64,000 bases of DNA from Mesorhizobium escarrei (GTDB lineage: Bacteria; Pseudomonadota; Alphaproteobacteria; Rhizobiales; Rhizobiaceae): positions 132,354 through 196,353 of the forward strand of contig NZ_CAKXZT010000116.1 in assembly GCF_935825525.1 (NCBI RefSeq), read 5' to 3'. The notes below the pieces were generated by a model that saw only the letters and a list, made by a program, of their open reading frames with translations, searched no databases and was not told the origin of the DNA. This document shows positions 1 to 64,000 of this stretch, piece after piece. The position numbers and the translations under genes were made by a program. The first letter of the stretch is position 1, and each line of letters starts with the position of its first letter.

Positions 1-418
1 AGCCATGCCCGACTGCAATGCACGCGTGGTCCCTTAAGCTACTCATTTTGAGATTGATTGAGAATGGTCTCGACCGTTCGACGACCAGGGCCGAGACGAT
101 CTGCTCGAAACCCTCGAGCATCGCGACCATCATCACTAGCCAGCTGCCTGTGTCCGCATGGACCCGCACCAACTCAATCTTAAACGGGCTTATTCAACGC
201 TCATCGAATGTTCTCGCCAGCGATAATTGCCCCTAAGGCATCACCCCGGGCAACATCATCTCGAACCAGCGGCTTGACTAATCAACTCGAAAGGCGCGGG
301 TTCTACCCCAATCAGCAGCCGGCAGCGCCATAGGAGGCCTCGCTGCTGTAAGGGACAGTGATGAGCATACTCCATCGCTGCTACGCTGCGGATTGCGGCA
401 GTATAAAATAAAAAACTC
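1..418. other. Left edge, no recognisable gene
   Basis: Nothing here could be assigned. A frame on the minus strand stays open from about 183 down to the window edge and reads like protein (a stretch around LEGFEQIVSALVV), but I do not recognise it and it has no convincing start. It may be a remnant or the end of a gene lying outside the window. The region directly follows the end of the ABC ATPase gene, and I saw no strong terminator hairpin in it. Confidence 0.3.
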
Positions 419-1195
419 CTACTTCGCCTCCAGTAGGGCGCTAAGAAATTGCCGTGTCCGCTCGTTCTGCGGGTTGCCGAAGAGCCGCTCGGGCGGGCCC
501 TGCTCGGCGATCTTGCCGCCATAGAAGAAGCAGACGCGATCTGAGAATTCCTTGGCGAAGCCCATCTGATGCGTGACCATCAGCATGGTCAAATCGTGCT
601 CGGCACCGAGTTTGCGGATCACGTTCAACACCTCACCGACCAGCTCTGGGTCGAGCGCCGATGTCACCTCATCGAACAGCATTACCTTCGGCCGCATAGC
701 AAGGGCTCGGGCAATCGCGACTCGCTGCTTCTGTCCGCCGGAAAGCTGGATCGGGAAGTGTTTTTTTTTGTCACCGAGTCCTACCATATCGAGTAGTTCG
801 GCGGCGCGCGCCTCCGCTTCCTTCTTTGGCAGCCCCAGTACGGAAATCGGCGCCTCCATGCAGTTTTGTATCGCGCTCATGTGGGGAAACAAGTTGAAGT
901 GTTGGAACACCATGCCGATTTTGCCGCGAACGCGTCTGAGATGCTGATCACTCGCCAGCACCATCCGGCCATTTTTCTGCATGTGCGTGAGTGGCTCGCC
1001 GTCGACCCAGATACACCCCTCGTTAATGCGCTCCAACGTCATCAGCATACGCAGCACCGTGGTCTTGCCCGACCCCGAGGGGCCTATGATTGTCACTTTC
1101 TCATTGCGCGCGACGTCGAAATTAAGGTTGTCCAGCACGGTCAGCGCGTCATAGCGCTTGGTGACATTTTCGAAGCGGACCATGGTTTCCTTCAT
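419..1195 (-). CDS. ehuA: Ectoine/hydroxyectoine-type ABC transporter ATP-binding protein EhuA
   Basis: This is the ATPase of a polar amino acid-type (PAAT) importer and would power uptake through the two permeases encoded upstream. The 258-residue protein has a complete set of motifs: Walker [10 protein letters not shown] (38-46), signature LSGGQKQR (151-158) and Walker B VMLFDE (171-176), followed by EVTSALD where DEPTSALD is more usual. Its length fits the GlnQ/HisP/EhuA family. It is the last gene of a four-gene minus-strand set, and 103 bases separate it from the permease before it, a wider gap than inside the rest of the operon. A GGAAAGAGAA stretch precedes the chosen start; a second ATG lies four codons inside. 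The ectoine assignment rests on the receptor gene of the same operon and on the doe-like genes 10 kb away. Another compatible solute or amino acid remains possible. Confidence 0.8.
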
Positions 1196-1298
1196 GAAGT
1201 TCTCTTTCCAGCGGCGTCAATATTGTCCACCACAGTCATTGCACCATAGCGTTTTGCGCCACTCAGCAGGCAGGAGATGCGTTCGTTCATGATAACTC

Positions 1299-1967
1299 CT
1301 ACTCCATATAGTAGCGGCGCTGGAGCCACGAGCTCACCGATTGTACGATCGCGGAAGCGGTCAGGCTGAACACGAGAAAAAAGATGCCTGTCATGATAAT
1401 CGGCTCGGTATATCGATAGTTGTTCGCGCCGAAATTCTTCGCCTGTTGCAGCATCTCCAAAATTGCAATAGCTGCGAGGATTGGCGTCTCCTTGAACATA
1501 CCAATGAAGTAGTTGCCCAAGGCGGGAACTATAGGAGGGATTGCCTGCGGCAGAATGATTGCCCGCCAAGTCCTACTCCGCGACAGGTTGAGCGCTGTGC
1601 AGGCCTCCCACTGGCCTTCTTCCACGGCCAGGATACCGGCACGATACACCTCTGAGCAATAGGCTGCGTAGTGAATGCCCAGCATACCGATGCCCGCGGT
1701 CCAAGCAGGGATGATAATGCCATATTGCGGTCCGACGAAATAGACGAAGAACACCTGGAGCAGCAGAGGCGTGGAGCGGATAACCTCCACGATTTCCGTC
1801 ATGACCGTGGACACGTAGCGGTTCGGCGACTGGCGGATGAGCGCGAAGACCAGCCCCAGCACCAGTGCGATCATAAAGCTGAGCAGCGTGGCTTGAACGG
1901 TGACGATCGCCCCGCGGTAGAGATACGGTAAAGCCTCCCAGACATAGGACCAGTCCCAGATGCTCAT
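1299..1967 (-). CDS. ehuD: Ectoine/hydroxyectoine-type ABC transporter permease EhuD
   Basis: This is an inner-membrane permease of the HisM/GlnP type, 222 residues with about five hydrophobic segments. The conserved cytoplasmic EAA loop that contacts the ATPase is visible near residue 150 (ALNLSRSRTWRAIILPQA). Its ATG overlaps the stop of the upstream permease gene by four bases (ATGA), which implies translational coupling and a permease heterodimer. PAAT importers for ectoine use two different permeases of this size, EhuC and EhuD, as here. The gene shows no internal damage. Substrate identity is inferred from the operon and not from this protein. Confidence 0.78.
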   Translation of the reverse strand: MSIWDWSYVWEALPYLYRGAIVTVQATLLSFMIALVLGLVFALIRQSPNRYVSTVMTEIVEVIRSTPLLLQVFFVYFVGPQYGIIIPAWTAGIGMLGIHYAAYCSEVYRAGILAVEEGQWEACTALNLSRSRTWRAIILPQAIPPIVPALGNYFIGMFKETPILAAIAILEMLQQAKNFGANNYRYTEPIIMTGIFFLVFSLTASAIVQSVSSWLQRRYYME

Positions 1968-2635
1968 GCCAGTGACTCCCGGACGAAGCCACTTGAAACG
2001 CGGCGCTCCAGCCAGCGCCCGAAGGGCGTGATCAGGGCGCGCGCGATGGCGTAGTAGCCAAACAGCGCTAACACAAAGTACAGCAGGTAGTTGCCGGTGA
2101 GGTCGGCTGCCAGCTTAGACGCGGTGGTGAACTCGGTGATGGTGATGAAGAACACGAGGGAGGTCGTCTTCAACAGTTCAATGATCAAGTTCACCCAGGG
2201 CGGCAGCATGGTCCGGATCGCCTGCGGCAACATAATGCGGCGCATCATTGTGAGCCGTGGGAAGTTGAGCGCGATGCTCGCTTCATACTGGCTGCGGTCG
2301 ACGGCTTGAATGGCCGCACGCACCAGCTCGGCACCATACCCTGAGAAGTTCATGCCGATGCCGAAGATCGCGACGGCCCAAGCCGATAAGGAGACGCCGA
2401 AGATCGGAAGTACAAAGAACCACAAATAGAGCTGCACCAGCAGCGAAGTCCCGCGGAAGAACTCTATGTAGGCAACGGCCAACCAGCGCAGCGGCCGACG
2501 GGGTGAGACCCGGATGACGCCGACGATCAGCCCGAGTACGATCGCCACCAGAGATGCGCCGACCGTCACGACGAGGGTTGTCAGGAGGCCGTTAGCAAGC
2601 GCTGACACGCTGAAGCCGAGCGCGAAGTCGTTCAT
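1964..2635 (-). CDS. ehuC: Ectoine/hydroxyectoine-type ABC transporter permease EhuC
   Basis: This second inner-membrane permease of the importer has 223 residues with several hydrophobic segments and the EAA loop near residue 140 (ALNFPRLTMMRRIMLPQAI). It lies between the receptor gene and ehuD. The gap to the receptor gene is about 70 bases and it overlaps ehuD by four bases, so all four genes probably form one transcript. The gene order receptor, permease, permease, ATPase differs from the Sinorhizobium meliloti ehuABCD order, where the ATPase gene comes first. The call is secure as a PAAT permease and less so as ectoine-specific. Confidence 0.78.
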   Translation of the reverse strand: MNDFALGFSVSALANGLLTTLVVTVGASLVAIVLGLIVGVIRVSPRRPLRWLAVAYIEFFRGTSLLVQLYLWFFVLPIFGVSLSAWAVAIFGIGMNFSGYGAELVRAAIQAVDRSQYEASIALNFPRLTMMRRIMLPQAIRTMLPPWVNLIIELLKTTSLVFFITITEFTTASKLAADLTGNYLLYFVLALFGYYAIARALITPFGRWLERRVSSGFVRESLA

Positions 2636-2704
2636 GTTCTTGCCCTGTTAGCTACTCCCCAGATTGCAGGGGAGGGTCTGGATATCAAACGGCTGGCGCC
2701 GGTT

Positions 2705-3583
2705 TTACCCCTTGCACAAATCGGCGGTCTTGCTCCCGTCCGGCAGCAACAACTTATCGTATTCGTACTTGCTGACCGACTTCATCATCTCGTCGGAGCC
2801 AATATAGCCTTTTAGCAACGCGTTGAACGCGTCGACTGAGGCTTGGTCGTTGAGCGGAAAGGCGAAGGCAGCATTGCCCGGCTTGACGGACACTGTGAAC
2901 GGCTGGGCCAGCTCAATTCCCTCTTGATTGCCGATAGCGGCCCTCAAACCCACAGGTTCGCCGGCACCAGCGGCGGCGCGACCAGCCTTCAGCGCCTGAA
3001 CAATTTCCGCATTGCCGGCGACTTGCATGATCTTGTCGTCAGAGATCCCCACCTGGTGCGCGATCTGAACCGCCTGGTAGCCAGAGCCAGTTACCAAAGT
3101 CAGGCCCTTGTCGCGAATATCTTCGAAGGAATGTAGCCCTTCCGGGTTGCCCTTCGGCACCGCCAGCGCTGCTGGGATAGTGGCAATCGGTTCACTAAAC
3201 ACGACGTTACGACAGCGTTCCGGCAGGACGTACATTCCGTCGGTAATGACGTCGAATCGTCCGGCCTGGAGGCCGGGGATAAGCGAGCCCCATTCGGTAA
3301 CGACCGGCTCAATCTTGGTCGCTCCCAATTTCTTCAGAACTTCCTTCGCTATCGTAACGGCCACGCCGAGCGGCTCGTTATTGCCGCCAGAATAGGCCCA
3401 AGGAGCATCATTGGAGAAGCCAATCCGGATTGGCTCTCCGTTCTTGATCTTGTCAAGTAGGGACTCAGCTGAGACTGGCCCAGCCGCAGTTGCAAGCAAC
3501 GCCATGCCCAGAGCAGCCATTCCGCCCACAAATACACGCCTGAAACGAGCGCCCCTTTCTCCCGAGTATTGGAACTTTACCAT
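2705..3583 (-). CDS. ehuB: Ectoine/hydroxyectoine-binding periplasmic protein EhuB
   Basis: This periplasmic solute receptor has 292 residues, starting at the ATG preceded by AAGGAAG (an upstream in-frame ATG 36 bases earlier lacks a ribosome site). Residues 1-39 form a signal peptide ending GPVSA. The body matches the SBP family 3 fold. The segment LIPGLQAGRFDVITDGMYV followed by PERC is very close to the same region of S. meliloti EhuB, whose structure with ectoine is known. The protein keeps the C-terminal LC near its end, as EhuB does. It opens the operon, as expected for the most abundant component. Identity to EhuB is judged from memory of that protein. A related compatible solute cannot be excluded. 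Confidence 0.75.
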   Translation of the reverse strand: MVKFQYSGERGARFRRVFVGGMAALGMALLATAAGPVSAESLLDKIKNGEPIRIGFSNDAPWAYSGGNNEPLGVAVTIAKEVLKKLGATKIEPVVTEWGSLIPGLQAGRFDVITDGMYVLPERCRNVVFSEPIATIPAALAVPKGNPEGLHSFEDIRDKGLTLVTGSGYQAVQIAHQVGISDDKIMQVAGNAEIVQALKAGRAAAGAGEPVGLRAAIGNQEGIELAQPFTVSVKPGNAAFAFPLNDQASVDAFNALLKGYIGSDEMMKSVSKYEYDKLLLPDGSKTADLCKG

Positions 3584-4757
3584 TGATGCTTCCTTGTTGT
3601 TCTGCCGTAGATGCCCCATGCATTCTGAAACCGTGCATTAACGTAGCCCACAGCGGGCTCCCCCATTCGGTGTGGACAGGAACCGCTTCTCGATAGCCAC
3701 AGACTTGCCGTCCAAATCTGGTACCCGGTTGCGAGTGCCCACTCTCGCAAATATAACAGCAACGACGCCCTGCTTTTCGTCCGATTTGGCGTCACCAGCG
3801 CAGGAAACCGGCGTGTTCCAGCTTTTCTGCGTGAGGTGCAATGATCCGGAAGCTGGAGTTGTCGGAACGCTGGCAGTCAAAATCAAATGCATCTTTGGAG
3901 CGACGGCTTTCGGCTGGCGCGCCTACTGCGCTAACACTTGGGAGGCGCGCTGGGATATCCGCAGTAAGACGGATCGCATCGAATCTGATCCCTAACGAGC
4001 GCTTTTCTGGACTGCGACTGGCGCGTTTTTGCCAGAATCGCGAGAGATTTGGCCTAGGTGCCGACTGGGTTTGAGGTTGGGTGAAAACCAATGATGCTCG
4101 TGAGCATGTTGTGAGTGCGATCGCGCCAACAAGAGCTGCCGGTCGGCAACGCTACGCAAGGGGTGATCGTCGCCAAACATTGGTGCCCTCGAGTGATGCA
4201 GGGCAAGTGGCAGATCAATGATGAAAATTATCTTCGTCTCCGGGCACCTCCAAGCTATCGAAGAGCCGATGTAACCGGTTCGTTGTGAGCCCAGCCGTGC
4301 CGGCGGATGAACCGCTTTGTCGAGCGAAGCGAAAACATGACCCCTGTTGGCATTTCAGGTTGTTCACCTCTCAATACAAACGCATAAGACGTAAGCGGAC
4401 CTTTGCTTTTTGCGCCATCAAATAGGATGAGCGCTCTTTGCTCCATTGACTGTTGACTCTCCGTTGCGTGTTGGCCTTGGCGAGGTAAATCCGCATCAGC
4501 TTTCTTAGCCCTACCTGTGACCTTGCGCTGAACGTATCATTGTCAACGTGTTTGCGGTGTGAAGATTCTGCAAAGTGAGTTAAAATGCCTGGTCGGGATT
4601 ACGTCCTTTGCTTAACCGCTCCGCAGAAGCCACTCGCGAGCTTATCGCCACGCGCCAGCTCCGCTGCTGGTGCGCGGAGGTGAGGGCTGGCTGATTGTCC
4701 CAAGGAAACGGTGTGATTCACCAACTTATCATGTTGACGGCAGGCTCAAGTATCTCC
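3584..4757. other. 1.2 kb without a recognisable gene upstream of ehuB
   Basis: Short frames occur on both strands, but none resembles a family I know and none has a good ribosome site. The part just upstream of 3583 must contain the ehuB promoter and leader; I could not pick out a -35/-10 pair with confidence. The remainder looks like non-coding debris between the transporter and the truncated PrpD copy. Confidence 0.4.
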
Positions 4758-5525
4758 TCAGTCTGACCAAGGCAGGTGATGCAGCGTTGACAACGTAGGC
4801 TGTTTATCGAGGTGGTTGATGAAGTCGCCGGTCAACCCGAGTTGCTTATCGGACAAGGGGATCACGGACATCTCCGCACAAGCTTTTGGTTTCTGCACAC
4901 CATCGGCGAGCGAAGCCGGCTTTTCCGGGTGTCCGAATGCTTTGTCGACACGAATGAAATGTTCCGCTCCGCCTTTTAGCTTAACTCTGACCGTCACAGG
5001 CGAATTAGATAGAGGCCGTGCGTGCGTTCGATCTCTGGATCAACTTCGATTTTAGTGACCGCCATGATCCGGCGCACGGCCCGATCCCCAAGCGCATCGG
5101 GAAGGAAATCGCGAATGACCACCTGGCCGCGCTGGGCCACGACAGCTGTGGCGTAAGGCAGGCTAGAACGCGCTACGACCGGATCCTTCGGATCCCATTT
5201 TTGATCGCGCGGCTGGACCACAAAATCCTCAGCCAGACGATTCAATCCCAGCTCGATTGAGACAATATCCTCGCCAGCGAATTTGTACCTCTGCCGCAAT
5301 TGAAGGAGTCCGTCGATCGCAGGATGTACGCATTTACAGACTGGCCACGGCTTGAAGCTAATCGAAGCGTTCACATACTCGTTACCGAGTTTGTCCATGA
5401 GCAAATCAAGATCGTAGGCGGGTTCGAAGGCCTTGTAAAAGCCATACCTCCCCAAGAACGGTTCCCGCGGTCCGTTGAAGCCCACCATTGCTGATAGCGC
5501 TGACTCCAGTCCAGCACGTGCAGGC
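4758..5525 (-). pseudogene. Truncated and frameshifted MmgE/PrpD family gene (copy of the gene at 34992-36395)
   Basis: This minus-strand remnant matches residues from about 216 onward of the intact MmgE/PrpD protein encoded at 34992-36395. Homology begins abruptly at ARAGLESALSAMVGFNG, and the N-terminal part is absent. Over the first roughly 170 shared residues I counted 13 differences. Near 5006-5009 one base is missing relative to the intact copy (gaattagatag versus gaattggaatag), which shifts the frame inside the sequence following RTHGLY. The second frame continues with KGGAEHFIRVDKAFGHPEK and then diverges at the very end. The two copies lie in opposite orientation about 30 kb apart, so they form a long inverted repeat. 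The gene is non-functional as it stands. Confidence 0.9.
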
Positions 5526-6577
5526 GGCGGGGCAGAAATAAGCATCGCCTTGTGATCCTAGGTGAGGTCGGCTCTGCTGAAGTGCGGTGACGTTTTGAAG
5601 ACCGGATGTTGCGGCTCCCACGACTCCGAAAAGGTGGTCACGATCGCCTGAAAGCTGCGCACGAGCGGCTGAAATCGCTGCTCATGATTCCGTGAAAGCC
5701 CGATGCGGTGCTAGTCCGTGCTCACGATCGCCTTGGGCCTCGGTCGTCTCGCCACCAATGTTCTCGACGCGGAGCAGGATTTTCAAACCGTCCGCACGCC
5801 CGCCGATGAGCACGAGCAGTGAGATCGAGGTCGTCATGCGGTCGAACCTGACGCGAACAATTTGCCGTCGAGGTCCGGCCTACGATCGGCTCGTCGGCCA
5901 GCGAGCGCGGAGAGTAGGCCAACTCAAATTCCAATGACTCCCGCGAGGGCACCCGGATCCTAGCTAAGCTAGGCGCCGCTGACCAAGCATCTGCAATAAG
6001 TTCTTCAGATAACTTCACAGAATCTTTGCGAGGTCAGATCGCTCAGAATGGTAGCAGCCCCTAGGCTGAGGTGTGCACAAATTCAACAAGTCGATGCCTG
6101 TTTACTCTCAGGCCGTCGCCCAGGGCACTACGGAGGTGAACGCCGATGGCAAAAGAGCGCTCATGCGTAAAGCCGGCCAAGCCCTTGATCCAATTGCCCT
6201 GTCGGCCGACCCAGCCCTGTACGGCGTGGCCCAGTCGTCATCGAAGTCACTTTCCGGAGTCAAGCGCCGACAGAGCGAGATTACTTGAACTTGTCAGGTC
6301 CTCATGGCGGCCACGAAAAACGGTCACGGTGATCGCGCGACGCCGGATCGAAGTGAAACGCTTCCGGTTTGGCGTGCGGCAGCTTGAATAGCTGCACGAG
6401 GGATCGCCCTGTATACCCGCTTCGAGGAAGCACTTTCAGTCGGAGTTCCCACGTTGGTAGCTATCTCCAAGAGTTCTTCGAAATCAGTAGGGACAAGGAA
6501 TCAGGTCCTGTCGGCACTCGCCAAAGGCGCACAGATTGAGGCTGAGCTTGCCTTCGCCAAAGCTCCAGGCATCCGAG
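5526..6577. other. 1 kb of degenerate sequence
   Basis: No intact gene is present. On the minus strand near 5760-5850 a short frame reads like old coding sequence (MTTSISLLVLIGGRADG then LKILLRVENIGGETTEAQGD), but it is interrupted on both sides and I do not recognise the family. On the plus strand around 6100-6480 there are short frames leading up to the ABC ATPase remnant. They may be residues of the same lost operon. Confidence 0.3.
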
Positions 6578-6778
6578 GATCGCACTGGATCTGGATCCTG
6601 AGTTGGTAGGGGAAGTTCTCAAGCCTATGCGCATCCTTGCGGATGAGGGGAGGGCAATGCTCGTTGTAACGGAGGAAAATGGCATTCGCGCGGGAGGTGT
6701 CCGTTAGCACGATTTTTTCTACGGCGGCACAGTTGAGGCGGAAGGTACGCCCGCCCAAGTGTTCGTCGACATCAGTAC
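6578..6778 (+). pseudogene. Remnant of an amino-acid ABC transporter ATPase (C-terminal part)
   Basis: One plus-strand frame reads [20 protein letters not shown] followed by EGRAMLVVTEENG, then a stop. The neighbouring frame continues FFYGGTVEAEGTPAQVF. Together these are the post-Walker-B region, H-loop and C-terminus of a GlnQ/HisP-type ATPase, with the expected histidine of the THEM switch lost and a frameshift before the final segment. Everything N-terminal of Walker B is missing or unrecognisable. It lies 130 bases upstream of an intact FAD oxidoreductase gene and probably belonged to the same former uptake-and-oxidation operon. A related fragment is found at 10376-10460. Confidence 0.75.
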
Positions 6779-6908
6779 GGTGCCCCGCTTTTTTAACGGC
6801 TTGCAAATAGGTGCTGCCTTTGGGCCGAGCAAGTGACCAACCGTCAAGAGCTCGTTGCCGTGCTGCCAGGGCAGCGGAATTTGAAGATGAGAGGGTGGAG
6901 CGGAAAGA

Positions 6909-8189
6909 ATGCTGAACGATCGACGGTCGCATGGGCTTTGGGCGCGGACAGCTCCGCCGCCGCCTGCAACGGAAAAGCTGGGAGGCGACCTCGTCGCGGA
7001 TGTGGCGATCGTCGGCGCCGGTTATACCGGGTTGTCCACTGCGCTGCACCTTGCCGAGCGGGGCCTGGACGCTGTCGTGATCGAGGCAGCCGAGATTGGT
7101 TTTGGCGCCGCCGGGCGAAGTACCGGGTTGGTGAATGCGGGCCTCTGGGTGATGCCCTCGGCGCTCAAGGAGACGCTCGGTCCGCTCTATGGCGATCGTT
7201 TGCTTAATTTGCTGCGCGATTCCCCACGCACCGTCTTCGAGATCGTCGACAAGCACAACTTGCAGTGCGAGCTGAAGCGGGCCGGCACGATCCATTGTGG
7301 AGCCGATAAGAAGGGCGTTGCCGAGATCGCGGAGCGAGCTCGGCAGTGGCAGGCGCTCGGCGCCCCGGTGCACATCCTCGACCCCGCAGAGACGCGTGCC
7401 AAGACAGGCACCTCGGCATTCCCCGGAGGCCTTCTCGACCTGCGTGCCGGGACGATCCAGCCGCTCGCCTATGTGCGCGGCCTCGCTGGTGCGGCGATTG
7501 CCGCCGGCGCGACCGTCTTTACGGCGAGCCCGGTCGAGCACATCGCGCGCGAGGGCCGCCTCTGGCGGCTCGCCACGCAAGGTGGAACCGTCCGGGCCAC
7601 GTGGGCGGTTCTTGCGACCGACACCTACACGGCGCGCATGCTTCCCGAGCTGCGCGGTGAGCAAGTGGTGCTGCCCGTGTTCCATGTCGCGACTGCGCCG
7701 CTGAGCGACAGCATTCGCCGCACGATCCTTCCTGAAGGGCACGGCGCGTGGGACACCCGCACCGTGCTGACCGCCTTTCGCACAGACGATGCTGGCCGCC
7801 TCATCGTCGGCAGCGTCGGCGCGCTCCGCGGCACCGGAACCTTGATCCATCGCAACTGGGCGCGGCGGTGTATCCGGGCGCTCTTCCCGCAGATCGGGGA
7901 GGTCAAGCTGGAGCATGAGTGGTACGGTCGGATCGGCATGACGAACGACCATCTGCCTCGCCTTCACGCCCCAGCGGAAAACATGATCGCGCTGACGGGC
8001 TTCAACGGACGAGGCATCGCGCCGGGCACTGTGTTCGGCCGCGAGCTCGCCCGCCATATCAGCGGCGAGCTGCGGCTCGATGGGATGTTCCTGCCCGTGT
8101 CCCCGGCGCAGAACGCCCCCTTTCGGGCCATCAGAGAGGGCTACTATGAGCTCGGTGCGCAGATTGCGCATCTGCCGCCGGCACGCTGA
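6909..8189 (+). CDS. FAD-dependent oxidoreductase (DAO family)
   Basis: This intact 426-residue flavoprotein probably oxidises a secondary or primary amine or amino acid in the cytoplasm. A dinucleotide-binding motif VGAGYTG lies at residues 35-41, followed by LSTALHLAERGLDAVVIEA, the usual beta-alpha-beta fold, and the C-terminal half contains LTGFNGRGIAPG, the second FAD-contact segment of this family. Length and layout resemble gamma-glutamylputrescine oxidase (PuuB) and related amine oxidases; the substrate cannot be read from sequence. GGAGCGGAAAGA precedes the ATG. The gene is GC-rich and undamaged, while transporter remnants lie upstream and a broken IS481 directly abuts its stop codon. 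It may still be expressed, but the context suggests an orphan left from a lost operon. Confidence 0.8.
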   Translation: MLNDRRSHGLWARTAPPPPATEKLGGDLVADVAIVGAGYTGLSTALHLAERGLDAVVIEAAEIGFGAAGRSTGLVNAGLWVMPSALKETLGPLYGDRLLNLLRDSPRTVFEIVDKHNLQCELKRAGTIHCGADKKGVAEIAERARQWQALGAPVHILDPAETRAKTGTSAFPGGLLDLRAGTIQPLAYVRGLAGAAIAAGATVFTASPVEHIAREGRLWRLATQGGTVRATWAVLATDTYTARMLPELRGEQVVLPVFHVATAPLSDSIRRTILPEGHGAWDTRTVLTAFRTDDAGRLIVGSVGALRGTGTLIHRNWARRCIRALFPQIGEVKLEHEWYGRIGMTNDHLPRLHAPAENMIALTGFNGRGIAPGTVFGRELARHISGELRLDGMFLPVSPAQNAPFRAIREGYYELGAQIAHLPPAR

Positions 8190-8194
8190 TCTGT

Positions 8195-9123
8195 GGAACC
8201 TCGCAGGTTGTCCTCGGGCGGGCCGAGTGGGCTGATGGGTGCTTTTGAGCCGACACTGCCATGTGGTCTATGCCACTATAGCGGTGAAGCCATCGTGGCA
8301 CTTCGGCGTTGCGCTCGTCTGAGGGTTGTAGGCGTAGGCCCATTCGTGCAAGCTTGTCTGAATGTAGCGCTCAGCTTTCCAGTTGGTCCTGGGAGTGTGG
8401 GGCTTGGTGAGATCTGAGGCAGACCAAGACTTTTGCAGGCTGCCCGGAAAGTCTTTGACCGGTAGGAGGAGCCGTTATCGGTCCTCACGCGCTCGATACG
8501 GATTCCCATCTTGGCGAATAGGCAACGGCGGCCTTGAGGAAGGCGACAGCGCTCGCCTTGCGCTCATCGGGCATGACATGTACGAAACCGACACGCGAAG
8601 CATCGTCGATGCAGACATGGACGAACTGCCAGCCGATGCCGAGGTGGCGGTTAACCGCCAGTTTGCCGTCCAGTAGCGGTGTCCCACCGAGCCGATCCGG
8701 CCGAGCTTCTTGATGTCGAGATGCATGAGTTCGCCCGGATGCTCCCGGTCATAGCGGCGCACGGGCTCCAGCTCCAAGGCGCTCAGCCTTGTTCAAGCCC
8801 AACGGGCGCAGAACACGGCTGACAGTCGCTGGCGAGAAGCCGGCCTCGGCGGCGATCTGTTTGCCCGTCCCGCGCTGACGGCGCAACAACCGTTCGATCG
8901 TCTCGATAACCGCCGCAGGCGTCGGTCGGCTCAGCCGATGCGGGCGGGAGGAGCGAGCTCGCAATCTCGCCGATCCTTCGTATCGGTCGACCCACTTGCG
9001 GACCGTCCGCGGGCAGACGCCTGCGACTTCGGCGACCGCCTCCGGCGTTTGCCCGCTCTCGACCTGCCTTACAATTCGCTCTCGACTGCGCGTTGTCAGC
9101 CCGGCATTCTTATGAACGTTCAT
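8195..9123 (-). pseudogene. IS481-family transposase, multiply frameshifted
   Basis: The N-terminal reading frame (from 9123) carries the helix-turn-helix part (TPEAVAEVAGVCPRTVRKW) and ends near 8750. A second frame supplies PGELMHLDIKKLGR with the first catalytic Asp. A third supplies RIERVRTDNGSSYRSKTF with the second Asp. Another contains KAERYIQTSLHEWAYA with the catalytic Glu. All three DDE residues survive, but at least three frame changes separate them, so no active transposase can be made. Sequence similarity to the rhizobial IS481 group is otherwise high, which points to recent inactivation. Confidence 0.85.
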
Positions 9124-9200
9124 CCGGTCCTCCGAGAATCACTGAAGCTTCGACAAGCTCAGCTTTTCCGGTCCGGACCGGATGAACAACCTGCTGAAAG
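8195..9200 (-). mobile_element. Degenerate IS481-family insertion sequence
   Basis: The element spans a broken minus-strand transposase. A short inverted pair, GCAGGTTGT at 8203-8211 and its complement ACAACCTGC at 9186-9194, lies where the ends should be. The inner end overlaps the transposase C-terminus, which is common in this family. The left end sits just behind the stop codon of the flavoprotein gene. I could not identify a target-site duplication, so the boundaries are approximate. Confidence 0.55.
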
Positions 9201-9237
9201 CTCACAGCTAGGTAAACGGTGGTCATTGTAACTCCCG

Positions 9238-9363
9238 TCGCCCCGATCCTGCTCCATCGCCGAAGATAGCCAGGACGGCGTTCGAGGTGGACTCGCTGCC
9301 ATGGTCGCTGACGATCAGCGTCGGCCAAGCGGCGAGCCGATCCAGCTTGCGAGCAACCAGTCA
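9238..9363 (-). pseudogene. Fragment of an IS3-family OrfB integrase
   Basis: The minus strand encodes LVARKLDRLAAWPTLIVSD followed by HGSESTSNAVLAI, which matches the region around the second catalytic Asp of IS3/IS407-type integrases (usual form VSDNGTEFTSNAIL). The fragment is about 40 residues long with stops or divergence on both sides. No matching OrfA is adjacent, though an IS3-type OrfA remnant lies at 10455-10791 on the same strand and could be the other end of the same disrupted element. Confidence 0.6.
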
Positions 9364-10183
9364 ACTGCACCCAAACGTCAGTCCCATTCTAGTGATCAGC
9401 CTGCCCGCGCCCCCCGATCGCCGTAAAAGTTGCTGCGTGCGAAAATCTTGGCCGCTCTGCCAGCATCCCCGCCTCAAGTTCGGTGGGCGAGAAGACGGCT
9501 TTCCTGCCGGGATCGTTGCTATCAGCTTATTCGGCCTTCCCATTTAGCGTGACGGAAGCTGCGCGCCAGCGTATCACCGCTTTTATGCAAATCTCGTCCC
9601 GCGACGCCGATCTCCTGCGTAGACAGGGGATGATTCGGGTAATTCGGCCCCTTTAGACGCGCTACAGTCCACCAAGGCAACCTGAGCGGTCCGATCCACC
9701 TTATAAGCCGGCCTGATGCGGGCGATTCAGAACATTCCAACTCCGCCTCCTCCCAAGGCGCACCGGCCCGGCAGCGAGCTCAGTCTCCTGCCGGGCCCTT
9801 CTAAGTGTCTGCGCCCCGTCAGCCAGCGTCGGGAGGTCTCACTTAGCCTTAGATATGTCGGCAACGTTCCCTTCCTCAGGGCTCTGCGCTGGTGTCTCTC
9901 GGCATCCACCTGTTTGTCCAGACCGGCACTTACGGCTTCGTACCATAAAAGTCCTCCTAAATGTTCGCGGTTATCGTTTGCAACGAGAACGGCCGTGAAA
10001 CGGTATTAGACTCCACTTAGCTTATGACCGCAAAAAAGACGCCCCCGCCGATGTGCTGCAAAGAACAATCACAATGGTAGCTAACATGATGCTCACCCGC
10101 CCTTCATTTTTATGGCCTTGGTTTGTGCTGGTGCTGGCCTAGCTGCCGTCACTGGTCCGCAGGGGCTAGATCAAACGGAAAAC
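9364..10183. other. Non-coding debris between insertion-sequence fragments
   Basis: No gene could be supported. A block at about 9721-9826 is repeated near 60481-60591 (listed separately). The remaining short frames on both strands show no family resemblance that I can name. Confidence 0.3.
9721..9826 (+). repeat. Dispersed repeat, copy 1
   Basis: The core CAAGGCGCACCGGC and GAGCTCAGTCTCCTGCCGGG, followed by AGTGTCT and further shared bases, reappears in the same order and orientation at about 60481-60591. This copy has an extra CCGGCAGC inside. It is probably the end or the untranslated part of an insertion sequence that has otherwise been lost. I could not assign a family. Confidence 0.6.
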
Positions 10184-10222
10184 CGCGGATCACTTTTGAC
10201 AGGCGGTTTTCGGCCTTTATGG

Positions 10223-10370
10223 TTGGGCTACTGACGGAAAGCTGGTCGGCTTTGAGCCCGACCGTCTGGCCGAACTTGAAAAGTAAATGGCCTCAAATGC
10301 GAGCTGTTCGCGCAGAGCTTGGGACGGCATCATCACGGGGTTTCATCGACGATATCAGGCAGCAATGCTT
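10223..10370 (+). pseudogene. Remnant of an amino-acid ABC transporter solute-binding protein
   Basis: One frame reads WATDGKLVGFEPDRLAELEK and ends at a stop. Adjacent frames continue GLKCELFAQS and WDGIITGF. In order, these are the segments that follow the signal peptide in family 3 solute receptors (typical pattern DGKLVGFE-DL, K-LKCE-V, WDGIIPGL). The rest of the protein is deleted, and the sequence runs within a few bases into an ATPase C-terminus. It is a relic of an amino-acid importer and cannot be functional. Confidence 0.6.
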
Positions 10371-10375
10371 GATTG

Positions 10376-10460
10376 GTATTCGCACGGGAGGTGTCCGACC
10401 GCGCGATTTTTCTCTACGGCGGCAGTATTGCGGCTGAAGGTACGCCCGCCCAAGCTTGCA
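10376..10460 (+). pseudogene. Remnant of an amino-acid ABC ATPase C-terminus
   Basis: The frame encodes VFAREVSDRAIFLYGGSI followed by AAEGTPAQA, which is the sequence after the H-loop of GlnQ/HisP-type ATPases. It resembles the fragment at 6578-6778 closely (VEAEGTPAQVF there), so the two may descend from duplicated operons. Here a deletion joins it to a solute-receptor remnant, and an IS3-type remnant follows immediately, its own sequence beginning near 10455. Confidence 0.65.
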
Positions 10461-10791
10461 AAAAAAACGAGATCGGCGGTTTTTTGTCCGACCAATCGTT
10501 CCAGATCGGCGATGCGAGCGAATGCCTTCGACAGCTCGTCAGACTTGTCCGGCGGCCCAGGCACATGCAGGATCGTTTGCTTGCAGCCGCACCGCTTCGA
10601 CGCGCTGCGGACGCCCAGTACCACGCAGCGCCGAAGACCCGCCAACGCGAAACTGCTTCTGCCACTGTAGAGACCCATTGCGCGAGACGCCGAGTTCCCG
10701 CGACAGCTTGCTCACGTTCGCGCCCATCGCCATGCGCTGCACCGCGGCAAGCTTCAACTCGCGATTGAACCGTCGCCAGACTCTTCTTTTC
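10455..10791 (-). pseudogene. IS3-family OrfA (helix-turn-helix) remnant
   Basis: On the minus strand a good ribosome site (GGAAGGAGGA) precedes an ATG at 10791, but the frame breaks after about 13 codons. The neighbouring frame reads LKLAAVQRMAMGANVSKLSR, then ELGVSRNGSLQWQKQF, RVGGSSALRGTGRP, and later ARIADLERLVGQKTADLVFF. This is the HTH, linker and leucine-zipper layout of an OrfA of the IS3 type. The 3' end is cut off where ABC ATPase debris begins, and the matching OrfB is not adjacent. Confidence 0.7.
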
Positions 10792-10889
10792 TCATCAGTC
10801 CTCCTTCCGGAGAACTGTTACCCTTTTGCCTCTCAGTGCAGGGTGCACTACAGTCGGTATGAAGGGGTCGCAATACTTGGTCCGCCGGA

Positions 10890-12089
10890 CTAGCTCGGAG
10901 GCAGCAAGAAATTTCGGGCAGCGTCGCAGAGGATAACAGCGCCTATCGACAGCGCCTGTTCATCGACTCGAAATCGCGGATGGTGAAGCGGATAGACCGC
11001 TCCGAGCTCCTCGTTGCGGATGCCCAGCCGGAAATAGACCGACGGGCACTTCTCGCTGTAAAAGGCGAAGTCATCGGCTGCGGTCCAGCCCGGGGCGCTC
11101 AGCATGTTGTCCTGCCCCAGCAGGCTGGCAGCGGTTCGGCGGATGATCTCGACCATGTCAGGGTCGTTGATGACCGGTGGTTCGCCGCGCCTCAGGTCCA
11201 CCTCGGCACTGGCATTGTGGCTTGAAGCGACGCCCTCCACGATCTGGCGCAGCCTCTTCCAAGCATGCTGGCGGGTATTTTCATGCCCGCTACGGATCGT
11301 GCCTTTCAGCCTCGCCTCGTCGGCGATCACATTGTAGGCGCCGCCGCCGCCTCCGATGGCGGTGATCGAGACGACCAGCGGGTCATACGGGTCGATCTCG
11401 CGCGACACGATCTTCTGCAGCTCTGTCACTACCGAGCAGGCGACGGCGATGGCGTCGACGCCTTCGGACGGTTTTGCCGCATGCGCGGAATTGCCGGTGA
11501 CCGTGATGTCGAAAATATCGCAGGCAAGCGTATATGGCCCCGCGCCGACCGCAATCTTTCCAGTCGCGGTATAGGGATCGACATGGATGGCGATCGCCGC
11601 GTCGACGTCGTCCAGCAGCCCTTCCTGGACGACCCGGCGGCCGCCAAGCGGTTCCGCCTCTTCGGCGGGCTGGAAGATGATTCTGGCGGTGCCGCTGAAC
11701 GACTGCTTCTGGCGCTCCAGAAGAACGCTGGCGGCATAGCCCATGGCAGTATGAGCGTCGTGGCCGCAGGCATGCATGACGCCCGGGCGCTCGGAGCTGA
11801 ACGGCACGCCCGAGGCTTCCGAGATCGGTAGCGCGTCGATGTCGGCGCGGATCACGATTTTGCGGTTCGAGGGACCGGCCGCACCGACGACATCGACGGC
11901 GAGACCGAAGCCGGCCACGGGCCTGATGCCGCTCAGCCCGGCTTCTTCCAGCACCTCTCTCAGATAGGCTTGCGTCTCGCGCTCTTCGTTCGAGAGCTCC
12001 GGATTGCGGTGGAGGTGGCGGCGGATCTCGATCATCCTGCGCTCCAGCGCGGCGTCCATCAATCTATTGCCGGTTTCAGCGTTTGACAT
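10890..12089 (-). CDS. M20 family metallo-amidohydrolase, probable N-acetyl-diaminobutyrate deacetylase (DoeB2-like)
   Basis: This 399-residue zinc hydrolase of the M20D group is predicted to remove an acyl group from an N-acyl amino acid in the cytoplasm. Metal-binding motifs are visible: MHACGHDAH, the FQPAEE segment with catalytic Glu, and a conserved His at LHHPRF near the C-terminus. The length fits the aminoacylase/hippurate hydrolase family. Its start overlaps the end of the upstream M24 ectoine hydrolase gene by 14 bases, so the two are translationally coupled and probably act in sequence: the M24 enzyme opens ectoine to N-acetyl-diaminobutyrate and this enzyme would release acetate. 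Some ectoine clusters use an M20 enzyme (DoeB2) for that step in place of the AstE-like DoeB. Hippurate- or auxin-conjugate-type substrates are alternatives. Confidence 0.72.
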   Translation of the reverse strand: MSNAETGNRLMDAALERRMIEIRRHLHRNPELSNEERETQAYLREVLEEAGLSGIRPVAGFGLAVDVVGAAGPSNRKIVIRADIDALPISEASGVPFSSERPGVMHACGHDAHTAMGYAASVLLERQKQSFSGTARIIFQPAEEAEPLGGRRVVQEGLLDDVDAAIAIHVDPYTATGKIAVGAGPYTLACDIFDITVTGNSAHAAKPSEGVDAIAVACSVVTELQKIVSREIDPYDPLVVSITAIGGGGGAYNVIADEARLKGTIRSGHENTRQHAWKRLRQIVEGVASSHNASAEVDLRRGEPPVINDPDMVEIIRRTAASLLGQDNMLSAPGWTAADDFAFYSEKCPSVYFRLGIRNEELGAVYPLHHPRFRVDEQALSIGAVILCDAARNFLLPPS

Positions 12090-13254
12090 GGATCTCTCGC
12101 GGGAAGCTGGTCAGCGTCTCGCAGCCGTCGGCGGTGACGAGGATCGTTTCGCTCACTTCGATCCCCCAGCCATCCATCCACATACCGAGGATGGAATGAA
12201 GGACATTGCCCGGCTTCAAAATCGTCTTGTCGCCCTGGCGCAGGCTGATCGTGTGTTCGCCCCAGTCTGGCGGATAGGCGGCCCCGATCGAATAGCCGAT
12301 GCGGGACTCCTTCTTCAGGCCGTAGCGCTGGATGACCTTGCGCCAGCTCGCCTCGACGTCTTCCGCCACAACACCAGGCTTGATCGCAGCAAGGACGGCC
12401 TCCATGCCTTCGATCACGGCCTTGCCGGTGTCGCCGACCTTGGCAGGCATGGCGCCTAGCTGAAGCGTCCGCGCCAGCCCGGCGGCGTAGCGGCGCACAA
12501 CCCCGGCGAGTTCGAGTGCGACGGTTTCGTTGTCGCCAAAGCGGCGGTCGCTCCACATCATGTGCGGTGCCGAGGCGTTTTCGCCGCCCAGTATGGTCGG
12601 CGGCAGGGCGGTGATGTCGCCAGCGAAATCCGGCGAGCCGGCGATCTGGGCGGCCTGGATCCTGGCGATGGCGTCGCACTCGCGCACGCCTGGCGCAATC
12701 ACGTCATAGGCCGCGGTGACCGCCGCCTCGGCAAGGCGCGAGGCTTTGCGGAGGTAGCCGATCTCGGCGTCCGACTTGACGCTGCGGATCCAGTTCACCA
12801 GAAGGTCGGCTTCGTGGAAGATTGCATTGGGCAGGCCCGCGGTCAGCCGCGCATGCGCCTTAGGGGAATAGTAGTAGGCCTCGAGCTCGATGCCGATATT
12901 GCCGCGCCCCCAGCCCTTTTTTTCGATCCAGGCAGCAATCCAGTCCATTGGATGGCGGTCAGGCCGCTGGACATGATCTTCCGGAAACCCGACGACGTTC
13001 TGGGGCTTCATCCATGCGGTCAACAGCCCGCCCGCGGCATCCATGGCGCGACCGATCCAGACCGGCTCCTCGTCGGCGAGCGGCACCAGGACCATTTGCG
13101 GCGTGTAGAACGACCAGCCGTCATAGCCGGTGATGTAGTGCTGGTTGGCGACGTCGTTGATCATCAGCAGGTCAAGATTGCGGCGCGCCATGTCGGCGCG
13201 GACGGCGGAAAGCCTGCTGCGGTATTCGCTGAGCGCAAAGGGCAATTGGATCAT
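12076..13254 (-). CDS. doeA: Ectoine hydrolase DoeA (M24/creatinase family)
   Basis: This 392-residue cytoplasmic enzyme of the M24B (creatinase/prolidase) group is predicted to hydrolyse the ectoine ring. Segments typical of DoeA are present: ITGYDGWSFYTPQ near residue 43, RIGYSIGAAYPPDWGEH in the C-terminal half, and SETILVTADG near the end. The two aspartates that bind metal in prolidases are not present in the expected strand (ELAGVVRRYAAGLARTL), as in creatinase and ectoine hydrolase, so a metal-free mechanism is likely. An ATG preceded by AGGATAATTCC starts the gene. The GlxA regulator gene is upstream and the M20 gene overlaps downstream. A second family member is encoded at 22092-23273. 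Confidence 0.8.
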   Translation of the reverse strand: MIQLPFALSEYRSRLSAVRADMARRNLDLLMINDVANQHYITGYDGWSFYTPQMVLVPLADEEPVWIGRAMDAAGGLLTAWMKPQNVVGFPEDHVQRPDRHPMDWIAAWIEKKGWGRGNIGIELEAYYYSPKAHARLTAGLPNAIFHEADLLVNWIRSVKSDAEIGYLRKASRLAEAAVTAAYDVIAPGVRECDAIARIQAAQIAGSPDFAGDITALPPTILGGENASAPHMMWSDRRFGDNETVALELAGVVRRYAAGLARTLQLGAMPAKVGDTGKAVIEGMEAVLAAIKPGVVAEDVEASWRKVIQRYGLKKESRIGYSIGAAYPPDWGEHTISLRQGDKTILKPGNVLHSILGMWMDGWGIEVSETILVTADGCETLTSFPREIHVKR

Positions 13255-13463
13255 ATGGAATTATCCTATTGTATCGTGTCCGAGTGTGTTCACTTAATGC
13301 CAGTGCTAGTGACGGGCTGGGCCGACCCGGCTTGCAACAGGACAAATCGGCAAGAGCTGATCGAAGCCGGACCAGTTCGACCTCCCGTCTCCCGCTCGGT
13401 TATGCTGAGCCAGTCAGCAAAGGAGCGCCATACGCAATCATGAGAAAACAACGCGGCGCTCTG

Positions 13464-14534
13464 CTAGTGGCAATTAGGCATTCTTTCGTTACTTAGCCTC
13501 CGATCGATTTGCCGGGTTCTATTTTCCGGCCCGCTCGACCGAATTCTCTCGCGTTGGTAAACTGGTAATCGTGATTGATGCGGCGCGCACCCGTAAGCGT
13601 CGCGATACGCTTTTGAGAAATGCGATGCTGAGACAAAGCCGCAAGCCATCGCGATTTCAACGACTGGCAGGCGCGAGCTGATGAGTAGCAGGTGCGCTCG
13701 TTCCAGACGAAGATCCAAATAATAGCGGCTCGGAGAACATCCTAGTTCCCGCCTAAACAGCCGCTCGATTTGACGGCGGGATAGTCCAGCGACTCTCACA
13801 AGTTCGTCCAATAGCAATGGCTCGGTGAGGTTTGCCTCCATCGCCTCGATTACCTTGATGACAGCCTGGTGATTTAGTTGCACTCGAGAATGAAGTGGTA
13901 GACGTTGGCGGTCACCCGCTGAACGGGTGCTACACGCGATAGCTTTTTCGCAAATTCGGTTCACGACTATCGCGCCATGATGGTTGTCGACTAAGTCAAG
14001 AAACATGTCGAAAGGGGCGTCCCCTCCGGCGCAAGTGTATAGGTTCCCGTCCCGCTCGAATGCTGTTTGAGTGGCTATCACGCCTGGGAACCGCTCAGAG
14101 AATATAGGAAACTGCTCCCAGTGAACCGCGCAACGCCGCCCTTCTGCAAGCCCCGCCCGAGCAAGCGCAATCGTACCGCTACTTATCCCTACGAGGCTGC
14201 TGCGGCGGTTGCGACACTCTCGTAGCCATGCGTCAAGCTGTTTGTGCGGACCAGGAGCATTGCGCCCGCCCACGACTACGACAGCAGGTGCTGAGATCGA
14301 TCGCCGAGTCCTTTCACGTTCGAAGGACAACGAAGCATCGGCGCAAACCAACAACCCGCAACTCGAGGCCGCAGGTTGCCCGTCGTCCGAAATGACCTGC
14401 CAGCTATACACGTTCCGCCCCAACACCTCGTTTGCGAGCCTCAGCGCTTCTACTGCCGACGAGAAGGCCTGGAGGGAAAAGGCCGGGAGGAGATAAAAGC
14501 AAAAATCTCTGCACGTGGGCTGTGGGTCTAGCAT
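13464..14534 (-). CDS. GlxA-type AraC-family transcriptional regulator
   Basis: This regulator has 356 residues from the ATG preceded by GGAGAAGGAG; an upstream in-frame start 126 bases earlier is weaker. Residues 10-200 form a DJ-1/PfpI-like domain without enzyme activity (CFYLLPAFSLQAFSSAVEAL, later VGISSGTIALARAGL, with Ser where amidases have Cys). From about 240 to 335 there is an AraC-type double helix-turn-helix (LDELVRVAGLSRRQIERLF and AMACGFVSASHFSKAYRDA). Members such as GbdR, ArgR and CdhR sense quaternary amines or amino acids. It lies 209 bases upstream of doeA and 144 bases behind the aminotransferase stop, so it is probably the local regulator of the flanking catabolic genes. 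Known ectoine regulators are EnuR (MocR type) and DoeX (AsnC type), so a GlxA regulator here would be unusual. Confidence 0.85.
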   Translation of the reverse strand: MLDPQPTCRDFCFYLLPAFSLQAFSSAVEALRLANEVLGRNVYSWQVISDDGQPAASSCGLLVCADASLSFERERTRRSISAPAVVVVGGRNAPGPHKQLDAWLRECRNRRSSLVGISSGTIALARAGLAEGRRCAVHWEQFPIFSERFPGVIATQTAFERDGNLYTCAGGDAPFDMFLDLVDNHHGAIVVNRICEKAIACSTRSAGDRQRLPLHSRVQLNHQAVIKVIEAMEANLTEPLLLDELVRVAGLSRRQIERLFRRELGCSPSRYYLDLRLERAHLLLISSRLPVVEIAMACGFVSASHFSKAYRDAYGCAPHQSRLPVYQRERIRSSGPENRTRQIDRRLSNERMPNCH

Positions 14535-14678
14535 CCCGGGGGCTCCTTCTCCTACCCTGATCTCTCGTGCGTCCAGCGGCCATACCAAAACTGCGCGACT
14601 GACTTCCTTCGTTGGAGACTGCCGACATCGGGAGGCTTTCAGGGCGTCCTGACACCGCAAATTCGGCTGCCGTGCGCC

Positions 14679-16082
14679 TCAGATGTTAAGCCCGTCTCGC
14701 GAGAGCTCATCCATAACGAAGCGAACTGCACTTTCAGCGATGCCAACCATTTCTTCGACTTCAGCCTTGGTTGTCACCAAGGGAGGAGCGAAGCCGAGAA
14801 TGTCACCATGCGGCATGGCGCGAGCGATCAGACCGCGTTCACGCGCTGCCTTGGAGATTCGCGCGCCGATCTTGAGTGTCGGATCGAAACGCTTCCTGTT
14901 GTCTCGATCGGCTACGAACTCAATTGCGGCCATAAGGCCGACGCCGCGCACTTCGCCGACGATCGGCAACTGGGAGAATTTCTCCTTCAGCTGCGCTTGG
15001 AAGAATGCACCGACCTCGCGAGCGTTGCCCGGAAGGTCTTCTTTCTCGACGATGTCCAGCACTGCGTTGGCCGCGGCAGCCCCGATCGGATGACCTGAAT
15101 AGGTGTAACCGTGCGAGAATGCGCCGACCTTGTCCGCCCCGTCCTCCAGGACCTTGTAGACCTTTTCACCGACAATTGCCGCGGAAAGTGGGAAATAGGC
15201 CGAAGTCAGACCTTTTGCGATCGTGATGAGGTCGGGCTCGATGCCATAGTGCTGCGAGCCGAACATAGAACCGGTGCGGCCGAACCCGGTGATTACTTCG
15301 TCGGCAATCAGAAGCACATCATGCTTTTTGAGGACCGTTTGTATAGCTCCCCAGTAGCCTTCCGGCGGAGGCGTGACGCCCCCGGTGCCGAGCACGGGCT
15401 CGCCAATGAAGGCTCCAACGTTGTCCGGGCCAAGGCGCTCGATCAGTTGGTCAAGCTCGACGGCGCGGCGTGCGGAGAATTCGCGTTCGGTCTCGCCCGG
15501 GGTCGCGCCCCAATAGTGATGCGGAACACCGGTGTGAACGATCTGCGGGAGCGGCAGATCCATATTGTCATGATAGAAGCTCATCCCCGTCATCGAGCCG
15601 GACACGACGCTGCACCCGTGATAGCCGCGTTCACGCGAGATGATCTTCTTCTTGTTCGGCTTGCCACGCAGATTGTTGTAATACCAGACAAGCTTGGCCT
15701 GGGTCTCGTTCGCATCCGAGCCGGACATACCGTAGAACACCTTGCTCATCTTCCCAGGCGCCATCTTCACGAGGCGATCAGAGAGGATGGCGAGCTCATC
15801 GGTCGTGTGCGCCGCATAGGAGTGGTAATACGCTAGGCGATAAGCCTGACGCGAGATGGCTTCAGCCACCTCGGTGCGACCATAGCCGACATTGACGCAG
15901 TAGAGGCCGGCAAAACCGTCGATAAATTGGTTGCCATGCGCGTCCTGAATGCGGATTCCCTTCCCTGTCTCGACGATCGTCGGCTCGCCGAGCTTACCGG
16001 TAGCGAAATCCTTGAGCTGCGTGAATGGATGCAGGACAGCGTTTCTATCCTTTTCGCTGATATCCTTGATGTTGATAGTCAT
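14679..16082 (-). CDS. Class III PLP aminotransferase, candidate diaminobutyrate transaminase (DoeD-like)
   Basis: This 467-residue fold-type I omega-aminotransferase carries the conserved segments MSGSDANETQAKL, RERGYHGCS, LLIADEVITGFGRTG (Asp binds the pyridine nitrogen) and ITIAKGLTSAYFP (Lys forms the Schiff base). AAAGGAAAA precedes the ATG. The aldehyde dehydrogenase gene ends 12 bases upstream, so the two are co-translated, and the pair would convert an amine to an acid through the aldehyde. In ectoine breakdown the transaminase step turns 2,4-diaminobutyrate into aspartate semialdehyde (DoeD, about 470 residues). Beta-alanine, GABA or putrescine transaminases are similar in sequence, so the assignment depends on the neighbouring doeA and M20 genes. 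Confidence 0.7.
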   Translation of the reverse strand: MTINIKDISEKDRNAVLHPFTQLKDFATGKLGEPTIVETGKGIRIQDAHGNQFIDGFAGLYCVNVGYGRTEVAEAISRQAYRLAYYHSYAAHTTDELAILSDRLVKMAPGKMSKVFYGMSGSDANETQAKLVWYYNNLRGKPNKKKIISRERGYHGCSVVSGSMTGMSFYHDNMDLPLPQIVHTGVPHHYWGATPGETEREFSARRAVELDQLIERLGPDNVGAFIGEPVLGTGGVTPPPEGYWGAIQTVLKKHDVLLIADEVITGFGRTGSMFGSQHYGIEPDLITIAKGLTSAYFPLSAAIVGEKVYKVLEDGADKVGAFSHGYTYSGHPIGAAAANAVLDIVEKEDLPGNAREVGAFFQAQLKEKFSQLPIVGEVRGVGLMAAIEFVADRDNRKRFDPTLKIGARISKAARERGLIARAMPHGDILGFAPPLVTTKAEVEEMVGIAESAVRFVMDELSRDGLNI

Positions 16083-16094
16083 AGGGTTTTCCTT

Positions 16095-17573
16095 TCAGTC
16101 TAAGATGTTGCCGATGCACACGTATTTGGGTTCGAGATATTCGGCGAGACCATGTCTTGAGCCCTCCCGGCCGAGGCCGGATTGCTTCCATCCGCCGAAA
16201 GGTATGGGCGCGCCTGTAAACTTCGGGGTGTTGACGGCGACCATGCCGTACTCCAACTGGTCGGTCAGCCGCATGGCGCGGTTCAGATCTCTTGTGTAAA
16301 CGTAAGCCGCAAGGCCCATTTCCGAGCTGTTGGCCCGCGCAAGCACTTCCGCCTCTTTATCGAACGGAAGGATTGCAGCCACCGGCCCAAAGGTCTCTTC
16401 CCTGGCGACCAGCATGTCGTCAGTGACGTCGGCGAGAACGGTCGGGGTCACAAAATTGCCGCCGAGCGGACTCTTCTGTCCGCCAACAACGATGCGGGCT
16501 CCGGCACAAAGAGCTGCAGAAACCTGTCGCCTGCACTTTTCCGCGACAGAGGGTTTGGTCATCGGGCCAATGTCGACACCGGGCTCGAATCCGTGCCCGA
16601 CTTTCAGTTTACTGGTGGCCTTCGCGAATTCCTCCACAAAGCGTTGATAGCTTCCCCGCTGGACATAGATCCTATTCGCTGCCAGGCAGTCCTGACCGGA
16701 TGTGGCGAATTTGGCTGCCATGCATCCAGCCACGGCAGTCTCCAACGGTGCGTCATCGAAAATGATAAAAGGAGCATTGCCGCCGAGCTCAAGTGAAGCC
16801 TTCTTCAGGGTTTTTGCGGATTGCTCGAGCAGGATCCGACCGACCTCGGTCGAGCCCGTGAAGGAGAATGCCCGCACATCGCTATGATCCAACAGGCATT
16901 TTGCGAGCGGGGCAGCGTCTCCCGTGATCACTTGAAACACGCCGGGGGGGACTCCTGCCTCCTCGGCAAGACGGGCAAGCGCCAGAGCTGACAAGGGCGT
17001 TTCCGGGGCCGGCTTGACAATCATGGTGCAGCCGGCAGCCAGCGCGGCTCCTGCTTTTCTGGTGATCATCGCCGACGGAAAGTTCCAAGGCGTGATAGCG
17101 ACCGTCACTCCGACCGGCTGCATCCGCACAGAAAGTCGGCTGCCGGCAAGATGGCTTGGGATTGTCTCGCCATATGCCCGCTCGCCCTCCGCTGCAAACC
17201 AGTCAAGGAAGCTAGCGGCATATGAAATCTCACCGCGTGCCTCGACCAATGGTTTGCCTTGCTCGGCGGTCATGATGGCGGCAAGGTCTTCCGCATTCTC
17301 ACGCATACCTGCAGCCCATTTCCGCAGGTATTCGCCCCGTACCGAAGGAAGAAGATCGCGCCATCGTTGAAATGCGCTTCTCGCGACGTTGACTGCAGTG
17401 TCCACGTCGGAAATCTCACAGGCTGCCACCTGAGCCAGTTCCTCGCCAGTAGCCGGGTCAACCACAGAGATTGTTTCACCCTTGGAGAGCCAGGCGCCAT
17501 TCACATAAGCGCACTTTTGCAGAAGGTCCTGCCGTTTAAGCCCATTTAATGCGGCGGTTGCCGAACCTTTCAT
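16095..17573 (-). CDS. NAD(P)-dependent succinate-/aspartate-semialdehyde dehydrogenase (GabD/DoeC-like)
   Basis: This 492-residue enzyme is of the GabD type. The active-site parts are present: LELGGN with the general-base Glu, GQDCLAANR with the catalytic Cys, and the cofactor segment TPWNFPSAMITRK. The C-terminal substrate loop reads PFGGWKQSGLGREGSRHGL, as in succinate semialdehyde dehydrogenases. I chose the internal ATG at 17573; a TTG four codons upstream is possible, and neither has a strong ribosome site. It is the first gene of the minus-strand catabolic block and lies 12 bases before the aminotransferase. In the ectoine route the enzyme at this place (DoeC) oxidises aspartate semialdehyde to aspartate. 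GABA catabolism is the main alternative. Confidence 0.75.
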   Translation of the reverse strand: MKGSATAALNGLKRQDLLQKCAYVNGAWLSKGETISVVDPATGEELAQVAACEISDVDTAVNVARSAFQRWRDLLPSVRGEYLRKWAAGMRENAEDLAAIMTAEQGKPLVEARGEISYAASFLDWFAAEGERAYGETIPSHLAGSRLSVRMQPVGVTVAITPWNFPSAMITRKAGAALAAGCTMIVKPAPETPLSALALARLAEEAGVPPGVFQVITGDAAPLAKCLLDHSDVRAFSFTGSTEVGRILLEQSAKTLKKASLELGGNAPFIIFDDAPLETAVAGCMAAKFATSGQDCLAANRIYVQRGSYQRFVEEFAKATSKLKVGHGFEPGVDIGPMTKPSVAEKCRRQVSAALCAGARIVVGGQKSPLGGNFVTPTVLADVTDDMLVAREETFGPVAAILPFDKEAEVLARANSSEMGLAAYVYTRDLNRAMRLTDQLEYGMVAVNTPKFTGAPIPFGGWKQSGLGREGSRHGLAEYLEPKYVCIGNILD

Positions 17574-18245
17574 CTCTAACCCCAAATCGAGTGTTCATTT
17601 CCGTCAAATTAGCCCGGCAAGTGGGGCGACCGGCAGCGCGATGCAGGTCCGCCAAGGCGTTCTCCTGCGAATAATGACGTTCTGCTGAGCTTTTTCTCCG
17701 TCTGATCTCTGTCTGCTTTTTGGGGAGCCCCATGAAGGAAAGAGGACATTTCTGCCAGTCTACGCGTGGCCTAAACGTGGCGGACGTAGCTGGTAAGTGT
17801 CGGCCTCGCTATGGCGGTGCCTCTTGCGGGGATGTGCCGGCCCTTGGTCGCACAGCACACGGGGCATAGTTGTCGTGGCGCTTTGATAGGTCGACGAGCG
17901 TCTCGACTGAAACAGCATTGGGTGACCTTTATTCGAGAGAGATCTCCTGTTTAGCCATCGTCGCCATGGAGATCTAATTCGTCCAAACCCACCCCCCACC
18001 AGTCTAAACTCCTCTTGCCGACGATATATCTATGGAGGGCGTTCCAAGCCGGCCGCCGCGTAACGACGATGGAACTATTGAAAGAGGATTTGCTGCGCAA
18101 CTACGCAAAAAACGCAGATGTTGTGCGACATCTCCTCGCTGGCGGCACAAGCCCAGCGCCTAAGGCGTGCTACCGTGTGAAGGAACACAAGCGGACATAG
18201 AAAATGTCTAGCCTACTCATCGCCCGGCTGCAGGGGAGACGCAAC
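17574..18245. promoter_or_regulatory. Divergent intergenic region between the doeC-like and mcl genes
   Basis: These 670 bases separate two oppositely oriented operons, so both promoters must lie here. I found no gene; a small plus-strand frame at 18015-18200 lacks support. No operator or promoter pair stood out clearly enough to report. GGGGAG at about 18233 is the ribosome site of the malyl-CoA lyase gene. Confidence 0.5.
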
Positions 18246-19205
18246 ATGAGCCACACAATCAACCACCTCAAAAAGCTGAGGCTCCAGCGCAGCGAACTGG
18301 CGGTTCCGGGGTCCAGCCCGGAGATGATCGACAAGGCGGCGAACAGCGCCGCCGACTTCGTCTTCCTCGACATCGAGGACGCGGTCGCTCCACCCGACAA
18401 GGAGCGCGCCCGCAAGAACATCATCCAGGCGCTGAACGACATCGACTGGCGCGCCAAGGGAAAGACCGTCTCGGTGCGCATCAACGGTCTCGACACCCAT
18501 TACATGTATCGCGACGTGGTCGACGTCATGGAACAGGCCGGCGATCGGCTAGACACCATCCTGGTGCCGAAGGTCGGCGTGCCGGCCGACCTTTATATGG
18601 TCGAGGCCATGATCAACCAGATCGAGATGGCCAAGGGTTACAAGACCCGCGTCGGTCTCGAAGCGCTGATCGAAACCGCGCTCGGCATGGCCAATGTGGA
18701 GACGATCGCCGCCACGCCGGGCCGGCTCGAAGCTATGCATTTCGGCGTCGCCGACTATGCCGCCAGCAACAAGGCGCGCACCGTCAACATCGGCGGCCTC
18801 AATCCCGACTATCCCGGCGACCAGTGGCATTTTGCCTTGTCGCGGATGACGGTGGCCTGCCGGGCCTATGGCCTGCGCGCCATCGACGGACCGTTCGGCG
18901 ATTTCTCCGATCCCGAAGGCTACATGGCCGCCGCCAAGCGCGCCGCGGCCCTCGGCATCGAAGGCAAATGGGCGATCCATCCATCGCAGATCGAGCCTGC
19001 CAACAGCGTGTTCTCGCCACCGGAAAAGGAGGTCGCCCGAGCTCGCCGCATCCTGGAGGTGCTCAAGGAAGCGGAGGCGCTCGGAAAGGGAGCCGCGGCG
19101 CTCGATGGCAAGATGATCGACGCGGCTTCGGAACGCATGGCGCGCAACGTGCTGGCGGTCAACGAGGCGATCGAGCGCGCCGGCCACGCGCAGACGAGGC
19201 ACTGA
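18246..19205 (+). CDS. mcl: L-malyl-CoA lyase (HpcH/HpaI aldolase/citrate lyase family)
   Basis: This 319-residue metal-dependent C-C lyase is predicted to cleave malyl-CoA to acetyl-CoA and glyoxylate, or the reverse. The family core is clear: [14 protein letters not shown] near residue 40 with acidic Mg2+ ligands, [21 protein letters not shown] with catalytic Glu, and [14 protein letters not shown] near residue 245. Length and sequence fit the MclA group of the serine cycle (Methylobacterium, 324 residues). GGGGAG precedes the ATG. The mtkA gene follows after 19 bases and mtkB after that; this arrangement is diagnostic of malate activation and cleavage. The genes are visibly more GC-rich than the flanking 22-27 kb segment, which suggests separate acquisition. 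Confidence 0.88.
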
Positions 19206-19224
19206 CAGTTTTCGGGAGGAAAAG

Positions 19225-20409
19225 ATGGACATTCACGAATACCAGGCCAAGGAACTGCTCGCCCGTCACGGCGTGCACGTGCCGCGCGGCGGTCTGGCCT
19301 ACAGTCCCGAGCAGGCGACATACCGTGCTAAGGAGATCGGCGGCGGCAAATGGGTGGTCAAGGCGCAGATCCATTCCGGCGCGCGCGGCAAGGCCGGTGG
19401 CATCCGCATCTGCACGTCCGACCAAGAAGTGTCCGATGCCGCCGAGGCGATGCTTGGCAGGAAGCTGGTGACGCATCAGACGGGGCCGCGCGGCAAGCTG
19501 GTGTCGCGGCTCTATGTCGAAGAGGCCGTCGATATTCGCCAGGAAATCTATCTCGCCTTTGTTCTCGACCGTAAAGCCGAGCGGGTGATGATCGTCGCGT
19601 CTGCGTCCGGCGGCATGGAGATCGAAGAGATCGCCGAAAAGCAGCCAGGTTCAATCATTCGCGCGACTGTCGACCCTGGCGCGGGCATGCAGCAGTATCA
19701 GGCGCGCGAGATCGCCTTTGGCCTTGGTCTCGAAAACAACCTGATCGGCAAGGCGACCGAAACGCTGCTTGGTTGCTACCGCGTGTTTCGCGACTACGAC
19801 GCCTCGATGCTCGAGATCAATCCACTAGTCGTAACCCGTGACGGTAATCTGATGGCGCTGGACGCCAAGATGTCGTTCGATGAGAACGCACTGTTTCGTC
19901 GTCCCGAAATCTCCGAACTGCGCGACAAAAGCCAGGAAGACCCGCGCGAGACTTTCGCCAGCGACCGCGGCCTTTCCTATGTCGGGCTGGACGGCAATAT
20001 CGGCTGCATCATCAATGGCGCCGGCCTCGCCATGGCTACGATGGACATGATCAAGATCGCCGGCGGCGAGCCGGCAAACTTCCTCGACATCGGCGGGGGC
20101 GCCTCGCCGGAGCGGGTCGCGAAATCGTTCCGCGCCGTGCTTGGTGACAAGAATGTCGAGACCATCCTCGTCAACATCTTTGCCGGCATCAATCGCTGCG
20201 ACTGGGTCGCCGAGGGCGTTGTCAGGGCAATCCGCGAAGTCGGCGTCAACGTGCCGTTGGTGGTGCGGTTGGCCGGCACCAAGGTCGAGGAAGGGCGCCG
20301 CATCCTGGCCGATTCCGGCGAGGCGGTGATCGTGGCAGATACGCTGGCGGAAGCCGCCGAAAAGGCGGTTGCTGCATGGCGGTCCGCCACGATGAAAAAA
20401 GCAGGCTGA
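19225..20409 (+). CDS. mtkA: Malate-CoA ligase beta subunit (malate thiokinase)
   Basis: This 394-residue subunit has an ATP-grasp fold like SucC, starting with [17 protein letters not shown]. It binds ATP and dicarboxylate and, together with MtkB, makes malyl-CoA from malate, CoA and ATP. Segments typical of the family include [20 protein letters not shown] (nucleotide binding), [12 protein letters not shown] (Mg2+ ligand) and a C-terminal [14 protein letters not shown] followed by a glycine-rich dicarboxylate loop. A very good ribosome site, GGGAGGAAAAG, precedes the ATG. The assignment as malate rather than succinate ligase rests on the adjacent malyl-CoA lyase gene and the size of MtkA (about 390). 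The spacing to mtkB is 11 bases. Confidence 0.86.
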
Positions 20410-20420
20410 GGGAGGAAAGA

Positions 20421-21320
20421 ATGGCAATCCTGCTTAACCGGGACACCCGCGTAATCGTGCAGGGATTTACCGGCAAAATCGGCAGTTTTCACGCCGAGGA
20501 CATGAAGCGTTACGGCACTAATGTGGTCGGCGGCGTCACACCCGGCAAGGGCGGCCAGACACATCTCGGCCTGCCGGTGTTCAACACCGTCAAGGACGCG
20601 GTGCGCGAGACCGGGGCCGACGCGAGCATCGTCTTCGTGCCGCCGCCTTTCGCTGCGGATTCGATCATGGAAGCGGCAGACGCCGGCATCAGATTCTGCG
20701 TCTGCATCACCGACGGCATCCCGTCGCAGGACATGATGCGGGTGAAGCGCTACATGCGCCGCTACCGCTACGAAGACCGGCTGCAGCTGATCGGACCCAA
20801 TTGCGCCGGCATCATCACGCCCGGCCAGGCTTTAATGGGCATCATGCCGGGGTCGATCTACCTGCCCGGGCGTGTCGGCATTGTCGGGCGCTCCGGAACC
20901 CTTGGCTACGAGGCGGCGTCGCAGATGAAGGCGATGGGCATCGGGGTCTCTACCAGCGTCGGCATTGGCGGCGATCCGATCAACGGCTCGTCCTTCCGCG
21001 ACATCCTCGAACTGTTCGAAAACGATGACGGTGCGGACGCCGTGGTGATGATCGGCGAAATCGGCGGTTCGCAGGAAGCAGAAGCCGCACTCTGGGCGCG
21101 CGACAACATGAAGAAGCCGCTGATCGCCTACATCGCCGGCCTTTCCGCGCCAAAGGGCCGCCGCATGGGCCATGCCGGCGCAATCATCTCCGCCTTCGGC
21201 GAGTCTGCTCAAGAGAAGGTCGAGATCCTGAAGGAAGCCGGCGTCATCATCGTGCCGACGCCGGCTTCGTTCGGCGAGGTCGTAGCCGGCGTGATGGCCG
21301 ATCGGACGAAGGCCGCATAG
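20421..21320 (+). CDS. mtkB: Malate-CoA ligase alpha subunit (malate thiokinase)
   Basis: This 299-residue CoA-binding subunit of the ligase carries the phosphorylated active-site histidine at residue 251 in [11 protein letters not shown]. The N-terminal CoA-binding fold ([19 protein letters not shown]) and [20 protein letters not shown] match SucD/MtkB proteins. GGGAGGAAAGA lies directly before the ATG; an earlier in-frame start would overlap mtkA and lacks a site. It completes the mcl-mtkA-mtkB operon, which converts malate to acetyl-CoA plus glyoxylate at the cost of ATP. No further serine-cycle gene is present in the window, so the operon probably serves another carbon source here. Confidence 0.88.
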
Positions 21321-22091
21321 AGATATGAGGCTCAATTGAGGACCGGTAAAAAGAACCGCTCGGTCGCCATGGTGTGTCAAGACGGTGGTGCTTGCCAATC
21401 ATCGTCAGCTTCGGCGTCGGATACAGTCAAATTGATGTCGCGGCGGCCGCAACTTGCGGCGAGCCAAGTTATTGGGGCGCCATCAGATTGAAAACGAGTA
21501 TAAGAAACAGCCGCTTATAGTTGTGGGTCAGCTCGTGGTGCAGCTGTCCGTCGTCCCGAGCGAGCTGTGGCATTGCGGATGGCGTATTAGTTCGCTCTTG
21601 CGCGGCTTAAAATCGGCGGATCCTGTCCGCCGGTTTGAAGGTGGTCATCTTCAACTAAGTCAAGACGCCATTCATCACGCTAGCCAGGTTGGATACTCGT
21701 GTCGCCGTGGCCGTTCGAGTATGGCTCATTTGGTACGTGATGGTCTCAGCAGTTTGACCGTGCTGCCGCATTCTTGAGACGCGCCCCGGTGTCGGGAGCG
21801 ACGGCGAAGTTCTCCCGTGGATCGATACTGGTCAGCACTAGTCCTCTGCTGTCCGGCCGTTTGGAGCCAATAAGGAGCCTCTGTGACCACCGGACACGGC
21901 GCTGAGGTCTCTCAGAACAGAACTGAAGCTGCGCTCCAAGCTGTAAAAACGCAGGTTTTCTGCGGCCGGCCGGCCAGGTCCGCGCGAAGCAGTCCTCTGA
22001 AGCATGCTAGGTTCTTGTCGACCAGTACGGATGGGCATGGAAAGATTGCTTGGTCCGGTCAGCCAACCTAGGTTCAGAGGACGACTTCGAA
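21321..22091. other. 770 bases without a gene between mtkB and the second doeA-like gene
   Basis: No family could be recognised in the short frames. A ten-base palindrome CTCAATTGAG follows the mtkB stop closely but has no T run, so I do not call a terminator. The region next to 22091 should hold the promoter of the downstream hydrolase; AGAGGA at about 22077 is its likely ribosome site. Confidence 0.4.
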
Positions 22092-23273
22092 ATGGACTAT
22101 GAGAAACCCTTCCTGCCTGCGGAGTATCGACGCCGTGTCCATGACGTCAAAACACGGATGGAGGAATCAGGACTTGACCTGCTAATCTGCCAAGATCCCG
22201 CAAATATGTGCTGGCTGACCGGTTATGACGCCTGGTCCTTCTACACGCCTCAAGTGGTTCTATTGCACCTGAAATCGGACACGCCGATTTGGATAGGGCG
22301 GCTGGTTGACGTAAATGGCGCTCGTGCTACGACGGACTTGCCTGCTGAGAACATTATCAATTTTTCCGACGACCGACTCCATCATGTGGAGCTGCATCCC
22401 TACGACGAGGTCAGCGAAATCATAAAATCCCGCGGCTGGGGATCAGATCGCATAGGGGTTGAGCTTGATGCGCATTTCTATACAGCGCGCGCGCACCAGC
22501 ACCTTCTCAACGGCCTTCCAAATGCAAAGTTCTCTGACAGCCGAGGCCTCGTTAATTGGGCCAGACTCGTCAAATCCGACGCCGAACTCGTCTACATGAG
22601 GGAAGCGGGTCGGATTGTCAGCCACACCATGCGCCAGGCGATAGATAATCTGAAGCCGGGAGTTCCTGAATACGAAATCGTCGCTCAGATTTATGCCGCT
22701 CAGACAAGAGGTGTTGACGGGAAATACGGTGATTATACCAGTCTCTGTCCATTGATACAGGTTGACGAGAAGACGAACGCGCCGCACCTCACATGGTCGG
22801 ACAAGCCCTTGCCCAAGTCGGGGTTGGTTCTCCTGGAAATTGGGGCGGCTAGGCGCCATTATCATGCGCCTCTGACGCGGACGGTCTACATGGGAAAACC
22901 ACCCAAGGAGGCCCAGCACCTCGCCAATGCTATCATCGAAGGTGGCGACGCTGTCCTCGAAATGGCGAAACCGGGTGTGGTCGTCGACGAACTGAATACT
23001 GTGTGGCTGGGCGTCTTGAACCGCCACGGATACGTCAAAAAGGGCCGTTCCGGCTACTCAATCGGCATGAACTTCCCGCCGGACTGGGGTGAGCGCACGG
23101 TGAGCATTCGTTCAGGCGAAAAGACGGTGCTCCAGGCGGGCATGTGCTTCCATTTCCAATCAGGGGTGAGGCCTCCTGCCTTCGGAGCTGCAATATCGGA
23201 GTCGTTTGTCGTTACCGAAAAGGGTGGCGAGCGACTAGCCGATGTCGCTCGCCAGCTAATAGTCGTGGACTAG
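22092..23273 (+). CDS. Second M24/creatinase-family hydrolase, DoeA-like
   Basis: This 393-residue protein starts at an ATG preceded by AGAGGA. It shares the DoeA hallmarks LTGYDAWSFYTPQVV, SGYSIGMNFPPDWGERT and a C-terminal SESFVVTEKGG, so it is a paralogue of the gene at 12076-13254, clearly divergent and lower in GC. The prolidase metal aspartates are absent in LEIGAARRHYHAPLTRT, which matches the pattern of ectoine hydrolases and creatinase. It stands alone on the plus strand 1.1 kb before a sarcosine/dimethylglycine dehydrogenase-type gene. Ectoine or hydroxyectoine hydrolysis is the likely role. A creatinase-like reaction giving sarcosine for the neighbouring flavoprotein is a tempting alternative that sequence alone cannot settle. 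Confidence 0.72.
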   Translation: MDYEKPFLPAEYRRRVHDVKTRMEESGLDLLICQDPANMCWLTGYDAWSFYTPQVVLLHLKSDTPIWIGRLVDVNGARATTDLPAENIINFSDDRLHHVELHPYDEVSEIIKSRGWGSDRIGVELDAHFYTARAHQHLLNGLPNAKFSDSRGLVNWARLVKSDAELVYMREAGRIVSHTMRQAIDNLKPGVPEYEIVAQIYAAQTRGVDGKYGDYTSLCPLIQVDEKTNAPHLTWSDKPLPKSGLVLLEIGAARRHYHAPLTRTVYMGKPPKEAQHLANAIIEGGDAVLEMAKPGVVVDELNTVWLGVLNRHGYVKKGRSGYSIGMNFPPDWGERTVSIRSGEKTVLQAGMCFHFQSGVRPPAFGAAISESFVVTEKGGERLADVARQLIVVD

Positions 23274-24378
23274 CTGAAGAAGCTTCTAACATTTGTCTAT
23301 TCCGCCGGATTGGGAAGGTGCACCGAAGTGCTTCGTTTCCCAATCCACCTGCCGTCTCACCCATGGTTCAGAGCAGCTGAGTTTGGAGTGGGCAGCCCCG
23401 AGCAGCCGGGAGACGCGAGCCTAGATGGCGCAGTGTCTTCGCTGGTCGGTGGGTGCGGGCAGAATCATCGAAGTGCGACAGCTAGCGCGGAGTGCCGGCC
23501 GCGCTATTTGTCGCCGGTGGGCCCACTTGCGAGCGCTGCAGGACCGCGGGGCGCACGATGATTTTCCCCTTGCTCAGCCCGTTTGGCTTAAACGTACAAA
23601 CCCGTGCATTTGTGGTGGAGACAGTCGTCTCGCTCAGACAGGCGGACTGTCGATACTTCGTCCGCAAAGCGGCTTCGTGTCTCCTTGACGAAGCTCCCGC
23701 CTTGAAGACGAGCGCGTTGAGTGTTGGTGTCGTCGGTCACGCGCGGCCTGCTCGACCGCTTATTTCCTCGGCTGCTCCATTTCCTTGGTGCCGCCGGCCA
23801 AGGTGACCAGCGCGATTTAAATGGCCTTTTGCGCACGAGGCCTTCATCTCTAATGTTCACCCAGATCGCGGACCGTACGGTTCAGTTATTGCGCCACCTG
23901 CAAGACCGCTTCGCCAACTACCCACATGATCCGGCGACTCATAGACGCGGTAGAGACATTGAGTGCCCCAGATCTTCCGGAGACTCATGCGCATGCTCGA
24001 GGCATGTTCTTATCGAAATCCGCCAAGCGGCCAAGGATTGCCAACCGTCCGGTCCAGAGCCGCCATCAGAGAGCGGTGCAGGTTACGACTAGCCTGGGAC
24101 GCGCGGTGCAAATATTCGAAATCGCACAAATTTGGGTCGTTGCGCCGCGCTACCTCGCGCGCGCAACAATTCAGCGCTGAAGTTCAACAATACGCAGAAT
24201 GACACCGCTTTCAGCCCCAATTAGCACAATCTCCGCGAGCGTCGCCCCCTAGTCTGTTGGAAAATGACTGACTCTGGAAGTGGACGGAAATGCGCTGAAA
24301 CGCTGCAGCAGAAGCTCAAGCTGGCTGGATTGTCGCACACTTTGCCGCTGCCTTCTCCGAAACCGAACAAGGATACAT
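23274..24378. other. 1.1 kb with no recognisable gene
   Basis: Frames on both strands are short and contradictory; some (near 23480-23670 minus and 23720-24090) could be very old insertion-sequence or regulator debris, but I cannot name a family. The last 20 bases hold AAGGA, the ribosome site of the flavoprotein gene. Confidence 0.3.
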
Positions 24379-26853
24379 ATGATCACCAACCCGCCCTTCC
24401 GTCCTCGTGAAGTACCGACTCGGCACCACGAGATTCTGATAGTTGGTGGAGGCATCGCGGGAGCGAGTGTTGCCTTTCACCTTGCAAAGAACGGTAAGAA
24501 GGACATCGCGCTCTTAGAGCGCAACAGCCTTACGTCCGGCACAACTTGGCATGCTGCGGGTTTGATTATGCAGACGCGTGGTTCTCACGCGCTAACGGAG
24601 ATCGCAAAGTATAATGCAGAACTCTACTCCGCTCTGGAGGCCGAGACCGGACAAGCTACCGGATTCAAGCGAAATGGCACGCTTGGGGTCGCCAGAACCA
24701 AAGAGCGTCTACACGAAACTGCTCGCAATGCCTCAATCGCCAAAAGTTTTGGCCTTGAGGCCAATATGATCTCGCCGAGCGAGGCGAAAAAACTCTATCC
24801 AGCCCTCAACTCGTCAATCATCGAAGGCGCAGTCTTCATCCCTGGAGACGGTCAAACCAATCCTGTCGACACATGCATGGCGTTAGCTCTTGGCGCCAAG
24901 AAGAACGGCGTAAAAATCATTGAGAACGCCGAAGTGACCGACCTCTGGCGAACAGCAGACGGGAACTACCAAGTTCGGATTAACCATGGAGTTGTTGAGG
25001 CTGAAGTTCTGGTACTTGCGTGTGGGCTTTGGACCGGAGAACTTGCGTCCAAGTTAGGTGCACGAATTCCGATATACGCGGCAGAGCACTTTTATGTAGT
25101 GACCGAAGCAATGGATTTTGTGACGCCAACCTTGCCTGTGCTACGCGACACCGACGGGCATGTGTATCTGAAAGAAGATACAGGAAAGCTCCTGGTGGGT
25201 GCCTTCGAGCCTTGGGGAAAACCTTTGCCGATGGGGAAATTTCCGAAGGAAACCGCGTACATCGAGCTTGCTGAAGACTGGGATCACTTTGAACTACCGA
25301 TGACCAAGGCGATAGAGATTGTTCCTGAACTTGCGAACTGCGGCATTGCCAAGTTTTTCAATGGTCCTGAAAGTTTCACCCCTGACCTTCTGTTCATGAT
25401 CGGTGAAGTTCCTGGATTGAAAAATCTTTTCGTTTCGACCGGTTATAATTCAGAGGGCATTGAGTACGGCGCGGGAGCAGGGCGAGCTCTGGCAGAGTGG
25501 ATCGTTGCCGGCGAGCCTCAGATGGATATTAGCTTCGTCGATGTCGCCCGATTTCATCCCTTTCAGATCAATAAACGATATTTGCACGATCGGACAGCCG
25601 AAGTGCTGGGCCTCCATTATAAGATGCACTGGCCAGCTTACCAGCCTGAGACATCCCGAGGTGTCCGCAAAAGCGCTCTTCACGACCGGTGGGCGAGGCT
25701 TGGAGCTAGCTTTGGCGAAGGGATGGGATGGGAGCGTCCCATGTGGTTCGCGGGGGAGGGGGAGTCGACTAAAAACATCTACTCCTACGACGAGCCGAGC
25801 TGGTTCAAGTATACCAGTCAGGAGTGCACGGCTGCCCGTAACAATGCTATCTTGTTGGACCAAAGCTCTTTCGGAAAACACTTGGTTCAGGGTCGCGATG
25901 CCTGCCGCTTCCTTCAGTGGCTTTGTGCCGGCAACGTGGATGTACCGGTCGGAAAGTTGGTGTATACCCATATGCTCAATGAAAAGGGCGGGATAGAGAC
26001 AGATATCACTGTAAACCGCTTGTCGCAGACGGAGTTCCTAATTATTTCGTCGGCGACCGTACATCCCCGGGATAAAGCCTGGATCACAAAACACATTACT
26101 GACGAATGGAATGTGACGATCACTGACCTCACGTCGGGGTACGCGGTCCTTTCGTTGCAAGGCCCGCGATCGCGTGAAATCCTCTCCCAAGTAACTGACA
26201 CAGATCTGGCGAACTCGGCGTTCCCGTTCGCCACGAGTCAGGAAATCAATATCGGATATGCTCGCGTAATAGCCAATAGACTAACTTATGTCGGAGAGCT
26301 TGGTTGGGAACTTCATATTCCAACCGAGATGGCACAGCACGTGTTTGACGTTGTTTGGGAGGCCGGCCAAGCGTATGGCCTCAAACCTGCAGGGTACCAC
26401 GCGCTTGAACATCTGCGGTCTGAGCGCGCATACCGAGAATATCAGCTCGATCTTACACCAGTTGACACGTTGCTTGAGGCTGGTTTGGGATTTACAGTTG
26501 ACTGGAATAAAGAAGGCGGATTCATAGGAAAAGATGCGTTGAGTGTTCAGAAAAATGCCGGCCCGCTAAAGAAACGACTGGTATCATTCAAGCTTCGCGA
26601 TCCGAAGCCTGCTCTCTTTCATGAGGAGCTTATCCGCTGCGAGGGGAGGATTGTCGGATATATTTCATCTGGCGTGAAGAGCTTTACAATCGGAACCTCA
26701 ATCGGAATGGGATATGTCAACCATCCCGCCGGTGTCACAAAGGACTTGATCGAAAACAGTCGGTGGGAAATCGAGATCGCCGGCAAGCTCTACGAATCGG
26801 ACGCGTCGCTCCGGGCGTTTTTCGATCCAAATGGGGATCGGGCTAAGCAATAG
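24379..26853 (+). CDS. Dimethylglycine/sarcosine dehydrogenase-type flavoprotein (DAO + GcvT domains)
   Basis: This 824-residue two-part enzyme probably demethylates an N-methylated glycine and passes the one-carbon unit to tetrahydrofolate. The N-terminal DAO domain has GGGIAG at residues 23-28 and LTSGTTWHAAGL around 51-62, the segment in which His (here H58) carries covalent FAD in dimethylglycine and sarcosine dehydrogenases. A middle FAO domain follows, and from about 440 on there is a GcvT-like folate domain (LLDQSSFGKHLVQGRDA, later LTYVGELGWELHIPTEMA and FIGKDALS). AAGGA precedes the ATG at 24379. The gene is lower in GC than mcl-mtkAB. The substrate could be sarcosine, dimethylglycine or a related methylamine. 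Confidence 0.8.
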   Translation: MITNPPFRPREVPTRHHEILIVGGGIAGASVAFHLAKNGKKDIALLERNSLTSGTTWHAAGLIMQTRGSHALTEIAKYNAELYSALEAETGQATGFKRNGTLGVARTKERLHETARNASIAKSFGLEANMISPSEAKKLYPALNSSIIEGAVFIPGDGQTNPVDTCMALALGAKKNGVKIIENAEVTDLWRTADGNYQVRINHGVVEAEVLVLACGLWTGELASKLGARIPIYAAEHFYVVTEAMDFVTPTLPVLRDTDGHVYLKEDTGKLLVGAFEPWGKPLPMGKFPKETAYIELAEDWDHFELPMTKAIEIVPELANCGIAKFFNGPESFTPDLLFMIGEVPGLKNLFVSTGYNSEGIEYGAGAGRALAEWIVAGEPQMDISFVDVARFHPFQINKRYLHDRTAEVLGLHYKMHWPAYQPETSRGVRKSALHDRWARLGASFGEGMGWERPMWFAGEGESTKNIYSYDEPSWFKYTSQECTAARNNAILLDQSSFGKHLVQGRDACRFLQWLCAGNVDVPVGKLVYTHMLNEKGGIETDITVNRLSQTEFLIISSATVHPRDKAWITKHITDEWNVTITDLTSGYAVLSLQGPRSREILSQVTDTDLANSAFPFATSQEINIGYARVIANRLTYVGELGWELHIPTEMAQHVFDVVWEAGQAYGLKPAGYHALEHLRSERAYREYQLDLTPVDTLLEAGLGFTVDWNKEGGFIGKDALSVQKNAGPLKKRLVSFKLRDPKPALFHEELIRCEGRIVGYISSGVKSFTIGTSIGMGYVNHPAGVTKDLIENSRWEIEIAGKLYESDASLRAFFDPNGDRAKQ

Positions 26854-27151
26854 TCGTGCGCCACTGTGGAGGCGGGGAACCGACGGGGTAAGGCCCAACG
26901 ACGTTACGCCAAGGGGAATGGCCGAGCAACGAGGACTTCGGACTCGTTCGTATTGCCATAGCCCCATCCCAGGCGGATCCGCTCCGCAACTACTTTCGAA
27001 GCCAGGCAGGCTACGCTCCTTGTCGCTTACTGGACCGTTTAGTCGCGCTGGCGGCCCTTATCACGAGGCTTGGACCAACTCCGGGTTGAAGCTTCCAACT
27101 GACATGCACGTCCGGCCAACTGCGCCAGCGAAAATGACTGAGGTAATCATC
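26854..27151. other. Intergenic region before aspA
   Basis: About 300 bases lie between the flavoprotein stop and the aspA start. A frame is open through it into aspA, but its translation does not resemble fumarase/aspartase N-termini, and a good GAGGT site exists only directly before 27152. I saw no hairpin with a T run. Confidence 0.4.
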
Positions 27152-28594
27152 ATGACGAACGCTCCACAAACCGAGCGCATCGAGAAAGATCCGCTTGGTC
27201 CTGTAAGCATCCCGGTCCATGCCTATTACGGCCCGCAGACCGCCCGCGGCATCGCCAACTTCCCGATTTCGGGTATCCGTATCAGCCATTTTCCGAACTT
27301 CATCAAGGCGCTTGCCTACGTGAAAACGGCAGCGGCCCGCGCCAACGCCGCGCTCGGCGATCTCAACAAACAAAAGGCCGATATCATATGCCAAGTCTGC
27401 GAAGAAATCGCTGCGGGCAGGCATCTTGGCGAATTTCCACTCGACGTGTTTCAGGGCGGCGCCGGCACCTCGACCAACATGAACATCAACGAGGTCATCG
27501 CCAACCGCGGCCTGGAGATCATGGGGCTGCCACGCGGCCGGTACGACGCGCTGCATCCAAACAACGACGTCAACTTCGCTCAATCCACAAACGATGTTTA
27601 TCCGACGGCGATCCGCCTTGCGATCCTTCTTTCGCGGGGGGCGCTGCAGCGAGCTTTGGAGCAGCTCGCGGGCGAGTTGGAGGCCAAGGCGGAAAACTTT
27701 TCGGACGTGATCAAGCTTGGCCGAACGCAGTTGCAGGACGCTGTTCCGATGACCCTGGGCCAGGAGTTTCAGGCTTTCGCGACGACTCTACGCGAAGACG
27801 TGGCCCGTCTCGGTGAGATTGCCGCCTTTTTCCATGAAATCAACCTCGGTGGCACGGCGATTGGCACGGGCATCAATACGAACCCCGACTATCAGGCGGC
27901 AGCTGTCGCGGAGTTGCGCGCAGTATCCGGCCTGCCCGTCGTCTCGGCCGGTAATCTGATCGAAGCCTGCTGGGATACCGGCGCCTTCGTGCTCTTCTCG
28001 GGAATGCTGAAGCGGACGGCCACCAAACTCTCGAAGATATGCAACGATCTGCGGCTGCTTTCCAGCGGCCCTCGTGGCGGCCTGAACGAAATCAATTTGC
28101 CGGCGCTTCAGCCCGGCTCCTCGATCATGCCCGGAAAGGTCAACCCTGTAGTACCGGAGGTGGTCAATCAGGTCGCCTTCCAGATCATCGGTTACGATCT
28201 CACGATCACTCTTGCCTCCGAAGCGGGGCAGCTGCAGTTGAACGTGATGGAGCCCGTCATCGCCTACAACATACTGCACTCGCTTGAGCTTCTGACCAAT
28301 GCCATCGATGTGCTGCGCATGAAGTGCGTCGTGGGCATTACTGCCAATGTAGAGACATGCCGCAAACATCTCGAAGCCAGTACCGCGGTGGCAACAGCAC
28401 TGACGCCCGCAATCGGGTACGAACGGGCGGCGGAGCTTGCCAAGCAAGTCTTGTCCTCCGGCAAAACGATCCGCGAAGTCCTGGCCGAGCAGCCGGACCT
28501 TTCGGAGGACCTAATCGCGCAAACCGCCGATCCGCACCTTTTGACCCGCCCAACGCGATCACGGCTGGCTTTACAACCGCGGGCCGAAAATTGA
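27152..28594 (+). CDS. aspA: Aspartate ammonia-lyase
   Basis: This 480-residue enzyme of the fumarase/aspartase superfamily converts aspartate to fumarate and ammonia in the cytoplasm as a homotetramer. The signature GSSIMPGKVNP is at 322-332 and continues VVPEVVNQVAFQ, the AspA form (fumarases read differently here). Other conserved parts are TSTNMNINEVIANRG near 106 and NDVNFAQSTNDVYPTA near 138. GAGGT seven bases before the ATG at 27152 decides the start; a longer open frame upstream is not conserved. Aspartate is the end product of the proposed ectoine route, so this gene would feed it into the TCA cycle, and fumarate-derived malate is the substrate of MtkAB. Confidence 0.88.
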   Translation: MTNAPQTERIEKDPLGPVSIPVHAYYGPQTARGIANFPISGIRISHFPNFIKALAYVKTAAARANAALGDLNKQKADIICQVCEEIAAGRHLGEFPLDVFQGGAGTSTNMNINEVIANRGLEIMGLPRGRYDALHPNNDVNFAQSTNDVYPTAIRLAILLSRGALQRALEQLAGELEAKAENFSDVIKLGRTQLQDAVPMTLGQEFQAFATTLREDVARLGEIAAFFHEINLGGTAIGTGINTNPDYQAAAVAELRAVSGLPVVSAGNLIEACWDTGAFVLFSGMLKRTATKLSKICNDLRLLSSGPRGGLNEINLPALQPGSSIMPGKVNPVVPEVVNQVAFQIIGYDLTITLASEAGQLQLNVMEPVIAYNILHSLELLTNAIDVLRMKCVVGITANVETCRKHLEASTAVATALTPAIGYERAAELAKQVLSSGKTIREVLAEQPDLSEDLIAQTADPHLLTRPTRSRLALQPRAEN

Positions 28595-29179
28595 TCGACT
28601 CATCTGCGCTGCGGCGCTGTTGGTCCGCTCGGTGACCGAGGTATTCTGTCGGCGAGCCGTGTTCAGTATCCACGGACCAGGGGTCGCTTAGAGGTAATCC
28701 GGGTCTCCCTAGGGTAGGGGCAAAGGTGGATCGAAGGACGATCCAACATGTAGGCCCGCAGATGGTTTCCGGCCGAGTTCGAGGTTGCGGCCAGCTGAGG
28801 AAGCTGGCCACCCGCCAGAAGAGCGGGCCGGCCGTGAAGCGGCAGGATCAACTTTGCAAGAGTAGGCGATGCTCAGATGCTCGGTCGCGACATGATCGAC
28901 ATTGGGCATGATTGCGCCAAGCTTCGAGCGCTAAATGTTTGCTCGCTAGGTAGGTGTTGGCGGCGTCGCATCCGGAAAGCCGAGTAATGTCTGGCATTGT
29001 CCAAGTTCTAACACCACGTTCGGGTTCATCGTCGAGCAGCTTAGGAGAGCAGCAACGCGGCATGCCCGAAAGGGGAGGGACCGCATCCCGGGTTCCACAC
29101 GAGGCACCCGCGCCACTTGGACTGAAACGACAGCGCGGCGCAAACACTTCGCGGGACCACTTCAGTGGCCAGTCATCGC
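28595..29179. other. Degenerate region downstream of aspA
   Basis: No intact gene is present. Minus-strand frames up to the IS66 remnant may be a continuation of that remnant (for example a stretch beginning PKLLDDEP near 29045 could be the altered catalytic region), but divergence is too great to be sure. Confidence 0.3.
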
Positions 29180-29400
29180 TCGAGCTCGAAGATTGAGCTC
29201 GCCCATAAAGTGCGCCCATCTGCGCCGGTCGATATCGATCGGGTGGGTTATGGAGCGCTTCAAGCGGAATGCCGCTTTTGTTGATGCCGCTGGAGCGGCA
29301 GCCTGGTCGAGCAATTCCCAGGCCGTGTACGCGTATGTAGGACAGCGAGTGACAATCACTCAGAGCCTTCGGCGGAATCACATCGAGCTGCTCGAGAAGC
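29180..29400 (-). pseudogene. Fragment of an IS66-family TnpC transposase
   Basis: On the minus strand the frame RRLLEQLDVIPPKAL ends near 29350, and the next frame reads IVTRCPTYAYTAWELLDQAA then APAASTKAAFRLKRS. Together they match the N-terminal part of IS66 transposases around the zinc-finger-like region (usual form LDVIPARLRVIVTRRPKYACRACE). A frameshift splits the match and the zinc-finger cysteines are lost. It belongs to a different IS66 from the one at 38-40.7 kb and directly adjoins the purF pseudogene. Confidence 0.65.
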
Positions 29401-29569
29401 CTACGCCCGTAAGTCTGCTTTCCAGCCCTTCTCGCCCGTCGCACAGGCAGGAAACCAGGACAGGTTTGGCTCTTCGCCCACCTTCGCTTTCCGGGCGGGC
29501 GGTGTATCGGGGTTCATACTGAACGCGAAGTCGCTCCAGCTGGCTAGCCAGAGTTATCATCCGCCTGCA

Positions 29570-30960
29570 GTTCGACAGGGCCGGACGTTGTCCGCCCTCT
29601 TGGTCGAGCAGGCGGGTCGGATACTCGGCAGTGAAGCAGGCGTCACAGAATTGAGGCTGTTTGTTCTCGCGGGCCGTTTCGCCGAGGGCTCGATAAAGCC
29701 CGTCGATCGACAGGAAGCCGAGCGAATCGACAGGGATAAATTTGGCCATTTCCTCGATCGACAGGCGCGACGCTAAAAGTTTTCGCCGTCTCGGGCGTGT
29801 CGACGCCGTAGAAGCATGAGGAGCGGGTCGGCGGCGAAGCGACGCGCATATGCACTTACTTCGCGCCGGCATCGCGCAGCAACTGCACAATCTTCTGGCG
29901 GGTTGTGCCTCGCACTACGGAATCGTCGACCAGCACGATGCGCTTATCCTCGATCATCCGCCGGTTGGCATTGTGCTTCAGCTTGACGTCCCTGTGGCGG
30001 ATGGAATCGGTCGGCTGGATGAATGTGCGGCCGACATAGTGGTTGCGGAATGATGCCGAGCTCGAAGGGCAAGCCGGCGGCTTGGGCGAAGCCGATCGCG
30101 GCCGGCGTGCCGCCGTGTCAGGCACAGGCACTACGATATCGGCATCGACCGGGTTCTCGACGGCGAGCTCAGCCCCATCTTCTTACGCGCTTCATAGACG
30201 TTGCGGCCCTCAACCGACGAATCCGGGCGAGAGAAATAGACATACTCAAAAATGCAGAACCGCGGTTTCTGCTTTTCGAACGGGAACAGGCTCTCCACTC
30301 CCTCAGCGGTGACGATGACCATCTCGCCAGGCTTCAGGTCTCGAACAAAGCGCGCACCGATGATGTCGAGCGCGCAGGTCTCTGAGGCGAGGATCCAGGC
30401 GCCGTCACGTTCGCCCAGTACCAGCGGCCGAATCCCGAGCGCGTTGCGGCAGCCGATCATTTTTGTGGAGGAGAGCGCTACCAATGAGAACGCGCCCTCC
30501 AGTTGGCGAACCGCATCTATGAAGCGCGAATTGACGTCCTTTCCGCTGCTGGTTGCGATGAGATGCAAGATCGTTTCGGTGTCCGAGGTCGACGAGAAGA
30601 TCGAACCCTGCTTCTGCAGCGTACGCTGCAGCGTCATCGCATTGGTGATGTTGCCTTGTCGGCGATGGCAAAGCCGCCGTCGGCTAACTCGGCGAAGAAG
30701 GGCTGTACGTTTCTCAGCCCGGGTCCGCCCGCGGTGGCGTAGCGGGTGTGGCCGATGGCGCGCGTGCCCTTCAGCCGGTCCAGGACCGGCTGCTTGGTAA
30801 AGGCGTCGCCGATTAGGCCGACATGACGTTCACGTGGAACTGCGTGCCGTCATAGGAGACGATGCCCGCCGCCTCCTGGCCCCGGTGCTGCAGGGCATGC
30901 AAGCCGAGGGTGACGACAGTGGCCGCATCCTGAGGCCCAAATATTCCGAGTATGCCGCAT
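29570..30960 (-). pseudogene. purF: Amidophosphoribosyltransferase pseudogene
   Basis: Nearly the whole PurF sequence can be followed on the minus strand through several frames. It begins with [20 protein letters not shown], including the Cys that is the catalytic nucleophile in the mature enzyme, then [21 protein letters not shown] shift leads to [16 protein letters not shown] and TRAIGHTRYATAGGPGLRN. The next frame carries NAMTLQRTLQKQGSIF through FCIFEYVYFSRPDSSVEGRN. A later frame has RTFIQPTDSIRHRDVKLKHN and VLVDDSVVRGTTRQ (PRPP site), and the last has EEMAKFIPVDSLGFLSIDG. At least four frameshifts make it non-functional. No other purine gene is near. It is probably a copy of the chromosomal gene captured on this replicon and left to decay. 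Confidence 0.9.
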
Positions 30961-31295
30961 TCATCATGAAAATGATCGTCGGCCTCCGCAGAGAAAAGTT
31001 ATCTGTCACAAACATTGGTCAAGATCACTATCGGAAGCACAAGATAAGGTAAGCTGTCGTCTTCGCCTGAATCGGACCATGAGGCCGCAGATGTTGGCTG
31101 CGAAGCACCCCTCAGCCGACAGATCCGGCCAAATGCGCCAGCCTTGCCGCATTGGAGGTCAGAGATGATTATCCGGCATCGGCGAGATCATATGTAAGTG
31201 GCTTGATACGGCTTTAAAGTCGAACGTAAGGGACGTGGTCCCGCGAAGCCGAAGTCATCGCGGGACCTATTCTTGCGTGATTGTGCCAGTGGTCG
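30961..31295. other. Short gene-free stretch
   Basis: The 335 bases between the purF remnant and the M20 gene carry no supported frame. No clear terminator hairpin was seen behind the M20 gene, which ends at 31296. Confidence 0.4.
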
Positions 31296-32441
31296 TTAGT
31301 AGGTAAGCATGATCTTTTGGTAGATATCGACCGCTTTGGCCAACTGATCAATCTCCACGTACTCGTTGGCAGTATGAGCCTGATCAATACTCCCAGGTCC
31401 AAGAATAATGCAGGGAATACCTCCCAACGAGAGCTGACTCGCATCCGTCCCATATGGAACTCCGCGGTGCTGGCCCGTTCCGGCAACTTCAGCACAGGCC
31501 TTTGCCGCCACTGCGGCGATTTTTGTGGCTTCCGCACTCGGGGGAGCTGGATCTTCCAGAGCGGGTAGCAGCGAGCGCACCTTGATCTTATCGGCACCCT
31601 GGCGCAGGCCTTCCAGGATGTTTTCTACCTCCTGAAGCGCGTCCGCCGGTCGCTCTCCCGGTATGAGCCGCCGGTCGATCCACACACGGCAGGATGGCGG
31701 AACCGTCGCCAATTCCGCACCCCCTTCGATGAGCGTGATCGTGAGGGTCGGGGGGCTGACCAGGGGGTGCACGCGTTGGGACAGAGTCTCATTAATCTTA
31801 TCTAGCGCCAAGATAACCTTGGCCATTCCTGTGATCGCGTTCACTCCGAGATGGGGCTTGGAGCTGTGAGCGGGCACACCCTCCACTTCAACCTGCCAGC
31901 GGACCGATCCTTTATGTGCAACGACAAGCTCCAAGTCAGTGGGCTCACCGACCACTGCGGCCTCGTAGGACACACCTGATTGAGCGATTTTTCGCGCTCC
32001 TTTCTTCCGGTATTCTTCGTCGACGCTTGCGCCTAGGACAATCGTGGCTCGTGGCTTACGTTCCCCTAGAGTGCTAAGAGCCATGAGCATTGCCGCGAGC
32101 GGGCCCTTATCGTCACAACTTCCTCGCCCATAAATCCGACCGTCCCTTTCGTCTGGCGAAAAAGGATCTGCCTCCCAATTATCAACCGGCACCGTGTCCA
32201 TGTGGGATATGAACAGGACACGCCTATCCGGCTCCTGCCCAGGAACCCAGGTGAAGAAGTTGGCGCGGCCGTCGGTTACTTCCTGATACTCAAATGGCAG
32301 ATTTCGTTCTCGGCAAAAGGCCTCGAGGAACTCAGCGACCTTTTGTTCACCGCTCCCCTTTGCCGACGCTGAAGGGTTGATGCTCTCAATTTTTATGAGT
32401 TGTTTGAGAATCTCTACCGTTTGTGTGCTGATAGATGACAT
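31296..32441 (-). CDS. M20 family peptidase (ArgE/DapE type)
   Basis: This 381-residue di-zinc deacylase or peptidase has a very strong ribosome site (AAAGGAGGAG) before the ATG at 32441. The motif set is complete: FISHMDTVPV with His80 and Asp82, GRGSCDDKGPLAAML with the bridging Asp, VDEEYRKKGARK with the Glu pair, and QAHTANEYVEID with the last His. The overall pattern is that of acetylornithine deacetylase and succinyl-diaminopimelate desuccinylase relatives, but the gene is outside any biosynthetic operon. It follows the class V aminotransferase gene after 31 bases on the same strand, so the two probably act together on an acylated amino compound. It differs strongly from the M20D enzyme at 10.9 kb. 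Confidence 0.82.
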   Translation of the reverse strand: MSSISTQTVEILKQLIKIESINPSASAKGSGEQKVAEFLEAFCRERNLPFEYQEVTDGRANFFTWVPGQEPDRRVLFISHMDTVPVDNWEADPFSPDERDGRIYGRGSCDDKGPLAAMLMALSTLGERKPRATIVLGASVDEEYRKKGARKIAQSGVSYEAAVVGEPTDLELVVAHKGSVRWQVEVEGVPAHSSKPHLGVNAITGMAKVILALDKINETLSQRVHPLVSPPTLTITLIEGGAELATVPPSCRVWIDRRLIPGERPADALQEVENILEGLRQGADKIKVRSLLPALEDPAPPSAEATKIAAVAAKACAEVAGTGQHRGVPYGTDASQLSLGGIPCIILGPGSIDQAHTANEYVEIDQLAKAVDIYQKIMLTY

Positions 32442-32472
32442 GAATACTCCTCCTTTAAAACGTAATTTGCAG

Positions 32473-33666
32473 CTATGCCAACCAACGCTTGGCCAGACCG
32501 ACAACTCGGTCAGCCTCGTCTGCTGTGTTGTATAGATGAAGCGAGAAGCGCAGCATTCCCCGGCGTACTGAGACAATCACCTGGTTTTTCAACAAATGCT
32601 CGCGCAGCGACTGAATGCGGCTATCGGCTTCGCGCGAACCAGGTGCTGGCTCTCCAAGAGCAACAATACTTCCGGTGTGATCCCCTGGTGCTCCGCCGCA
32701 GACTGGGAGTCCGAGATCTAGGAGGCCCGAAGCCAGTCGCCTTGCGACCGATGTGACGCTTTGTTCAATGGCCGGCGTGCCGATTTCCATCAGCTGTCCG
32801 ATGGATGCGTAGACCGCTATGACGCCCGGAAAATTGTAATGGCCAATTTCGAAACGGGGCGCGCCTGCGCGCAATTTTACCGAATTGAATATTGGAGCCG
32901 ACTCTGGTGCGTCGCCCAAATCGACACTAAAGCGGGCGAGGTAGGCAGGGCTTAGGCGATCGGCCCATTCCCGGCGGCAATACAGAAATCCCAACCCATA
33001 GAGGCCCATTAACCCCTTGTAAGATGATGCCACCAAACCGTCGACGCCAAGCTGAGTAACATCGGTGTGGAGTATGCCAACTGATTGGGAGGCATCGGCC
33101 AAAAGAAAGGCGCCCAGGCGCTTGCAAGCCTCGGCTATCGGCTCCATCACTGTCTTGAAGCCCGGGACCATTGTAACGGTCGACACTGTGACGATACGGG
33201 TACGAGAATCGGTCTGATCGACAATAGCGTCGCACGGGATTGCACCATTGTCAGTTTCTACCACCCGCAGCTCAATTCCGTGCTTGTCCCTGAGTTGCAG
33301 CCAAGGCAAGATGTTGTTTGCGTGCTCCAACTGGCGGCACAGGACAACATTGTCTCCCGGCTTCCAAGCAATCGCGTTTCCGATTATATTGATGCCTTCC
33401 GACGCGTTCTTCGTAACAGCGATTTCATCTGTTTCGGCGCCAACGAATTGAGCAAATCTGGAACGTGTTCGCTCGACCAGCTGCATCATTTCTTCTTCGT
33501 CATTCAGGCCATTCAGTCTATTGTCAAGATGCTGATCCATAGACGTGCGGGTGGTTCTGGATATGAGCCCCTGATTTGCAACATCCATGTAAATGGCGCT
33601 TTTAATGGCCGGAAACTCCTGCCGGAGGACGTCCAAAGTAAGAAAATGGCTTGTCATGCTCGTCAT
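32473..33666 (-). CDS. Class V PLP-dependent aminotransferase (NifS/isopenicillin-N-epimerase-like)
   Basis: This 397-residue fold-type I PLP enzyme has cofactor-binding segments KNASEGINIIGNAI, LADASQSVGILHTDV (Asp pairs with the pyridine ring) and VASSYKGLMGLYGLGFLY with the Schiff-base Lys. The sequence resembles epimerase- or lyase-like class V enzymes more than cysteine desulfurases, as the Cys-containing loop of IscS is not evident. It is the first gene of a two-gene minus-strand operon with the M20 peptidase and is divergent from an Lrp/AsnC regulator gene. Two ATGs seven codons apart at most could start the gene, and neither has a strong ribosome site. The reaction is unknown. Racemisation, epimerisation or beta-lyase chemistry on an amino acid are candidates. 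Confidence 0.75.
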   Translation of the reverse strand: MTSMTSHFLTLDVLRQEFPAIKSAIYMDVANQGLISRTTRTSMDQHLDNRLNGLNDEEEMMQLVERTRSRFAQFVGAETDEIAVTKNASEGINIIGNAIAWKPGDNVVLCRQLEHANNILPWLQLRDKHGIELRVVETDNGAIPCDAIVDQTDSRTRIVTVSTVTMVPGFKTVMEPIAEACKRLGAFLLADASQSVGILHTDVTQLGVDGLVASSYKGLMGLYGLGFLYCRREWADRLSPAYLARFSVDLGDAPESAPIFNSVKLRAGAPRFEIGHYNFPGVIAVYASIGQLMEIGTPAIEQSVTSVARRLASGLLDLGLPVCGGAPGDHTGSIVALGEPAPGSREADSRIQSLREHLLKNQVIVSVRRGMLRFSLHLYNTADEADRVVGLAKRWLA

Positions 33667-33946
33667 CAGATCCGTGTTCGTGGGTAAAGGCGCAAAACCT
33701 ACTCAGGACGCCCATTCTCTGCAGTTGTGAGCAACGAAAGTGCCTTGATTGAGAAGCCGTCGAGCTACCTTGCGGGCGACCGTACCATTCGGCCGAATTT
33801 ATAGGACAAGAGGTTCACACCGGGAGGCAAATGCGCTTCGCTGATTGGATCATTTTATGGCTTGATCATTGTGGAAATCAGGCTAATATCGTGGGGACTA
33901 AGCAGTTTTCCTGCGCATATGCGTTCTTTTTTGCAGTGATCGTGAA
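33667..33946. promoter_or_regulatory. Divergent promoter region between the class V aminotransferase and Lrp/AsnC genes
   Basis: These 280 bases separate two diverging genes. Lrp/AsnC regulators commonly control a divergently transcribed amino-acid gene from such a position, so operator sites are expected here. The right half is AT-rich compared with the surroundings. I could not identify an individual operator or promoter with confidence. Confidence 0.5.
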
Positions 33947-34408
33947 ATGGACCTGGATCGAGTTGACCGGAAGCTTCTCAACGCAGTGCAGCGCGACAAT
34001 CGTCTTACGACAGCCGAACTGGGCGAACTTGCGGGCCTTTCTGCGACCGCTTGTCAGCGGCGACTGAAGCGACTGCGCGATGGTGGTGTGATTGAGGCTG
34101 ACGTTGCCGTAGTCTCGCCACAAGCCGTGGGTCGTCCCATGCTCATGCTGGCGTCTATCAGTCTCGAGCGAGAGCGGGTAGATATCATCGATCGGTTCAA
34201 GCAAGCGGTCCGGCGCACGCCTGAGATCATGAGTGCGTACTATGTAACGGGTGAAGCCGATTTCGTTCTATTGATCTCTGTCCGAGACATGGCCGAGTAT
34301 GAGGCATTTACCCGCAGATTTTTTCATGAGTCTGATATCAAAGCAGTTAAGACGATGGTCGTAATGGATAGGATCAAGGCATCATTGGCTCTGCCTATTG
34401 AAGAATAA
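33947..34408 (+). CDS. Lrp/AsnC family transcriptional regulator
   Basis: This 153-residue DNA-binding protein has an N-terminal helix-turn-helix (LTTAELGELAGLSATACQRR, about 21-40) and a C-terminal RAM domain that binds an amino acid and drives oligomerisation (AYYVTGEADFVLLISVRDMA near 100). The size and both domains are typical. The start ATG lacks a strong ribosome site, as often in autoregulated regulators. It is encoded divergently from the aminotransferase/M20 operon and upstream of the MmgE/PrpD pair, either of which could be its target. AsnC-type DoeX controls ectoine genes in other bacteria, but I cannot link this one to DoeX from sequence. Confidence 0.88.
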   Translation: MDLDRVDRKLLNAVQRDNRLTTAELGELAGLSATACQRRLKRLRDGGVIEADVAVVSPQAVGRPMLMLASISLERERVDIIDRFKQAVRRTPEIMSAYYVTGEADFVLLISVRDMAEYEAFTRRFFHESDIKAVKTMVVMDRIKASLALPIEE

Positions 34409-34991
34409 CGGCAGTATGCGCTCGTGCGCGGCAGGGTAACGCAAGGTGAGGTTGAGACGTGTTCAGTGGCGCAGCCTTCTCCCGATTCGTGCACGGATCG
34501 TCAAGCGCGAGACAGGATCGTAGCCTATAGCGGATCTATCGCACTGTACCTATTGGGCTCAGATCAGATGTGAAAACACTGAGTGAGCACGAAACCTCAG
34601 ATGCAGCGGCAGCCCGACAAAATCATTGTGTTGGGGCGGCGCCTTTGGACGTGCCCTTTCGGCGAGGGTCGCATATTCCCAGTGTGTCGGTACTTGTGGT
34701 GCCGGAACGACAGCGGGTGACCGCCCGGGGAGTCGGGAATCTTCCACTTCCTTAATAGTCTGGCTTGCGCGCGAAACAGCAGAAAAACGCAGCTTTCCTG
34801 CTCGAAACAGGCATGATTTATGCAAAGCGCATCCTGGTCGGCCCTACATCTAAAACAGGGCTGACAGCTTCGGCTCTATTGTGCGGATCGGATCGACACG
34901 AGATCGGCTCTCGGTTGCCAGCGTCGAGGCCAGCCGATCGACCTACTCGCGCTCAAGGGGCTCTCGATTCAAATCGCTTGGAGGTATGGCA
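34409..34991. other. 580 bases without a recognised gene
   Basis: The stretch lies between the Lrp/AsnC gene and the first MmgE/PrpD gene and should contain the promoter of the latter. Short frames on both strands show no resemblance to known families. TTGGAGGT at about 34978-34985 is the ribosome site of the downstream gene. Confidence 0.4.
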
Positions 34992-36395
34992 ATGGATGTG
35001 ACAACGCAACTCATTAGACATGTTCTCAACTCCAAACTGGAGGCGATACCCGAGAAAGCGATAGAACGTGCCAAGCTCTCAATCCTTGACACGATCGCGT
35101 GCGCGATCGGCGGATCGAATGAGCCTATCGCCCGCTTCTCCCGCGACTTGGGTGCGTTGTCGGGCGGCAAGCCAGAATGTACGGTCTGGGTTTCCGGAGA
35201 GAAGCTCCCCGCCAGCTTGGCGGCCCTGGTTAATGCGACGACGGCCAGAGCCCTTGATTTTGATGAGACATATGAGCTCTGTATCAACGGTTGCCACGCA
35301 AGCGCCTATGATGTCCCGCCGGCCCTGGCACTCGCCGAACGCGACCCTTCCATCACTGGAAGTGAATTGCTCTCCGCAGTCGCGACCGCTATCGATTTGC
35401 ATGTGCGCCTTGCACGCAGCGTCACGACCAACGCTATAGAAACAGGACGCGACAATATGGTCGCGGTCTGGGGCGCAACTGCAGTCAGTGCCAAGTTGCT
35501 GAGGCTCGACGAAGAAAAAACCCGAAATGCGTTCGGAATCGCTTATGCGCACGCTGCTGGAGAATTGCAAATGTACGAAGAGGCTGCTCACACAGTCTCG
35601 CTGCAGCAGGGGTTGCGGGCACGTGCTGGACTGGAGTCAGCGCTATCAGCAATGGTAGGCTTCAACGGACCGCGGGATCCGTTCTTTGGGAGGTATGGCT
35701 TCTACAAGGCCTTCGAACCCGGCTACGATCTTAACTTGCTCATGGACAAACTCGGGAATGAGTATGTGAACGCGTCCATTAGCTTCAAGCCGTGGCCGGC
35801 CTGTAAATGCGTACATCCTGCGATCGACGGACTTCTTCAATTGCGGCAGAGGTACAATTTCACTGGCGAGGATATTGTCTCAATCGAGCTCGGATTGAAT
35901 CGTCTGGCTGAGGATTTTGTAGTCCAGCCGCGCGATCAAAAATGGGATCCGAAAGATCCGGTCGTAGCGCGTTTTAGCCTGCCTTACGCCACAGCTGTCG
36001 CGGCCCAGCGCGGTGAAGTTACAATTCGCGATTTCCTTCCCGTTGCGCTTGGGGATCGGGCCGTTCGCCGGATAATGGCGGTCATCAAAATCGAAGTCGA
36101 TCCAGAGATCGAACGTACGCACGGCCTCTATTCCAATTCGCCGGTAACGGTCAAAGTGACTCTCAGAGGCGGCGCGGAACATTTCATTCGTGTCGATAAG
36201 GCATTCGGACATCCAGAAAAACCGGCGTCAATAGCCGACGGCGTCCAGAAACTTAAGGCTTGTGCTGAAATGTCGATGATAAAATTCGCCGATAAGCAAC
36301 TTGGGTTGATTGGTGACTTCATCAACGACCTTGATAAGCAGCCCACGTTGGCGCCGCTTTTTGAGCTGCTCGTGGCACCTAGGTGTCCCGCGTAA
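34992..36395 (+). CDS. MmgE/PrpD family protein, copy 1
   Basis: This 467-residue protein of the MmgE/PrpD fold contains enzymes such as 2-methylcitrate dehydratase, cis-aconitate decarboxylase and iminodisuccinate epimerase. Typical segments are LDTIACAIGGSNEPI near 35, ARALDFDETYE with conserved Asp residues near 90, SFKPWPACKCVHPAIDGLL near 260 (conserved Lys, Cys and His) and a C-terminal GHPEKPAS. GGAGG seven bases before ATG 34992 decides against an ATG two codons earlier. A partial copy of this gene lies inverted at 4758-5525. The next gene, 40 bases on, belongs to the same family but is only distantly similar. The reaction is unknown; because an M20 enzyme and aspartate metabolism are nearby, an amino-dicarboxylate epimerase or lyase is possible. 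Confidence 0.8.
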   Translation: MDVTTQLIRHVLNSKLEAIPEKAIERAKLSILDTIACAIGGSNEPIARFSRDLGALSGGKPECTVWVSGEKLPASLAALVNATTARALDFDETYELCINGCHASAYDVPPALALAERDPSITGSELLSAVATAIDLHVRLARSVTTNAIETGRDNMVAVWGATAVSAKLLRLDEEKTRNAFGIAYAHAAGELQMYEEAAHTVSLQQGLRARAGLESALSAMVGFNGPRDPFFGRYGFYKAFEPGYDLNLLMDKLGNEYVNASISFKPWPACKCVHPAIDGLLQLRQRYNFTGEDIVSIELGLNRLAEDFVVQPRDQKWDPKDPVVARFSLPYATAVAAQRGEVTIRDFLPVALGDRAVRRIMAVIKIEVDPEIERTHGLYSNSPVTVKVTLRGGAEHFIRVDKAFGHPEKPASIADGVQKLKACAEMSMIKFADKQLGLIGDFINDLDKQPTLAPLFELLVAPRCPA

Positions 36396-36434
36396 ATCCG
36401 AGCGCAGAGAAGCTAATAAGCGGGGCAATTTTCT

Positions 36435-37829
36435 ATGAATTTAAGTGTTAACGGTGCTGGCTCGCTGGCGAAGGCTATGGGGATGTTCGTTAGCGCGCTA
36501 GAATTCAGCGCCTTGTCGCCAACCGACATAACTACTCTAAAATACGGGGTAATGGACTGTCTGGCCTGCGCGATTGCGGGTGCACCAGAGCCTGTAACGC
36601 GAATCCTACTCGACAGGATAGTGAATGCAGGCTCCGCGGGTGGGGGCGCGACCATCCTTGGCCATTCCGTTCAAAGTTCCCCGCTTGGTGCCGCTCTCGC
36701 CAATGGTGTGATGGCACACGCTTGCGATTTTGACGACGTCAGTGACCCGATGTGCGGGCATCCTACCGCGCCCGCACTCCCCGCGATTTTGGCGGCTGGG
36801 GAACTCGTCCAATGTTCAGGCCGAGACGTCCTTCTCGCTTATGCTGCTGCCATTGAAGTGATGACTAAGCTCGGTCGCATTGCTGGCTACGAGCTTTATC
36901 AGTCTGGTTGGCACGCCACCGCCGCACTCGGCGTATTTGGCGCTGCTGCTGGCGCCTCGAAAATACTTGGACTCAACGACGAACGTACAGCCACCGCCAT
37001 TGGAATTGCTGCTTCCCGTGTTGCCGGCATACGTTCGAACATCGGCACGATGGTAAAGCCCATGCATTGCGGTTTCGCAGCTAGGGATGGGTTAGAGGCG
37101 GCGCTCTTGGCTGCAGCAGGAGCGACCGCAAGTTTGGCTGCGCTAGACGGCTCAAACGGCTTTCTTGACACGTACGTGTCACAGCGTGAGCCTTCCGTCG
37201 ATGTGGGGTCACTCCTCGGCAATCCCTTCGATATCCGCGAGCCGGGAATCGTTTTCAAGAAGTATCCGTCCTGCCTCGATACTCATTCGGCGATCGATGC
37301 TATTCTCGAATTGCGCGATAGGCATGACATCCAACCCGAAGACGTCAAGCACATTCGATGCTTGCTTGCTCCAGGGGTTGGTGGTGACCTAGCGTACCAC
37401 GCCCCCGAAGCGCCCATGGAGGGCAAATTTAGCATGGAGTTTTGCTCCGCGGTCGCATTAGCCCGAGGGCGTGTATCTCTTGCCGAGTTTTCTCAAGAAG
37501 TAATTGATGACTCGGCTGTCCGACGGCTAATTGGCATTTCAAAGCTCGACTTCGATCCTGAACTTACTAATCGGGATCCGAGAAGCTTCTGCGCGGCTGC
37601 GCGGGTTGAAATCTCTCTTCAGGACGGGCGGGTGGTCCAGAAAACCGTACATCACATGCGCGGCCATCCGGAAAACCCCATGACGGAGTGGGAGTTTGTG
37701 TCCAAGTTCAAGGACTGCGCGAGTACCGTGCTGGGTCCCACTCAGACTGGCCGAGCGCTCGCGGCGATCGAGCAGTTGGAACAGTTATCCAATCTACGCC
37801 CACTCACATCAAGCCTCGTTACGGCGTGA
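36435..37829 (+). CDS. MmgE/PrpD family protein, copy 2
   Basis: This second member of the family has 464 residues and starts with a weak ribosome site 40 bases behind copy 1. Conserved parts include MDCLACAIAGAPEPV near 36, MAHACDFDDVSDPMCGHPT near 95 with Asp and His residues, VFKKYPSCLDTHSAIDAIL near 275 (matching the KPW-CKCVHPAIDGLL stretch of copy 1) and GHPENPM near the C-terminus. Similarity to copy 1 is limited to these motifs, so this is not a recent duplication. Two unlike MmgE/PrpD genes in tandem suggest either two consecutive steps or a hetero-oligomer. It is followed by the IS66 element. Confidence 0.8.
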   Translation: MNLSVNGAGSLAKAMGMFVSALEFSALSPTDITTLKYGVMDCLACAIAGAPEPVTRILLDRIVNAGSAGGGATILGHSVQSSPLGAALANGVMAHACDFDDVSDPMCGHPTAPALPAILAAGELVQCSGRDVLLAYAAAIEVMTKLGRIAGYELYQSGWHATAALGVFGAAAGASKILGLNDERTATAIGIAASRVAGIRSNIGTMVKPMHCGFAARDGLEAALLAAAGATASLAALDGSNGFLDTYVSQREPSVDVGSLLGNPFDIREPGIVFKKYPSCLDTHSAIDAILELRDRHDIQPEDVKHIRCLLAPGVGGDLAYHAPEAPMEGKFSMEFCSAVALARGRVSLAEFSQEVIDDSAVRRLIGISKLDFDPELTNRDPRSFCAAARVEISLQDGRVVQKTVHHMRGHPENPMTEWEFVSKFKDCASTVLGPTQTGRALAAIEQLEQLSNLRPLTSSLVTA

Positions 37830-38045
37830 AGGCATTACTTGTCAGCGCGAATCGGACGGACTTTCTTAGTTGTGGAGCCTCAACAGGTTGTCGCGGCAAA
37901 CAGCAAGTCTGCTGACAGTAGGTTTGGATTTTAGGCTGCAATGACGTCGATGCAAGTTGGGTCGATGCAGCCAATTTCGCAGCTCGTTGGCTCGAGATTC
38001 CCCACGGTGACGGCCGCCTTGCTGAGGTAGGGTGAAGGCTGCAAG

Positions 38046-38065
38046 TCCTAGTGCAAGCACTAGGA
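38046..38065. promoter_or_regulatory. Perfect 9-bp inverted repeat upstream of IS66 tnpA
   Basis: TCCTAGTGC-AA-GCACTAGGA is a perfect palindrome with nine-base arms and a two-base centre. It ends eight bases before the GTG start of tnpA, in the position of the ribosome site. In RNA it could form a hairpin that hides the start; as DNA it could be an operator. I have no evidence which applies. Confidence 0.6.
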
Positions 38066-38073
38066 GTAGCCCT

Positions 38074-38468
38074 GTGACGAAGCATCAGATTGAAGTGATC
38101 ACGTCGGTCGAGCGGCGCCGGCGCTGGTCTCGGGAGGAGAAGGAGCGGCTGGTCGCGGCGACGTTTGAGGCTGGGTCAGTGTTTCCGAGATCGCTCGATC
38201 GGCCGGGATTCATGGGAGCCAGCTTTTCCGGTGGCGCAAGGAGCTCTGTCAGATCTCTGCGCCGTCAGTGCCACAGCTCGTTGCAGTGGAGGTCGTCGAG
38301 GCGCGGCCGGCGCCGCAGCCGCCTGCGCAGCAACCACCGATATCGCGACAGCGCAAGAAGAGCAGCACGGTGACGATCGAGCTTGGCGGCGCCCGTCGGC
38401 TGCGGATTGAGAGTGATATCGATACCGAAGCGCTCGGCCGGATCCTGGATGTGCTGGAGCGGCGATGA
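38074..38468 (+). pseudogene. tnpA: IS66 TnpA (Orf1), frameshifted
   Basis: Starting at GTG 38074 the frame reads VTKHQIEVITSVERRRRWSR and EEKERLVAATFEAGS, the DNA-binding start of IS66 Orf1 proteins, then shifts near 38175. The other frame resumes with PQLVAVEVVEARPAP and ends in IESDIDTEALGRILDVLERR, the normal C-terminus. The helix-turn-helix region between them is scrambled by the frame changes. The stop overlaps the tnpB start by four bases, as in intact elements. Confidence 0.8.
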
Positions 38469-38812
38469 TCCCGGTCCCGAGCGGCGTGAAGGTGTGGCTC
38501 GCCACTGGTTATACGGACATGCGCAAGGGCTTCCCCGGCCTCGCATTGATGGTGCAGGAGACGTTGAAGCGCGATCCGCACAGCGGCCACTTGTTCTGCT
38601 TCCGCGGGCGTCGAGGAGGGCTGATCAAGGTGATCTGGCATGACGGCCAGGGTGCCTGCCTGTTTACGAAGAAGCTGGAGCGCGGGCGTTTTATTTGGCC
38701 CTCTGCGGCTGACGGCACGGTGGTGATCACGCCCGCTCAGCTCGGCTATCTGCTCGAAGGCATCGACTGGCGGATGGCGCAAAAAACCTGGCGTCCGAGC
38801 TCGGCGGGATGA
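38465..38812 (+). CDS. tnpB: IS66 TnpB (Orf2)
   Basis: This intact 115-residue accessory protein of IS66 elements begins MIPVPSGVKVWLATGYTDMR and contains KGFPGLALMVQETLKRDPHS and LFCFRGRRGGLIKVIWHDG, all typical of the family. It ends GYLLEGIDWRMAQKTWRPS. TnpB is needed for transposition in IS66-type elements although its biochemical role is not well known. The ATG overlaps the end of tnpA. A fragment of a different TnpB C-terminus occurs at 57692-57777. Confidence 0.9.
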   Translation: MIPVPSGVKVWLATGYTDMRKGFPGLALMVQETLKRDPHSGHLFCFRGRRGGLIKVIWHDGQGACLFTKKLERGRFIWPSAADGTVVITPAQLGYLLEGIDWRMAQKTWRPSSAG

Positions 38813-38856
38813 GCAAAATCGTTGGCATGGAGGAGCGAATATGATTCCATCGCGCC

Positions 38857-40479
38857 ATGACCGATGCGGCCGATCAGCTTCCTGATGATCTTGCCAGTGC
38901 GCACGCGATGATCCTCGCGGAGCGTGCCGCCCGCCGCGAGGCGCAAGCTCTCGCTGCCCGCGCGCAAGCCGTGAACTCGCACTCGGATGCGTTGATCGCG
39001 CGACTGCGACTGGAGATCGAGAAGCTGAAGCGCGACATCCATGGCAGTCGCTCGGAGCGCAAAGCGGCGCCTCGACCAGGTGGAGTTGCAGCTCGAAGAG
39101 CTGGAAGCCGACGCCAGCGGCGGCGGAGATGGCGGCGCGGTTGTAGACTGTCCGGGCCTTCGAGCGCAAGCGCCCAACGCGCAAGCCTTCCCCGAGCATC
39201 TGCCGCGTGAGCGCGTCGTCATCGCCGCGCCCAGGAACTGCCTGTGCTGCGGTTCAGCCAAGCTGGCGAAGCTTGGCGAGGATGTCACCGAGACGTTGGA
39301 GGTGATCCCGCGCCAGTGGAAGGTGATCCAGACGGTACGCGAGAAGTTCACCTGCCGCGAGTGCGAGAAGATCACGCAGCCGCCGGCGCCCTTCCACGTG
39401 ACCCCGCGCGGCTTTGCCGGACCAAACCTTTTGGCGATGATCCTGTTCGAGAAGTTCGCCCAGCACCAGCCGCTGAACCGACAAAGCGAGCGCTATGCCC
39501 GCGAGGGCATCGACCTCAGCCTCTCCACACTGGCCGACCAGGTCGGAGCCTGTGCCGCGGCGCTGAAGCCGGTGCATGCGCTGATCGAGACGCATGTGCT
39601 TGCCGCCGAGCGGCTTCATGGAGACGACACCACAGTGCCGATCCTGGCCCGCGGCAAGACCGATACGGGCCGCATTTGGACCTATGTCAGGGATGACCGG
39701 CCGTTCGGCGGGCAATCGCCGCCGGCGGCACTTTACTATGCCTCGCGCGATCGGCGGCAGGAACATCCCGAGCGACATCTGAAGACCTTTAGCGGCATTC
39801 TGCAGGCCGACGCCTATGGCGGCTATAACCCGCTGTTCAAAGTGGGCCGCGATCCCGGTCCGCTCACCCAGGCGCTGTGCTGGGCGCATGCGCGTCGCAA
39901 GTTCTTCGTGCTCGCCGACATCGCTACCAATGCCAAGCGCGGCAGGATGCCGCACCAATCTCCCCGATCGCGTTCGAGGCGGTCAAACGAATGGACCTGC
40001 TGTTTGATATCGAGCGCGACATCAACGGTCTTGCCGCCGACGAACGACTGCAACGACGCCAGCAGGAAAGCCGGCCAATCGCAGAGGCGCTTGAGGAATG
40101 GATGCGGAGCGAGCGGGCAAAACTGTCCCGAAGCTCTCCGGTTGCTGAGCCAATCGACTATGTGCTGAAGCGCTGGGACGGCTTCACGTCCTTCCTCAGC
40201 GACGGCCGGATTTGTCTGACCAACAACGCCGCCGAACGTGCGCTGCGTGGCTTTGCCCTCGGCAGGAAAGCTTGGCTGTTCGCAGGCTCCGAGCGCGGTG
40301 CCGATCGGGCCGCCTTCATGGCGACGCTGATCAACACCGCCAAGCTCAACGACGTCGATCCGCAGGCCTGGCTGACCGATGTCCTCGCCCGCGTCGCCGA
40401 CACGTCGATCACACGGCTCGAGGACCTGCTGCCATGGAACTGGCGGCCCGCTCGGGCGCTCATGGCGTCGGCCGCGTAA
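38857..40479 (+). pseudogene. tnpC: IS66 TnpC transposase, two frameshifts
   Basis: Three frames together give a full-length transposase. The first (MTDAADQLPDDLASAHAMIL) is lost near 39050. The second runs to about 39940 and includes the zinc-finger-like CLCCGSAKL and CRECEKI, the segment ERLHGDDTTVPILARGKT with a catalytic Asp, and FSGILQADAYGGYNPLF with the second. The third covers ERDINGLAADERLQ to LTNNAAERALRGFALGRKAW with the catalytic Glu. Both breaks are simple frame changes, so the element was probably active recently. Confidence 0.85.
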
Positions 40480-40689
40480 ACAGCGCGCGAAACAGTTCCT
40501 CCGAGCGCCGAAGACCCTCGTCCGTCAACACCAAGGATTTTGCCTTGTTGACCGGGTCGGCGATCAATCCCTTCCGGTGAAGTCGATCCGTCACGTCCCA
40601 GTCAAAGCTCTGCCAGGCGCACCGTTCATTGTGCAGGGTCAGCCAGTGCCAGGACCGCCATCATCGATCTTGTTGGTGTCGATCTCCAT
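40460..40689 (-). pseudogene. Small DUF6429-type gene, frameshifted
   Basis: On the minus strand an ATG at 40689 begins MEIDTNKIDD, then small length changes break the frame. The correct frame continues as AVLAL, LTLHNERCAW, QSFDWDVTDRLHRKGLIADP, VNKAKSLVLTDEGLRRSEEL and FRALFTRPTP, ending at 40460. I recognise this as the short conserved protein that accompanies many rhizobial IS66 elements. Relative to intact copies there is one extra base and a missing stretch of about five bases near 40650. Its 3' end overlaps the end of tnpC by 20 bases on the opposite strand. Confidence 0.65.
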
Positions 40690-40789
40690 CGCTGCAGCTT
40701 AACACAGACCGCACCCGCCGCGGCCCACCGACCACATGGGACTAACCGACTGCGGACGGCTAGCTGAGAGAAGCGATCAGGTCGCCAAG

Positions 40790-41086
40790 CTACTCTTCAG
40801 TCTCCGACCTGAGTTCAGTACCCACTGATGCAGCGATTCGAGGCTGCCGGAGTGCAGCACGGCCCTGAAGCAGGCCGTGAAACGATCGCACTCGCGAATT
40901 GACGCTGCCCGGTGGTTGGCGAAGTTTGCTCATAGGGCCGTACTTGTTGAACCGATGCTGATCCAGATGTGCAAGCAGCGCATCGATTTGCCGCCCATCC
41001 AGCGCCTCGAAGGCTGTGCATATATCGATCCCGCAGGCCTTCAGGATTTCGCGGGCGCGCTTCGCATTTTCATTCCGTTCATGCAT
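40790..41086 (-). CDS. Small conserved hypothetical protein
   Basis: This 98-residue protein begins MHERNENAKRAREILKACGI and continues DICTAFEALDGRQIDALLA, a form I recall from short uncharacterised proteins on rhizobial plasmids. The first 55 residues look well preserved and helical; after KYGPMSKLRQ the sequence appears altered, and VNSRVRSFHGLLQGRA again resembles the usual ending. It may therefore be partly decayed. Function is unknown, and it sits between the IS66 and an IS481 fragment. I see no membrane segment or signal peptide. Confidence 0.5.
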   Translation of the reverse strand: MHERNENAKRAREILKACGIDICTAFEALDGRQIDALLAHLDQHRFNKYGPMSKLRQPPGSVNSRVRSFHGLLQGRAALRQPRIAASVGTELRSETEE

Positions 41087-41199
41087 CAGGGTAGTCTCCG
41101 ATTATGGCGGCAGTCGCTTTGGTCAGCAGCATAATCGGTTTACCGCAAAGATTGCGAAACCGAAAAGCCAATCCGGGCGGCCTTGGCCGGATGGCTACT

Positions 41200-41340
41200 G
41201 GCTCGACGCATTCAAGTTGGTTTGGCCTGAGCACAGGCCCAATCACGAAGTGCCGTCCGGATGAAGCGCTCCGCCTTGCCGTTGGCTTGATGCCGAGTGC
41301 CGTTGCCCGCCCCAGGCCTGGTTTTGCGCAAAACGGAAAA
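41200..41340 (-). pseudogene. Fragment of an IS481-family transposase C-terminus
   Basis: The minus strand reads RHQANGKAERFIRTALRDWA then CAQAKPT, the segment around the catalytic Glu (usual form PRTNGKAERFIQTSLREWAYA). Sequence on both sides does not match. The fragment lies about 100 bases upstream of the first CocE hydrolase gene and is distinct from the IS481 at 8.2-9.2 kb, which has a different version of this segment. Confidence 0.65.
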
Positions 41341-41444
41341 GAATGGAGATTTAATGCGTTCTATGAGGCGCATTCGCTCAAAAACAGCCCTTTGGAGTAG
41401 TAAATTGAACAAGCAATTCAGATCCGAATATCCGAGGGAACCGT

Positions 41445-43247
41445 ATGGACGTTTCAGGCCGCCATCTGCTGGAAACCAGTGCGCATGAGTTGCAACACTC
41501 GATCTTCGGCTTTGACCTTCATAGCAAAGCCGTGGGCTCCAACAAGATAGGTGCGCTGGAATCGGTTTACGTGCCCATGCGCGACGGTGTTAAGATCGCC
41601 TTAGATATAGTTCGTCCATTGGGCGACGGCCCTAATACCAAGCGGGGCACCGTCCTGGTGATGACCCGCTACTGGCGTGGCGTCAAAGGAGACCCGACCA
41701 ACCCCTTTGCAGAGCTGTTTGTGCCGCACGGCTATGCCGTGGTCGTCGGAGATGTTCGCGGCACTGGTGCATCTTTTGGCGTGTGGCGTCATCATTATTC
41801 GCGCGCCGAAATATTGGACTTCAGCGACGTGCTCGACTGGATCGTCGCGCAGCCCTGGTCCACCGGCGGTGTGGTCGGCTACGGTCATTCCTACGTGGGC
41901 ACCACTGCGGCATTCATGGCGGAGCGAAACCATCCGGCGCTCAGGGGCACCATGCCGAGCGGTAGAGAGATCGATCCCTATGAAGAGAACTACTTTCCCG
42001 GTGGAATCCGCAACGACTCTCAGGGAAAAACATGGGGCATCTCGGTCAAATACCAAGACAGCAATGTGTTCGCCAAGGTGGAAGTGACTGGCGCGATCAC
42101 GATCATCCCCTCGCCGGGCGTTCGTCCCGTCGGGCCAGACGGCGAGGCGGACCTTCAAGCGGCTTTGCGCGATCACGATACCGCCCCATCGGAATGGGAA
42201 GGCCAGCAGCAGGTGACGTTCAAGGACGATCGTCCCACAACTTGGGGTGGGGAGTCCTGGCGCGACTCGAGCCTAATGGAAGTGGCGGACCGCATCTCTC
42301 GCTCAGGCACCCCAACGCAAGACTATACCGGCTGGTTTGATGGTGGCCTAAGTCAAGGCGCCCTTCGACGCTTCGTACTACAGGCAAATCCGATCAGCGA
42401 GATCATTGGCCCGTGGGGCCATTCCCACGAGATACCATACGATCCCCTCCGTGCCGAGAGTGAGGCCATCTTTCCAACGAAAGAGACCCTGGAGGCGAAT
42501 CGCATCCGCTTCGCCGAGTTGTGCTTGAACGGCCAGGCTGCTCGCGAACAAGGGAAGGTCCTCCATTACTATACGCTCGGGGAGGGGTGGAAAACCACCC
42601 GCTTATGGCCGCTGCCGGGCACCACCCGCCAACGGTGGTACATGGCAAGTGACTCCCGCCTCAGTGCCTCGCCCGACCGAACTGGCTTCGACTCACTTCA
42701 GGTTGACCGCGCCACGGGAGCTCTTACCTCAGTGTGGTGGAACCGCCCCGAGATGGATTTTGGAGATCTGCGCAATTCCGGGGCCGGTCGTCTCACCTAC
42801 ACCAGTGAGGCGTTGACGCGCGACGTCGAGATCACCGGACAACCTGTCGTCCACCTGAACGTCACCTCGACCCGCGAGGACGGTGCCTTCTTCCTCTACC
42901 TCCACGGCATAAAGCCCGACGGGGAGCCTTATTATCTCACGCGGGGGCAGTTGCGCGCCCTGCACCGGAAGATTTGGACGGACTCACCATTCAGCGCGCT
43001 TGGACCCGACCATACCTACCTGCGGCGCGACGCCGAACCGCTCACCCCGGGCGACTCCGCCATTCTGACCTTCACCTTGTTCCCGATGTCCGCTCGTATC
43101 CCGGCGGGTCACCGCCTGAAAGTGATTGTCGCCGGCAGCGACGCACCCACATTTGCCAGTGTCCCCGCGGACGGTGAGCCGCCTTTCCTCAAATTTCACC
43201 ATGGTCCAGCCGGTTGCTACATCGACCTACCGATCATCGAGCCCTAA
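41445..43247 (+). CDS. CocE/NonD family hydrolase, member 1
   Basis: This 600-residue serine hydrolase of the X-Pro dipeptidyl-peptidase (S15) superfamily cleaves esters or amides in characterised relatives such as cocaine esterase and alpha-amino-ester hydrolases. The N-terminal alpha/beta domain has PMRDGVKIALDIVRP, an oxyanion part RYWRG, and the nucleophile Ser149 in GYGHSYVG. DYTGWFDGG near 310 and GPWGHSHE near 335 carry the probable catalytic Asp and His. The C-terminal jelly-roll includes PVVHLNVTSTREDGAFFLYL and ARIPAGHRLKVIVAGSD. There is no signal peptide. GAGGGAA precedes the ATG. The closest context is the Dpp-type importer 1.2 kb downstream, from which insertion-sequence debris separates it. 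Confidence 0.85.
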   Translation: MDVSGRHLLETSAHELQHSIFGFDLHSKAVGSNKIGALESVYVPMRDGVKIALDIVRPLGDGPNTKRGTVLVMTRYWRGVKGDPTNPFAELFVPHGYAVVVGDVRGTGASFGVWRHHYSRAEILDFSDVLDWIVAQPWSTGGVVGYGHSYVGTTAAFMAERNHPALRGTMPSGREIDPYEENYFPGGIRNDSQGKTWGISVKYQDSNVFAKVEVTGAITIIPSPGVRPVGPDGEADLQAALRDHDTAPSEWEGQQQVTFKDDRPTTWGGESWRDSSLMEVADRISRSGTPTQDYTGWFDGGLSQGALRRFVLQANPISEIIGPWGHSHEIPYDPLRAESEAIFPTKETLEANRIRFAELCLNGQAAREQGKVLHYYTLGEGWKTTRLWPLPGTTRQRWYMASDSRLSASPDRTGFDSLQVDRATGALTSVWWNRPEMDFGDLRNSGAGRLTYTSEALTRDVEITGQPVVHLNVTSTREDGAFFLYLHGIKPDGEPYYLTRGQLRALHRKIWTDSPFSALGPDHTYLRRDAEPLTPGDSAILTFTLFPMSARIPAGHRLKVIVAGSDAPTFASVPADGEPPFLKFHHGPAGCYIDLPIIEP

Positions 43248-43519
43248 GCAGAAAGCCGATTACAGTGGAAAGGAACGCTCGTCGGATATGAACGCGATCA
43301 AGTGACCAATCGCAGCCTTGGTATCCTATGTGTCTGTAGCTGGCGGTGCGCGGCCTCATTGAACCGGATTGAACTATAACCGCTGGTGCGACCCACTAGA
43401 TTTAAGCAGCGTTGTTCCGTGGTGGCGTGCTGATCTGGATGGTGCGACGCTGCGGTAGGACAACGCCTGAGCGCGAGACGGTGATTCTGCCGCCGAAGGA
43501 GGTCGTGGTGACGCCTGAT
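43248..43519. other. Gap behind the first CocE gene
   Basis: No gene is visible in these 270 bases. Insertion-sequence debris begins at about 43520. Confidence 0.4.
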
Positions 43520-43937
43520 CGTTGGCTACGCCATCGGCCGCTCGATCGATGCGCGCCTGACGGTCGCCGCCTTGAGGACCGCCATCGATCGGAGAAGACC
43601 ACCGCCAGGCTGCATTCACCATTCCGGTCGCGGCTCGCAATATGCCGCCGAGATCTACCGGCAACTTCTTGCCGATCAAGGCCTGATCGGCTCGATGGGC
43701 CGCAGAGGCAACCCCTACGACAACGCCGAGGCCGAGAGCTTCGTGAAGACGCTGATGGTCGAAGCTGTTTACCCCTATGGCTTCGCAACCTTCGACGACG
43801 TCACTGAACAACTGAACACCTTCCCCGCTTCATCGATGTCTACAATAACCGCAGGCTCCATTCGGCGCCCCCTATCTGAGCCCGTAACGGTTCGAGGGTC
43901 AACACACCCGGCAGACTGGCAAAACAGCAGCCTGATC
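43520..43937 (+). pseudogene. IS3-family OrfB integrase remnant
   Basis: The plus strand encodes YAIGRSIDARLTVAALRTAI, then CIHHSGRGSQYAAEIYRQLL, ADQGLIGSMGRRGNPYDNAE and AESFVKTLMVEAVYPYGFAT. This is the catalytic core of an IS3 integrase. The second catalytic Asp of HHSDRGSQY is changed to Gly, while the Glu in AEAESF is kept. A frameshift before the end leads to FIDVYNNRRLHSA, and the C-terminus (FEGQHTRQTGK) is in yet another frame. The N-terminal part and OrfA are missing. Confidence 0.85.
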
Positions 43938-43984
43938 ACTGTCCATCCTCAGGGGCGCACTCCACGCGGGCGAGCGACCGGTAA

Positions 43985-44200
43985 TGGAGACGGCGAGGGT
44001 GCGACTTGCTCGTGCCGGTAACCGCGATGAGGACGGCGTCGCGCTGATCGGCGATGAAGGTGTCGGTGGTGATGTCGCGGACCAGCGTCTCGTTGACCGG
44101 CGTATCGGTAAGTCGAAGTCCTCGCCAGCGGCAGCTTGGCGGCGGTGAGCTTGGTACTTGATGCAATGGGCTTGCTTCTCGGTGAGCTCCGCCGAGCAGG
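43985..44200 (-). pseudogene. IS21-family IstB helper ATPase remnant
   Basis: The minus strand contains LTEKQAHCIKYQAHRRQ in one frame and DTPVNETLVRDITTDTFIAD then QRDAVLIAVTGTSKSH in another. This is the start of the ATPase domain of IstB, in which the Walker A motif (normally GGTGTGKSH) is altered to AVTGTSKSH. The rest of the gene is missing. It lies between the IS3 remnant and the promoter region of the first solute-receptor gene. Confidence 0.7.
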
Positions 44201-44463
44201 TCGCCAACGATCCTGGGCGGGTCGTGCTGCCGCTTTATGGCGGTGGCCAGTGCTACCTGCAGAGAGCCGACGAGTGCAGATGGTGAGCGACAATACGCTG
44301 GATCGCGTAGGAAATCGACTTCGGCGCAAGACCGTGCAAGTGCGCCGATTTTCTGCGCCGATAGCCCAACAAATTGTGCAAAGCAGCGGCCTCACTTGGT
44401 ATCATGGAAGAAACAAAGCCGCATTCTCGGCACCAAGGAAACAAAGGGAGGAGGAGCATCTCA
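44201..44463. promoter_or_regulatory. Leader region of the dpp-type operon
   Basis: The 260 bases before the first receptor gene should contain the operon promoter. GGGAGGAGGAGC ending about six bases before the ATG is a very strong ribosome site, and the second receptor gene has a similar one. I could not assign a -35/-10 pair. Confidence 0.5.
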
Positions 44464-46047
44464 ATGTCGCAGGAACTCGACTATCTAAGCCGCCGCTTCG
44501 CTGCGGGCCGGCTGAGCCGACGTGAATTTCTCGGCCGAGCGACTGCGCTCGGCGTTAGTGCCACTTTCGCCAACTCACTTCTTGCCGGCGCCGCGAAGGC
44601 GCAGACGCCGAAAAGGGGCGGCATCCTTAAAGCCGGCATCGTAGGTGGGGCGGCTACGGACACCCTCGACCCAGCGAAATTCATCGAGTTGATGTCCTAC
44701 TTCGGCAAATGCTGGGGCGAGTTTCTCGTGGCGCTGACGGGCGATGGGGGACTGGAGAACCGGCTTGCCGAGGAGATCGGCTCATCCAAAGACGCCAAAG
44801 TTTGGACCTTCAAAATCCGTCAGGACGTTGAATTCCACAACGGCAAGACTGTGACAGCGGAGGATGTTGTGGCGACGCTGGAGCGCCACTCCAACAAGGA
44901 ATCGCAGTCCGGCGCGCTGGGCATCTTGGCAGGCATTGGGAGCGTCAAGGCCGACGGCCGCGACGTCGTCGTCACCCTCAAGGAGCCGAACGCCGAGCTG
45001 CCCTACCTCATGGCAGACTATCATCTCGTCATCCAGCCCAACGGTGGCAAGGACAACCCGGCCGAGGGCATCAGTGCAGGTCCCTATAAGGTGACCGTCA
45101 ATGAGCCCGGCGTCCGCCACGGCGGCGAGCGCTTCGCTAATTTCTGGCAGTCCGACAAGATGGGCTTCGCCGATCAGGTCGAGATCGTCGCCATCAATGA
45201 CACCACAGCCCGCGTTTCCGCGCTGCAGGGCGGCCAAGTGCATATGATCAATAAGGTCGAAACAAAGGTCGTCGATCTCATCCAGCGCGTGCCGAATTTG
45301 AAGGTCGAGGCCCTGTCGGGTCCCGGCCACTATTGTTTCAACATGTTCTGCGACACGGCGCCCTTCGATAATGCCGACCTGAGGATGGCGCTCAAGCTCG
45401 CGGTGGATCGTCAGGAGATGGTCGACAAGATCCTGCGCGGCTATGGCACTGTCGGCAACGACTTCCCGATCAATGCGGCCTATCCGCTCTTCCCCGAGGG
45501 CATCGAGCAGCGTGCCTTCGATCCGGATAAAGCCAAGTTCCATTATCAGAAGTCGGGCCACAGCGGGCCGATCCTGCTCAGGGCCTCCGAGGTTGCCTTT
45601 GCCGGCGCTGTCGACGCCGCGCAGCTTTTCCAGCAAAGCGCGGCCAAGGCCGGCATCGCCATCGAGGTCAAACGCGAGCCGGGCGATGGCTACTGGTCGG
45701 AAGTCTGGAACAAGCAGCCCTTCTGCGCCGCCAACTGGAGGGGGCGGGCGACACAAGGGTGGATGTACTCGACCACTTATCTGTCGACGGCGCCCTGGAA
45801 CGATACGCACTTCTTTAACGAAAGGTTCGACAAGCTGCTCATCCAGGCGCTCGGCGAACTCGACCAGGATAAGCGCGAGAACCTCTATCGCGAGATGGCC
45901 GTCATCGTTCGCGATGAAGGGGGGACGATCGTGCCGATGTTCAACCAGTTCATCGATGCGATCTCCGACCAGCTTGGCGGCTACGTCGGACGGGTCGACT
46001 CGCTGATGAACGGTTACGCCTTGACGCAGTGCTGGCTCGAGGCTTGA
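44464..46047 (+). CDS. Peptide-type ABC transporter solute-binding protein, copy 1 (SBP family 5)
   Basis: This 527-residue periplasmic receptor of the DppA/OppA family begins with a twin-arginine leader (SRREFLGR at about 19-26, a hydrophobic stretch and AAKAQ as cleavage site), so it is exported folded. KRGGILKAGIVGG starts the mature protein; VWTFKIRQDVEFHNGKTVTA near 115 is the family signature. It opens a four-gene operon with two permeases and a fused double ATPase. A close paralogue of the same length is encoded at 50325-51908. Known members bind peptides, opines, nickel-peptide chelates or glycosides. Twin-arginine receptors of this group are common in rhizobia. The ligand is unknown. 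Confidence 0.87.
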   Translation: MSQELDYLSRRFAAGRLSRREFLGRATALGVSATFANSLLAGAAKAQTPKRGGILKAGIVGGAATDTLDPAKFIELMSYFGKCWGEFLVALTGDGGLENRLAEEIGSSKDAKVWTFKIRQDVEFHNGKTVTAEDVVATLERHSNKESQSGALGILAGIGSVKADGRDVVVTLKEPNAELPYLMADYHLVIQPNGGKDNPAEGISAGPYKVTVNEPGVRHGGERFANFWQSDKMGFADQVEIVAINDTTARVSALQGGQVHMINKVETKVVDLIQRVPNLKVEALSGPGHYCFNMFCDTAPFDNADLRMALKLAVDRQEMVDKILRGYGTVGNDFPINAAYPLFPEGIEQRAFDPDKAKFHYQKSGHSGPILLRASEVAFAGAVDAAQLFQQSAAKAGIAIEVKREPGDGYWSEVWNKQPFCAANWRGRATQGWMYSTTYLSTAPWNDTHFFNERFDKLLIQALGELDQDKRENLYREMAVIVRDEGGTIVPMFNQFIDAISDQLGGYVGRVDSLMNGYALTQCWLEA

Positions 46048-47018
46048 ACCGAGTGCTTGTCAACTCACCCCTTGTGAGGCTGATTGCCCAGCGCGTCGGG
46101 CTGGGCATTCTCCTCCTCTTCGCGGTCTCCGGGCTGATCTTCGCGGGCACCCAGATCCTTCCAGGTGACGTGGCGCAGTCTATCCTCGGACAGGCTGCCA
46201 CGCCCGAGGCGGTCGCTAATCTGCGCCGGGAGCTTGGCCTCAACGATCCGGCGATCGTGCGCTATTTCCAGTGGCTCGGCGGGGTTATCACCGGCGATCT
46301 CGGCACCGCGCTCACCACACGACAGGAGATCACTGTGACGCTGATGCCCCGGCTGTGGAACACGCTGTTCCTTGCTTTCTGGGCCGCTGTCGTGTCGATT
46401 CCCCTCGCAATCATGCTCGGGCTGCTGGCCGTGCGCTACCGCAACGGTCCGATCGACAAGGCGATTTCGGGCTTTGCGCTAGCGTCCATATCTCTGCCTG
46501 AATTCTTCATCGGTTACCTGCTTATCCTGTTCCTTGCGGTGAAGCTGCAGTGGTTCCCGTCGATCTCGACCGTTTATGACGGAATCCCCTTCGTTGAGAA
46601 GCTGAAGGCGATCGTGCTGCCGGTAATCGCATTGGTGCTTTCCGTCCTGGCGCACATGATGCGCATGACGCGTGCGGCGATCCTGAACGTGATGCAGTCG
46701 GCCTACATCGAGACGGCCGAACTCAAGGGTCTTTCCGCCCTAGATATCATCCGTAAGCACGCATTCCCGAACGCCATCGCGCCGATCATCAACGTCGTGA
46801 TGCTCAACATGGCTTACCTGGTCGTCGGCGTCGTCGTGGTCGAGGTGATCTTCGTCTACCCAGGCATGGGGCAATACTTGGTCGACCACGTCGTCAAGCG
46901 CGACGTGCCCGTTGTTCAAGCCGTCGGTCTCATCTTTGCTGCCGTGTACATCGGGTTGAATATCGTCGCAGACGTCGCCGCGATCCTTGCCAACCCCCGC
47001 CTGCGGCATCCGAAGTAG
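46029..47018 (+). CDS. Peptide-type ABC transporter permease, DppB-like
   Basis: This inner-membrane permease of about 329 residues starts either with GTG at 46029, overlapping the receptor gene by 19 bases, or with GTG at 46053; neither has a clear ribosome site, and coupling to the receptor gene is likely. It has the standard first helix (LIAQRVGLGILLLFAVSGL), a periplasmic loop with LPGDVAQSILGQAATPE and ARREL-like sequence, and the EAA loop TAELKGLSALDIIRKHAFP near 235. Length and order match DppB. A decayed copy of its gene follows the second receptor gene at 51925-52146. Confidence 0.87.
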   Translation: MLARGLNRVLVNSPLVRLIAQRVGLGILLLFAVSGLIFAGTQILPGDVAQSILGQAATPEAVANLRRELGLNDPAIVRYFQWLGGVITGDLGTALTTRQEITVTLMPRLWNTLFLAFWAAVVSIPLAIMLGLLAVRYRNGPIDKAISGFALASISLPEFFIGYLLILFLAVKLQWFPSISTVYDGIPFVEKLKAIVLPVIALVLSVLAHMMRMTRAAILNVMQSAYIETAELKGLSALDIIRKHAFPNAIAPIINVVMLNMAYLVVGVVVVEVIFVYPGMGQYLVDHVVKRDVPVVQAVGLIFAAVYIGLNIVADVAAILANPRLRHPK

Positions 47019-47028
47019 GAGGGAGGAT

Positions 47029-47853
47029 TTGCTCAATTTCAAGCGTATCCCCCTCGGGGCGTGGATCGGCCTAATCCTGACCGGGCTGTTAATGATCTGT
47101 GCGCTTCTTGCGCCCTGGATCGCCCCATATGGCAATGGCGAAATTGTTGGCGACGTATGGGAGCCGATGTCGTGGACGCACTGGCTGGGGACTGACAATC
47201 TCGGGCGAGACCTGCTCTCGCGCATGCTGTATGGCGCCCGCATCACGATCTTTATTTCCGCCATGGCCACCGCCTTGTCCTTCTCTCTCGGCGCCATGCT
47301 CGGCTTCATGGCAGCGGTCGTCGGCGGTCTGCTCGACATGCTGATGTCGCGGATCGTCGATCTCTTGATGGCGATACCAACGTTGATATTCGGCCTCGTC
47401 GTTCTATCAGTGCTGCCCGCGAACAACCTGACGCTCATTCTTGTGATGGGGATCTTAAGTTCGACGCGCGTGTACCGCCTCTCAAGCGCCGTTGCTGCGG
47501 ACATCAACGCGATGGACTTCGTTGAAGCGGCCAGGTTGCGCGGGGAGCGTCTCGGCTGGATCATCTTCCGCGAGATCCTGCCCAACGCACTGTCGCCGCT
47601 GGTGGCGGAACTCGGTCTGCGCTTCATTTTTTCGGTGCTGTTCCTGTCGGCGCTCTCGTACTTGGGGCTTGGCGTGCAACCGCCCGAGGCGGATTGGGGC
47701 GGCATGGTGATGGAGAACAAGGACGGCATTGTCTTCGGGATTCCTGCCGCCCTCATCCCAGCCGCTGCGATCGCAGCGCTGGCGATCTCCGTCAATCTTG
47801 TCGCCGACTGGGTGCTTACCCGCACAACCAGCTTCAAGGGAGGGCGCGACTGA
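47029..47853 (+). CDS. Peptide-type ABC transporter permease, DppC-like
   Basis: This second permease of the importer has 274 residues from the TTG at 47029, chosen because GGGAGGA lies at the right distance; no ATG is available before conserved sequence starts. The family motif GTDNLGRDLLSRMLYGAR is at about 60 and the EAA loop VEAARLRGERLGWIIFREI near 165. Its stop overlaps the ATG of the ATPase gene (TGATG), so translation is coupled. With DppB it forms the transmembrane channel. Confidence 0.87.
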   Translation: MLNFKRIPLGAWIGLILTGLLMICALLAPWIAPYGNGEIVGDVWEPMSWTHWLGTDNLGRDLLSRMLYGARITIFISAMATALSFSLGAMLGFMAAVVGGLLDMLMSRIVDLLMAIPTLIFGLVVLSVLPANNLTLILVMGILSSTRVYRLSSAVAADINAMDFVEAARLRGERLGWIIFREILPNALSPLVAELGLRFIFSVLFLSALSYLGLGVQPPEADWGGMVMENKDGIVFGIPAALIPAAAIAALAISVNLVADWVLTRTTSFKGGRD

Positions 47854-49520
47854 TGGCTAAGGTTCAGATGCCACCGCGGCGCGAAATGGGGGTTCTGCTC
47901 GAAATCCGCAACCTCAAGGTCGAAGCGACGGTCTATTCGCCTGGCGAGAACCCGCGCGACGTCACCATCGTGGACGGCGTATCGCTGGCCCTGAAGCGCG
48001 GCAAGGTGCTGGGACTGATCGGCGAATCCGGCGCCGGCAAGTCGACCATCGGCCTTTCCTCCATGGGTTATGGCCGCGGTGGAGTCCGCATCACCGGCGG
48101 CGAGGTCCTTCTCAACGGCCGCGATATCCTGAAGGGCGGCGTCCAGGGTTTGCGCAGGGTGCGCGGGAGCGAGGTTTGCTATGTCGCGCAGTCAGCTGCC
48201 GCCGCTTTCAACCCCGCGCATCGGCTCATGGGCCAGGTCGTAGAAGCAGCGCTTCTGCACGGCACTGCGACCAAGGCCGAAGCAGAAAAGCGCGCGGTGG
48301 CGCTGTTCACGAAGCTCCGCTTGCCCGACCCCAAAAGCATCGGCTATCGCTATCCACATCAGGTCTCTGGCGGCCAATTGCAGCGCGTCATGACTGCGAT
48401 GGCGCTTTGTTCCGAACCGGACCTGATCGTTTTCGACGAGCCTACTACAGCCCTCGATGTGACAACCCAGATCGAGGTGCTTGCTGCGATCAAGGACGCG
48501 ATCCGGGACAATGGTGTTGCGGCGCTCTACATCACACACGATCTTGCCGTGGTGACCCAGGTCTCGGACGAGATCATTGTGCTGCGGGACGGTAAGATGG
48601 TGGAGCACGGGGAAACGCGGCAGATCATCGAGGCGCCGCGCATGGACTACACTAAGGCGCTGGTGTCGGTGCGTTCGATCGAGCATGAGGAGAAGGAACC
48701 AACGCCGAAGCCTCTGTTGTCAGTGAGGAACGTCACTGCCGCTTATGGCGGCGGTGCCGTGAAGGTTCTGCAGGACGTCTCGGTTGACGTCCATTCCGGC
48801 CAAACGCTCGCGGTGGTCGGCGAGTCGGGCTCCGGAAAATCCACCCTGGCCCGCGTCATTACGGGGCTGCTGCCACCCATCGCCGGCAGCATCACCTTCG
48901 CCAGCCGCACGCTCGCGCGCAGGCTCGCAGACCGATCCAGGGATGATCTTCGAGAACTGCAGATGATTTATCAGATGGCGGACGTGGCGATGAATCCGCG
49001 CCAGACGGTGGGCACCATCATTGGCCGGCCGCTTGAGTTCTATTTTGGCATGCGCGGACGCGAGCGCGATAAGCGCGTTGCCGAGCTTCTCGACGAGATT
49101 GAGATGGGCAAGGGATTCATCGACCGATATCCGGCGGAGCTTTCCGGTGGGCAGAAGCAGCGGGTCTGCATCGCCCGCGCGCTGGCGGCCAAGCCGAAAC
49201 TCATCATCTGCGACGAGGTGACCAGCGCTCTTGACCCGCTAGTGGCCGATGGCATCCTGAAGCTGTTGCTCCGCCTGCAGAAGATTGAGGACGTGGGTTA
49301 CCTGTTCATCACGCACGACCTCGCGACAGTGAAGGCTATCGCCGATTCCATCGCAGTAATGTATCGGGGAGAGGTGGTCCGCCACGGCTCGAAGACGCAG
49401 GTGCTGACGCCGCCGTTTGATGCCTATACCGACCTGCTGCTCTCTTCGGTTCCCGAGATGGAGGTTGGCTGGCTCGAAAGCGCCATCAAGGGACGCCGAA
49501 TGGAGAGCGCGGGCAACTGA
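47853..49520 (+). CDS. Peptide-type ABC transporter fused double ATPase (DppD-DppF fusion)
   Basis: This 555-residue protein carries two complete nucleotide-binding domains. The first has GESGAGKST, the Q-loop YVAQSAAAAFNPA, the signature VSGGQLQR and LIVFDEPTTALD. The second has [30 protein letters not shown] and [12 protein letters not shown], where Val replaces the usual Pro. Most such importers encode two separate ATPases; the fusion is known in GsiA and YejF types. The ATG overlaps the dppC stop. It is the last gene of the operon. A weak hairpin (TTTCTCCC-ACGC-GGGAAAAA, 49532-49551) follows the stop. Confidence 0.88.
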   Translation: MAKVQMPPRREMGVLLEIRNLKVEATVYSPGENPRDVTIVDGVSLALKRGKVLGLIGESGAGKSTIGLSSMGYGRGGVRITGGEVLLNGRDILKGGVQGLRRVRGSEVCYVAQSAAAAFNPAHRLMGQVVEAALLHGTATKAEAEKRAVALFTKLRLPDPKSIGYRYPHQVSGGQLQRVMTAMALCSEPDLIVFDEPTTALDVTTQIEVLAAIKDAIRDNGVAALYITHDLAVVTQVSDEIIVLRDGKMVEHGETRQIIEAPRMDYTKALVSVRSIEHEEKEPTPKPLLSVRNVTAAYGGGAVKVLQDVSVDVHSGQTLAVVGESGSGKSTLARVITGLLPPIAGSITFASRTLARRLADRSRDDLRELQMIYQMADVAMNPRQTVGTIIGRPLEFYFGMRGRERDKRVAELLDEIEMGKGFIDRYPAELSGGQKQRVCIARALAAKPKLIICDEVTSALDPLVADGILKLLLRLQKIEDVGYLFITHDLATVKAIADSIAVMYRGEVVRHGSKTQVLTPPFDAYTDLLLSSVPEMEVGWLESAIKGRRMESAGN

Positions 49521-50324
49521 GTTAATGCGTTTCTCCCACGCGGGAAAAAGTTGACCTCACCTTCGGTGTTGAATGACGGAAACGAAAGCTCATGAAGCTG
49601 AGAGATCTCCAGGTGGGACCCCAATGGCTGCCGTGAGTGAAGGCCATTGGTAACTCGGTTTGTGTTCAGCGCGCGTTGGGCCCGAAACTGCGCAGGCCGG
49701 TGTCGGTAACCCCTCGTCCTTTAGCCGCCTCATCGAACCTGCCCGCTTCCCACGGCCAGCCACTTGCATTCGTGTCGCGATCTCGTCCACGCTGTCGATT
49801 GCTCCAACGGGCTGTGGACCGGAACGTTAGCGGCCGGATGTTATGACGCCGATCATCGGCCGACAGTGATAGTGAAAGGGCGAAAAGCGAGTAGTCGTGG
49901 CGGCGCTGCTGTGACGAATGCGCAAGCCATATCGCCGACTGCGGTACAAAGTGACGCCCCAAGTGGAGGCGATCACTTCCAGCCTTGCAAGCGCAACACT
50001 GATGCTCGAGACCATTCGCGCGCACCTTCCGGCAACCATGCAGCGGTCCGCAGGAGTATCAGCTCACAAGCCGCCGGCGGCGGGCATTCTCGCGGATGCT
50101 GGCCCCCGCGCTCAAGGATCCCCATTGGCATCCTCAGATCGCACCGCCCCACGTCCCTTCGCTAATCGCTCTTATGCGTTGGCTGCGCAAAAACGCGGAG
50201 TTCCTGCGTCAGTAAGGGCAAAATCGCGCAAGATGAACCATCGTAAATGATACTCTTCAGGTGGTAGTCGCGTTTTGGTTCGCGGCATCAGGGGAACAAA
50301 CGCAGCAAGCGGAGGAGGATATCA
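49521..50324. other. 800 bases between the importer operon and the second receptor gene
   Basis: A possible weak terminator (TTTCTCCC-ACGC-GGGAAA with one mismatch, then AAA) lies at 49532-49551. The rest contains short frames that I cannot assign. The last 40 bases hold GCGGAGGAGG, the ribosome site of the second receptor gene, set in sequence similar to the leader of copy 1. Confidence 0.4.
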
Positions 50325-51908
50325 ATGTCTGAGGAACTCGAATATCTCAGCTACCGCTTCGCGGCGGGTCGGTTGAGCCGACGTGAATTTCTTGGCCGTG
50401 CAGCGGCCCTAGGGATAAGCGCCACATTCGCCAACTTGCTCCTTGCCACCGCCACGAACGCGCAGACGCCGAAAAGGGGCGGCATCCTGAAATCGGGCAG
50501 CTCAGGGGGGGCGGCGACGGACAGCATTGACCCGGCGATCTTTTCATCAACAACAGCCAGCTTCGGCAAATGCTGGGGTGAGTTTCTCGTTGCGCTGACG
50601 GCCGATGGGGGTTTGGAGAACCGCCTTGCCGAGGAAATAGGCTCATCCAAAGATGTCAAAGTATGGACCTTCAAGATACGTCGAGATGTGGAATTCCACA
50701 ACGGCAAGACTGTGACGGCGAAAGACGTGGTGGCGACGCTGGAACGCCACTCCAACGAGGAAACGAAGTCCGGCGCGCAGGGCATCTTGGCCGGCATTGA
50801 AAGCCTCAAGGCTGATGGGAACGACGTCGTCATCACGCTCAAGGAGCCGAACGCCGAGCTGCCCTACCTGATGACGGACTATCATCTGATCATCCAGCCC
50901 AATGGGGGCAAGGACAATCCAACTGAAGGCATCAGCGCAGGTCCTTATAGGGTGAGCGTCAATGAGCCCGGCGTTCGCCATGGCGGCGAGCGCTTCGCCA
51001 ATTTCTGGCAGTCCGACAAGATGGGCTTTGCCGACCAGATCGAGATGCTAGTTATAAATGATTCCACAGCCCGCGTTTCCGCGCTGCAGGGCGGCCAGGT
51101 GCACATGATTTCCGGGGTTGAGCCCAAGGTCGTCGAGCTCATCAAACGCATGCCTAACCTGAGAGTCGAGGCCCTGGCGGGTCCCGGCAATTACGTTTTC
51201 AACATGTTCTGCGACACGGCGCCCTTCGATGACCCGGATCTTAGGATGGCGCTCAAGCTCGCGGTGGATCGGGAGCAGATGGTTGACAAGATCCTCCGCG
51301 GGTATGGCACGGTCGGCAACGACTTTCCGGTTAATGAAACCTACCCGCTCTTCCCCGACGACATCGAGCAGCGCACCTTTGATCCTGAAAAGGCAGCCTT
51401 CCACTATAAGAAGTCGGGCCACAGTGGACCGATCCTGTTCCGGACGTCCGAGGTCGCCTTCCCAGGCGCTGTCGACGCCGCGCAGCTCTACCAGCAGAGC
51501 GCGGCCAGGGCCGGCATCGCCATCGAGGTGAAGCGGGAGCCGGGCGACGGCTACTGGTCAGAAGTCTGGCTAAAGCAGCCCTTCTGCGCCGCCTACTGGA
51601 GCGGGCGAGCGACGCAGGGCCAGATTTATTCGACCGCCTTTCTGTCGACGGCGCCTTGGAACGACACGCATTTCTTTAACGAAAGGTTCGATAAGCTGCT
51701 CATTGAGGCGCGCGGCGAACTCGACCTAGGCAAGCGCAAGAATCTCTATCGCGAGATGGCCATCATCGTCCGCGATGAGGGCGGCGTGATCGTGCCGATG
51801 TTCAACCAGTTCATTGACGCAATCTCCGACAAGGTTGGAGGCTATGTCGGAGAGATCGACCATCTAATGAACAGCACCGCGTTGGCGAAATGTTGGCTCG
51901 AAGACTGA
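50325..51908 (+). CDS. Peptide-type ABC transporter solute-binding protein, copy 2
   Basis: This 527-residue protein is a close paralogue of the receptor at 44464-46047, aligning without gaps over its whole length by eye. It has the same twin-arginine leader (LSRREFLGRAAALG) and mature start KRGGILKSGSSGG. Differences cluster in the first mature segment (SIDPAIFSSTTASFGKC versus TLDPAKFIELMSYFGKC) and in scattered positions elsewhere. It has its own strong ribosome site. Behind it lies only a short, internally deleted permease remnant, so the duplication originally included more of the operon. The protein may deliver a related ligand to the intact permease upstream. Confidence 0.87.
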   Translation: MSEELEYLSYRFAAGRLSRREFLGRAAALGISATFANLLLATATNAQTPKRGGILKSGSSGGAATDSIDPAIFSSTTASFGKCWGEFLVALTADGGLENRLAEEIGSSKDVKVWTFKIRRDVEFHNGKTVTAKDVVATLERHSNEETKSGAQGILAGIESLKADGNDVVITLKEPNAELPYLMTDYHLIIQPNGGKDNPTEGISAGPYRVSVNEPGVRHGGERFANFWQSDKMGFADQIEMLVINDSTARVSALQGGQVHMISGVEPKVVELIKRMPNLRVEALAGPGNYVFNMFCDTAPFDDPDLRMALKLAVDREQMVDKILRGYGTVGNDFPVNETYPLFPDDIEQRTFDPEKAAFHYKKSGHSGPILFRTSEVAFPGAVDAAQLYQQSAARAGIAIEVKREPGDGYWSEVWLKQPFCAAYWSGRATQGQIYSTAFLSTAPWNDTHFFNERFDKLLIEARGELDLGKRKNLYREMAIIVRDEGGVIVPMFNQFIDAISDKVGGYVGEIDHLMNSTALAKCWLED

Positions 51909-51924
51909 ACGTAGCTTTATGGGC

Positions 51925-52146
51925 TCGCCCGTTCTGATGCTGGTTGCCCAGCGTGTCGCGCTGGGCATTCTCCGCATCTTCGCGGTCTCCGTGGCGATTT
52001 GTACGGAAGATCGTGCTGCCGGAAACGACTTCAGTGTTTGTCGCTCGCATACATGAACCGTACGCGTTGCGGTCGTCGATCGAGGTAGCTGAGCTGACGG
52101 GCTTTCCGCCTTCGAGTATCAGCCTGGCGAACGCGATCGTCGTTTA
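51925..52146 (+). pseudogene. Remnant of a duplicated dppB-like permease gene
   Basis: The sequence VLMLVAQRVALGILRIFAVS corresponds to the first helix of the intact permease at 46029-47018 (LIAQRVGLGILLLFAVS). After a deletion of more than 400 bases, another frame reads RKIVLPETTSVFVARIHEPY and SSIEVAELTGFPPSSISLAN, matching the later region KAIVLPVIALVLS to IETAELKGLSALDIIRKHA. Nothing downstream of this region is found. It shows that the second receptor gene came from a duplication of the operon start. Confidence 0.85.
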
Positions 52147-52320
52147 GCCGAGCGCTTGCGCTCCAGCAGCTCCAGATCACGCGCGCAGTACATTCATTGA
52201 GCACGAGAACACCGTCAGACGTCTGCCACAACACGAAGCGGGAGCGGGTCTCGCGCTAGCAGTTTCTCTGAAGGCGGTCCCCGTCAATCCCAAGTGCTGA
52301 CACCAGATTTTGGAGGAAAA

Positions 52321-53166
52321 ATGCTCGCACAAAAACGCATATCCGTTGGTGGTGTTACGACGTCCTATTACGAGAAAGGGGCGGGCGACCCAATTGTGTT
52401 GCTACATGGTGCCGGTCCCTACGGGGAGGCAAAAAGCTCCTTTATTCGGCAGCTGAACGGGCTATCCGATCGTTTCAGGGTGATCGCTGTTGATCAGCTC
52501 CATTTCGGGGGAACGGACTACCCTGCCGATCGCAAATATATAAACCGGTTCGATCGTGTGGATCACGTAATTGCCTTTATCGACGCGCTCGGATTGAAGC
52601 AGACTATACTGCTCGGCCATTCAGAAGGCTCATTCGTCGCCGCGCGGATTGCTATCGTTCGTCCCGATCTTGTTTCCAGGCTGGTATTGCTGACCGCCAG
52701 CGCCCTATCCCCAGCGTTCGGAGATGAGCGCGATGAAGCTTGGATGCAAGCTTGCCAGCTGGAGTACAATTACTCCCTGCCAATGCCCACCGAAAATGAA
52801 TACATCGCCGATTGGCGGAAAAATTGCCGGGCCTATGGGCAGGATCTCGAAGATGCGAGGCGAGAGGCTTATTGGGAAGCCACGGCGCGCGGACAATACG
52901 AGATTTTTGAGAATGCCCCTGAGGAGGAGTCGGATCCGCGCCTTTATACACAGCTGCAACAGAAACACATCTTCCCGTATCTGGATCAGGTCCAGGCTGA
53001 GACGTTGATCATCTGGTCGAAGAATGATCCTACTGTTCCGCCGGAACGCGGCTTGATGCTGGCAAAGATGATCCGGAATGCGGATTTCCACCTTTTGAAT
53101 AATGCAGGGCATTCAGTTCAGAATGACCGAAGCGAAGCCGTGAACGGACTCATCCGGCAATGGTGA
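52321..53166 (+). CDS. Alpha/beta hydrolase (C-C bond or ester hydrolase type)
   Basis: This 281-residue cytoplasmic hydrolase starts at an ATG directly behind GGAGGAAAA. It has the oxyanion segment VLLHGAGPYGEAKS, the nucleophile elbow GHSEGSFVA (Ser near residue 101), IIWSKNDPTVPPERG with the catalytic Asp and NNAGHSVQNDR with the catalytic His. The layout and size are those of meta-cleavage product hydrolases and 2-hydroxymuconate-type enzymes, though simple esterases look alike. It lies between the second receptor gene and two CocE-family hydrolase genes, all on the plus strand, suggesting a shared substrate. A distinct promoter is possible in the 170 bases before it. Confidence 0.82.
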   Translation: MLAQKRISVGGVTTSYYEKGAGDPIVLLHGAGPYGEAKSSFIRQLNGLSDRFRVIAVDQLHFGGTDYPADRKYINRFDRVDHVIAFIDALGLKQTILLGHSEGSFVAARIAIVRPDLVSRLVLLTASALSPAFGDERDEAWMQACQLEYNYSLPMPTENEYIADWRKNCRAYGQDLEDARREAYWEATARGQYEIFENAPEEESDPRLYTQLQQKHIFPYLDQVQAETLIIWSKNDPTVPPERGLMLAKMIRNADFHLLNNAGHSVQNDRSEAVNGLIRQW

Positions 53167-53430
53167 GAGATCAACAGCCAAGGCGAACAGCAGTCTGCCC
53201 TCGGTAAGCCTTTCCGAGGGTCGTGACCCGGCGCGCGAACGAAAGTGCAGGCCAAATGACTCTGTCGTCGCGCGTTTCAGCCTGCCGTAGGGTCGTCGCT
53301 GTAGCGAAGCCCGGCAGCGTTGCAAAATACAGCCCTTCAGGAAGGAGCAAGCGGCCTTCGTGGCGGCGCTGTTCAAGCTGCTAGCTAGCGCGAGGTACCC
53401 TCGACCGTTAGGAGAATGGAGGAGCCGGCT
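53167..53430. other. Gap before the second CocE gene
   Basis: These 264 bases hold no recognised gene. GGAGGAG at 53418-53424 is the ribosome site for the downstream gene and lies inside an earlier in-frame ATG, which makes that earlier start unlikely. Confidence 0.45.
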
Positions 53431-55251
53431 ATGTGTGTCTGCGATAAGAGTGGTACGAAGCCGTTGCCTGCGCCGCGTTTTGAGGTGGTTCTGCAAACGG
53501 GGCTGCGTGTTCCGATGCGCGACGGCGTAGAACTTGCGACGGACGTCTACCACCCGGTCGGGTACCGCGGCAAACTGTCCACGATTTTGATCCGGACAAA
53601 GTACGGCAAAGCGCCATATCGTCTGCCGAAACCCAATAACCCCGAAGCTATGATGTTCGCGGCGCAGGGGTATTCAGTGGTCGTACAGGAACTTCGCGGA
53701 CTCTTCGATTCCGGCGGCAATTTTGGGCTTCTCGAGCACGACGCGAGGGACGGTTACGATACACTGTCGTGGATCGCGTCGCAGCCATGGTCGACGGGAC
53801 GGGTCGGCACATACGGTTGCTCTGCGCTCGGAACCACGCAAGTGATTGTCGCTCAGCTGTGCCATCCGGCCCATCGATGTGCGATTATCGAAGGGGCAGG
53901 CGGTTCGATGACTGGACACCGACACCGGTTGGGAGACCAGCGCCTATGCAGCTTGCGCTGGGGTGGGGCGGTGGAGCTTGGGATGTGGGTCCCCCACTTC
54001 CATCAATCGCATGCTAAGGACCGCTCCCGGCCCCAACCGATACCCGACGCGGAATACGAGCGCGCGTTTGCGATATTGCCCATCATCGATATCCTCAAAA
54101 GCTTGGGCTCACCTCCGACTGAATGGGAGGACTGGATCTCACGTAACCCTGACGACCCTTGGTTCGACCGGCTGGGCCTCCTTCGGGAGGACTCCAGAAT
54201 CGACCTCCCAGCGTTGTTCGTGCATTCATGGTACGACGTCGGCGCGGGCGACGCGCTCCGTCAACAGCGAGTCTTCAGCTCTTGCGGGATTACCACTGCG
54301 GCTCGAGAGCACCAGCATATCATTTTGTCGCCAGCGGTGCATTGTGAAACTGCGACACTGACGGCCCCGACGGTGGTAGGCGAGCGCGAACTGGGCGACG
54401 CGCGGCTCGATTGCTGGCGGATTTACCTAAACTGGTATGACTGCTGGCTTAAGGACGAGCCCGATCGAATCGAGGGAATGCCCCGCATCCAGTACTACGT
54501 GATGGGTCGCAACGAGTGGCGTGCCACGTCAGAATGGCCACCCGCAGGGGTCAAACTACAGCGCTGGTTTCTGCGCAGCGGTGGAAGTGCCAACACTCGC
54601 CTTGGCGATGGCCGGCTCGACCTAGCGCCACCTTCCGACGACGAGCCAGCCGACTCGTTTGTATACGACCCCGGAAATCCGGTGCGGTATCTGGGCGTTC
54701 AGGGCGGGAATGCAAAGGGGACGACGGTAGGCCCACGGGACTACCAAGAAGTCGAACTCCGTCACGACGTTCTTTGCTTTACATCCGAGGTGCTAAACGA
54801 AGGCGTGGAAGTCACCGGATTTGTGAAGGCGATCCTGTTCGTCTCTTCTTCGGCTCTAGACACCGACTTTGTGGCCAGACTCCTGGATGTGCATCCGGAC
54901 GGGCGGGCGATTGACGTTGTCGACGGAATACTCCGCGTCCGATACCGCGACGGCTTCGATCGGGCTGTGATGATGAAGCCCAAAGAGGTCTACCAAATCG
55001 AAATAGATTTAGACGCTACCAGTAACTGGTTCCCACCCGGCCATCGCATCAGACTCGAAATCTCAAGTTCCTCGTTTCCTCGTTTTGACCGCAACTTGAA
55101 CACAGGGGGCAACAACTGGGACGAAACAAAATGGACTGTTGCCAACAACGCAGTGCATCATTGCGCAGTGTTCCCGTCCTACATATTGGTGCCTGTCGCG
55201 GCCGACGTATCTGGAGGGATAGAAATCCAAGACAGGTCGGAGAAATCGTGA
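53431..55251 (+). CDS. CocE/NonD family hydrolase, member 2
   Basis: This 606-residue S15-superfamily hydrolase starts at the second ATG because GGAGGAG precedes it at the right distance. The N-terminal motif VPMRDGVELATDVYHP is typical. The nucleophile is Ser131 in GTYGCSALG, where CocE-type enzymes usually have Tyr after the Ser. HSWYDVGAGDA near 275 probably contributes the Asp, and LSPAVHCETA near 305 the His. The jelly-roll domain follows (VTGFVKAILFVSSSALDTDF and WFPPGHRIRLEISSSSFPRF). It begins MCVCDKSG, with no signal peptide. The third CocE gene follows 56 bases later. Similarity to the two other CocE proteins in the window is limited to family motifs. Confidence 0.84.
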   Translation: MCVCDKSGTKPLPAPRFEVVLQTGLRVPMRDGVELATDVYHPVGYRGKLSTILIRTKYGKAPYRLPKPNNPEAMMFAAQGYSVVVQELRGLFDSGGNFGLLEHDARDGYDTLSWIASQPWSTGRVGTYGCSALGTTQVIVAQLCHPAHRCAIIEGAGGSMTGHRHRLGDQRLCSLRWGGAVELGMWVPHFHQSHAKDRSRPQPIPDAEYERAFAILPIIDILKSLGSPPTEWEDWISRNPDDPWFDRLGLLREDSRIDLPALFVHSWYDVGAGDALRQQRVFSSCGITTAAREHQHIILSPAVHCETATLTAPTVVGERELGDARLDCWRIYLNWYDCWLKDEPDRIEGMPRIQYYVMGRNEWRATSEWPPAGVKLQRWFLRSGGSANTRLGDGRLDLAPPSDDEPADSFVYDPGNPVRYLGVQGGNAKGTTVGPRDYQEVELRHDVLCFTSEVLNEGVEVTGFVKAILFVSSSALDTDFVARLLDVHPDGRAIDVVDGILRVRYRDGFDRAVMMKPKEVYQIEIDLDATSNWFPPGHRIRLEISSSSFPRFDRNLNTGGNNWDETKWTVANNAVHHCAVFPSYILVPVAADVSGGIEIQDRSEKS

Positions 55252-55307
55252 GCTAAGAGAAGCCGCAAATTCTTAAGCGGGGGCAATGTCTTGATACGGA
55301 GTTGAGC

Positions 55308-57074
55308 ATGAAAAGCGCAGAAGCACCAGATTTCACTGAGACGAATGTGATCCGCGACATCGGCTACGTCGCGATGAACGATGGAACGCGCATGGCATAC
55401 ATCTCATATCGTCCGAAGGAATCGGGCCAGTATCCGACAGTTTTCCTCTACGATCCATACATAGCAAATGCGACCCCTTTCGAAATCGTGAAGGAATTCC
55501 TTGATGCCGGCTACGCTTTCGTGGGCGCCAATCTTCCCGGAACCGGATGCTCTGAAGGTGTCATCGACTTTTGGCATGAACAGCGAATGGTTAAAGGCGG
55601 ACCTTATGGTGCTGAGTTGGTTGAATGGATCGCCAGGCAGCCCTGGAGCGATGGCAATATCGGGATGGTCGGCAATTCATCGGCGGGGCAGCCGCAGTTC
55701 TGGGTCGCAGCCGAGCGGCCTCCTCATTTGCGGGCAATCGTGGCGAGCGGTTTCGGGGACGGCTACGAGTTTATGGGATACTCTGGCGGAATGCTCCCGC
55801 TTGCCGAGGGGGAATGGGTGATTCAAAGTCAGTTTGTGACCGGCCCCCGCGGTGCAGAGTGGCGCATCAATCAGGGCGATACCGAGTGCGCCAAGATTCG
55901 TGGGAGCGACAGGCAGGTTATCAAGACTTCTTTTTTTGACCTGTGGAGGAAGCACCCACTGAAGGATGAATGGTGGGAATCTGAGACTTTGGTCAGCAAG
56001 GAACTCACCGATCGAGTCACTGTGCCCAGCATGATCATTGGGGCTTGGCAAGAGGCCTACGGTGGCGCCGCTAGGGCTAACGTTCGAATGTTTACCCACT
56101 TCATGCGGAATGTGAAGAACAAGAAGCTTGTTCTAATGAACGGTGATCATGGGATCAATGGACCTGGGCCGCGTGGCTATAGTCTTGTAGACAAGGAACG
56201 AATGAAGTTCCTCGATCGTTGGGTGAAAGGTGTTAGGAACGGAATAGAGAACGAGCCGCCCATCACTGTCTATTGGGAGGTTCAGCAACCCGAGGGAGAT
56301 CCGAAGAAATCGGCAGCCGGCTGGATGACGCATCACAACACGTGGCCAGACCCGAAAGTCGAGCGCCGCACCTTCTATCTCTCGGTGGACGCACAGATCT
56401 CGCCCGAGAAGCCGGGTGCCAACTCCAATGAGGGATCCCGCGCCTACCTATACCCAACGGGAACAGAACTTTACGGAGACAATCAGCAATTCCAGGTTCG
56501 ACCTTATTCCCCCGGGGTTCTCAACTACCGAACAGCGCCTGTCACCTCGGATATGGTGTTGCTTGGAAATCCGGAAGTCGTGCTGTATCTCAGCATAGAC
56601 AACGGCGACGACGCCGACATCGAACTTACGTTGAAAGACGTCGGTCCCGACGGGGTGCTCTTCGTTCAATCAGGCGTGTTGCGGGCTTCCCTCCGCGCGA
56701 TCGACAACGACCGAACCTATGTTGACGAGGTGGTGCATTCGTTTCGGAAGTCTGAGAAACTTGTCCCGGGTGAGATCTACGAACTCCGGCTGTCGTTGAT
56801 TTCGCCCATCGCTCACGTCGTCAGGCAAGGGCATAGCCTCGAACTCACCATCGGTGCGACAAATCCCATTCCGCATAGCGTCCTCGGCAGCATTCCTGCC
56901 GGAGCAGCCTCTATCAACAGGGTCTATCACTCGGTGAAGTACAGTTCAAGAATACTGCTGCCCATCATTCCGGGGGCGGTGGCGCAAGCCCCTGCTCCTG
57001 CATATGACGCTCTTCGAGGTCAGGCCTATCGCAAGGACGACGAGTTTGTCCCTGGCGGACTGCCGGTTTGTTAG
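55308..57074 (+). CDS. CocE/NonD family hydrolase, member 3
   Basis: This 588-residue protein starts at the ATG preceded by ACGGAG; a TTG two codons upstream is less likely. The N-terminal part reads VAMNDGTRMAYISYRP, with NLPGTGCSEG near 75. The nucleophile is Ser124 in GNSSAGQPQ. MIIGAWQEAYGG near 245 and LMNGDHGINGPGPRG near 280 hold the likely Asp and His. The C-terminal domain shows VVLYLSIDNGDDADIELTL and GHSLELTIGATNPIPHSVLG. It differs greatly from members 1 and 2, so these three are old paralogues brought together, not a fresh expansion. The substrate is unknown; peptide, ester or amide bonds are all possible. Confidence 0.84.
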   Translation: MKSAEAPDFTETNVIRDIGYVAMNDGTRMAYISYRPKESGQYPTVFLYDPYIANATPFEIVKEFLDAGYAFVGANLPGTGCSEGVIDFWHEQRMVKGGPYGAELVEWIARQPWSDGNIGMVGNSSAGQPQFWVAAERPPHLRAIVASGFGDGYEFMGYSGGMLPLAEGEWVIQSQFVTGPRGAEWRINQGDTECAKIRGSDRQVIKTSFFDLWRKHPLKDEWWESETLVSKELTDRVTVPSMIIGAWQEAYGGAARANVRMFTHFMRNVKNKKLVLMNGDHGINGPGPRGYSLVDKERMKFLDRWVKGVRNGIENEPPITVYWEVQQPEGDPKKSAAGWMTHHNTWPDPKVERRTFYLSVDAQISPEKPGANSNEGSRAYLYPTGTELYGDNQQFQVRPYSPGVLNYRTAPVTSDMVLLGNPEVVLYLSIDNGDDADIELTLKDVGPDGVLFVQSGVLRASLRAIDNDRTYVDEVVHSFRKSEKLVPGEIYELRLSLISPIAHVVRQGHSLELTIGATNPIPHSVLGSIPAGAASINRVYHSVKYSSRILLPIIPGAVAQAPAPAYDALRGQAYRKDDEFVPGGLPVC

Positions 57075-57129
57075 CCTTCGACACAGGCGAGGTCAGCCAA
57101 CTTCAGCGAGCTCGTGTGAGGTAGGGAGT

Positions 57130-57680
57130 CGTCGTTTCTGGTGTGATGCCGTTCTTTGTCGACGGAATCGATCGGGGAGCCGAGGCGATAAGCGCCTCAT
57201 CCTCGATGAGTTCGTCGCGGTGACCTGTTATCCTCGCAAGCATGCGATCCGAGTGCTCGGTCATCGTGCATCGAAGACACCTGGCAACAAAGAGGCACAG
57301 CCTTCGCTATGGCGGCGATGTTCGCGAAGCGCTCGTGGTGTTGTGGGAGGCATCGGAGCGGCTATGTTCCAAACGGCTGCGGCCTTTGATACCTGTCTTG
57401 CTGCCAGCGCTTGAACGGCATGGCCGGCTAGAGCTCGATGCCGCGCTCGGCGGCAAGCTGCTGACAATGAGCCCGGCGACGATGGATCGGCTTATAGCGG
57501 AGGTACGTGTTGTGGCGCTCGCGGCGGCCAGCGCCGCCGAGCAGGAATGAGTTCGGCGGTTCGCCGATCGGTGCCAGTGCGCACCTTCGGGGACTTGGAA
57601 TGATCCGCCGCCCGGTTTCGTCGAGGTCGATTTCGTGGTGCATTCCGGCAAATCGTCCGGCAGCGCCCTGGAGTGAACCA
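57130..57680 (+). pseudogene. Remnant of an integrase-type transposase (ISNCY-like)
   Basis: Plus-strand frames read LILDEFVAVTCYPRKHAIRV and, after a shift, VREALVVLWEASERLCSKRL, then RPLIPVLLPALERHGRLELD and TMSPATMDRLIAEVR. This is the helix-turn-helix start of a rhizobial DDE integrase group. A short VRTFGD and PPPGFVEVDFVVHSGKSSG in neighbouring frames are the beginning of the catalytic domain. Several frame changes and the lack of everything downstream show that it is dead. I am not certain of the family name. Confidence 0.6.
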
Positions 57681-57691
57681 TAAGACGCGTC

Positions 57692-57777
57692 CGCGCACCG
57701 GCGCAGCTCGCCTACATGCTCGCCGGGATCGAATGGCGGCAACCCGCCCACACGTTCCGCCCCCCAGCGCCGCGGGC
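57692..57777 (+). pseudogene. C-terminal fragment of an IS66 TnpB
   Basis: The frame reads APAQLAYMLAGIEWRQPAHT followed by FRPPAPR, which lines up with the C-terminus of the intact TnpB at 38465-38812 (TPAQLGYLLEGIDWRMAQKTW). It is only about 28 residues long and belongs to a different IS66. It directly follows the integrase remnant. Confidence 0.7.
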
Positions 57778-58013
57778 TGAGTTTTTCTTTGAGTTTGCGC
57801 CATTTTCCGCGAGTCAGCCGCGCTGATCAGCACGGGCCCCATGCCGGAAAACGTGGCGACCAAGCCCTCAGCTACACCACTCCCTTGAGAGCCAAGACAG
57901 TCGCTCTCCAAAAATCAGCCTGATCGGGATTGCTTCACAGGCGGCAAAAGCACCCTCATTGACTTGCCACCGTCTCCTGCTCTCGTGCACCAATGTTCCT
58001 CGACAACACACCT
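57778..58013. other. Gap before the ATP-grasp gene end
   Basis: No gene is evident in these 236 bases, which form the downstream side of the minus-strand ATP-grasp gene. Confidence 0.35.
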
Positions 58014-59291
58014 TTATCCACCTCCGCACGTTCTGGGAGATGAGGGGGCCGCAGATTGTTCCGGTTCGCCAATGGCCGATGATGGTGTGATCGACCAACC
58101 GATTAAGTTGACGGCGCGCTCGATTGTCGCTTCGGTTTGAGCACGGGTGGGTGAAGCGGCGATGACATATCCCAGACAATCTCGGTAATCGCCTTTCCTG
58201 ACGATCAGCGTCTTGGGTTTAACATACAATTTGACCTCGGCGATACCTGGCACTTCAGCCGCCCGACTGTAGCCATCGATCCAATCGAGGATGCCATCGC
58301 GATCAGGAACTAGATACCGCGCGGCCGCAGTCTGCGAATGCCTTCTGCGCAAATCCCATTCGTCGCCGATGACAAGCTTGATGTGCTCAGAAACGAGATC
58401 GACACCGTAAGCCGCTTGAACCAGTTGAGGACCGGGCGTGCCAGAAAGACGCGGATTGACTTCAATGACGACCGGGCCACGCTTCGTCCACCGGAATCCA
58501 ATGTTCGTTGGTCCCCAGCCAAGACCGAGAGCTTGCAAACAGCTCAGCGAAACATCGGCCACACGCTTCTGCTCGTCTTCGGTCAGCGGGGCCGGATAGG
58601 TGGACTCACGATAGACGAAATACGGCGGGGGGCCGAAGTCGCCGGTGCTTATTCCAATGACCTCATCTCCCATTAAATCGACCCAATGATAGGGGCCTTG
58701 CGCGAATTCTTCGACCAGTATCCTCGGCGAAGACCGCCAAACGTGCTTCCCCCCCAACAGATGGGTTGTGTGTTCGGCTAACTCACCGACGTCCCGGCAC
58801 AATCGAACACCGCAGCTGCCTGCGCCCACGGCCGGCTTAAGAATTACCGGCATCCCGATTTCCGCAGCAGAGTTTTGTACGTCCCTCGCGTTCTCTGCGA
58901 TGCGGTAATTAGGTATGGGAACGCCGGCCTCCGCAAGGATCTGACGTTGAATAAATTTGTCGCAACATCGTTCAATCGATGTGGGGTTCGGTCCCGGTAG
59001 TTCGAAATATCGGCTGAGTTTGCTAATTGTCGGGTAGAACGCCTCCAGGGATGACGTAATGCCAGCAATGTCATAAGTCGCACCTACACGGGAACATTCA
59101 CGGATCAGCGCATCGAGGTTGTCTGTAGGCACACGGACTACCTCGCAGGTTTCCGCCGCAAGATAGTTGTACTGCGCAGGATCGGCTGACAAGGTAATTG
59201 GATGAAGACCAAGACGCTTGGCCGCTTGGATGAAGAGGATGCCATTACCCGTTGGATCGTCTTCGACCAGAATGAGTGCTCTCGTTGCCAT
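58014..59291 (-). CDS. ATP-grasp domain protein, probable carboxylate-amine ligase
   Basis: This 425-residue protein has the full ATP-grasp layout: an N-terminal Rossmann-like part (ALILVEDDPTGNGILFIQ), a central segment QRQILAEAGVPIPNYRI then PVILKPAVGAGSCGVRL for the ATP phosphates, RILVEEFAQGPYHWVDLMG, and FRWTKRGPVVIEVNPRLSGT with the Mg2+-binding Glu and Asn. It resembles biotin-carboxylase-like ligases that couple a carboxylate to an amine, such as L-amino-acid and carnosine-type ligases. AAGGA lies about 11 bases before the ATG. It is encoded opposite to and 940 bases away from the third CocE hydrolase. A ligase beside amide/ester hydrolases and a peptide-type importer suggests one pathway handling an amide-linked compound, but no substrate is evident. 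Confidence 0.8.
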   Translation of the reverse strand: MATRALILVEDDPTGNGILFIQAAKRLGLHPITLSADPAQYNYLAAETCEVVRVPTDNLDALIRECSRVGATYDIAGITSSLEAFYPTISKLSRYFELPGPNPTSIERCCDKFIQRQILAEAGVPIPNYRIAENARDVQNSAAEIGMPVILKPAVGAGSCGVRLCRDVGELAEHTTHLLGGKHVWRSSPRILVEEFAQGPYHWVDLMGDEVIGISTGDFGPPPYFVYRESTYPAPLTEDEQKRVADVSLSCLQALGLGWGPTNIGFRWTKRGPVVIEVNPRLSGTPGPQLVQAAYGVDLVSEHIKLVIGDEWDLRRRHSQTAAARYLVPDRDGILDWIDGYSRAAEVPGIAEVKLYVKPKTLIVRKGDYRDCLGYVIAASPTRAQTEATIERAVNLIGWSITPSSAIGEPEQSAAPSSPRTCGGG

Positions 59292-59654
59292 TAACTTCTA
59301 TTCCTTCGTTGTATCCTTCAGAAGCTTTTCAGCCGCGCCTGACCTCAGACTGTGTGGTGAATAACATTGTCAGCGATGTACGGTCGCAAAGAGTCTGTGA
59401 AGTTGTTTCAAGGATCTGTCACAATATTGTGGTTACCGGCACTATGCCGGAGCGTCTCGACCAGGATGGCAATTTTCAAAGAACGCTAGTGGATTGATTG
59501 AGGCAAAGGAGTCCGGCGGGATTCCATCCTGAAGCGTTGGCACGCGAGGCTGCCGGGGCTGCGCACAGGTACCGGCATCGACGGTACGGCATCGGACCAG
59601 GACGCGGCTTGAGGAAATCGTTTTGGCGCGAAGTTCGCCCCAGAAGCCACCCAC
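59292..59654. other. Upstream region of the ATP-grasp gene and insertion-sequence debris
   Basis: The first 150 bases are AT-richer and probably hold the minus-strand promoter. From about 59500 on the sequence looks like the altered N-terminal part of the IS630-type gene that follows, but I cannot match it confidently. Confidence 0.35.
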
Positions 59655-60030
59655 GATGACCGTCCATTTCGTGCTAACATCGTGCTCCTGGCTCCACGCC
59701 GTCGAGGGCTTCTCCGCCAAACTCACGCGCCGGCCATGTCTGGCACGTGCGGATCATCCTGCTGACTGGATGGCCTGGGCATCGTGGCGATCATGGCGGC
59801 GACCGCCAAACCCAAAGCTTGTGTAAGCAGCCCAAGGTCCGCGCCCGGCCGCCGGCCAGACACGCCTGAACACGGCGTCATCCTCCGTCATCGATCATCA
59901 GGCCGCCATCAACCGCTTCATCGCGGAGCACTAGGGGCCGAGTCTCTTCATCTGGAAGCCGATTTCGACGAAATCATCGCCGCCGTAAGGCGCGGGCACC
60001 AAACGTTGGAATCAATCCACCAGCTGTTCC
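59655..60030 (+). pseudogene. IS630-family transposase remnant (C-terminal part)
   Basis: Plus-strand frames give TVHFVLTSCSWLHAVEGFSA then KLTRR, later DHQAAINRFIAEH and PDFDEIIAAVRRGHQTLESI in altered frames. This is the C-terminus of an IS630 transposase of the rhizobial type (usual forms TSASWLNAVEGFFAKLTRRR, AAINRFIAEHN and KIIAAVRRGHQVLDSIH). Frame changes and a stop inside IAEH show loss of function. The N-terminal catalytic part is not recognisable. Confidence 0.75.
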
Positions 60031-60235
60031 TGCGGGGTGTACGGTCGGGTCGCTGGTTGCGTGCGTCTCCTGTCCTCGACAGCGCCAATGGCACGCGGTC
60101 GGACGAAACGGTGGCATTGACGGTCCGGTGCTTTCGCGCCTGTGCGTCCCCCCATGGCATGACCTTGGATGGCCTCGGGGCAGAGGAGCACAGTCGTGCC
60201 TATAGTTCTCGTGACTGGCGCGGATGAGGCTGATT
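60031..60235. other. Short undefined stretch
   Basis: No recognisable gene is present between the IS630 remnant and the DUF6499-like remnant. Confidence 0.3.
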
Positions 60236-60480
60236 GACTCGATGAAAGATCATACGACTACACCGCTGGTCTGATGTCGCGCGAGTGGGCCTGGGAGTTC
60301 TTACGCCGCAATCCAGCATTCCAGCGTGACGTGACCGCTGCAAGCCAGCAGACCAATACTTTGTCCTACCGGCGACCTGTCACGCTGGGTGTCCTGTTTC
60401 GCGGAGTCTTATGGGCGAAATTCGGTGGTCTCCGCTCTGGTGCGTGGTCGGCGACAGCGGGCTAGGGTTGTGCAGGAAGG
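60236..60480 (+). pseudogene. Remnant of a DUF6499-type small regulator gene
   Basis: The plus strand encodes LMSREWAWEFLRRNPAFQRD then VTAASQQTNTLSYRRPVTLG, similar to the start of the short regulatory-type proteins (DUF6499, often with DUF2285) that are common on rhizobial plasmids and near conjugative elements. The normal N-terminal Tyr-Asp-Tyr segment is missing, and the sequence ends in unrelated codons after GVLFRGVLW. I rate this as a broken copy. Confidence 0.5.
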
Positions 60481-60591
60481 GCCGATTCCTCAGAATTCGC
60501 AGAGGGTACCAATTCGCCACCTCCTAAGGCGCACCGGCGAGCTCAGTCTCCTGCCGGGCGTTCTGAGTGTCTCCGCACAGTGGCCGACGTC
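60481..60591 (+). repeat. Dispersed repeat, copy 2
   Basis: This copy contains TAAGGCGCACCGGC, GAGCTCAGTCTCCTGCCGGG and TGAGTGTCT in the same order as copy 1 at 9721-9826, with a GATTC and CAGAA start in both. It follows the DUF6499-like remnant. Origin is unknown, probably the edge of a lost insertion sequence. Confidence 0.6.
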
Positions 60592-60714
60592 GGGTTCAAC
60601 CGAATTTCAGTCGGTGGTAGCTCGTGGCTACAGCGCAAATTGGAAACTGGAACATAAGGAACATAATCAAGAGTCAGATCGAATCCTTGAGCCGCCTGGC
60701 CCGAGCAGCCGGCG

Positions 60715-60990
60715 TCGAATTCCATAGACCTTCATGCCGCCTTCGGCATTCTTTGCCCGGTAGATCGCGCGCAGCGCCGGCACGACCGGCTTGCGTTCCT
60801 TACACGACACGAACTTCGGGGAAGATGCACGATGCAGGCGGACCACGTCTGAGGGAAGGCGGCGTTGATCGCCTCGGGGAAGCCGCCGTCGTCTTCGTAG
60901 AAAGGCTCGTAAGCCAATGACGAAACCGGCCTCGTGCGGAGAATCCCTGATAGTCCCCGTAAATGATGCGGCGCACGCCTTCGGGAAATG
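60715..60990 (-). pseudogene. Internal fragment of a second IS256-family transposase
   Basis: The minus strand reads GFPEAINAAFPQTWSACIVH, and after a frame change FVSCKERKPVVPALRAIYRA then KNAEGGMKV. This is the middle of an IS256-type (mutator) transposase of another subgroup from the intact one next to it (usual form GFPEAINAVFPQ, CIVHL-RNS, K-RK-VVAALK-IY-A). The remaining parts of the gene are absent. Confidence 0.75.
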
Positions 60991-61140
60991 CGAAGAAACG
61001 TCACAACATGACCAGTTGCGCCGCTCAGCGATCGCCGGATCACGTTGGCCCCAGTAGCCAGCGTCGAAGGCGATCGTGTCCCTGGGAGTGGTGTAGCTGA
61101 CGGCTTGGTCGCCGCGCTCTCCGGCATGGGGCCGAGCTGA

Positions 61141-62340
61141 TCAGCGTGCCACGGCTGGCAGGCTGATGAGAGGATCATCGCTCATTTGGCTGATGGTTTC
61201 CAGCGTCATGTATCTGGCGCGCTGCACGGCCCATTCGTCGTTCTGTTCGAGCAGGATCGCGCCAACCAGGCGGACGATGGCGTCATCATTTGGGAAGATG
61301 CCGATGACCTCGGTGCGCCGCTTGATCTCGCCGTTGAGGCGCTCGATCGGGTTGGTCGAGTGCAGCTTGGCGCGGTGCTCCTTGGGGAAAGTCATGTAGG
61401 CAAGCACGTCGGGCTCGGCGTCGTCCATGATTGTCGCCAGCTTCGGCACCTTCGGCCGGATCTGGTCGGCGACGGCGCGCCATTGCGTGCTTGCGGCCTC
61501 GGGCGTTTCCTGGGCGAAGGCGGTGGCGATGAAAGCGGAGACGACGCGGCGCCCGCTCTTGCCAGCATGGGCCAGCACGTTCCTCATGAAGTGGACGCGG
61601 CACCTCTGCCATGTCGCGCACAGCACCTTGGTGACGGCCGCCTTGATGCCTTCATGGGCATCAGAGACGACGAGCTTGACGCCGCGCAGGCCGCGGCGGG
61701 TCAGCTTGCGCAGGAACTCCGTCCAGATCGGCTCGGCCTCAGACGTGCCGACCTCCATCCCCAGCACCTCGCGCCGGCCGTCCGCGTTGACGCCGACAGC
61801 GATGATGACGGCGACCGAGACGATGCGGCCGCCGCGACGCACCTTCAGGTAGGTGGCGTCGATCCACAGATATGGCCAGTCGCCCTCGATCGGCCGGTCG
61901 AGGAAGGCCTTCACCTTGCCGTCGATCTCCTCGCACAACCGGCTGACCTGGCTCTTGGAGACGCCGCTCATGCCCATGGCCTTGACCAGGTCGTCGACCG
62001 AGCGGGTCGAGATACCCTGGACGTAGGCCTCCTGGATGACGGCGGTCAGCGCCTTCTCGGCCATGCGGCGCGGTTCTATGAAACCGGGGAAATAGGAGCC
62101 CTTCCTGAGCTTGGGGATGCGCAGCTCGACGGTGCCGGCGCGCGTCTCCCAGTCGCGCTCGCGATAGCCGTTGCGCTGGGCCGTACGCAACGGGTTCTTC
62201 TCGCCATAGGCGGCGCCGGTGGCGGCGCCAACCTCCAGCTCCATCAGCCGCTCGGCGGCAAAGCCAATCATCTCGCGCAAGAGATCGGAATCCGGAGTCT
62301 TCTCCACGAGCGCGCGCAGGTTCATCATGTCGTCGGTCAT
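61141..62340 (-). CDS. tnp: IS256-family transposase, intact
   Basis: This uninterrupted 399-residue mutator-type transposase has [20 protein letters not shown] at the N-terminus and [21 protein letters not shown] DNA-binding sequence. [15 protein letters not shown] carries the first catalytic Asp, [17 protein letters not shown] the second, and [20 protein letters not shown] the Glu. The family histidine-rich stretch [14 protein letters not shown] is present. It is the only complete transposase gene in the window and so the likeliest still-active element. Terminal inverted repeats could not be identified by eye. Confidence 0.92.
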
Positions 62341-62909
62341 CGATGGTTCCTTCGAATCAGGTTGGTGTCAGCAACCCGACCTTACCGACGAACTGTCGAT
62401 GACCACCGCAAAGCCGCTCGCTCGCTTGTATGGGCTAATCTTTGTCAAGGTGATCTTTCAGTCGTTCCGTCTCCTTGTTCGGCTGTGGCGCCCCATTTGT
62501 TCCTGCTTTGGCTCAGGGGTTCATTGGGGGCGCCGCGCGCAGTGACGGTCAAGGGTGGGCCTTTGGCCGCGAAGCGACTTGCCCTTGATGGTCACGAGCA
62601 CGGCGGCAGCGTTACATTGAGCCGGCAGGTGCCTGTTCGTAGAGGTCTATAACTTGCAAACCGAGGGGAGCTCGCCATCCGGCGCCGTAAACGCGCCGCA
62701 AGCTTGTATGCGGTTGATCCTCGCGGATCAAAAACCATGATGCAGCCATACGCATCGGCGGCGAAGCTCCGGGCGGTGGGCCCATTCTACAGCGCGGCGT
62801 CGTAAGCCATGTGAGCGACCGGGATCACCACCACCTCGGATCGTTATCGGCAGACGCTATTGCAGCTGCCAAACTTCAATGCTCGTCCTGTCGAACGCTC
62901 CTCCATGCT
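62341..62909. other. Region between the IS256 and IS110 genes
   Basis: The part next to 62340 should be the outer end of the IS256; the part next to 62909 the right-hand non-coding end of the IS110. I saw no other gene. A frame opposite the IS256 gene that runs into this region is an artefact of its high GC. Confidence 0.4.
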
Positions 62910-64000
62910 TTATACCGGACGCAGGGCTACTCCCGTCGGGATCTCGCCGGTCGTGACAAGTCGCCAGAAGGCAATCAGTAGCTTGCGCGCCAAAGCTACT
63001 GATTGTCTTGCGCGTACCGCCACGGCCATCGGCCGTTCTCGCGCAAAACCAGTGCGCCAGCGCGCTGTCCTTTTGGAATTGGAGGAACCGCCAAGCCAGT
63101 AGGATCATGCCGTAGCGGACGCGAGCGTTGCCGGCCCGCGCAAGACCTTTCTCGCGCCTGCGTTGGCCGCTCTCATCCGGCGCCCCGGTAAGTCCGGCAT
63201 AGCGGGCGACGGCTCTCCGATCACGCAGGCCGCGTGAGAGAATCTCATTCACCAGCATGTCCGCAGTCTCGATACCGACACCGATGATCCGCGCAAGAAG
63301 GCGAACCATCGCGAGCGGACCCTTCTCCGTGTCCGGAACCACCGAGAGCTGCCGCAACCGCTCCTGTTCGATCTCGTGGATTTGTTCACGCAGCAGGTGA
63401 AGCCGTCCGAGATTACGGCGCAACTCGGCTCGGCTTCGTTCCGGTAGGGGCATACCTTCCGCCGTATGCAGAGCCTCCAGTTTCTCGGCAGCTTTGCGCA
63501 GATTGGGTTTGAAGGCGCGAATGCCGAAGCGAGCGAGGATTGCCTTGATGCGGTTGACGATCCGTGTACGTTCGCGGACGAGATTGTCTCGTTCACGGTT
63601 CGGACGGCGGGCCTCCTCCTCATTGATGGTTGGGATGGCTGCCATGCTGCAGTGGCGCTTCTCCCCCCGCAGCCAGCCAAGAAAGGCGCGCATCAGCAGT
63701 TCGGTATCGAGGCGATCGGTCTTGGCACGCCGATGTTCACGGGAAACCGCGACGCTCGATGGATGTATGACATAAGCTTCGACAGCGCGCGCCTGGAGCC
63801 AGCGCGCCAACCAAAAGCCGTCGCGTCCAGCCTCATAGGCGACAACGATGCGCCGGACTTCACGCCCGGCTTGGATGGCTTCGCTGCGCCAGCGGCGCAA
63901 CAGCCTGAACACCGAATCCGGGTCGGCATCGAGCTTCTTGAGAGGGTTACGTTCAAAGCCAGGGACCGTCGCAGCAATGTAAGCGCGTAGGTCACCCCAC
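62910..64000 (-). pseudogene. IS110-family transposase, frameshifted near the C-terminus and cut by the window edge
   Basis: The minus-strand frame is open from the window edge (reading WGDLRAYIAATVPGFERNPL) down to about 62990. IVVAYEAGRDGFWLARWL and AKTDRLDTELLMRAFLG are the RuvC-like DEDD part; AVARYAGLTGAPDESGQRR with REKGLARAGNARVRYGMI is the C-terminal domain with the catalytic Ser region. Near 62990 one extra base shifts the frame. The expected ending VALARKLLIAFWRLV then TTGEIPTGVALRPV is present in the next frame, with its stop at 62910-62912. The N-terminus lies outside the window. Loss of the last 35 residues may or may not inactivate it. Confidence 0.85.

Follow-up and report, generated by a model that had tools for sequence, protein, structure and literature searches.

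Genus-wide pairing of Dpp-type importers with CocE/NonD hydrolases in Mesorhizobium and a putative relative with three hydrolases on a symbiosis-gene contig

Introduction

What do three mutually divergent CocE/NonD hydrolases do beside one Dpp-type importer in Mesorhizobium escarrei, and do they form a single pathway? CocE/NonD hydrolases are best known from cocaine esterase and antibiotic-side-chain enzymes, and what they do naturally in soil bacteria and symbionts is, to our knowledge, unsettled. The locus lies in a stretch of 64,000 nucleotides (hereafter the window) of contig NZ_CAKXZT010000116.1. A first-pass annotation took it for an arrangement of an unfamiliar kind, in which one imported compound is hydrolysed stepwise inside the cell, possibly with re-ligation of a product. 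The importer, two receptors, three CocE hydrolases, alpha/beta hydrolase and ATP-grasp gene that it listed were all found as open reading frames within 18 kb. The contig also carries nodC and nifH, which marks a symbiosis region and provides the link to plant-interaction genes that is looked for in opine and rhizopine systems. IS66, Mutator and IS110 transposases lie on the flanks of the region.

Methods

Distances between CocE genes and Dpp-type permeases were counted in 14 genomes of one or two contigs, comprising 32 CocE proteins, with 20 control stretches. Hydrophobicity of N-termini is given as the best 17-residue Kyte-Doolittle mean within the first 60 residues.

Results and Discussion

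Recurrence of importer and CocE genes

Dpp-type permeases lay within 6 kb of 27 of the 32 CocE proteins and in none of the 20 control stretches; counted by sequence group (50% identity), the same was found for six of ten groups. The proximity of importer and CocE genes is beyond chance. The chromosomal-type operon, in the order CocE, receptor, permease, permease, ATPase, was present in all 26 such loci examined, and a relative of the first window receptor, SBP1 (E<=1e-70), occurs in 145 of the 146 genus genomes. The first-pass annotation had asked for such a check of neighbourhood conservation and had tied chance assembly to an absence of co-occurrence elsewhere; importer and CocE do co-occur elsewhere, so that this refutation clearly fails and the two kinds of gene belong together. 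Nor is the arrangement unknown in kind, because a CocE hydrolase with a Dpp-type importer is the rule in the genus. Beyond the genus, only four of 14 sampled CocE proteins had Dpp permeases within about 4 kb. On sequence grounds, the window locus is a symbiosis-gene-contig relative of this genus-wide importer and CocE hydrolase gene set. Its genes and gene remnants are:

41445..43247, + strand: CocE1, CocE/NonD (S15 and PepX_C) hydrolase, 600 aa; Ser149, Asp299, His326
43572..44021, + strand: decayed piece of a transposase (integrase core) lying between CocE1 and SBP1; its rve_3/rve matches are weak and under the cut-off
44464..46047, + strand: SBP1, SBP_bac_5 receptor with a twin-arginine motif, 527 aa; Arg where DppA has Asp436
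46029..47018, + strand: PermB, DppB/OppB-like permease; Gln-Ala replaces the DppB scoop-loop Glu41-Arg42
46987..47853, + strand: PermC, DppC-like permease
47853..49520, + strand: fused DppD-DppF-like double ATPase; open reading frame opens at 47694
50325..51908, + strand: SBP2, second twin-arginine receptor; 82% identical to SBP1, sister duplicate
51907..51990, + strand: stub of a second PermB, 28 residues; 57% identical
52294..53166, + strand: ABH, alpha/beta hydrolase with meta-cleavage-product hydrolases as nearest relatives; probably starts at ATG 52321
53234..53338, + strand: MmgE/PrpD gene remnant, 35 residues; 43% identical
53416..55251, + strand: CocE2, cocaine-esterase-like hydrolase; Ser136, Asp274, His309
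55302..57074, + strand: CocE3, divergent CocE hydrolase; Ser126, Glu251, His283
58014..59291, - strand: ATP-grasp protein with L-amino acid ligase C-terminal domain; recurrent rhizobial gene

The most probable start of SBP1 is ATG 44464, which has a good ribosome-binding site upstream, 44374 giving merely the longest frame; that of the fused ATPase is 47853. Island-type relatives of the receptor were found in ten other genomes, nine of them also with permeases. Six of the ten have a relative of CocE2 or CocE3 no more than 6.1 kb from the permease or receptor, and in four no CocE was found near the importer. Relatives of ABH and CocE2 also flank the importer in genomes G110 and G127, and of 14 named loci with a CocE3 relative, 12 have a Dpp-type component on the stretch examined.

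Importer family and substrate anchor

The Dpp family architecture is complete, with an SBP_bac_5 receptor, two permeases and two ABC ATPase domains, and the N-terminal hydrophobicity of the two receptors is 1.33 and 1.60. Scores fell short of the NCBIfam equivalog cut-offs for the models DppA (53 bits against 1005), DppB (169 against 590) and DppC (142 against 483), and the top NCBIfam models for receptors and permeases were nickel/cobalt Opp models. These top models would suit uptake of a nickel- or iron-chelator complex, the CocE enzymes hydrolysing the chelator and freeing the metal, as would the fused ATPase, which exceeds NikE (371 against 333 bits) and NikD (354 against 319) with a whole-protein score that adds two ATPase domains. 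The folds close to the receptors include NikA and NikZ, and the iminodisuccinate-epimerase-like neighbour described below fits chelator-like iminodiacids. However, the receptor (146 bits against 600) and the permeases (261 against 350 and 178 against 300) fall under the curated NCBIfam nickel cut-offs, and we consider metal-chelate uptake very unlikely.

The position of DppA Asp436, which anchors the dipeptide amine, is Arg in all 20 rows of the receptor clade under four of five MAFFT settings and hhalign; the fifth, fast setting shifts it by one residue, to Gly. At the DppA Arg383 position 19 of the 20 rows have Asp or Glu and one has Asn (four MAFFT settings), and one MAFFT setting and hhalign place a gap there. 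Of the DppB scoop-loop positions in PermB, 41 is Gln in 54 of 54 sequences and 42 is Arg in none of the 54. DppA engineered to R383D+D436R is reported to bind no dipeptide (PMC12136057). The loss of Asp436 does not exclude peptide-like ligands, because the glutathione receptor GsiB lacks this Asp too, with Ser in its place. Ranked by fold, GsiB is the first of the solved receptors, with peptide, nickel and opine receptors close behind; by single sequence the agropinic-acid-binding AgaA is second of three solved receptors. The description of the importer as peptide-type thus stands for family and fold and falls short at the amine anchor, which makes the label doubtful as read from the alignments.

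The CocE hydrolases

S15 and PepX_C Pfam domains were both found in CocE1, CocE2 and CocE3, and the NCBIfam model CocE_NonD (TIGR00976, cut-off 66.3 bits) scores 274, 361 and 182 bits, respectively. The triad positions hold Ser, Asp and His in CocE1 and CocE2 but Ser, Glu and His in CocE3, whose acid, Glu251, aligns with Asp in 7 of 11 rows. Pairwise identities of 21-26% agree with the earlier description of three highly divergent proteins. No hydrophobic segment was found in the first 60 residues of any of them (best means 0.17-0.81), and the three hydrolases look cytosolic, in line with the earlier proposal that hydrolysis takes place inside the cell; this location may not hold for all CocE relatives, because the N-terminus of one of them (C68) is hydrophobic, with a mean of 1.73. 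Cocaine esterase aligns with nearly the whole length of CocE2 at 302 bits, compared with 102 bits for CocE1 and 54 bits for CocE3.

These proteins bear on ordinary peptide scavenging, in which the Dpp-type importer takes peptides and the CocE proteins are X-Pro dipeptidyl peptidases. The SBP_bac_5 and DppBC families, the presence of GsiB and DppA among the closest folds and the S15/PepX_C domains all suit it, but the Xaa-Pro dipeptidyl-peptidase model NF003780 gives CocE1-3 29-65 bits, far under its cut-off of 642, and CocE2 is closest to cocaine esterase. The scoop-loop charges are moreover gone from PermB and the whole receptor clade examined has Arg in place of Asp436, a replacement contained in the DppA double variant reported to bind no dipeptide (PMC12136057). 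We regard peptide scavenging as unlikely.

The three-CocE combination

None of the other genomes searched has the trio CocE1-CocE2-CocE3. Relatives of CocE1 occur in only five of the 145 other genus genomes, and those of CocE1 and CocE3 together (E<=1e-90) in no other of the 146. The nearest relatives of CocE3 (91, 86 and 74-75% identical) adjoin a different importer, and a search of this genome for the receptor of that importer gave no match (E<=1e-40). The absence of the CocE1 and CocE3 pair from all other genus genomes leaves the exact three-CocE set without support as a unit, and the combination appears particular to the window. A transposase remnant, the PermB stub and the MmgE remnant lie between the window genes; the stub after SBP2 suggests a duplicated operon as the origin of this receptor. 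With its sister-duplicate receptors, this stub and a CocE3 whose kin accompany another importer, the window copy looks like a mosaic.

A single designed pathway, in which CocE1, ABH, CocE2 and CocE3 act in turn on the ester or amide bonds of one imported compound and the ATP-grasp protein re-ligates a product, would fit the presence of every gene intact inside 18 kb, the closeness and common direction of ABH, CocE2 and CocE3, and the ABH and CocE2 relatives at the G110 and G127 importers. The distribution of CocE1 and CocE3, the other importer beside the closest kin of CocE3 and the interspersed remnants all speak against it, and a conserved stepwise three-CocE pathway as first proposed is not supported. 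Nor is the proposed re-ligation: the ATP-grasp gene lies on the opposite strand, in 35 of the 40 plasmid records listed it is the part of the query that matches best, in 26 of these with no other place matched, and it is probably a separate unit. Altogether we regard the single pathway as quite unlikely.

The same remnants, together with the IS66, Mutator and IS110 transposases on the flanks, could also mean that insertion sequences have scrambled the window copy into a relic without function and that the chromosomal operon alone works. But the importer, receptors, three CocE proteins and ABH are full-length open frames, each CocE protein retains its Ser, acid and His residues, and nine other genomes keep island-type importers with permeases, so that decay to this extent seems highly improbable.

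Proposed function and neighbouring genes

The importer may take in an acidic, amine-blocked conjugate (opine-like or an N-acyl amino acid) whose ester or amide bonds are cut in the cytosol, a reading to which we give about an even chance. The ligand would be passed by SBP1 or SBP2 to PermB-PermC with the fused ATPase, and CocE1, CocE2 and CocE3, brought together by recombination, would hydrolyse related conjugates as alternatives to one another and not as three set steps of one pathway. The freed amino-acid part would then go to the neighbouring catabolic region, which includes:

24280-26853, + strand: DAO/GcvT oxidase
26831-28594, + strand: aspartate ammonia-lyase subfamily protein
31296-32576, - strand: M20 deacylase, paired with the class-V aminotransferase
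32473-33666, - strand: class-V aminotransferase, paired with the M20 deacylase
34881..36395, + strand: MmgE/PrpD protein, closest among solved chains to iminodisuccinate epimerase

Here M20 and M24 hydrolases, the iminodisuccinate-epimerase-like MmgE/PrpD protein, the DAO oxidase, aminotransferases and the aspartase-like lyase could degrade it to ammonia and C4 and C2 acids. No part is given to the ATP-grasp gene. Against solved chains the MmgE protein scores 121 bits with iminodisuccinate epimerase and 103 bits with cis-aconitate decarboxylases. Its gene is present again in related island loci, intact MmgE/PrpD relatives come after ABH in related islands, and the pair of M20 deacylase and class-V aminotransferase recurs there as well.

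A wider claim, which we put forward tentatively and think unlikely, is that legume symbionts including Mesorhizobium share a new uptake-and-cleavage system, in which importers descended from dipeptide importers no longer take dipeptides because of their Asp-to-Arg receptor anchor and each has a CocE hydrolase, the island versions letting the symbiont live on a compound, opine-like or an N-acyl amino acid, that is produced in the nodule or near it. If true, such a compound would be a new class of nodule nutrient.

Comparison with known systems

Unlike E. coli DppABCDF (DppA structures 1dpp and 8z1z), the window system has its ATPases fused in one protein, Arg for the Asp436 anchor, Gln-Ala for Glu41-Arg42 in PermB and a twin-arginine motif in its receptors. 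E. coli GsiABCD is a glutathione importer with an adjoining isoaspartyl dipeptidase gene, iaaA; its anchor is Ser where the window has Arg, its hydrolase belongs to another family and it has no CocE. The Agrobacterium opine importers (AgaA, MoaA, AccA) share the SBP_bac_5 family with the window receptors and likewise accompany catabolic genes in a plant-associated bacterium, but the receptors are only about 19-24% identical. Cocaine esterase and the alpha-amino acid ester hydrolases have their Ser, Asp and His kept in CocE2, CocE1 and CocE3 being far more distant; the window proteins differ from them in being importer-linked and without a signal segment. Agrobacterium BY6 reportedly degrades iminodisuccinate with an epimerase and a C-N lyase. 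The window shares an MmgE protein nearest to the epimerase (at 121 bits only) and, in the region, an aspartase/fumarase-superfamily lyase, which however scores as a member of the aspartate ammonia-lyase subfamily; we know of no importer-CocE coupling in the BY6 pathway.

Through the genus-wide rule the CocE hydrolase gains a partner that is open to direct ligand screening. From the changed anchor we would expect many importers annotated as peptide or nickel transporters in these rhizobia not to carry dipeptides, and because the locus is linked to nod and nif genes, the nodule is one place to seek the compound. ABH for its part is similar to hydrolases that cleave C-C bonds in the degradation of aromatic compounds, a role of which the preferred reading, uptake and cleavage of an acidic conjugate, makes no use.

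Gene content and setting

The locus is real and recurrent: it is a symbiosis-region relative of an importer-hydrolase operon found across the genus, to which three CocE genes have accreted. Its general kind, an ABC importer with a cognate cytosolic hydrolase, is one that we call already known. The gene content described in the first-pass annotation is all present within 18 kb, with the ATP-grasp gene alone on the minus strand:

41445-43247, plus strand, CocE1, CocE/NonD hydrolase
44464-46047, plus strand, SBP1, twin-arginine SBP_bac_5 receptor
following SBP1, plus strand, PermB and then PermC, permeases
following PermC, plus strand, fused DppD-DppF-like double ATPase
50325-51908, plus strand, SBP2, twin-arginine SBP_bac_5 receptor
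52294-53166, plus strand, ABH, alpha/beta hydrolase
53416-55251, plus strand, CocE2, CocE/NonD hydrolase
55302-57074, plus strand, CocE3, CocE/NonD hydrolase
58014-59291, minus strand, ATP-grasp gene

CocE1, CocE2 and CocE3 share 21-26% pairwise identity and all pass the CocE_NonD cut-off. Each keeps Ser and His; as the acid, CocE1 and CocE2 have Asp, whereas CocE3 has Glu at a position that is Asp in 7 of 11 aligned rows. None of the three shows a hydrophobic N-terminal segment, in agreement with the earlier statement that they lack signal peptides, unlike a CocE relative on contig C68 of the same genome, which has a hydrophobic stretch at its N-terminus. Both receptors carry the twin-arginine motif. 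The window, positions 132354-196353 of contig C116, runs to the contig's end. Because nodC (36.5 kb) and nifH (94.8 kb) lie on it too, the contig represents a symbiosis island or symbiosis plasmid. The sigma-54 promoter pattern showed no excess (12 matches versus 12.85 expected), and scans for Rfam families and tRNAs gave no lead.

Pairing of importer and CocE hydrolase

As a rule, CocE genes of this genus stand beside an importer. Searching 14 genus genomes for the family gave 43 rows, reduced to 32 CocE proteins by merging 11 pieces of the same ORF; a Dpp-type permease lies no more than 6 kb from 27 of them, versus 0 of 20 control stretches (Fisher P 4e-10, shared ancestry not corrected for). 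The genomes were chosen for having one or two contigs, and three of them (G048, G124 and G136) were already known to hold CocE3 or an island-type receptor, that is, a relative of SBP1. Permease probes were partly drawn from CocE-adjacent loci, with 100% probe matches at two test loci (L120 and the tandem pair in L153), and control stretches were placed at round-number positions rather than drawn at random. Collapse at 50% identity leaves ten CocE groups, six with a permease neighbour; half of the ten contain one protein each, which keeps this figure small. Of the five CocE proteins without a permease in range, three have one at 6.0-7.4 kb and a fourth (locus L159) has a receptor relative directly adjoining the CocE gene.

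In a class-wide sample with one genome per family, permeases lie no more than about 4 kb from 4 of 14 CocE proteins, and a fifth has a receptor nearby. Here 14 of 27 CocE proteins were fetched (29 rows from outside the window's own genome, two being pieces) with about 4 kb per side, one stretch (L215) ending at a contig end. Outside the genus, then, importer and CocE are less tightly coupled, albeit with a shorter search span.

Chance assembly by insertion sequences had been named as the reading to adopt should the genes not co-occur elsewhere; importer and CocE do recur in other genomes. As a full explanation, chance assembly was rejected in view of the recurring operons, the related islands and the above pairing. 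Word searches of open-licence papers, which are no proof of novelty, found no paper linking CocE to Dpp-type importers in rhizobia. Of two Mesorhizobium expression papers, the one on strain R7A holds no word beginning with 'peptide' or 'CocE', and the one on M. huakuii none beginning with 'dipeptide', 'oligopeptide' or 'X-Pro'.

Chromosomal-type operon and receptor phylogeny

Receptor relatives (E<=1e-70) occur in 145 of 146 genus genomes among the matches listed. Among these matches 26 chromosomal-type loci were selected, and at all 26 the hydrolase CocE4, receptor, PermB, PermC and ATPase stand in one order. Two versions that include a CocE gene occur in the genome of the window itself: this operon on contig C1 and a different one on C68. 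A tree of 25 receptors unites all 14 island-type rows (support 99/96) and places them, weakly (81/75), beside the five chromosomal-type rows; within it SBP1 and SBP2 pair as sisters (100/97). The possibility that these are independent receptors, of different specificity by design, was rejected, since they are sisters and SBP2 precedes a permease stub; weighing against that rejection, a second receptor also lies 3' of the ATPase in 14 of the 26 chromosomal-type loci (hand count).

Related symbiosis islands

Ten other genomes have island-type receptors, 70-83% identical to SBP1 (among the matches listed). Permeases are present in the fetched stretch of nine, G136 having the receptor only. All ten match nodC and nifH (the nifH match of G074 being partial); in six (G020, G110, G123, G124, G127 and G136) the locus and nodC or nifH are on one contig, and in the remaining four, which are draft assemblies, they lie on separate contigs. 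Genus-wide, nifH (E<=1e-95) was found in 100 of 146 genomes and in 16 of the 16 with CocE3 or an island-type receptor (P 0.0015, relatedness not corrected for).

In six island genomes (G034, G124, G020, G110, G127 and G074) a CocE2 or CocE3 gene is found at most 6.1 kb from the permease or receptor; in G073 the distance is 34 kb, and neither gene is in the fetched locus of G116, G136 or G123, G116 having CocE3 on another contig. Eight of the ten fetched loci include MmgE, eight the M20 gene or the aminotransferase paired with it, seven the ATP-grasp gene and five an intact ABH; a CocE1 relative occurs in 0/10.

A relative of NylB-like 6-aminohexanoate-dimer hydrolases was seen in G110 (L134:5673-7064; 188 bits to 4gb7); such amide hydrolases occur in seven of the ten genomes (the G020 copy interrupted) and are absent from the window. 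A polar-amino-acid-type ABC importer (SBP_bac_3, two permeases, ATPase) lies at window 419-3619; its relatives recur in several related islands, and the region therefore pairs two importer types. Both observations draw on protein clusters built by single linkage at 55% identity.

Distribution of the three CocE genes and of the ATP-grasp gene

The three CocE enzymes had been proposed to act as one set. This found no support: CocE1 relatives (E<=1e-90) occur in 5 and CocE3 relatives (E<=1e-90) in 11 of 145 other genus genomes, with no genome in common. CocE2 was matched (E<=1e-60) in 10 of 99 genus genomes searched, its own included. A Dpp-type importer lies near the CocE1 relatives in two of five genomes (G145 and G142) and none was seen near them in the other three, the G045 stretch being short. 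Tandem CocE1 relatives occur in G145 and G014, G020 has, besides an intact gene of CocE3 type, two that seem interrupted, and on G116:C78 CocE3 and a distant CocE2 relative adjoin another Dpp-type importer. Tandem duplicates of CocE2 relatives, 71-73% identical to CocE2, were also noted (G030:C74, G059:C4, G081:C5 and G130:C1); those of G030 and G130 lie 3' of a different Dpp-type importer, and in G059 and G081 the contig begins there.

Re-ligation of a product by the ATP-grasp protein, also suggested earlier, was not borne out, although the gene often shares islands with the importer. A plasmid search matched 74 records, and the ATP-grasp part was the best-matching place in 35 (H6-H40) of the best 40 of 74, from Sinorhizobium, Rhizobium and Mesorhizobium among the matches listed; in 26 of these 35 it was the only matched place, at megablast sensitivity and among the matches listed. 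In S. fredii (L006) the neighbours of the gene encode a GntG aldolase, a cysteine-synthase-like protein and a lyase, with no importer annotated as this type, which suggests that the window's ATP-grasp gene may be part of a separate small cluster.

Mosaic composition of the window copy

Judged by gene remnants and relatives, the window copy appears to be a mosaic. The nearest relatives of CocE3, at 91, 86 and 74-75% identity, are encoded in G111, G116 and G017 beside a different Dpp-type importer with separate ATPases; CocE3 relatives beside SBP1-type importer parts (G034, G124, G020 and G074) are only 62-65% identical. The receptor of that other importer has no match in the window's genome at E<=1e-40, and among solved chains matched only B. 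subtilis AppA (E<=1e-20). A 28-residue PermB stub directly follows SBP2, a 35-residue MmgE remnant lies between ABH and CocE2, and a weak integrase fragment between CocE1 and SBP1; intact ABH-MmgE pairs adjoin receptors in G110, G127, G073 and G136.

CocE3 relatives extend to other taxa. Fourteen loci were fetched from named genomes, among them those of Ensifer sp. BR816, MPMI2T and LCM 4579, of Novosphingobium album and of a Microvirga plasmid; 12 of the 14, all but the Microvirga and Novosphingobium loci, include a Dpp-type component in the sequence fetched. Two genomes (G048:C1:2238284 and G080:C1:1388056) have, in addition to a standard nifH elsewhere, a more divergent copy scoring 410 bits about 41 kb from the CocE3 locus.

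Receptor specificity

In E. coli DppA, according to PMC12136057, the dipeptide carboxyl and amino groups are held by Arg383 and Asp436, which pair with Glu41 and Arg42 of DppB, and the R383D+D436R mutant does not bind Gly-Leu or Ala-Ala. All 20 SBP1-clade rows have Arg where DppA has Asp436, by four MAFFT alignments and by hhalign; one fast MAFFT setting shifts the position by one residue. Where DppA has Arg383, four MAFFT alignments give Asp/Glu in 19 of the 20 rows, but one MAFFT setting and hhalign leave a gap; being alignment-dependent, this position was not relied on. The scoop-loop charges are absent from all 54 distinct PermB sequences. Dipeptides are thus probably not the ligand of the window importer. 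The Asp is also missing in the glutathione receptor GsiB, so the canonical dipeptide mode is disfavoured, but not every peptide-like ligand; the earlier label of a peptide-type importer is doubtful, though it fits family and fold.

The predicted SBP1 model (mean pLDDT 85.8) matches the glutathione receptor GsiB best and receptors for peptides, nickel and opines nearly as well; fold comparison did not decide between these four receptor types. NikE and NikD cut-offs are both exceeded by the fused ATPase, with a score that sums two domains, and receptor and permeases fall under the nickel cut-offs. A Mesorhizobium sp. AP09 receptor with bound aminoserine (PDB 8upi) matches the receptor profile with 147 bits; a literature search for it found no paper describing it and listed only one on quorum sensing.

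Neighbouring catabolic genes

The neighbourhood points to amino-acid-like products. The nearest solved chain to MmgE (34881) is iminodisuccinate epimerase (121 bits), followed by cis-aconitate decarboxylase (103); iminodisuccinate breakdown via an epimerase and a C-N lyase is reported in PMC7347537 and in a title that it cites. A lyase at 26831 scores above the aspartate ammonia-lyase subfamily cut-off and the M20 protein at 10890 above an amidohydrolase subfamily cut-off (367 versus 154); the M24 protein at 12076 is nearest to the ectoine hydrolase DoeA, under its cut-off (433 versus 613). We infer that the ligand may be an acidic, amine-blocked conjugate; a compound of this kind would suit the anchor residue of the receptor, the epimerase and the chemistry of the CocE and M20 enzymes. 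The nearest relatives of ABH are meta-cleavage-product hydrolases, and for this protein aromatic breakdown fits better than amide or ester cleavage.

The catabolic cluster at window 10890-23273 comprises the M20 amidohydrolase, two M24 peptidases (one DoeA-like), a GlxA/AraC-type regulator, a class-III aminotransferase, a succinate-semialdehyde-dehydrogenase-like ALDH, an HpcH/HpaI lyase and a two-subunit CoA ligase. Its order is kept in G111 (87-98% identical), and G020 is likewise ordered without the M20 gene. Two MmgE/PrpD genes and a truncated third, with the PrpD C-terminal domain only, lie at window 34881-37829 and 4994-5545.
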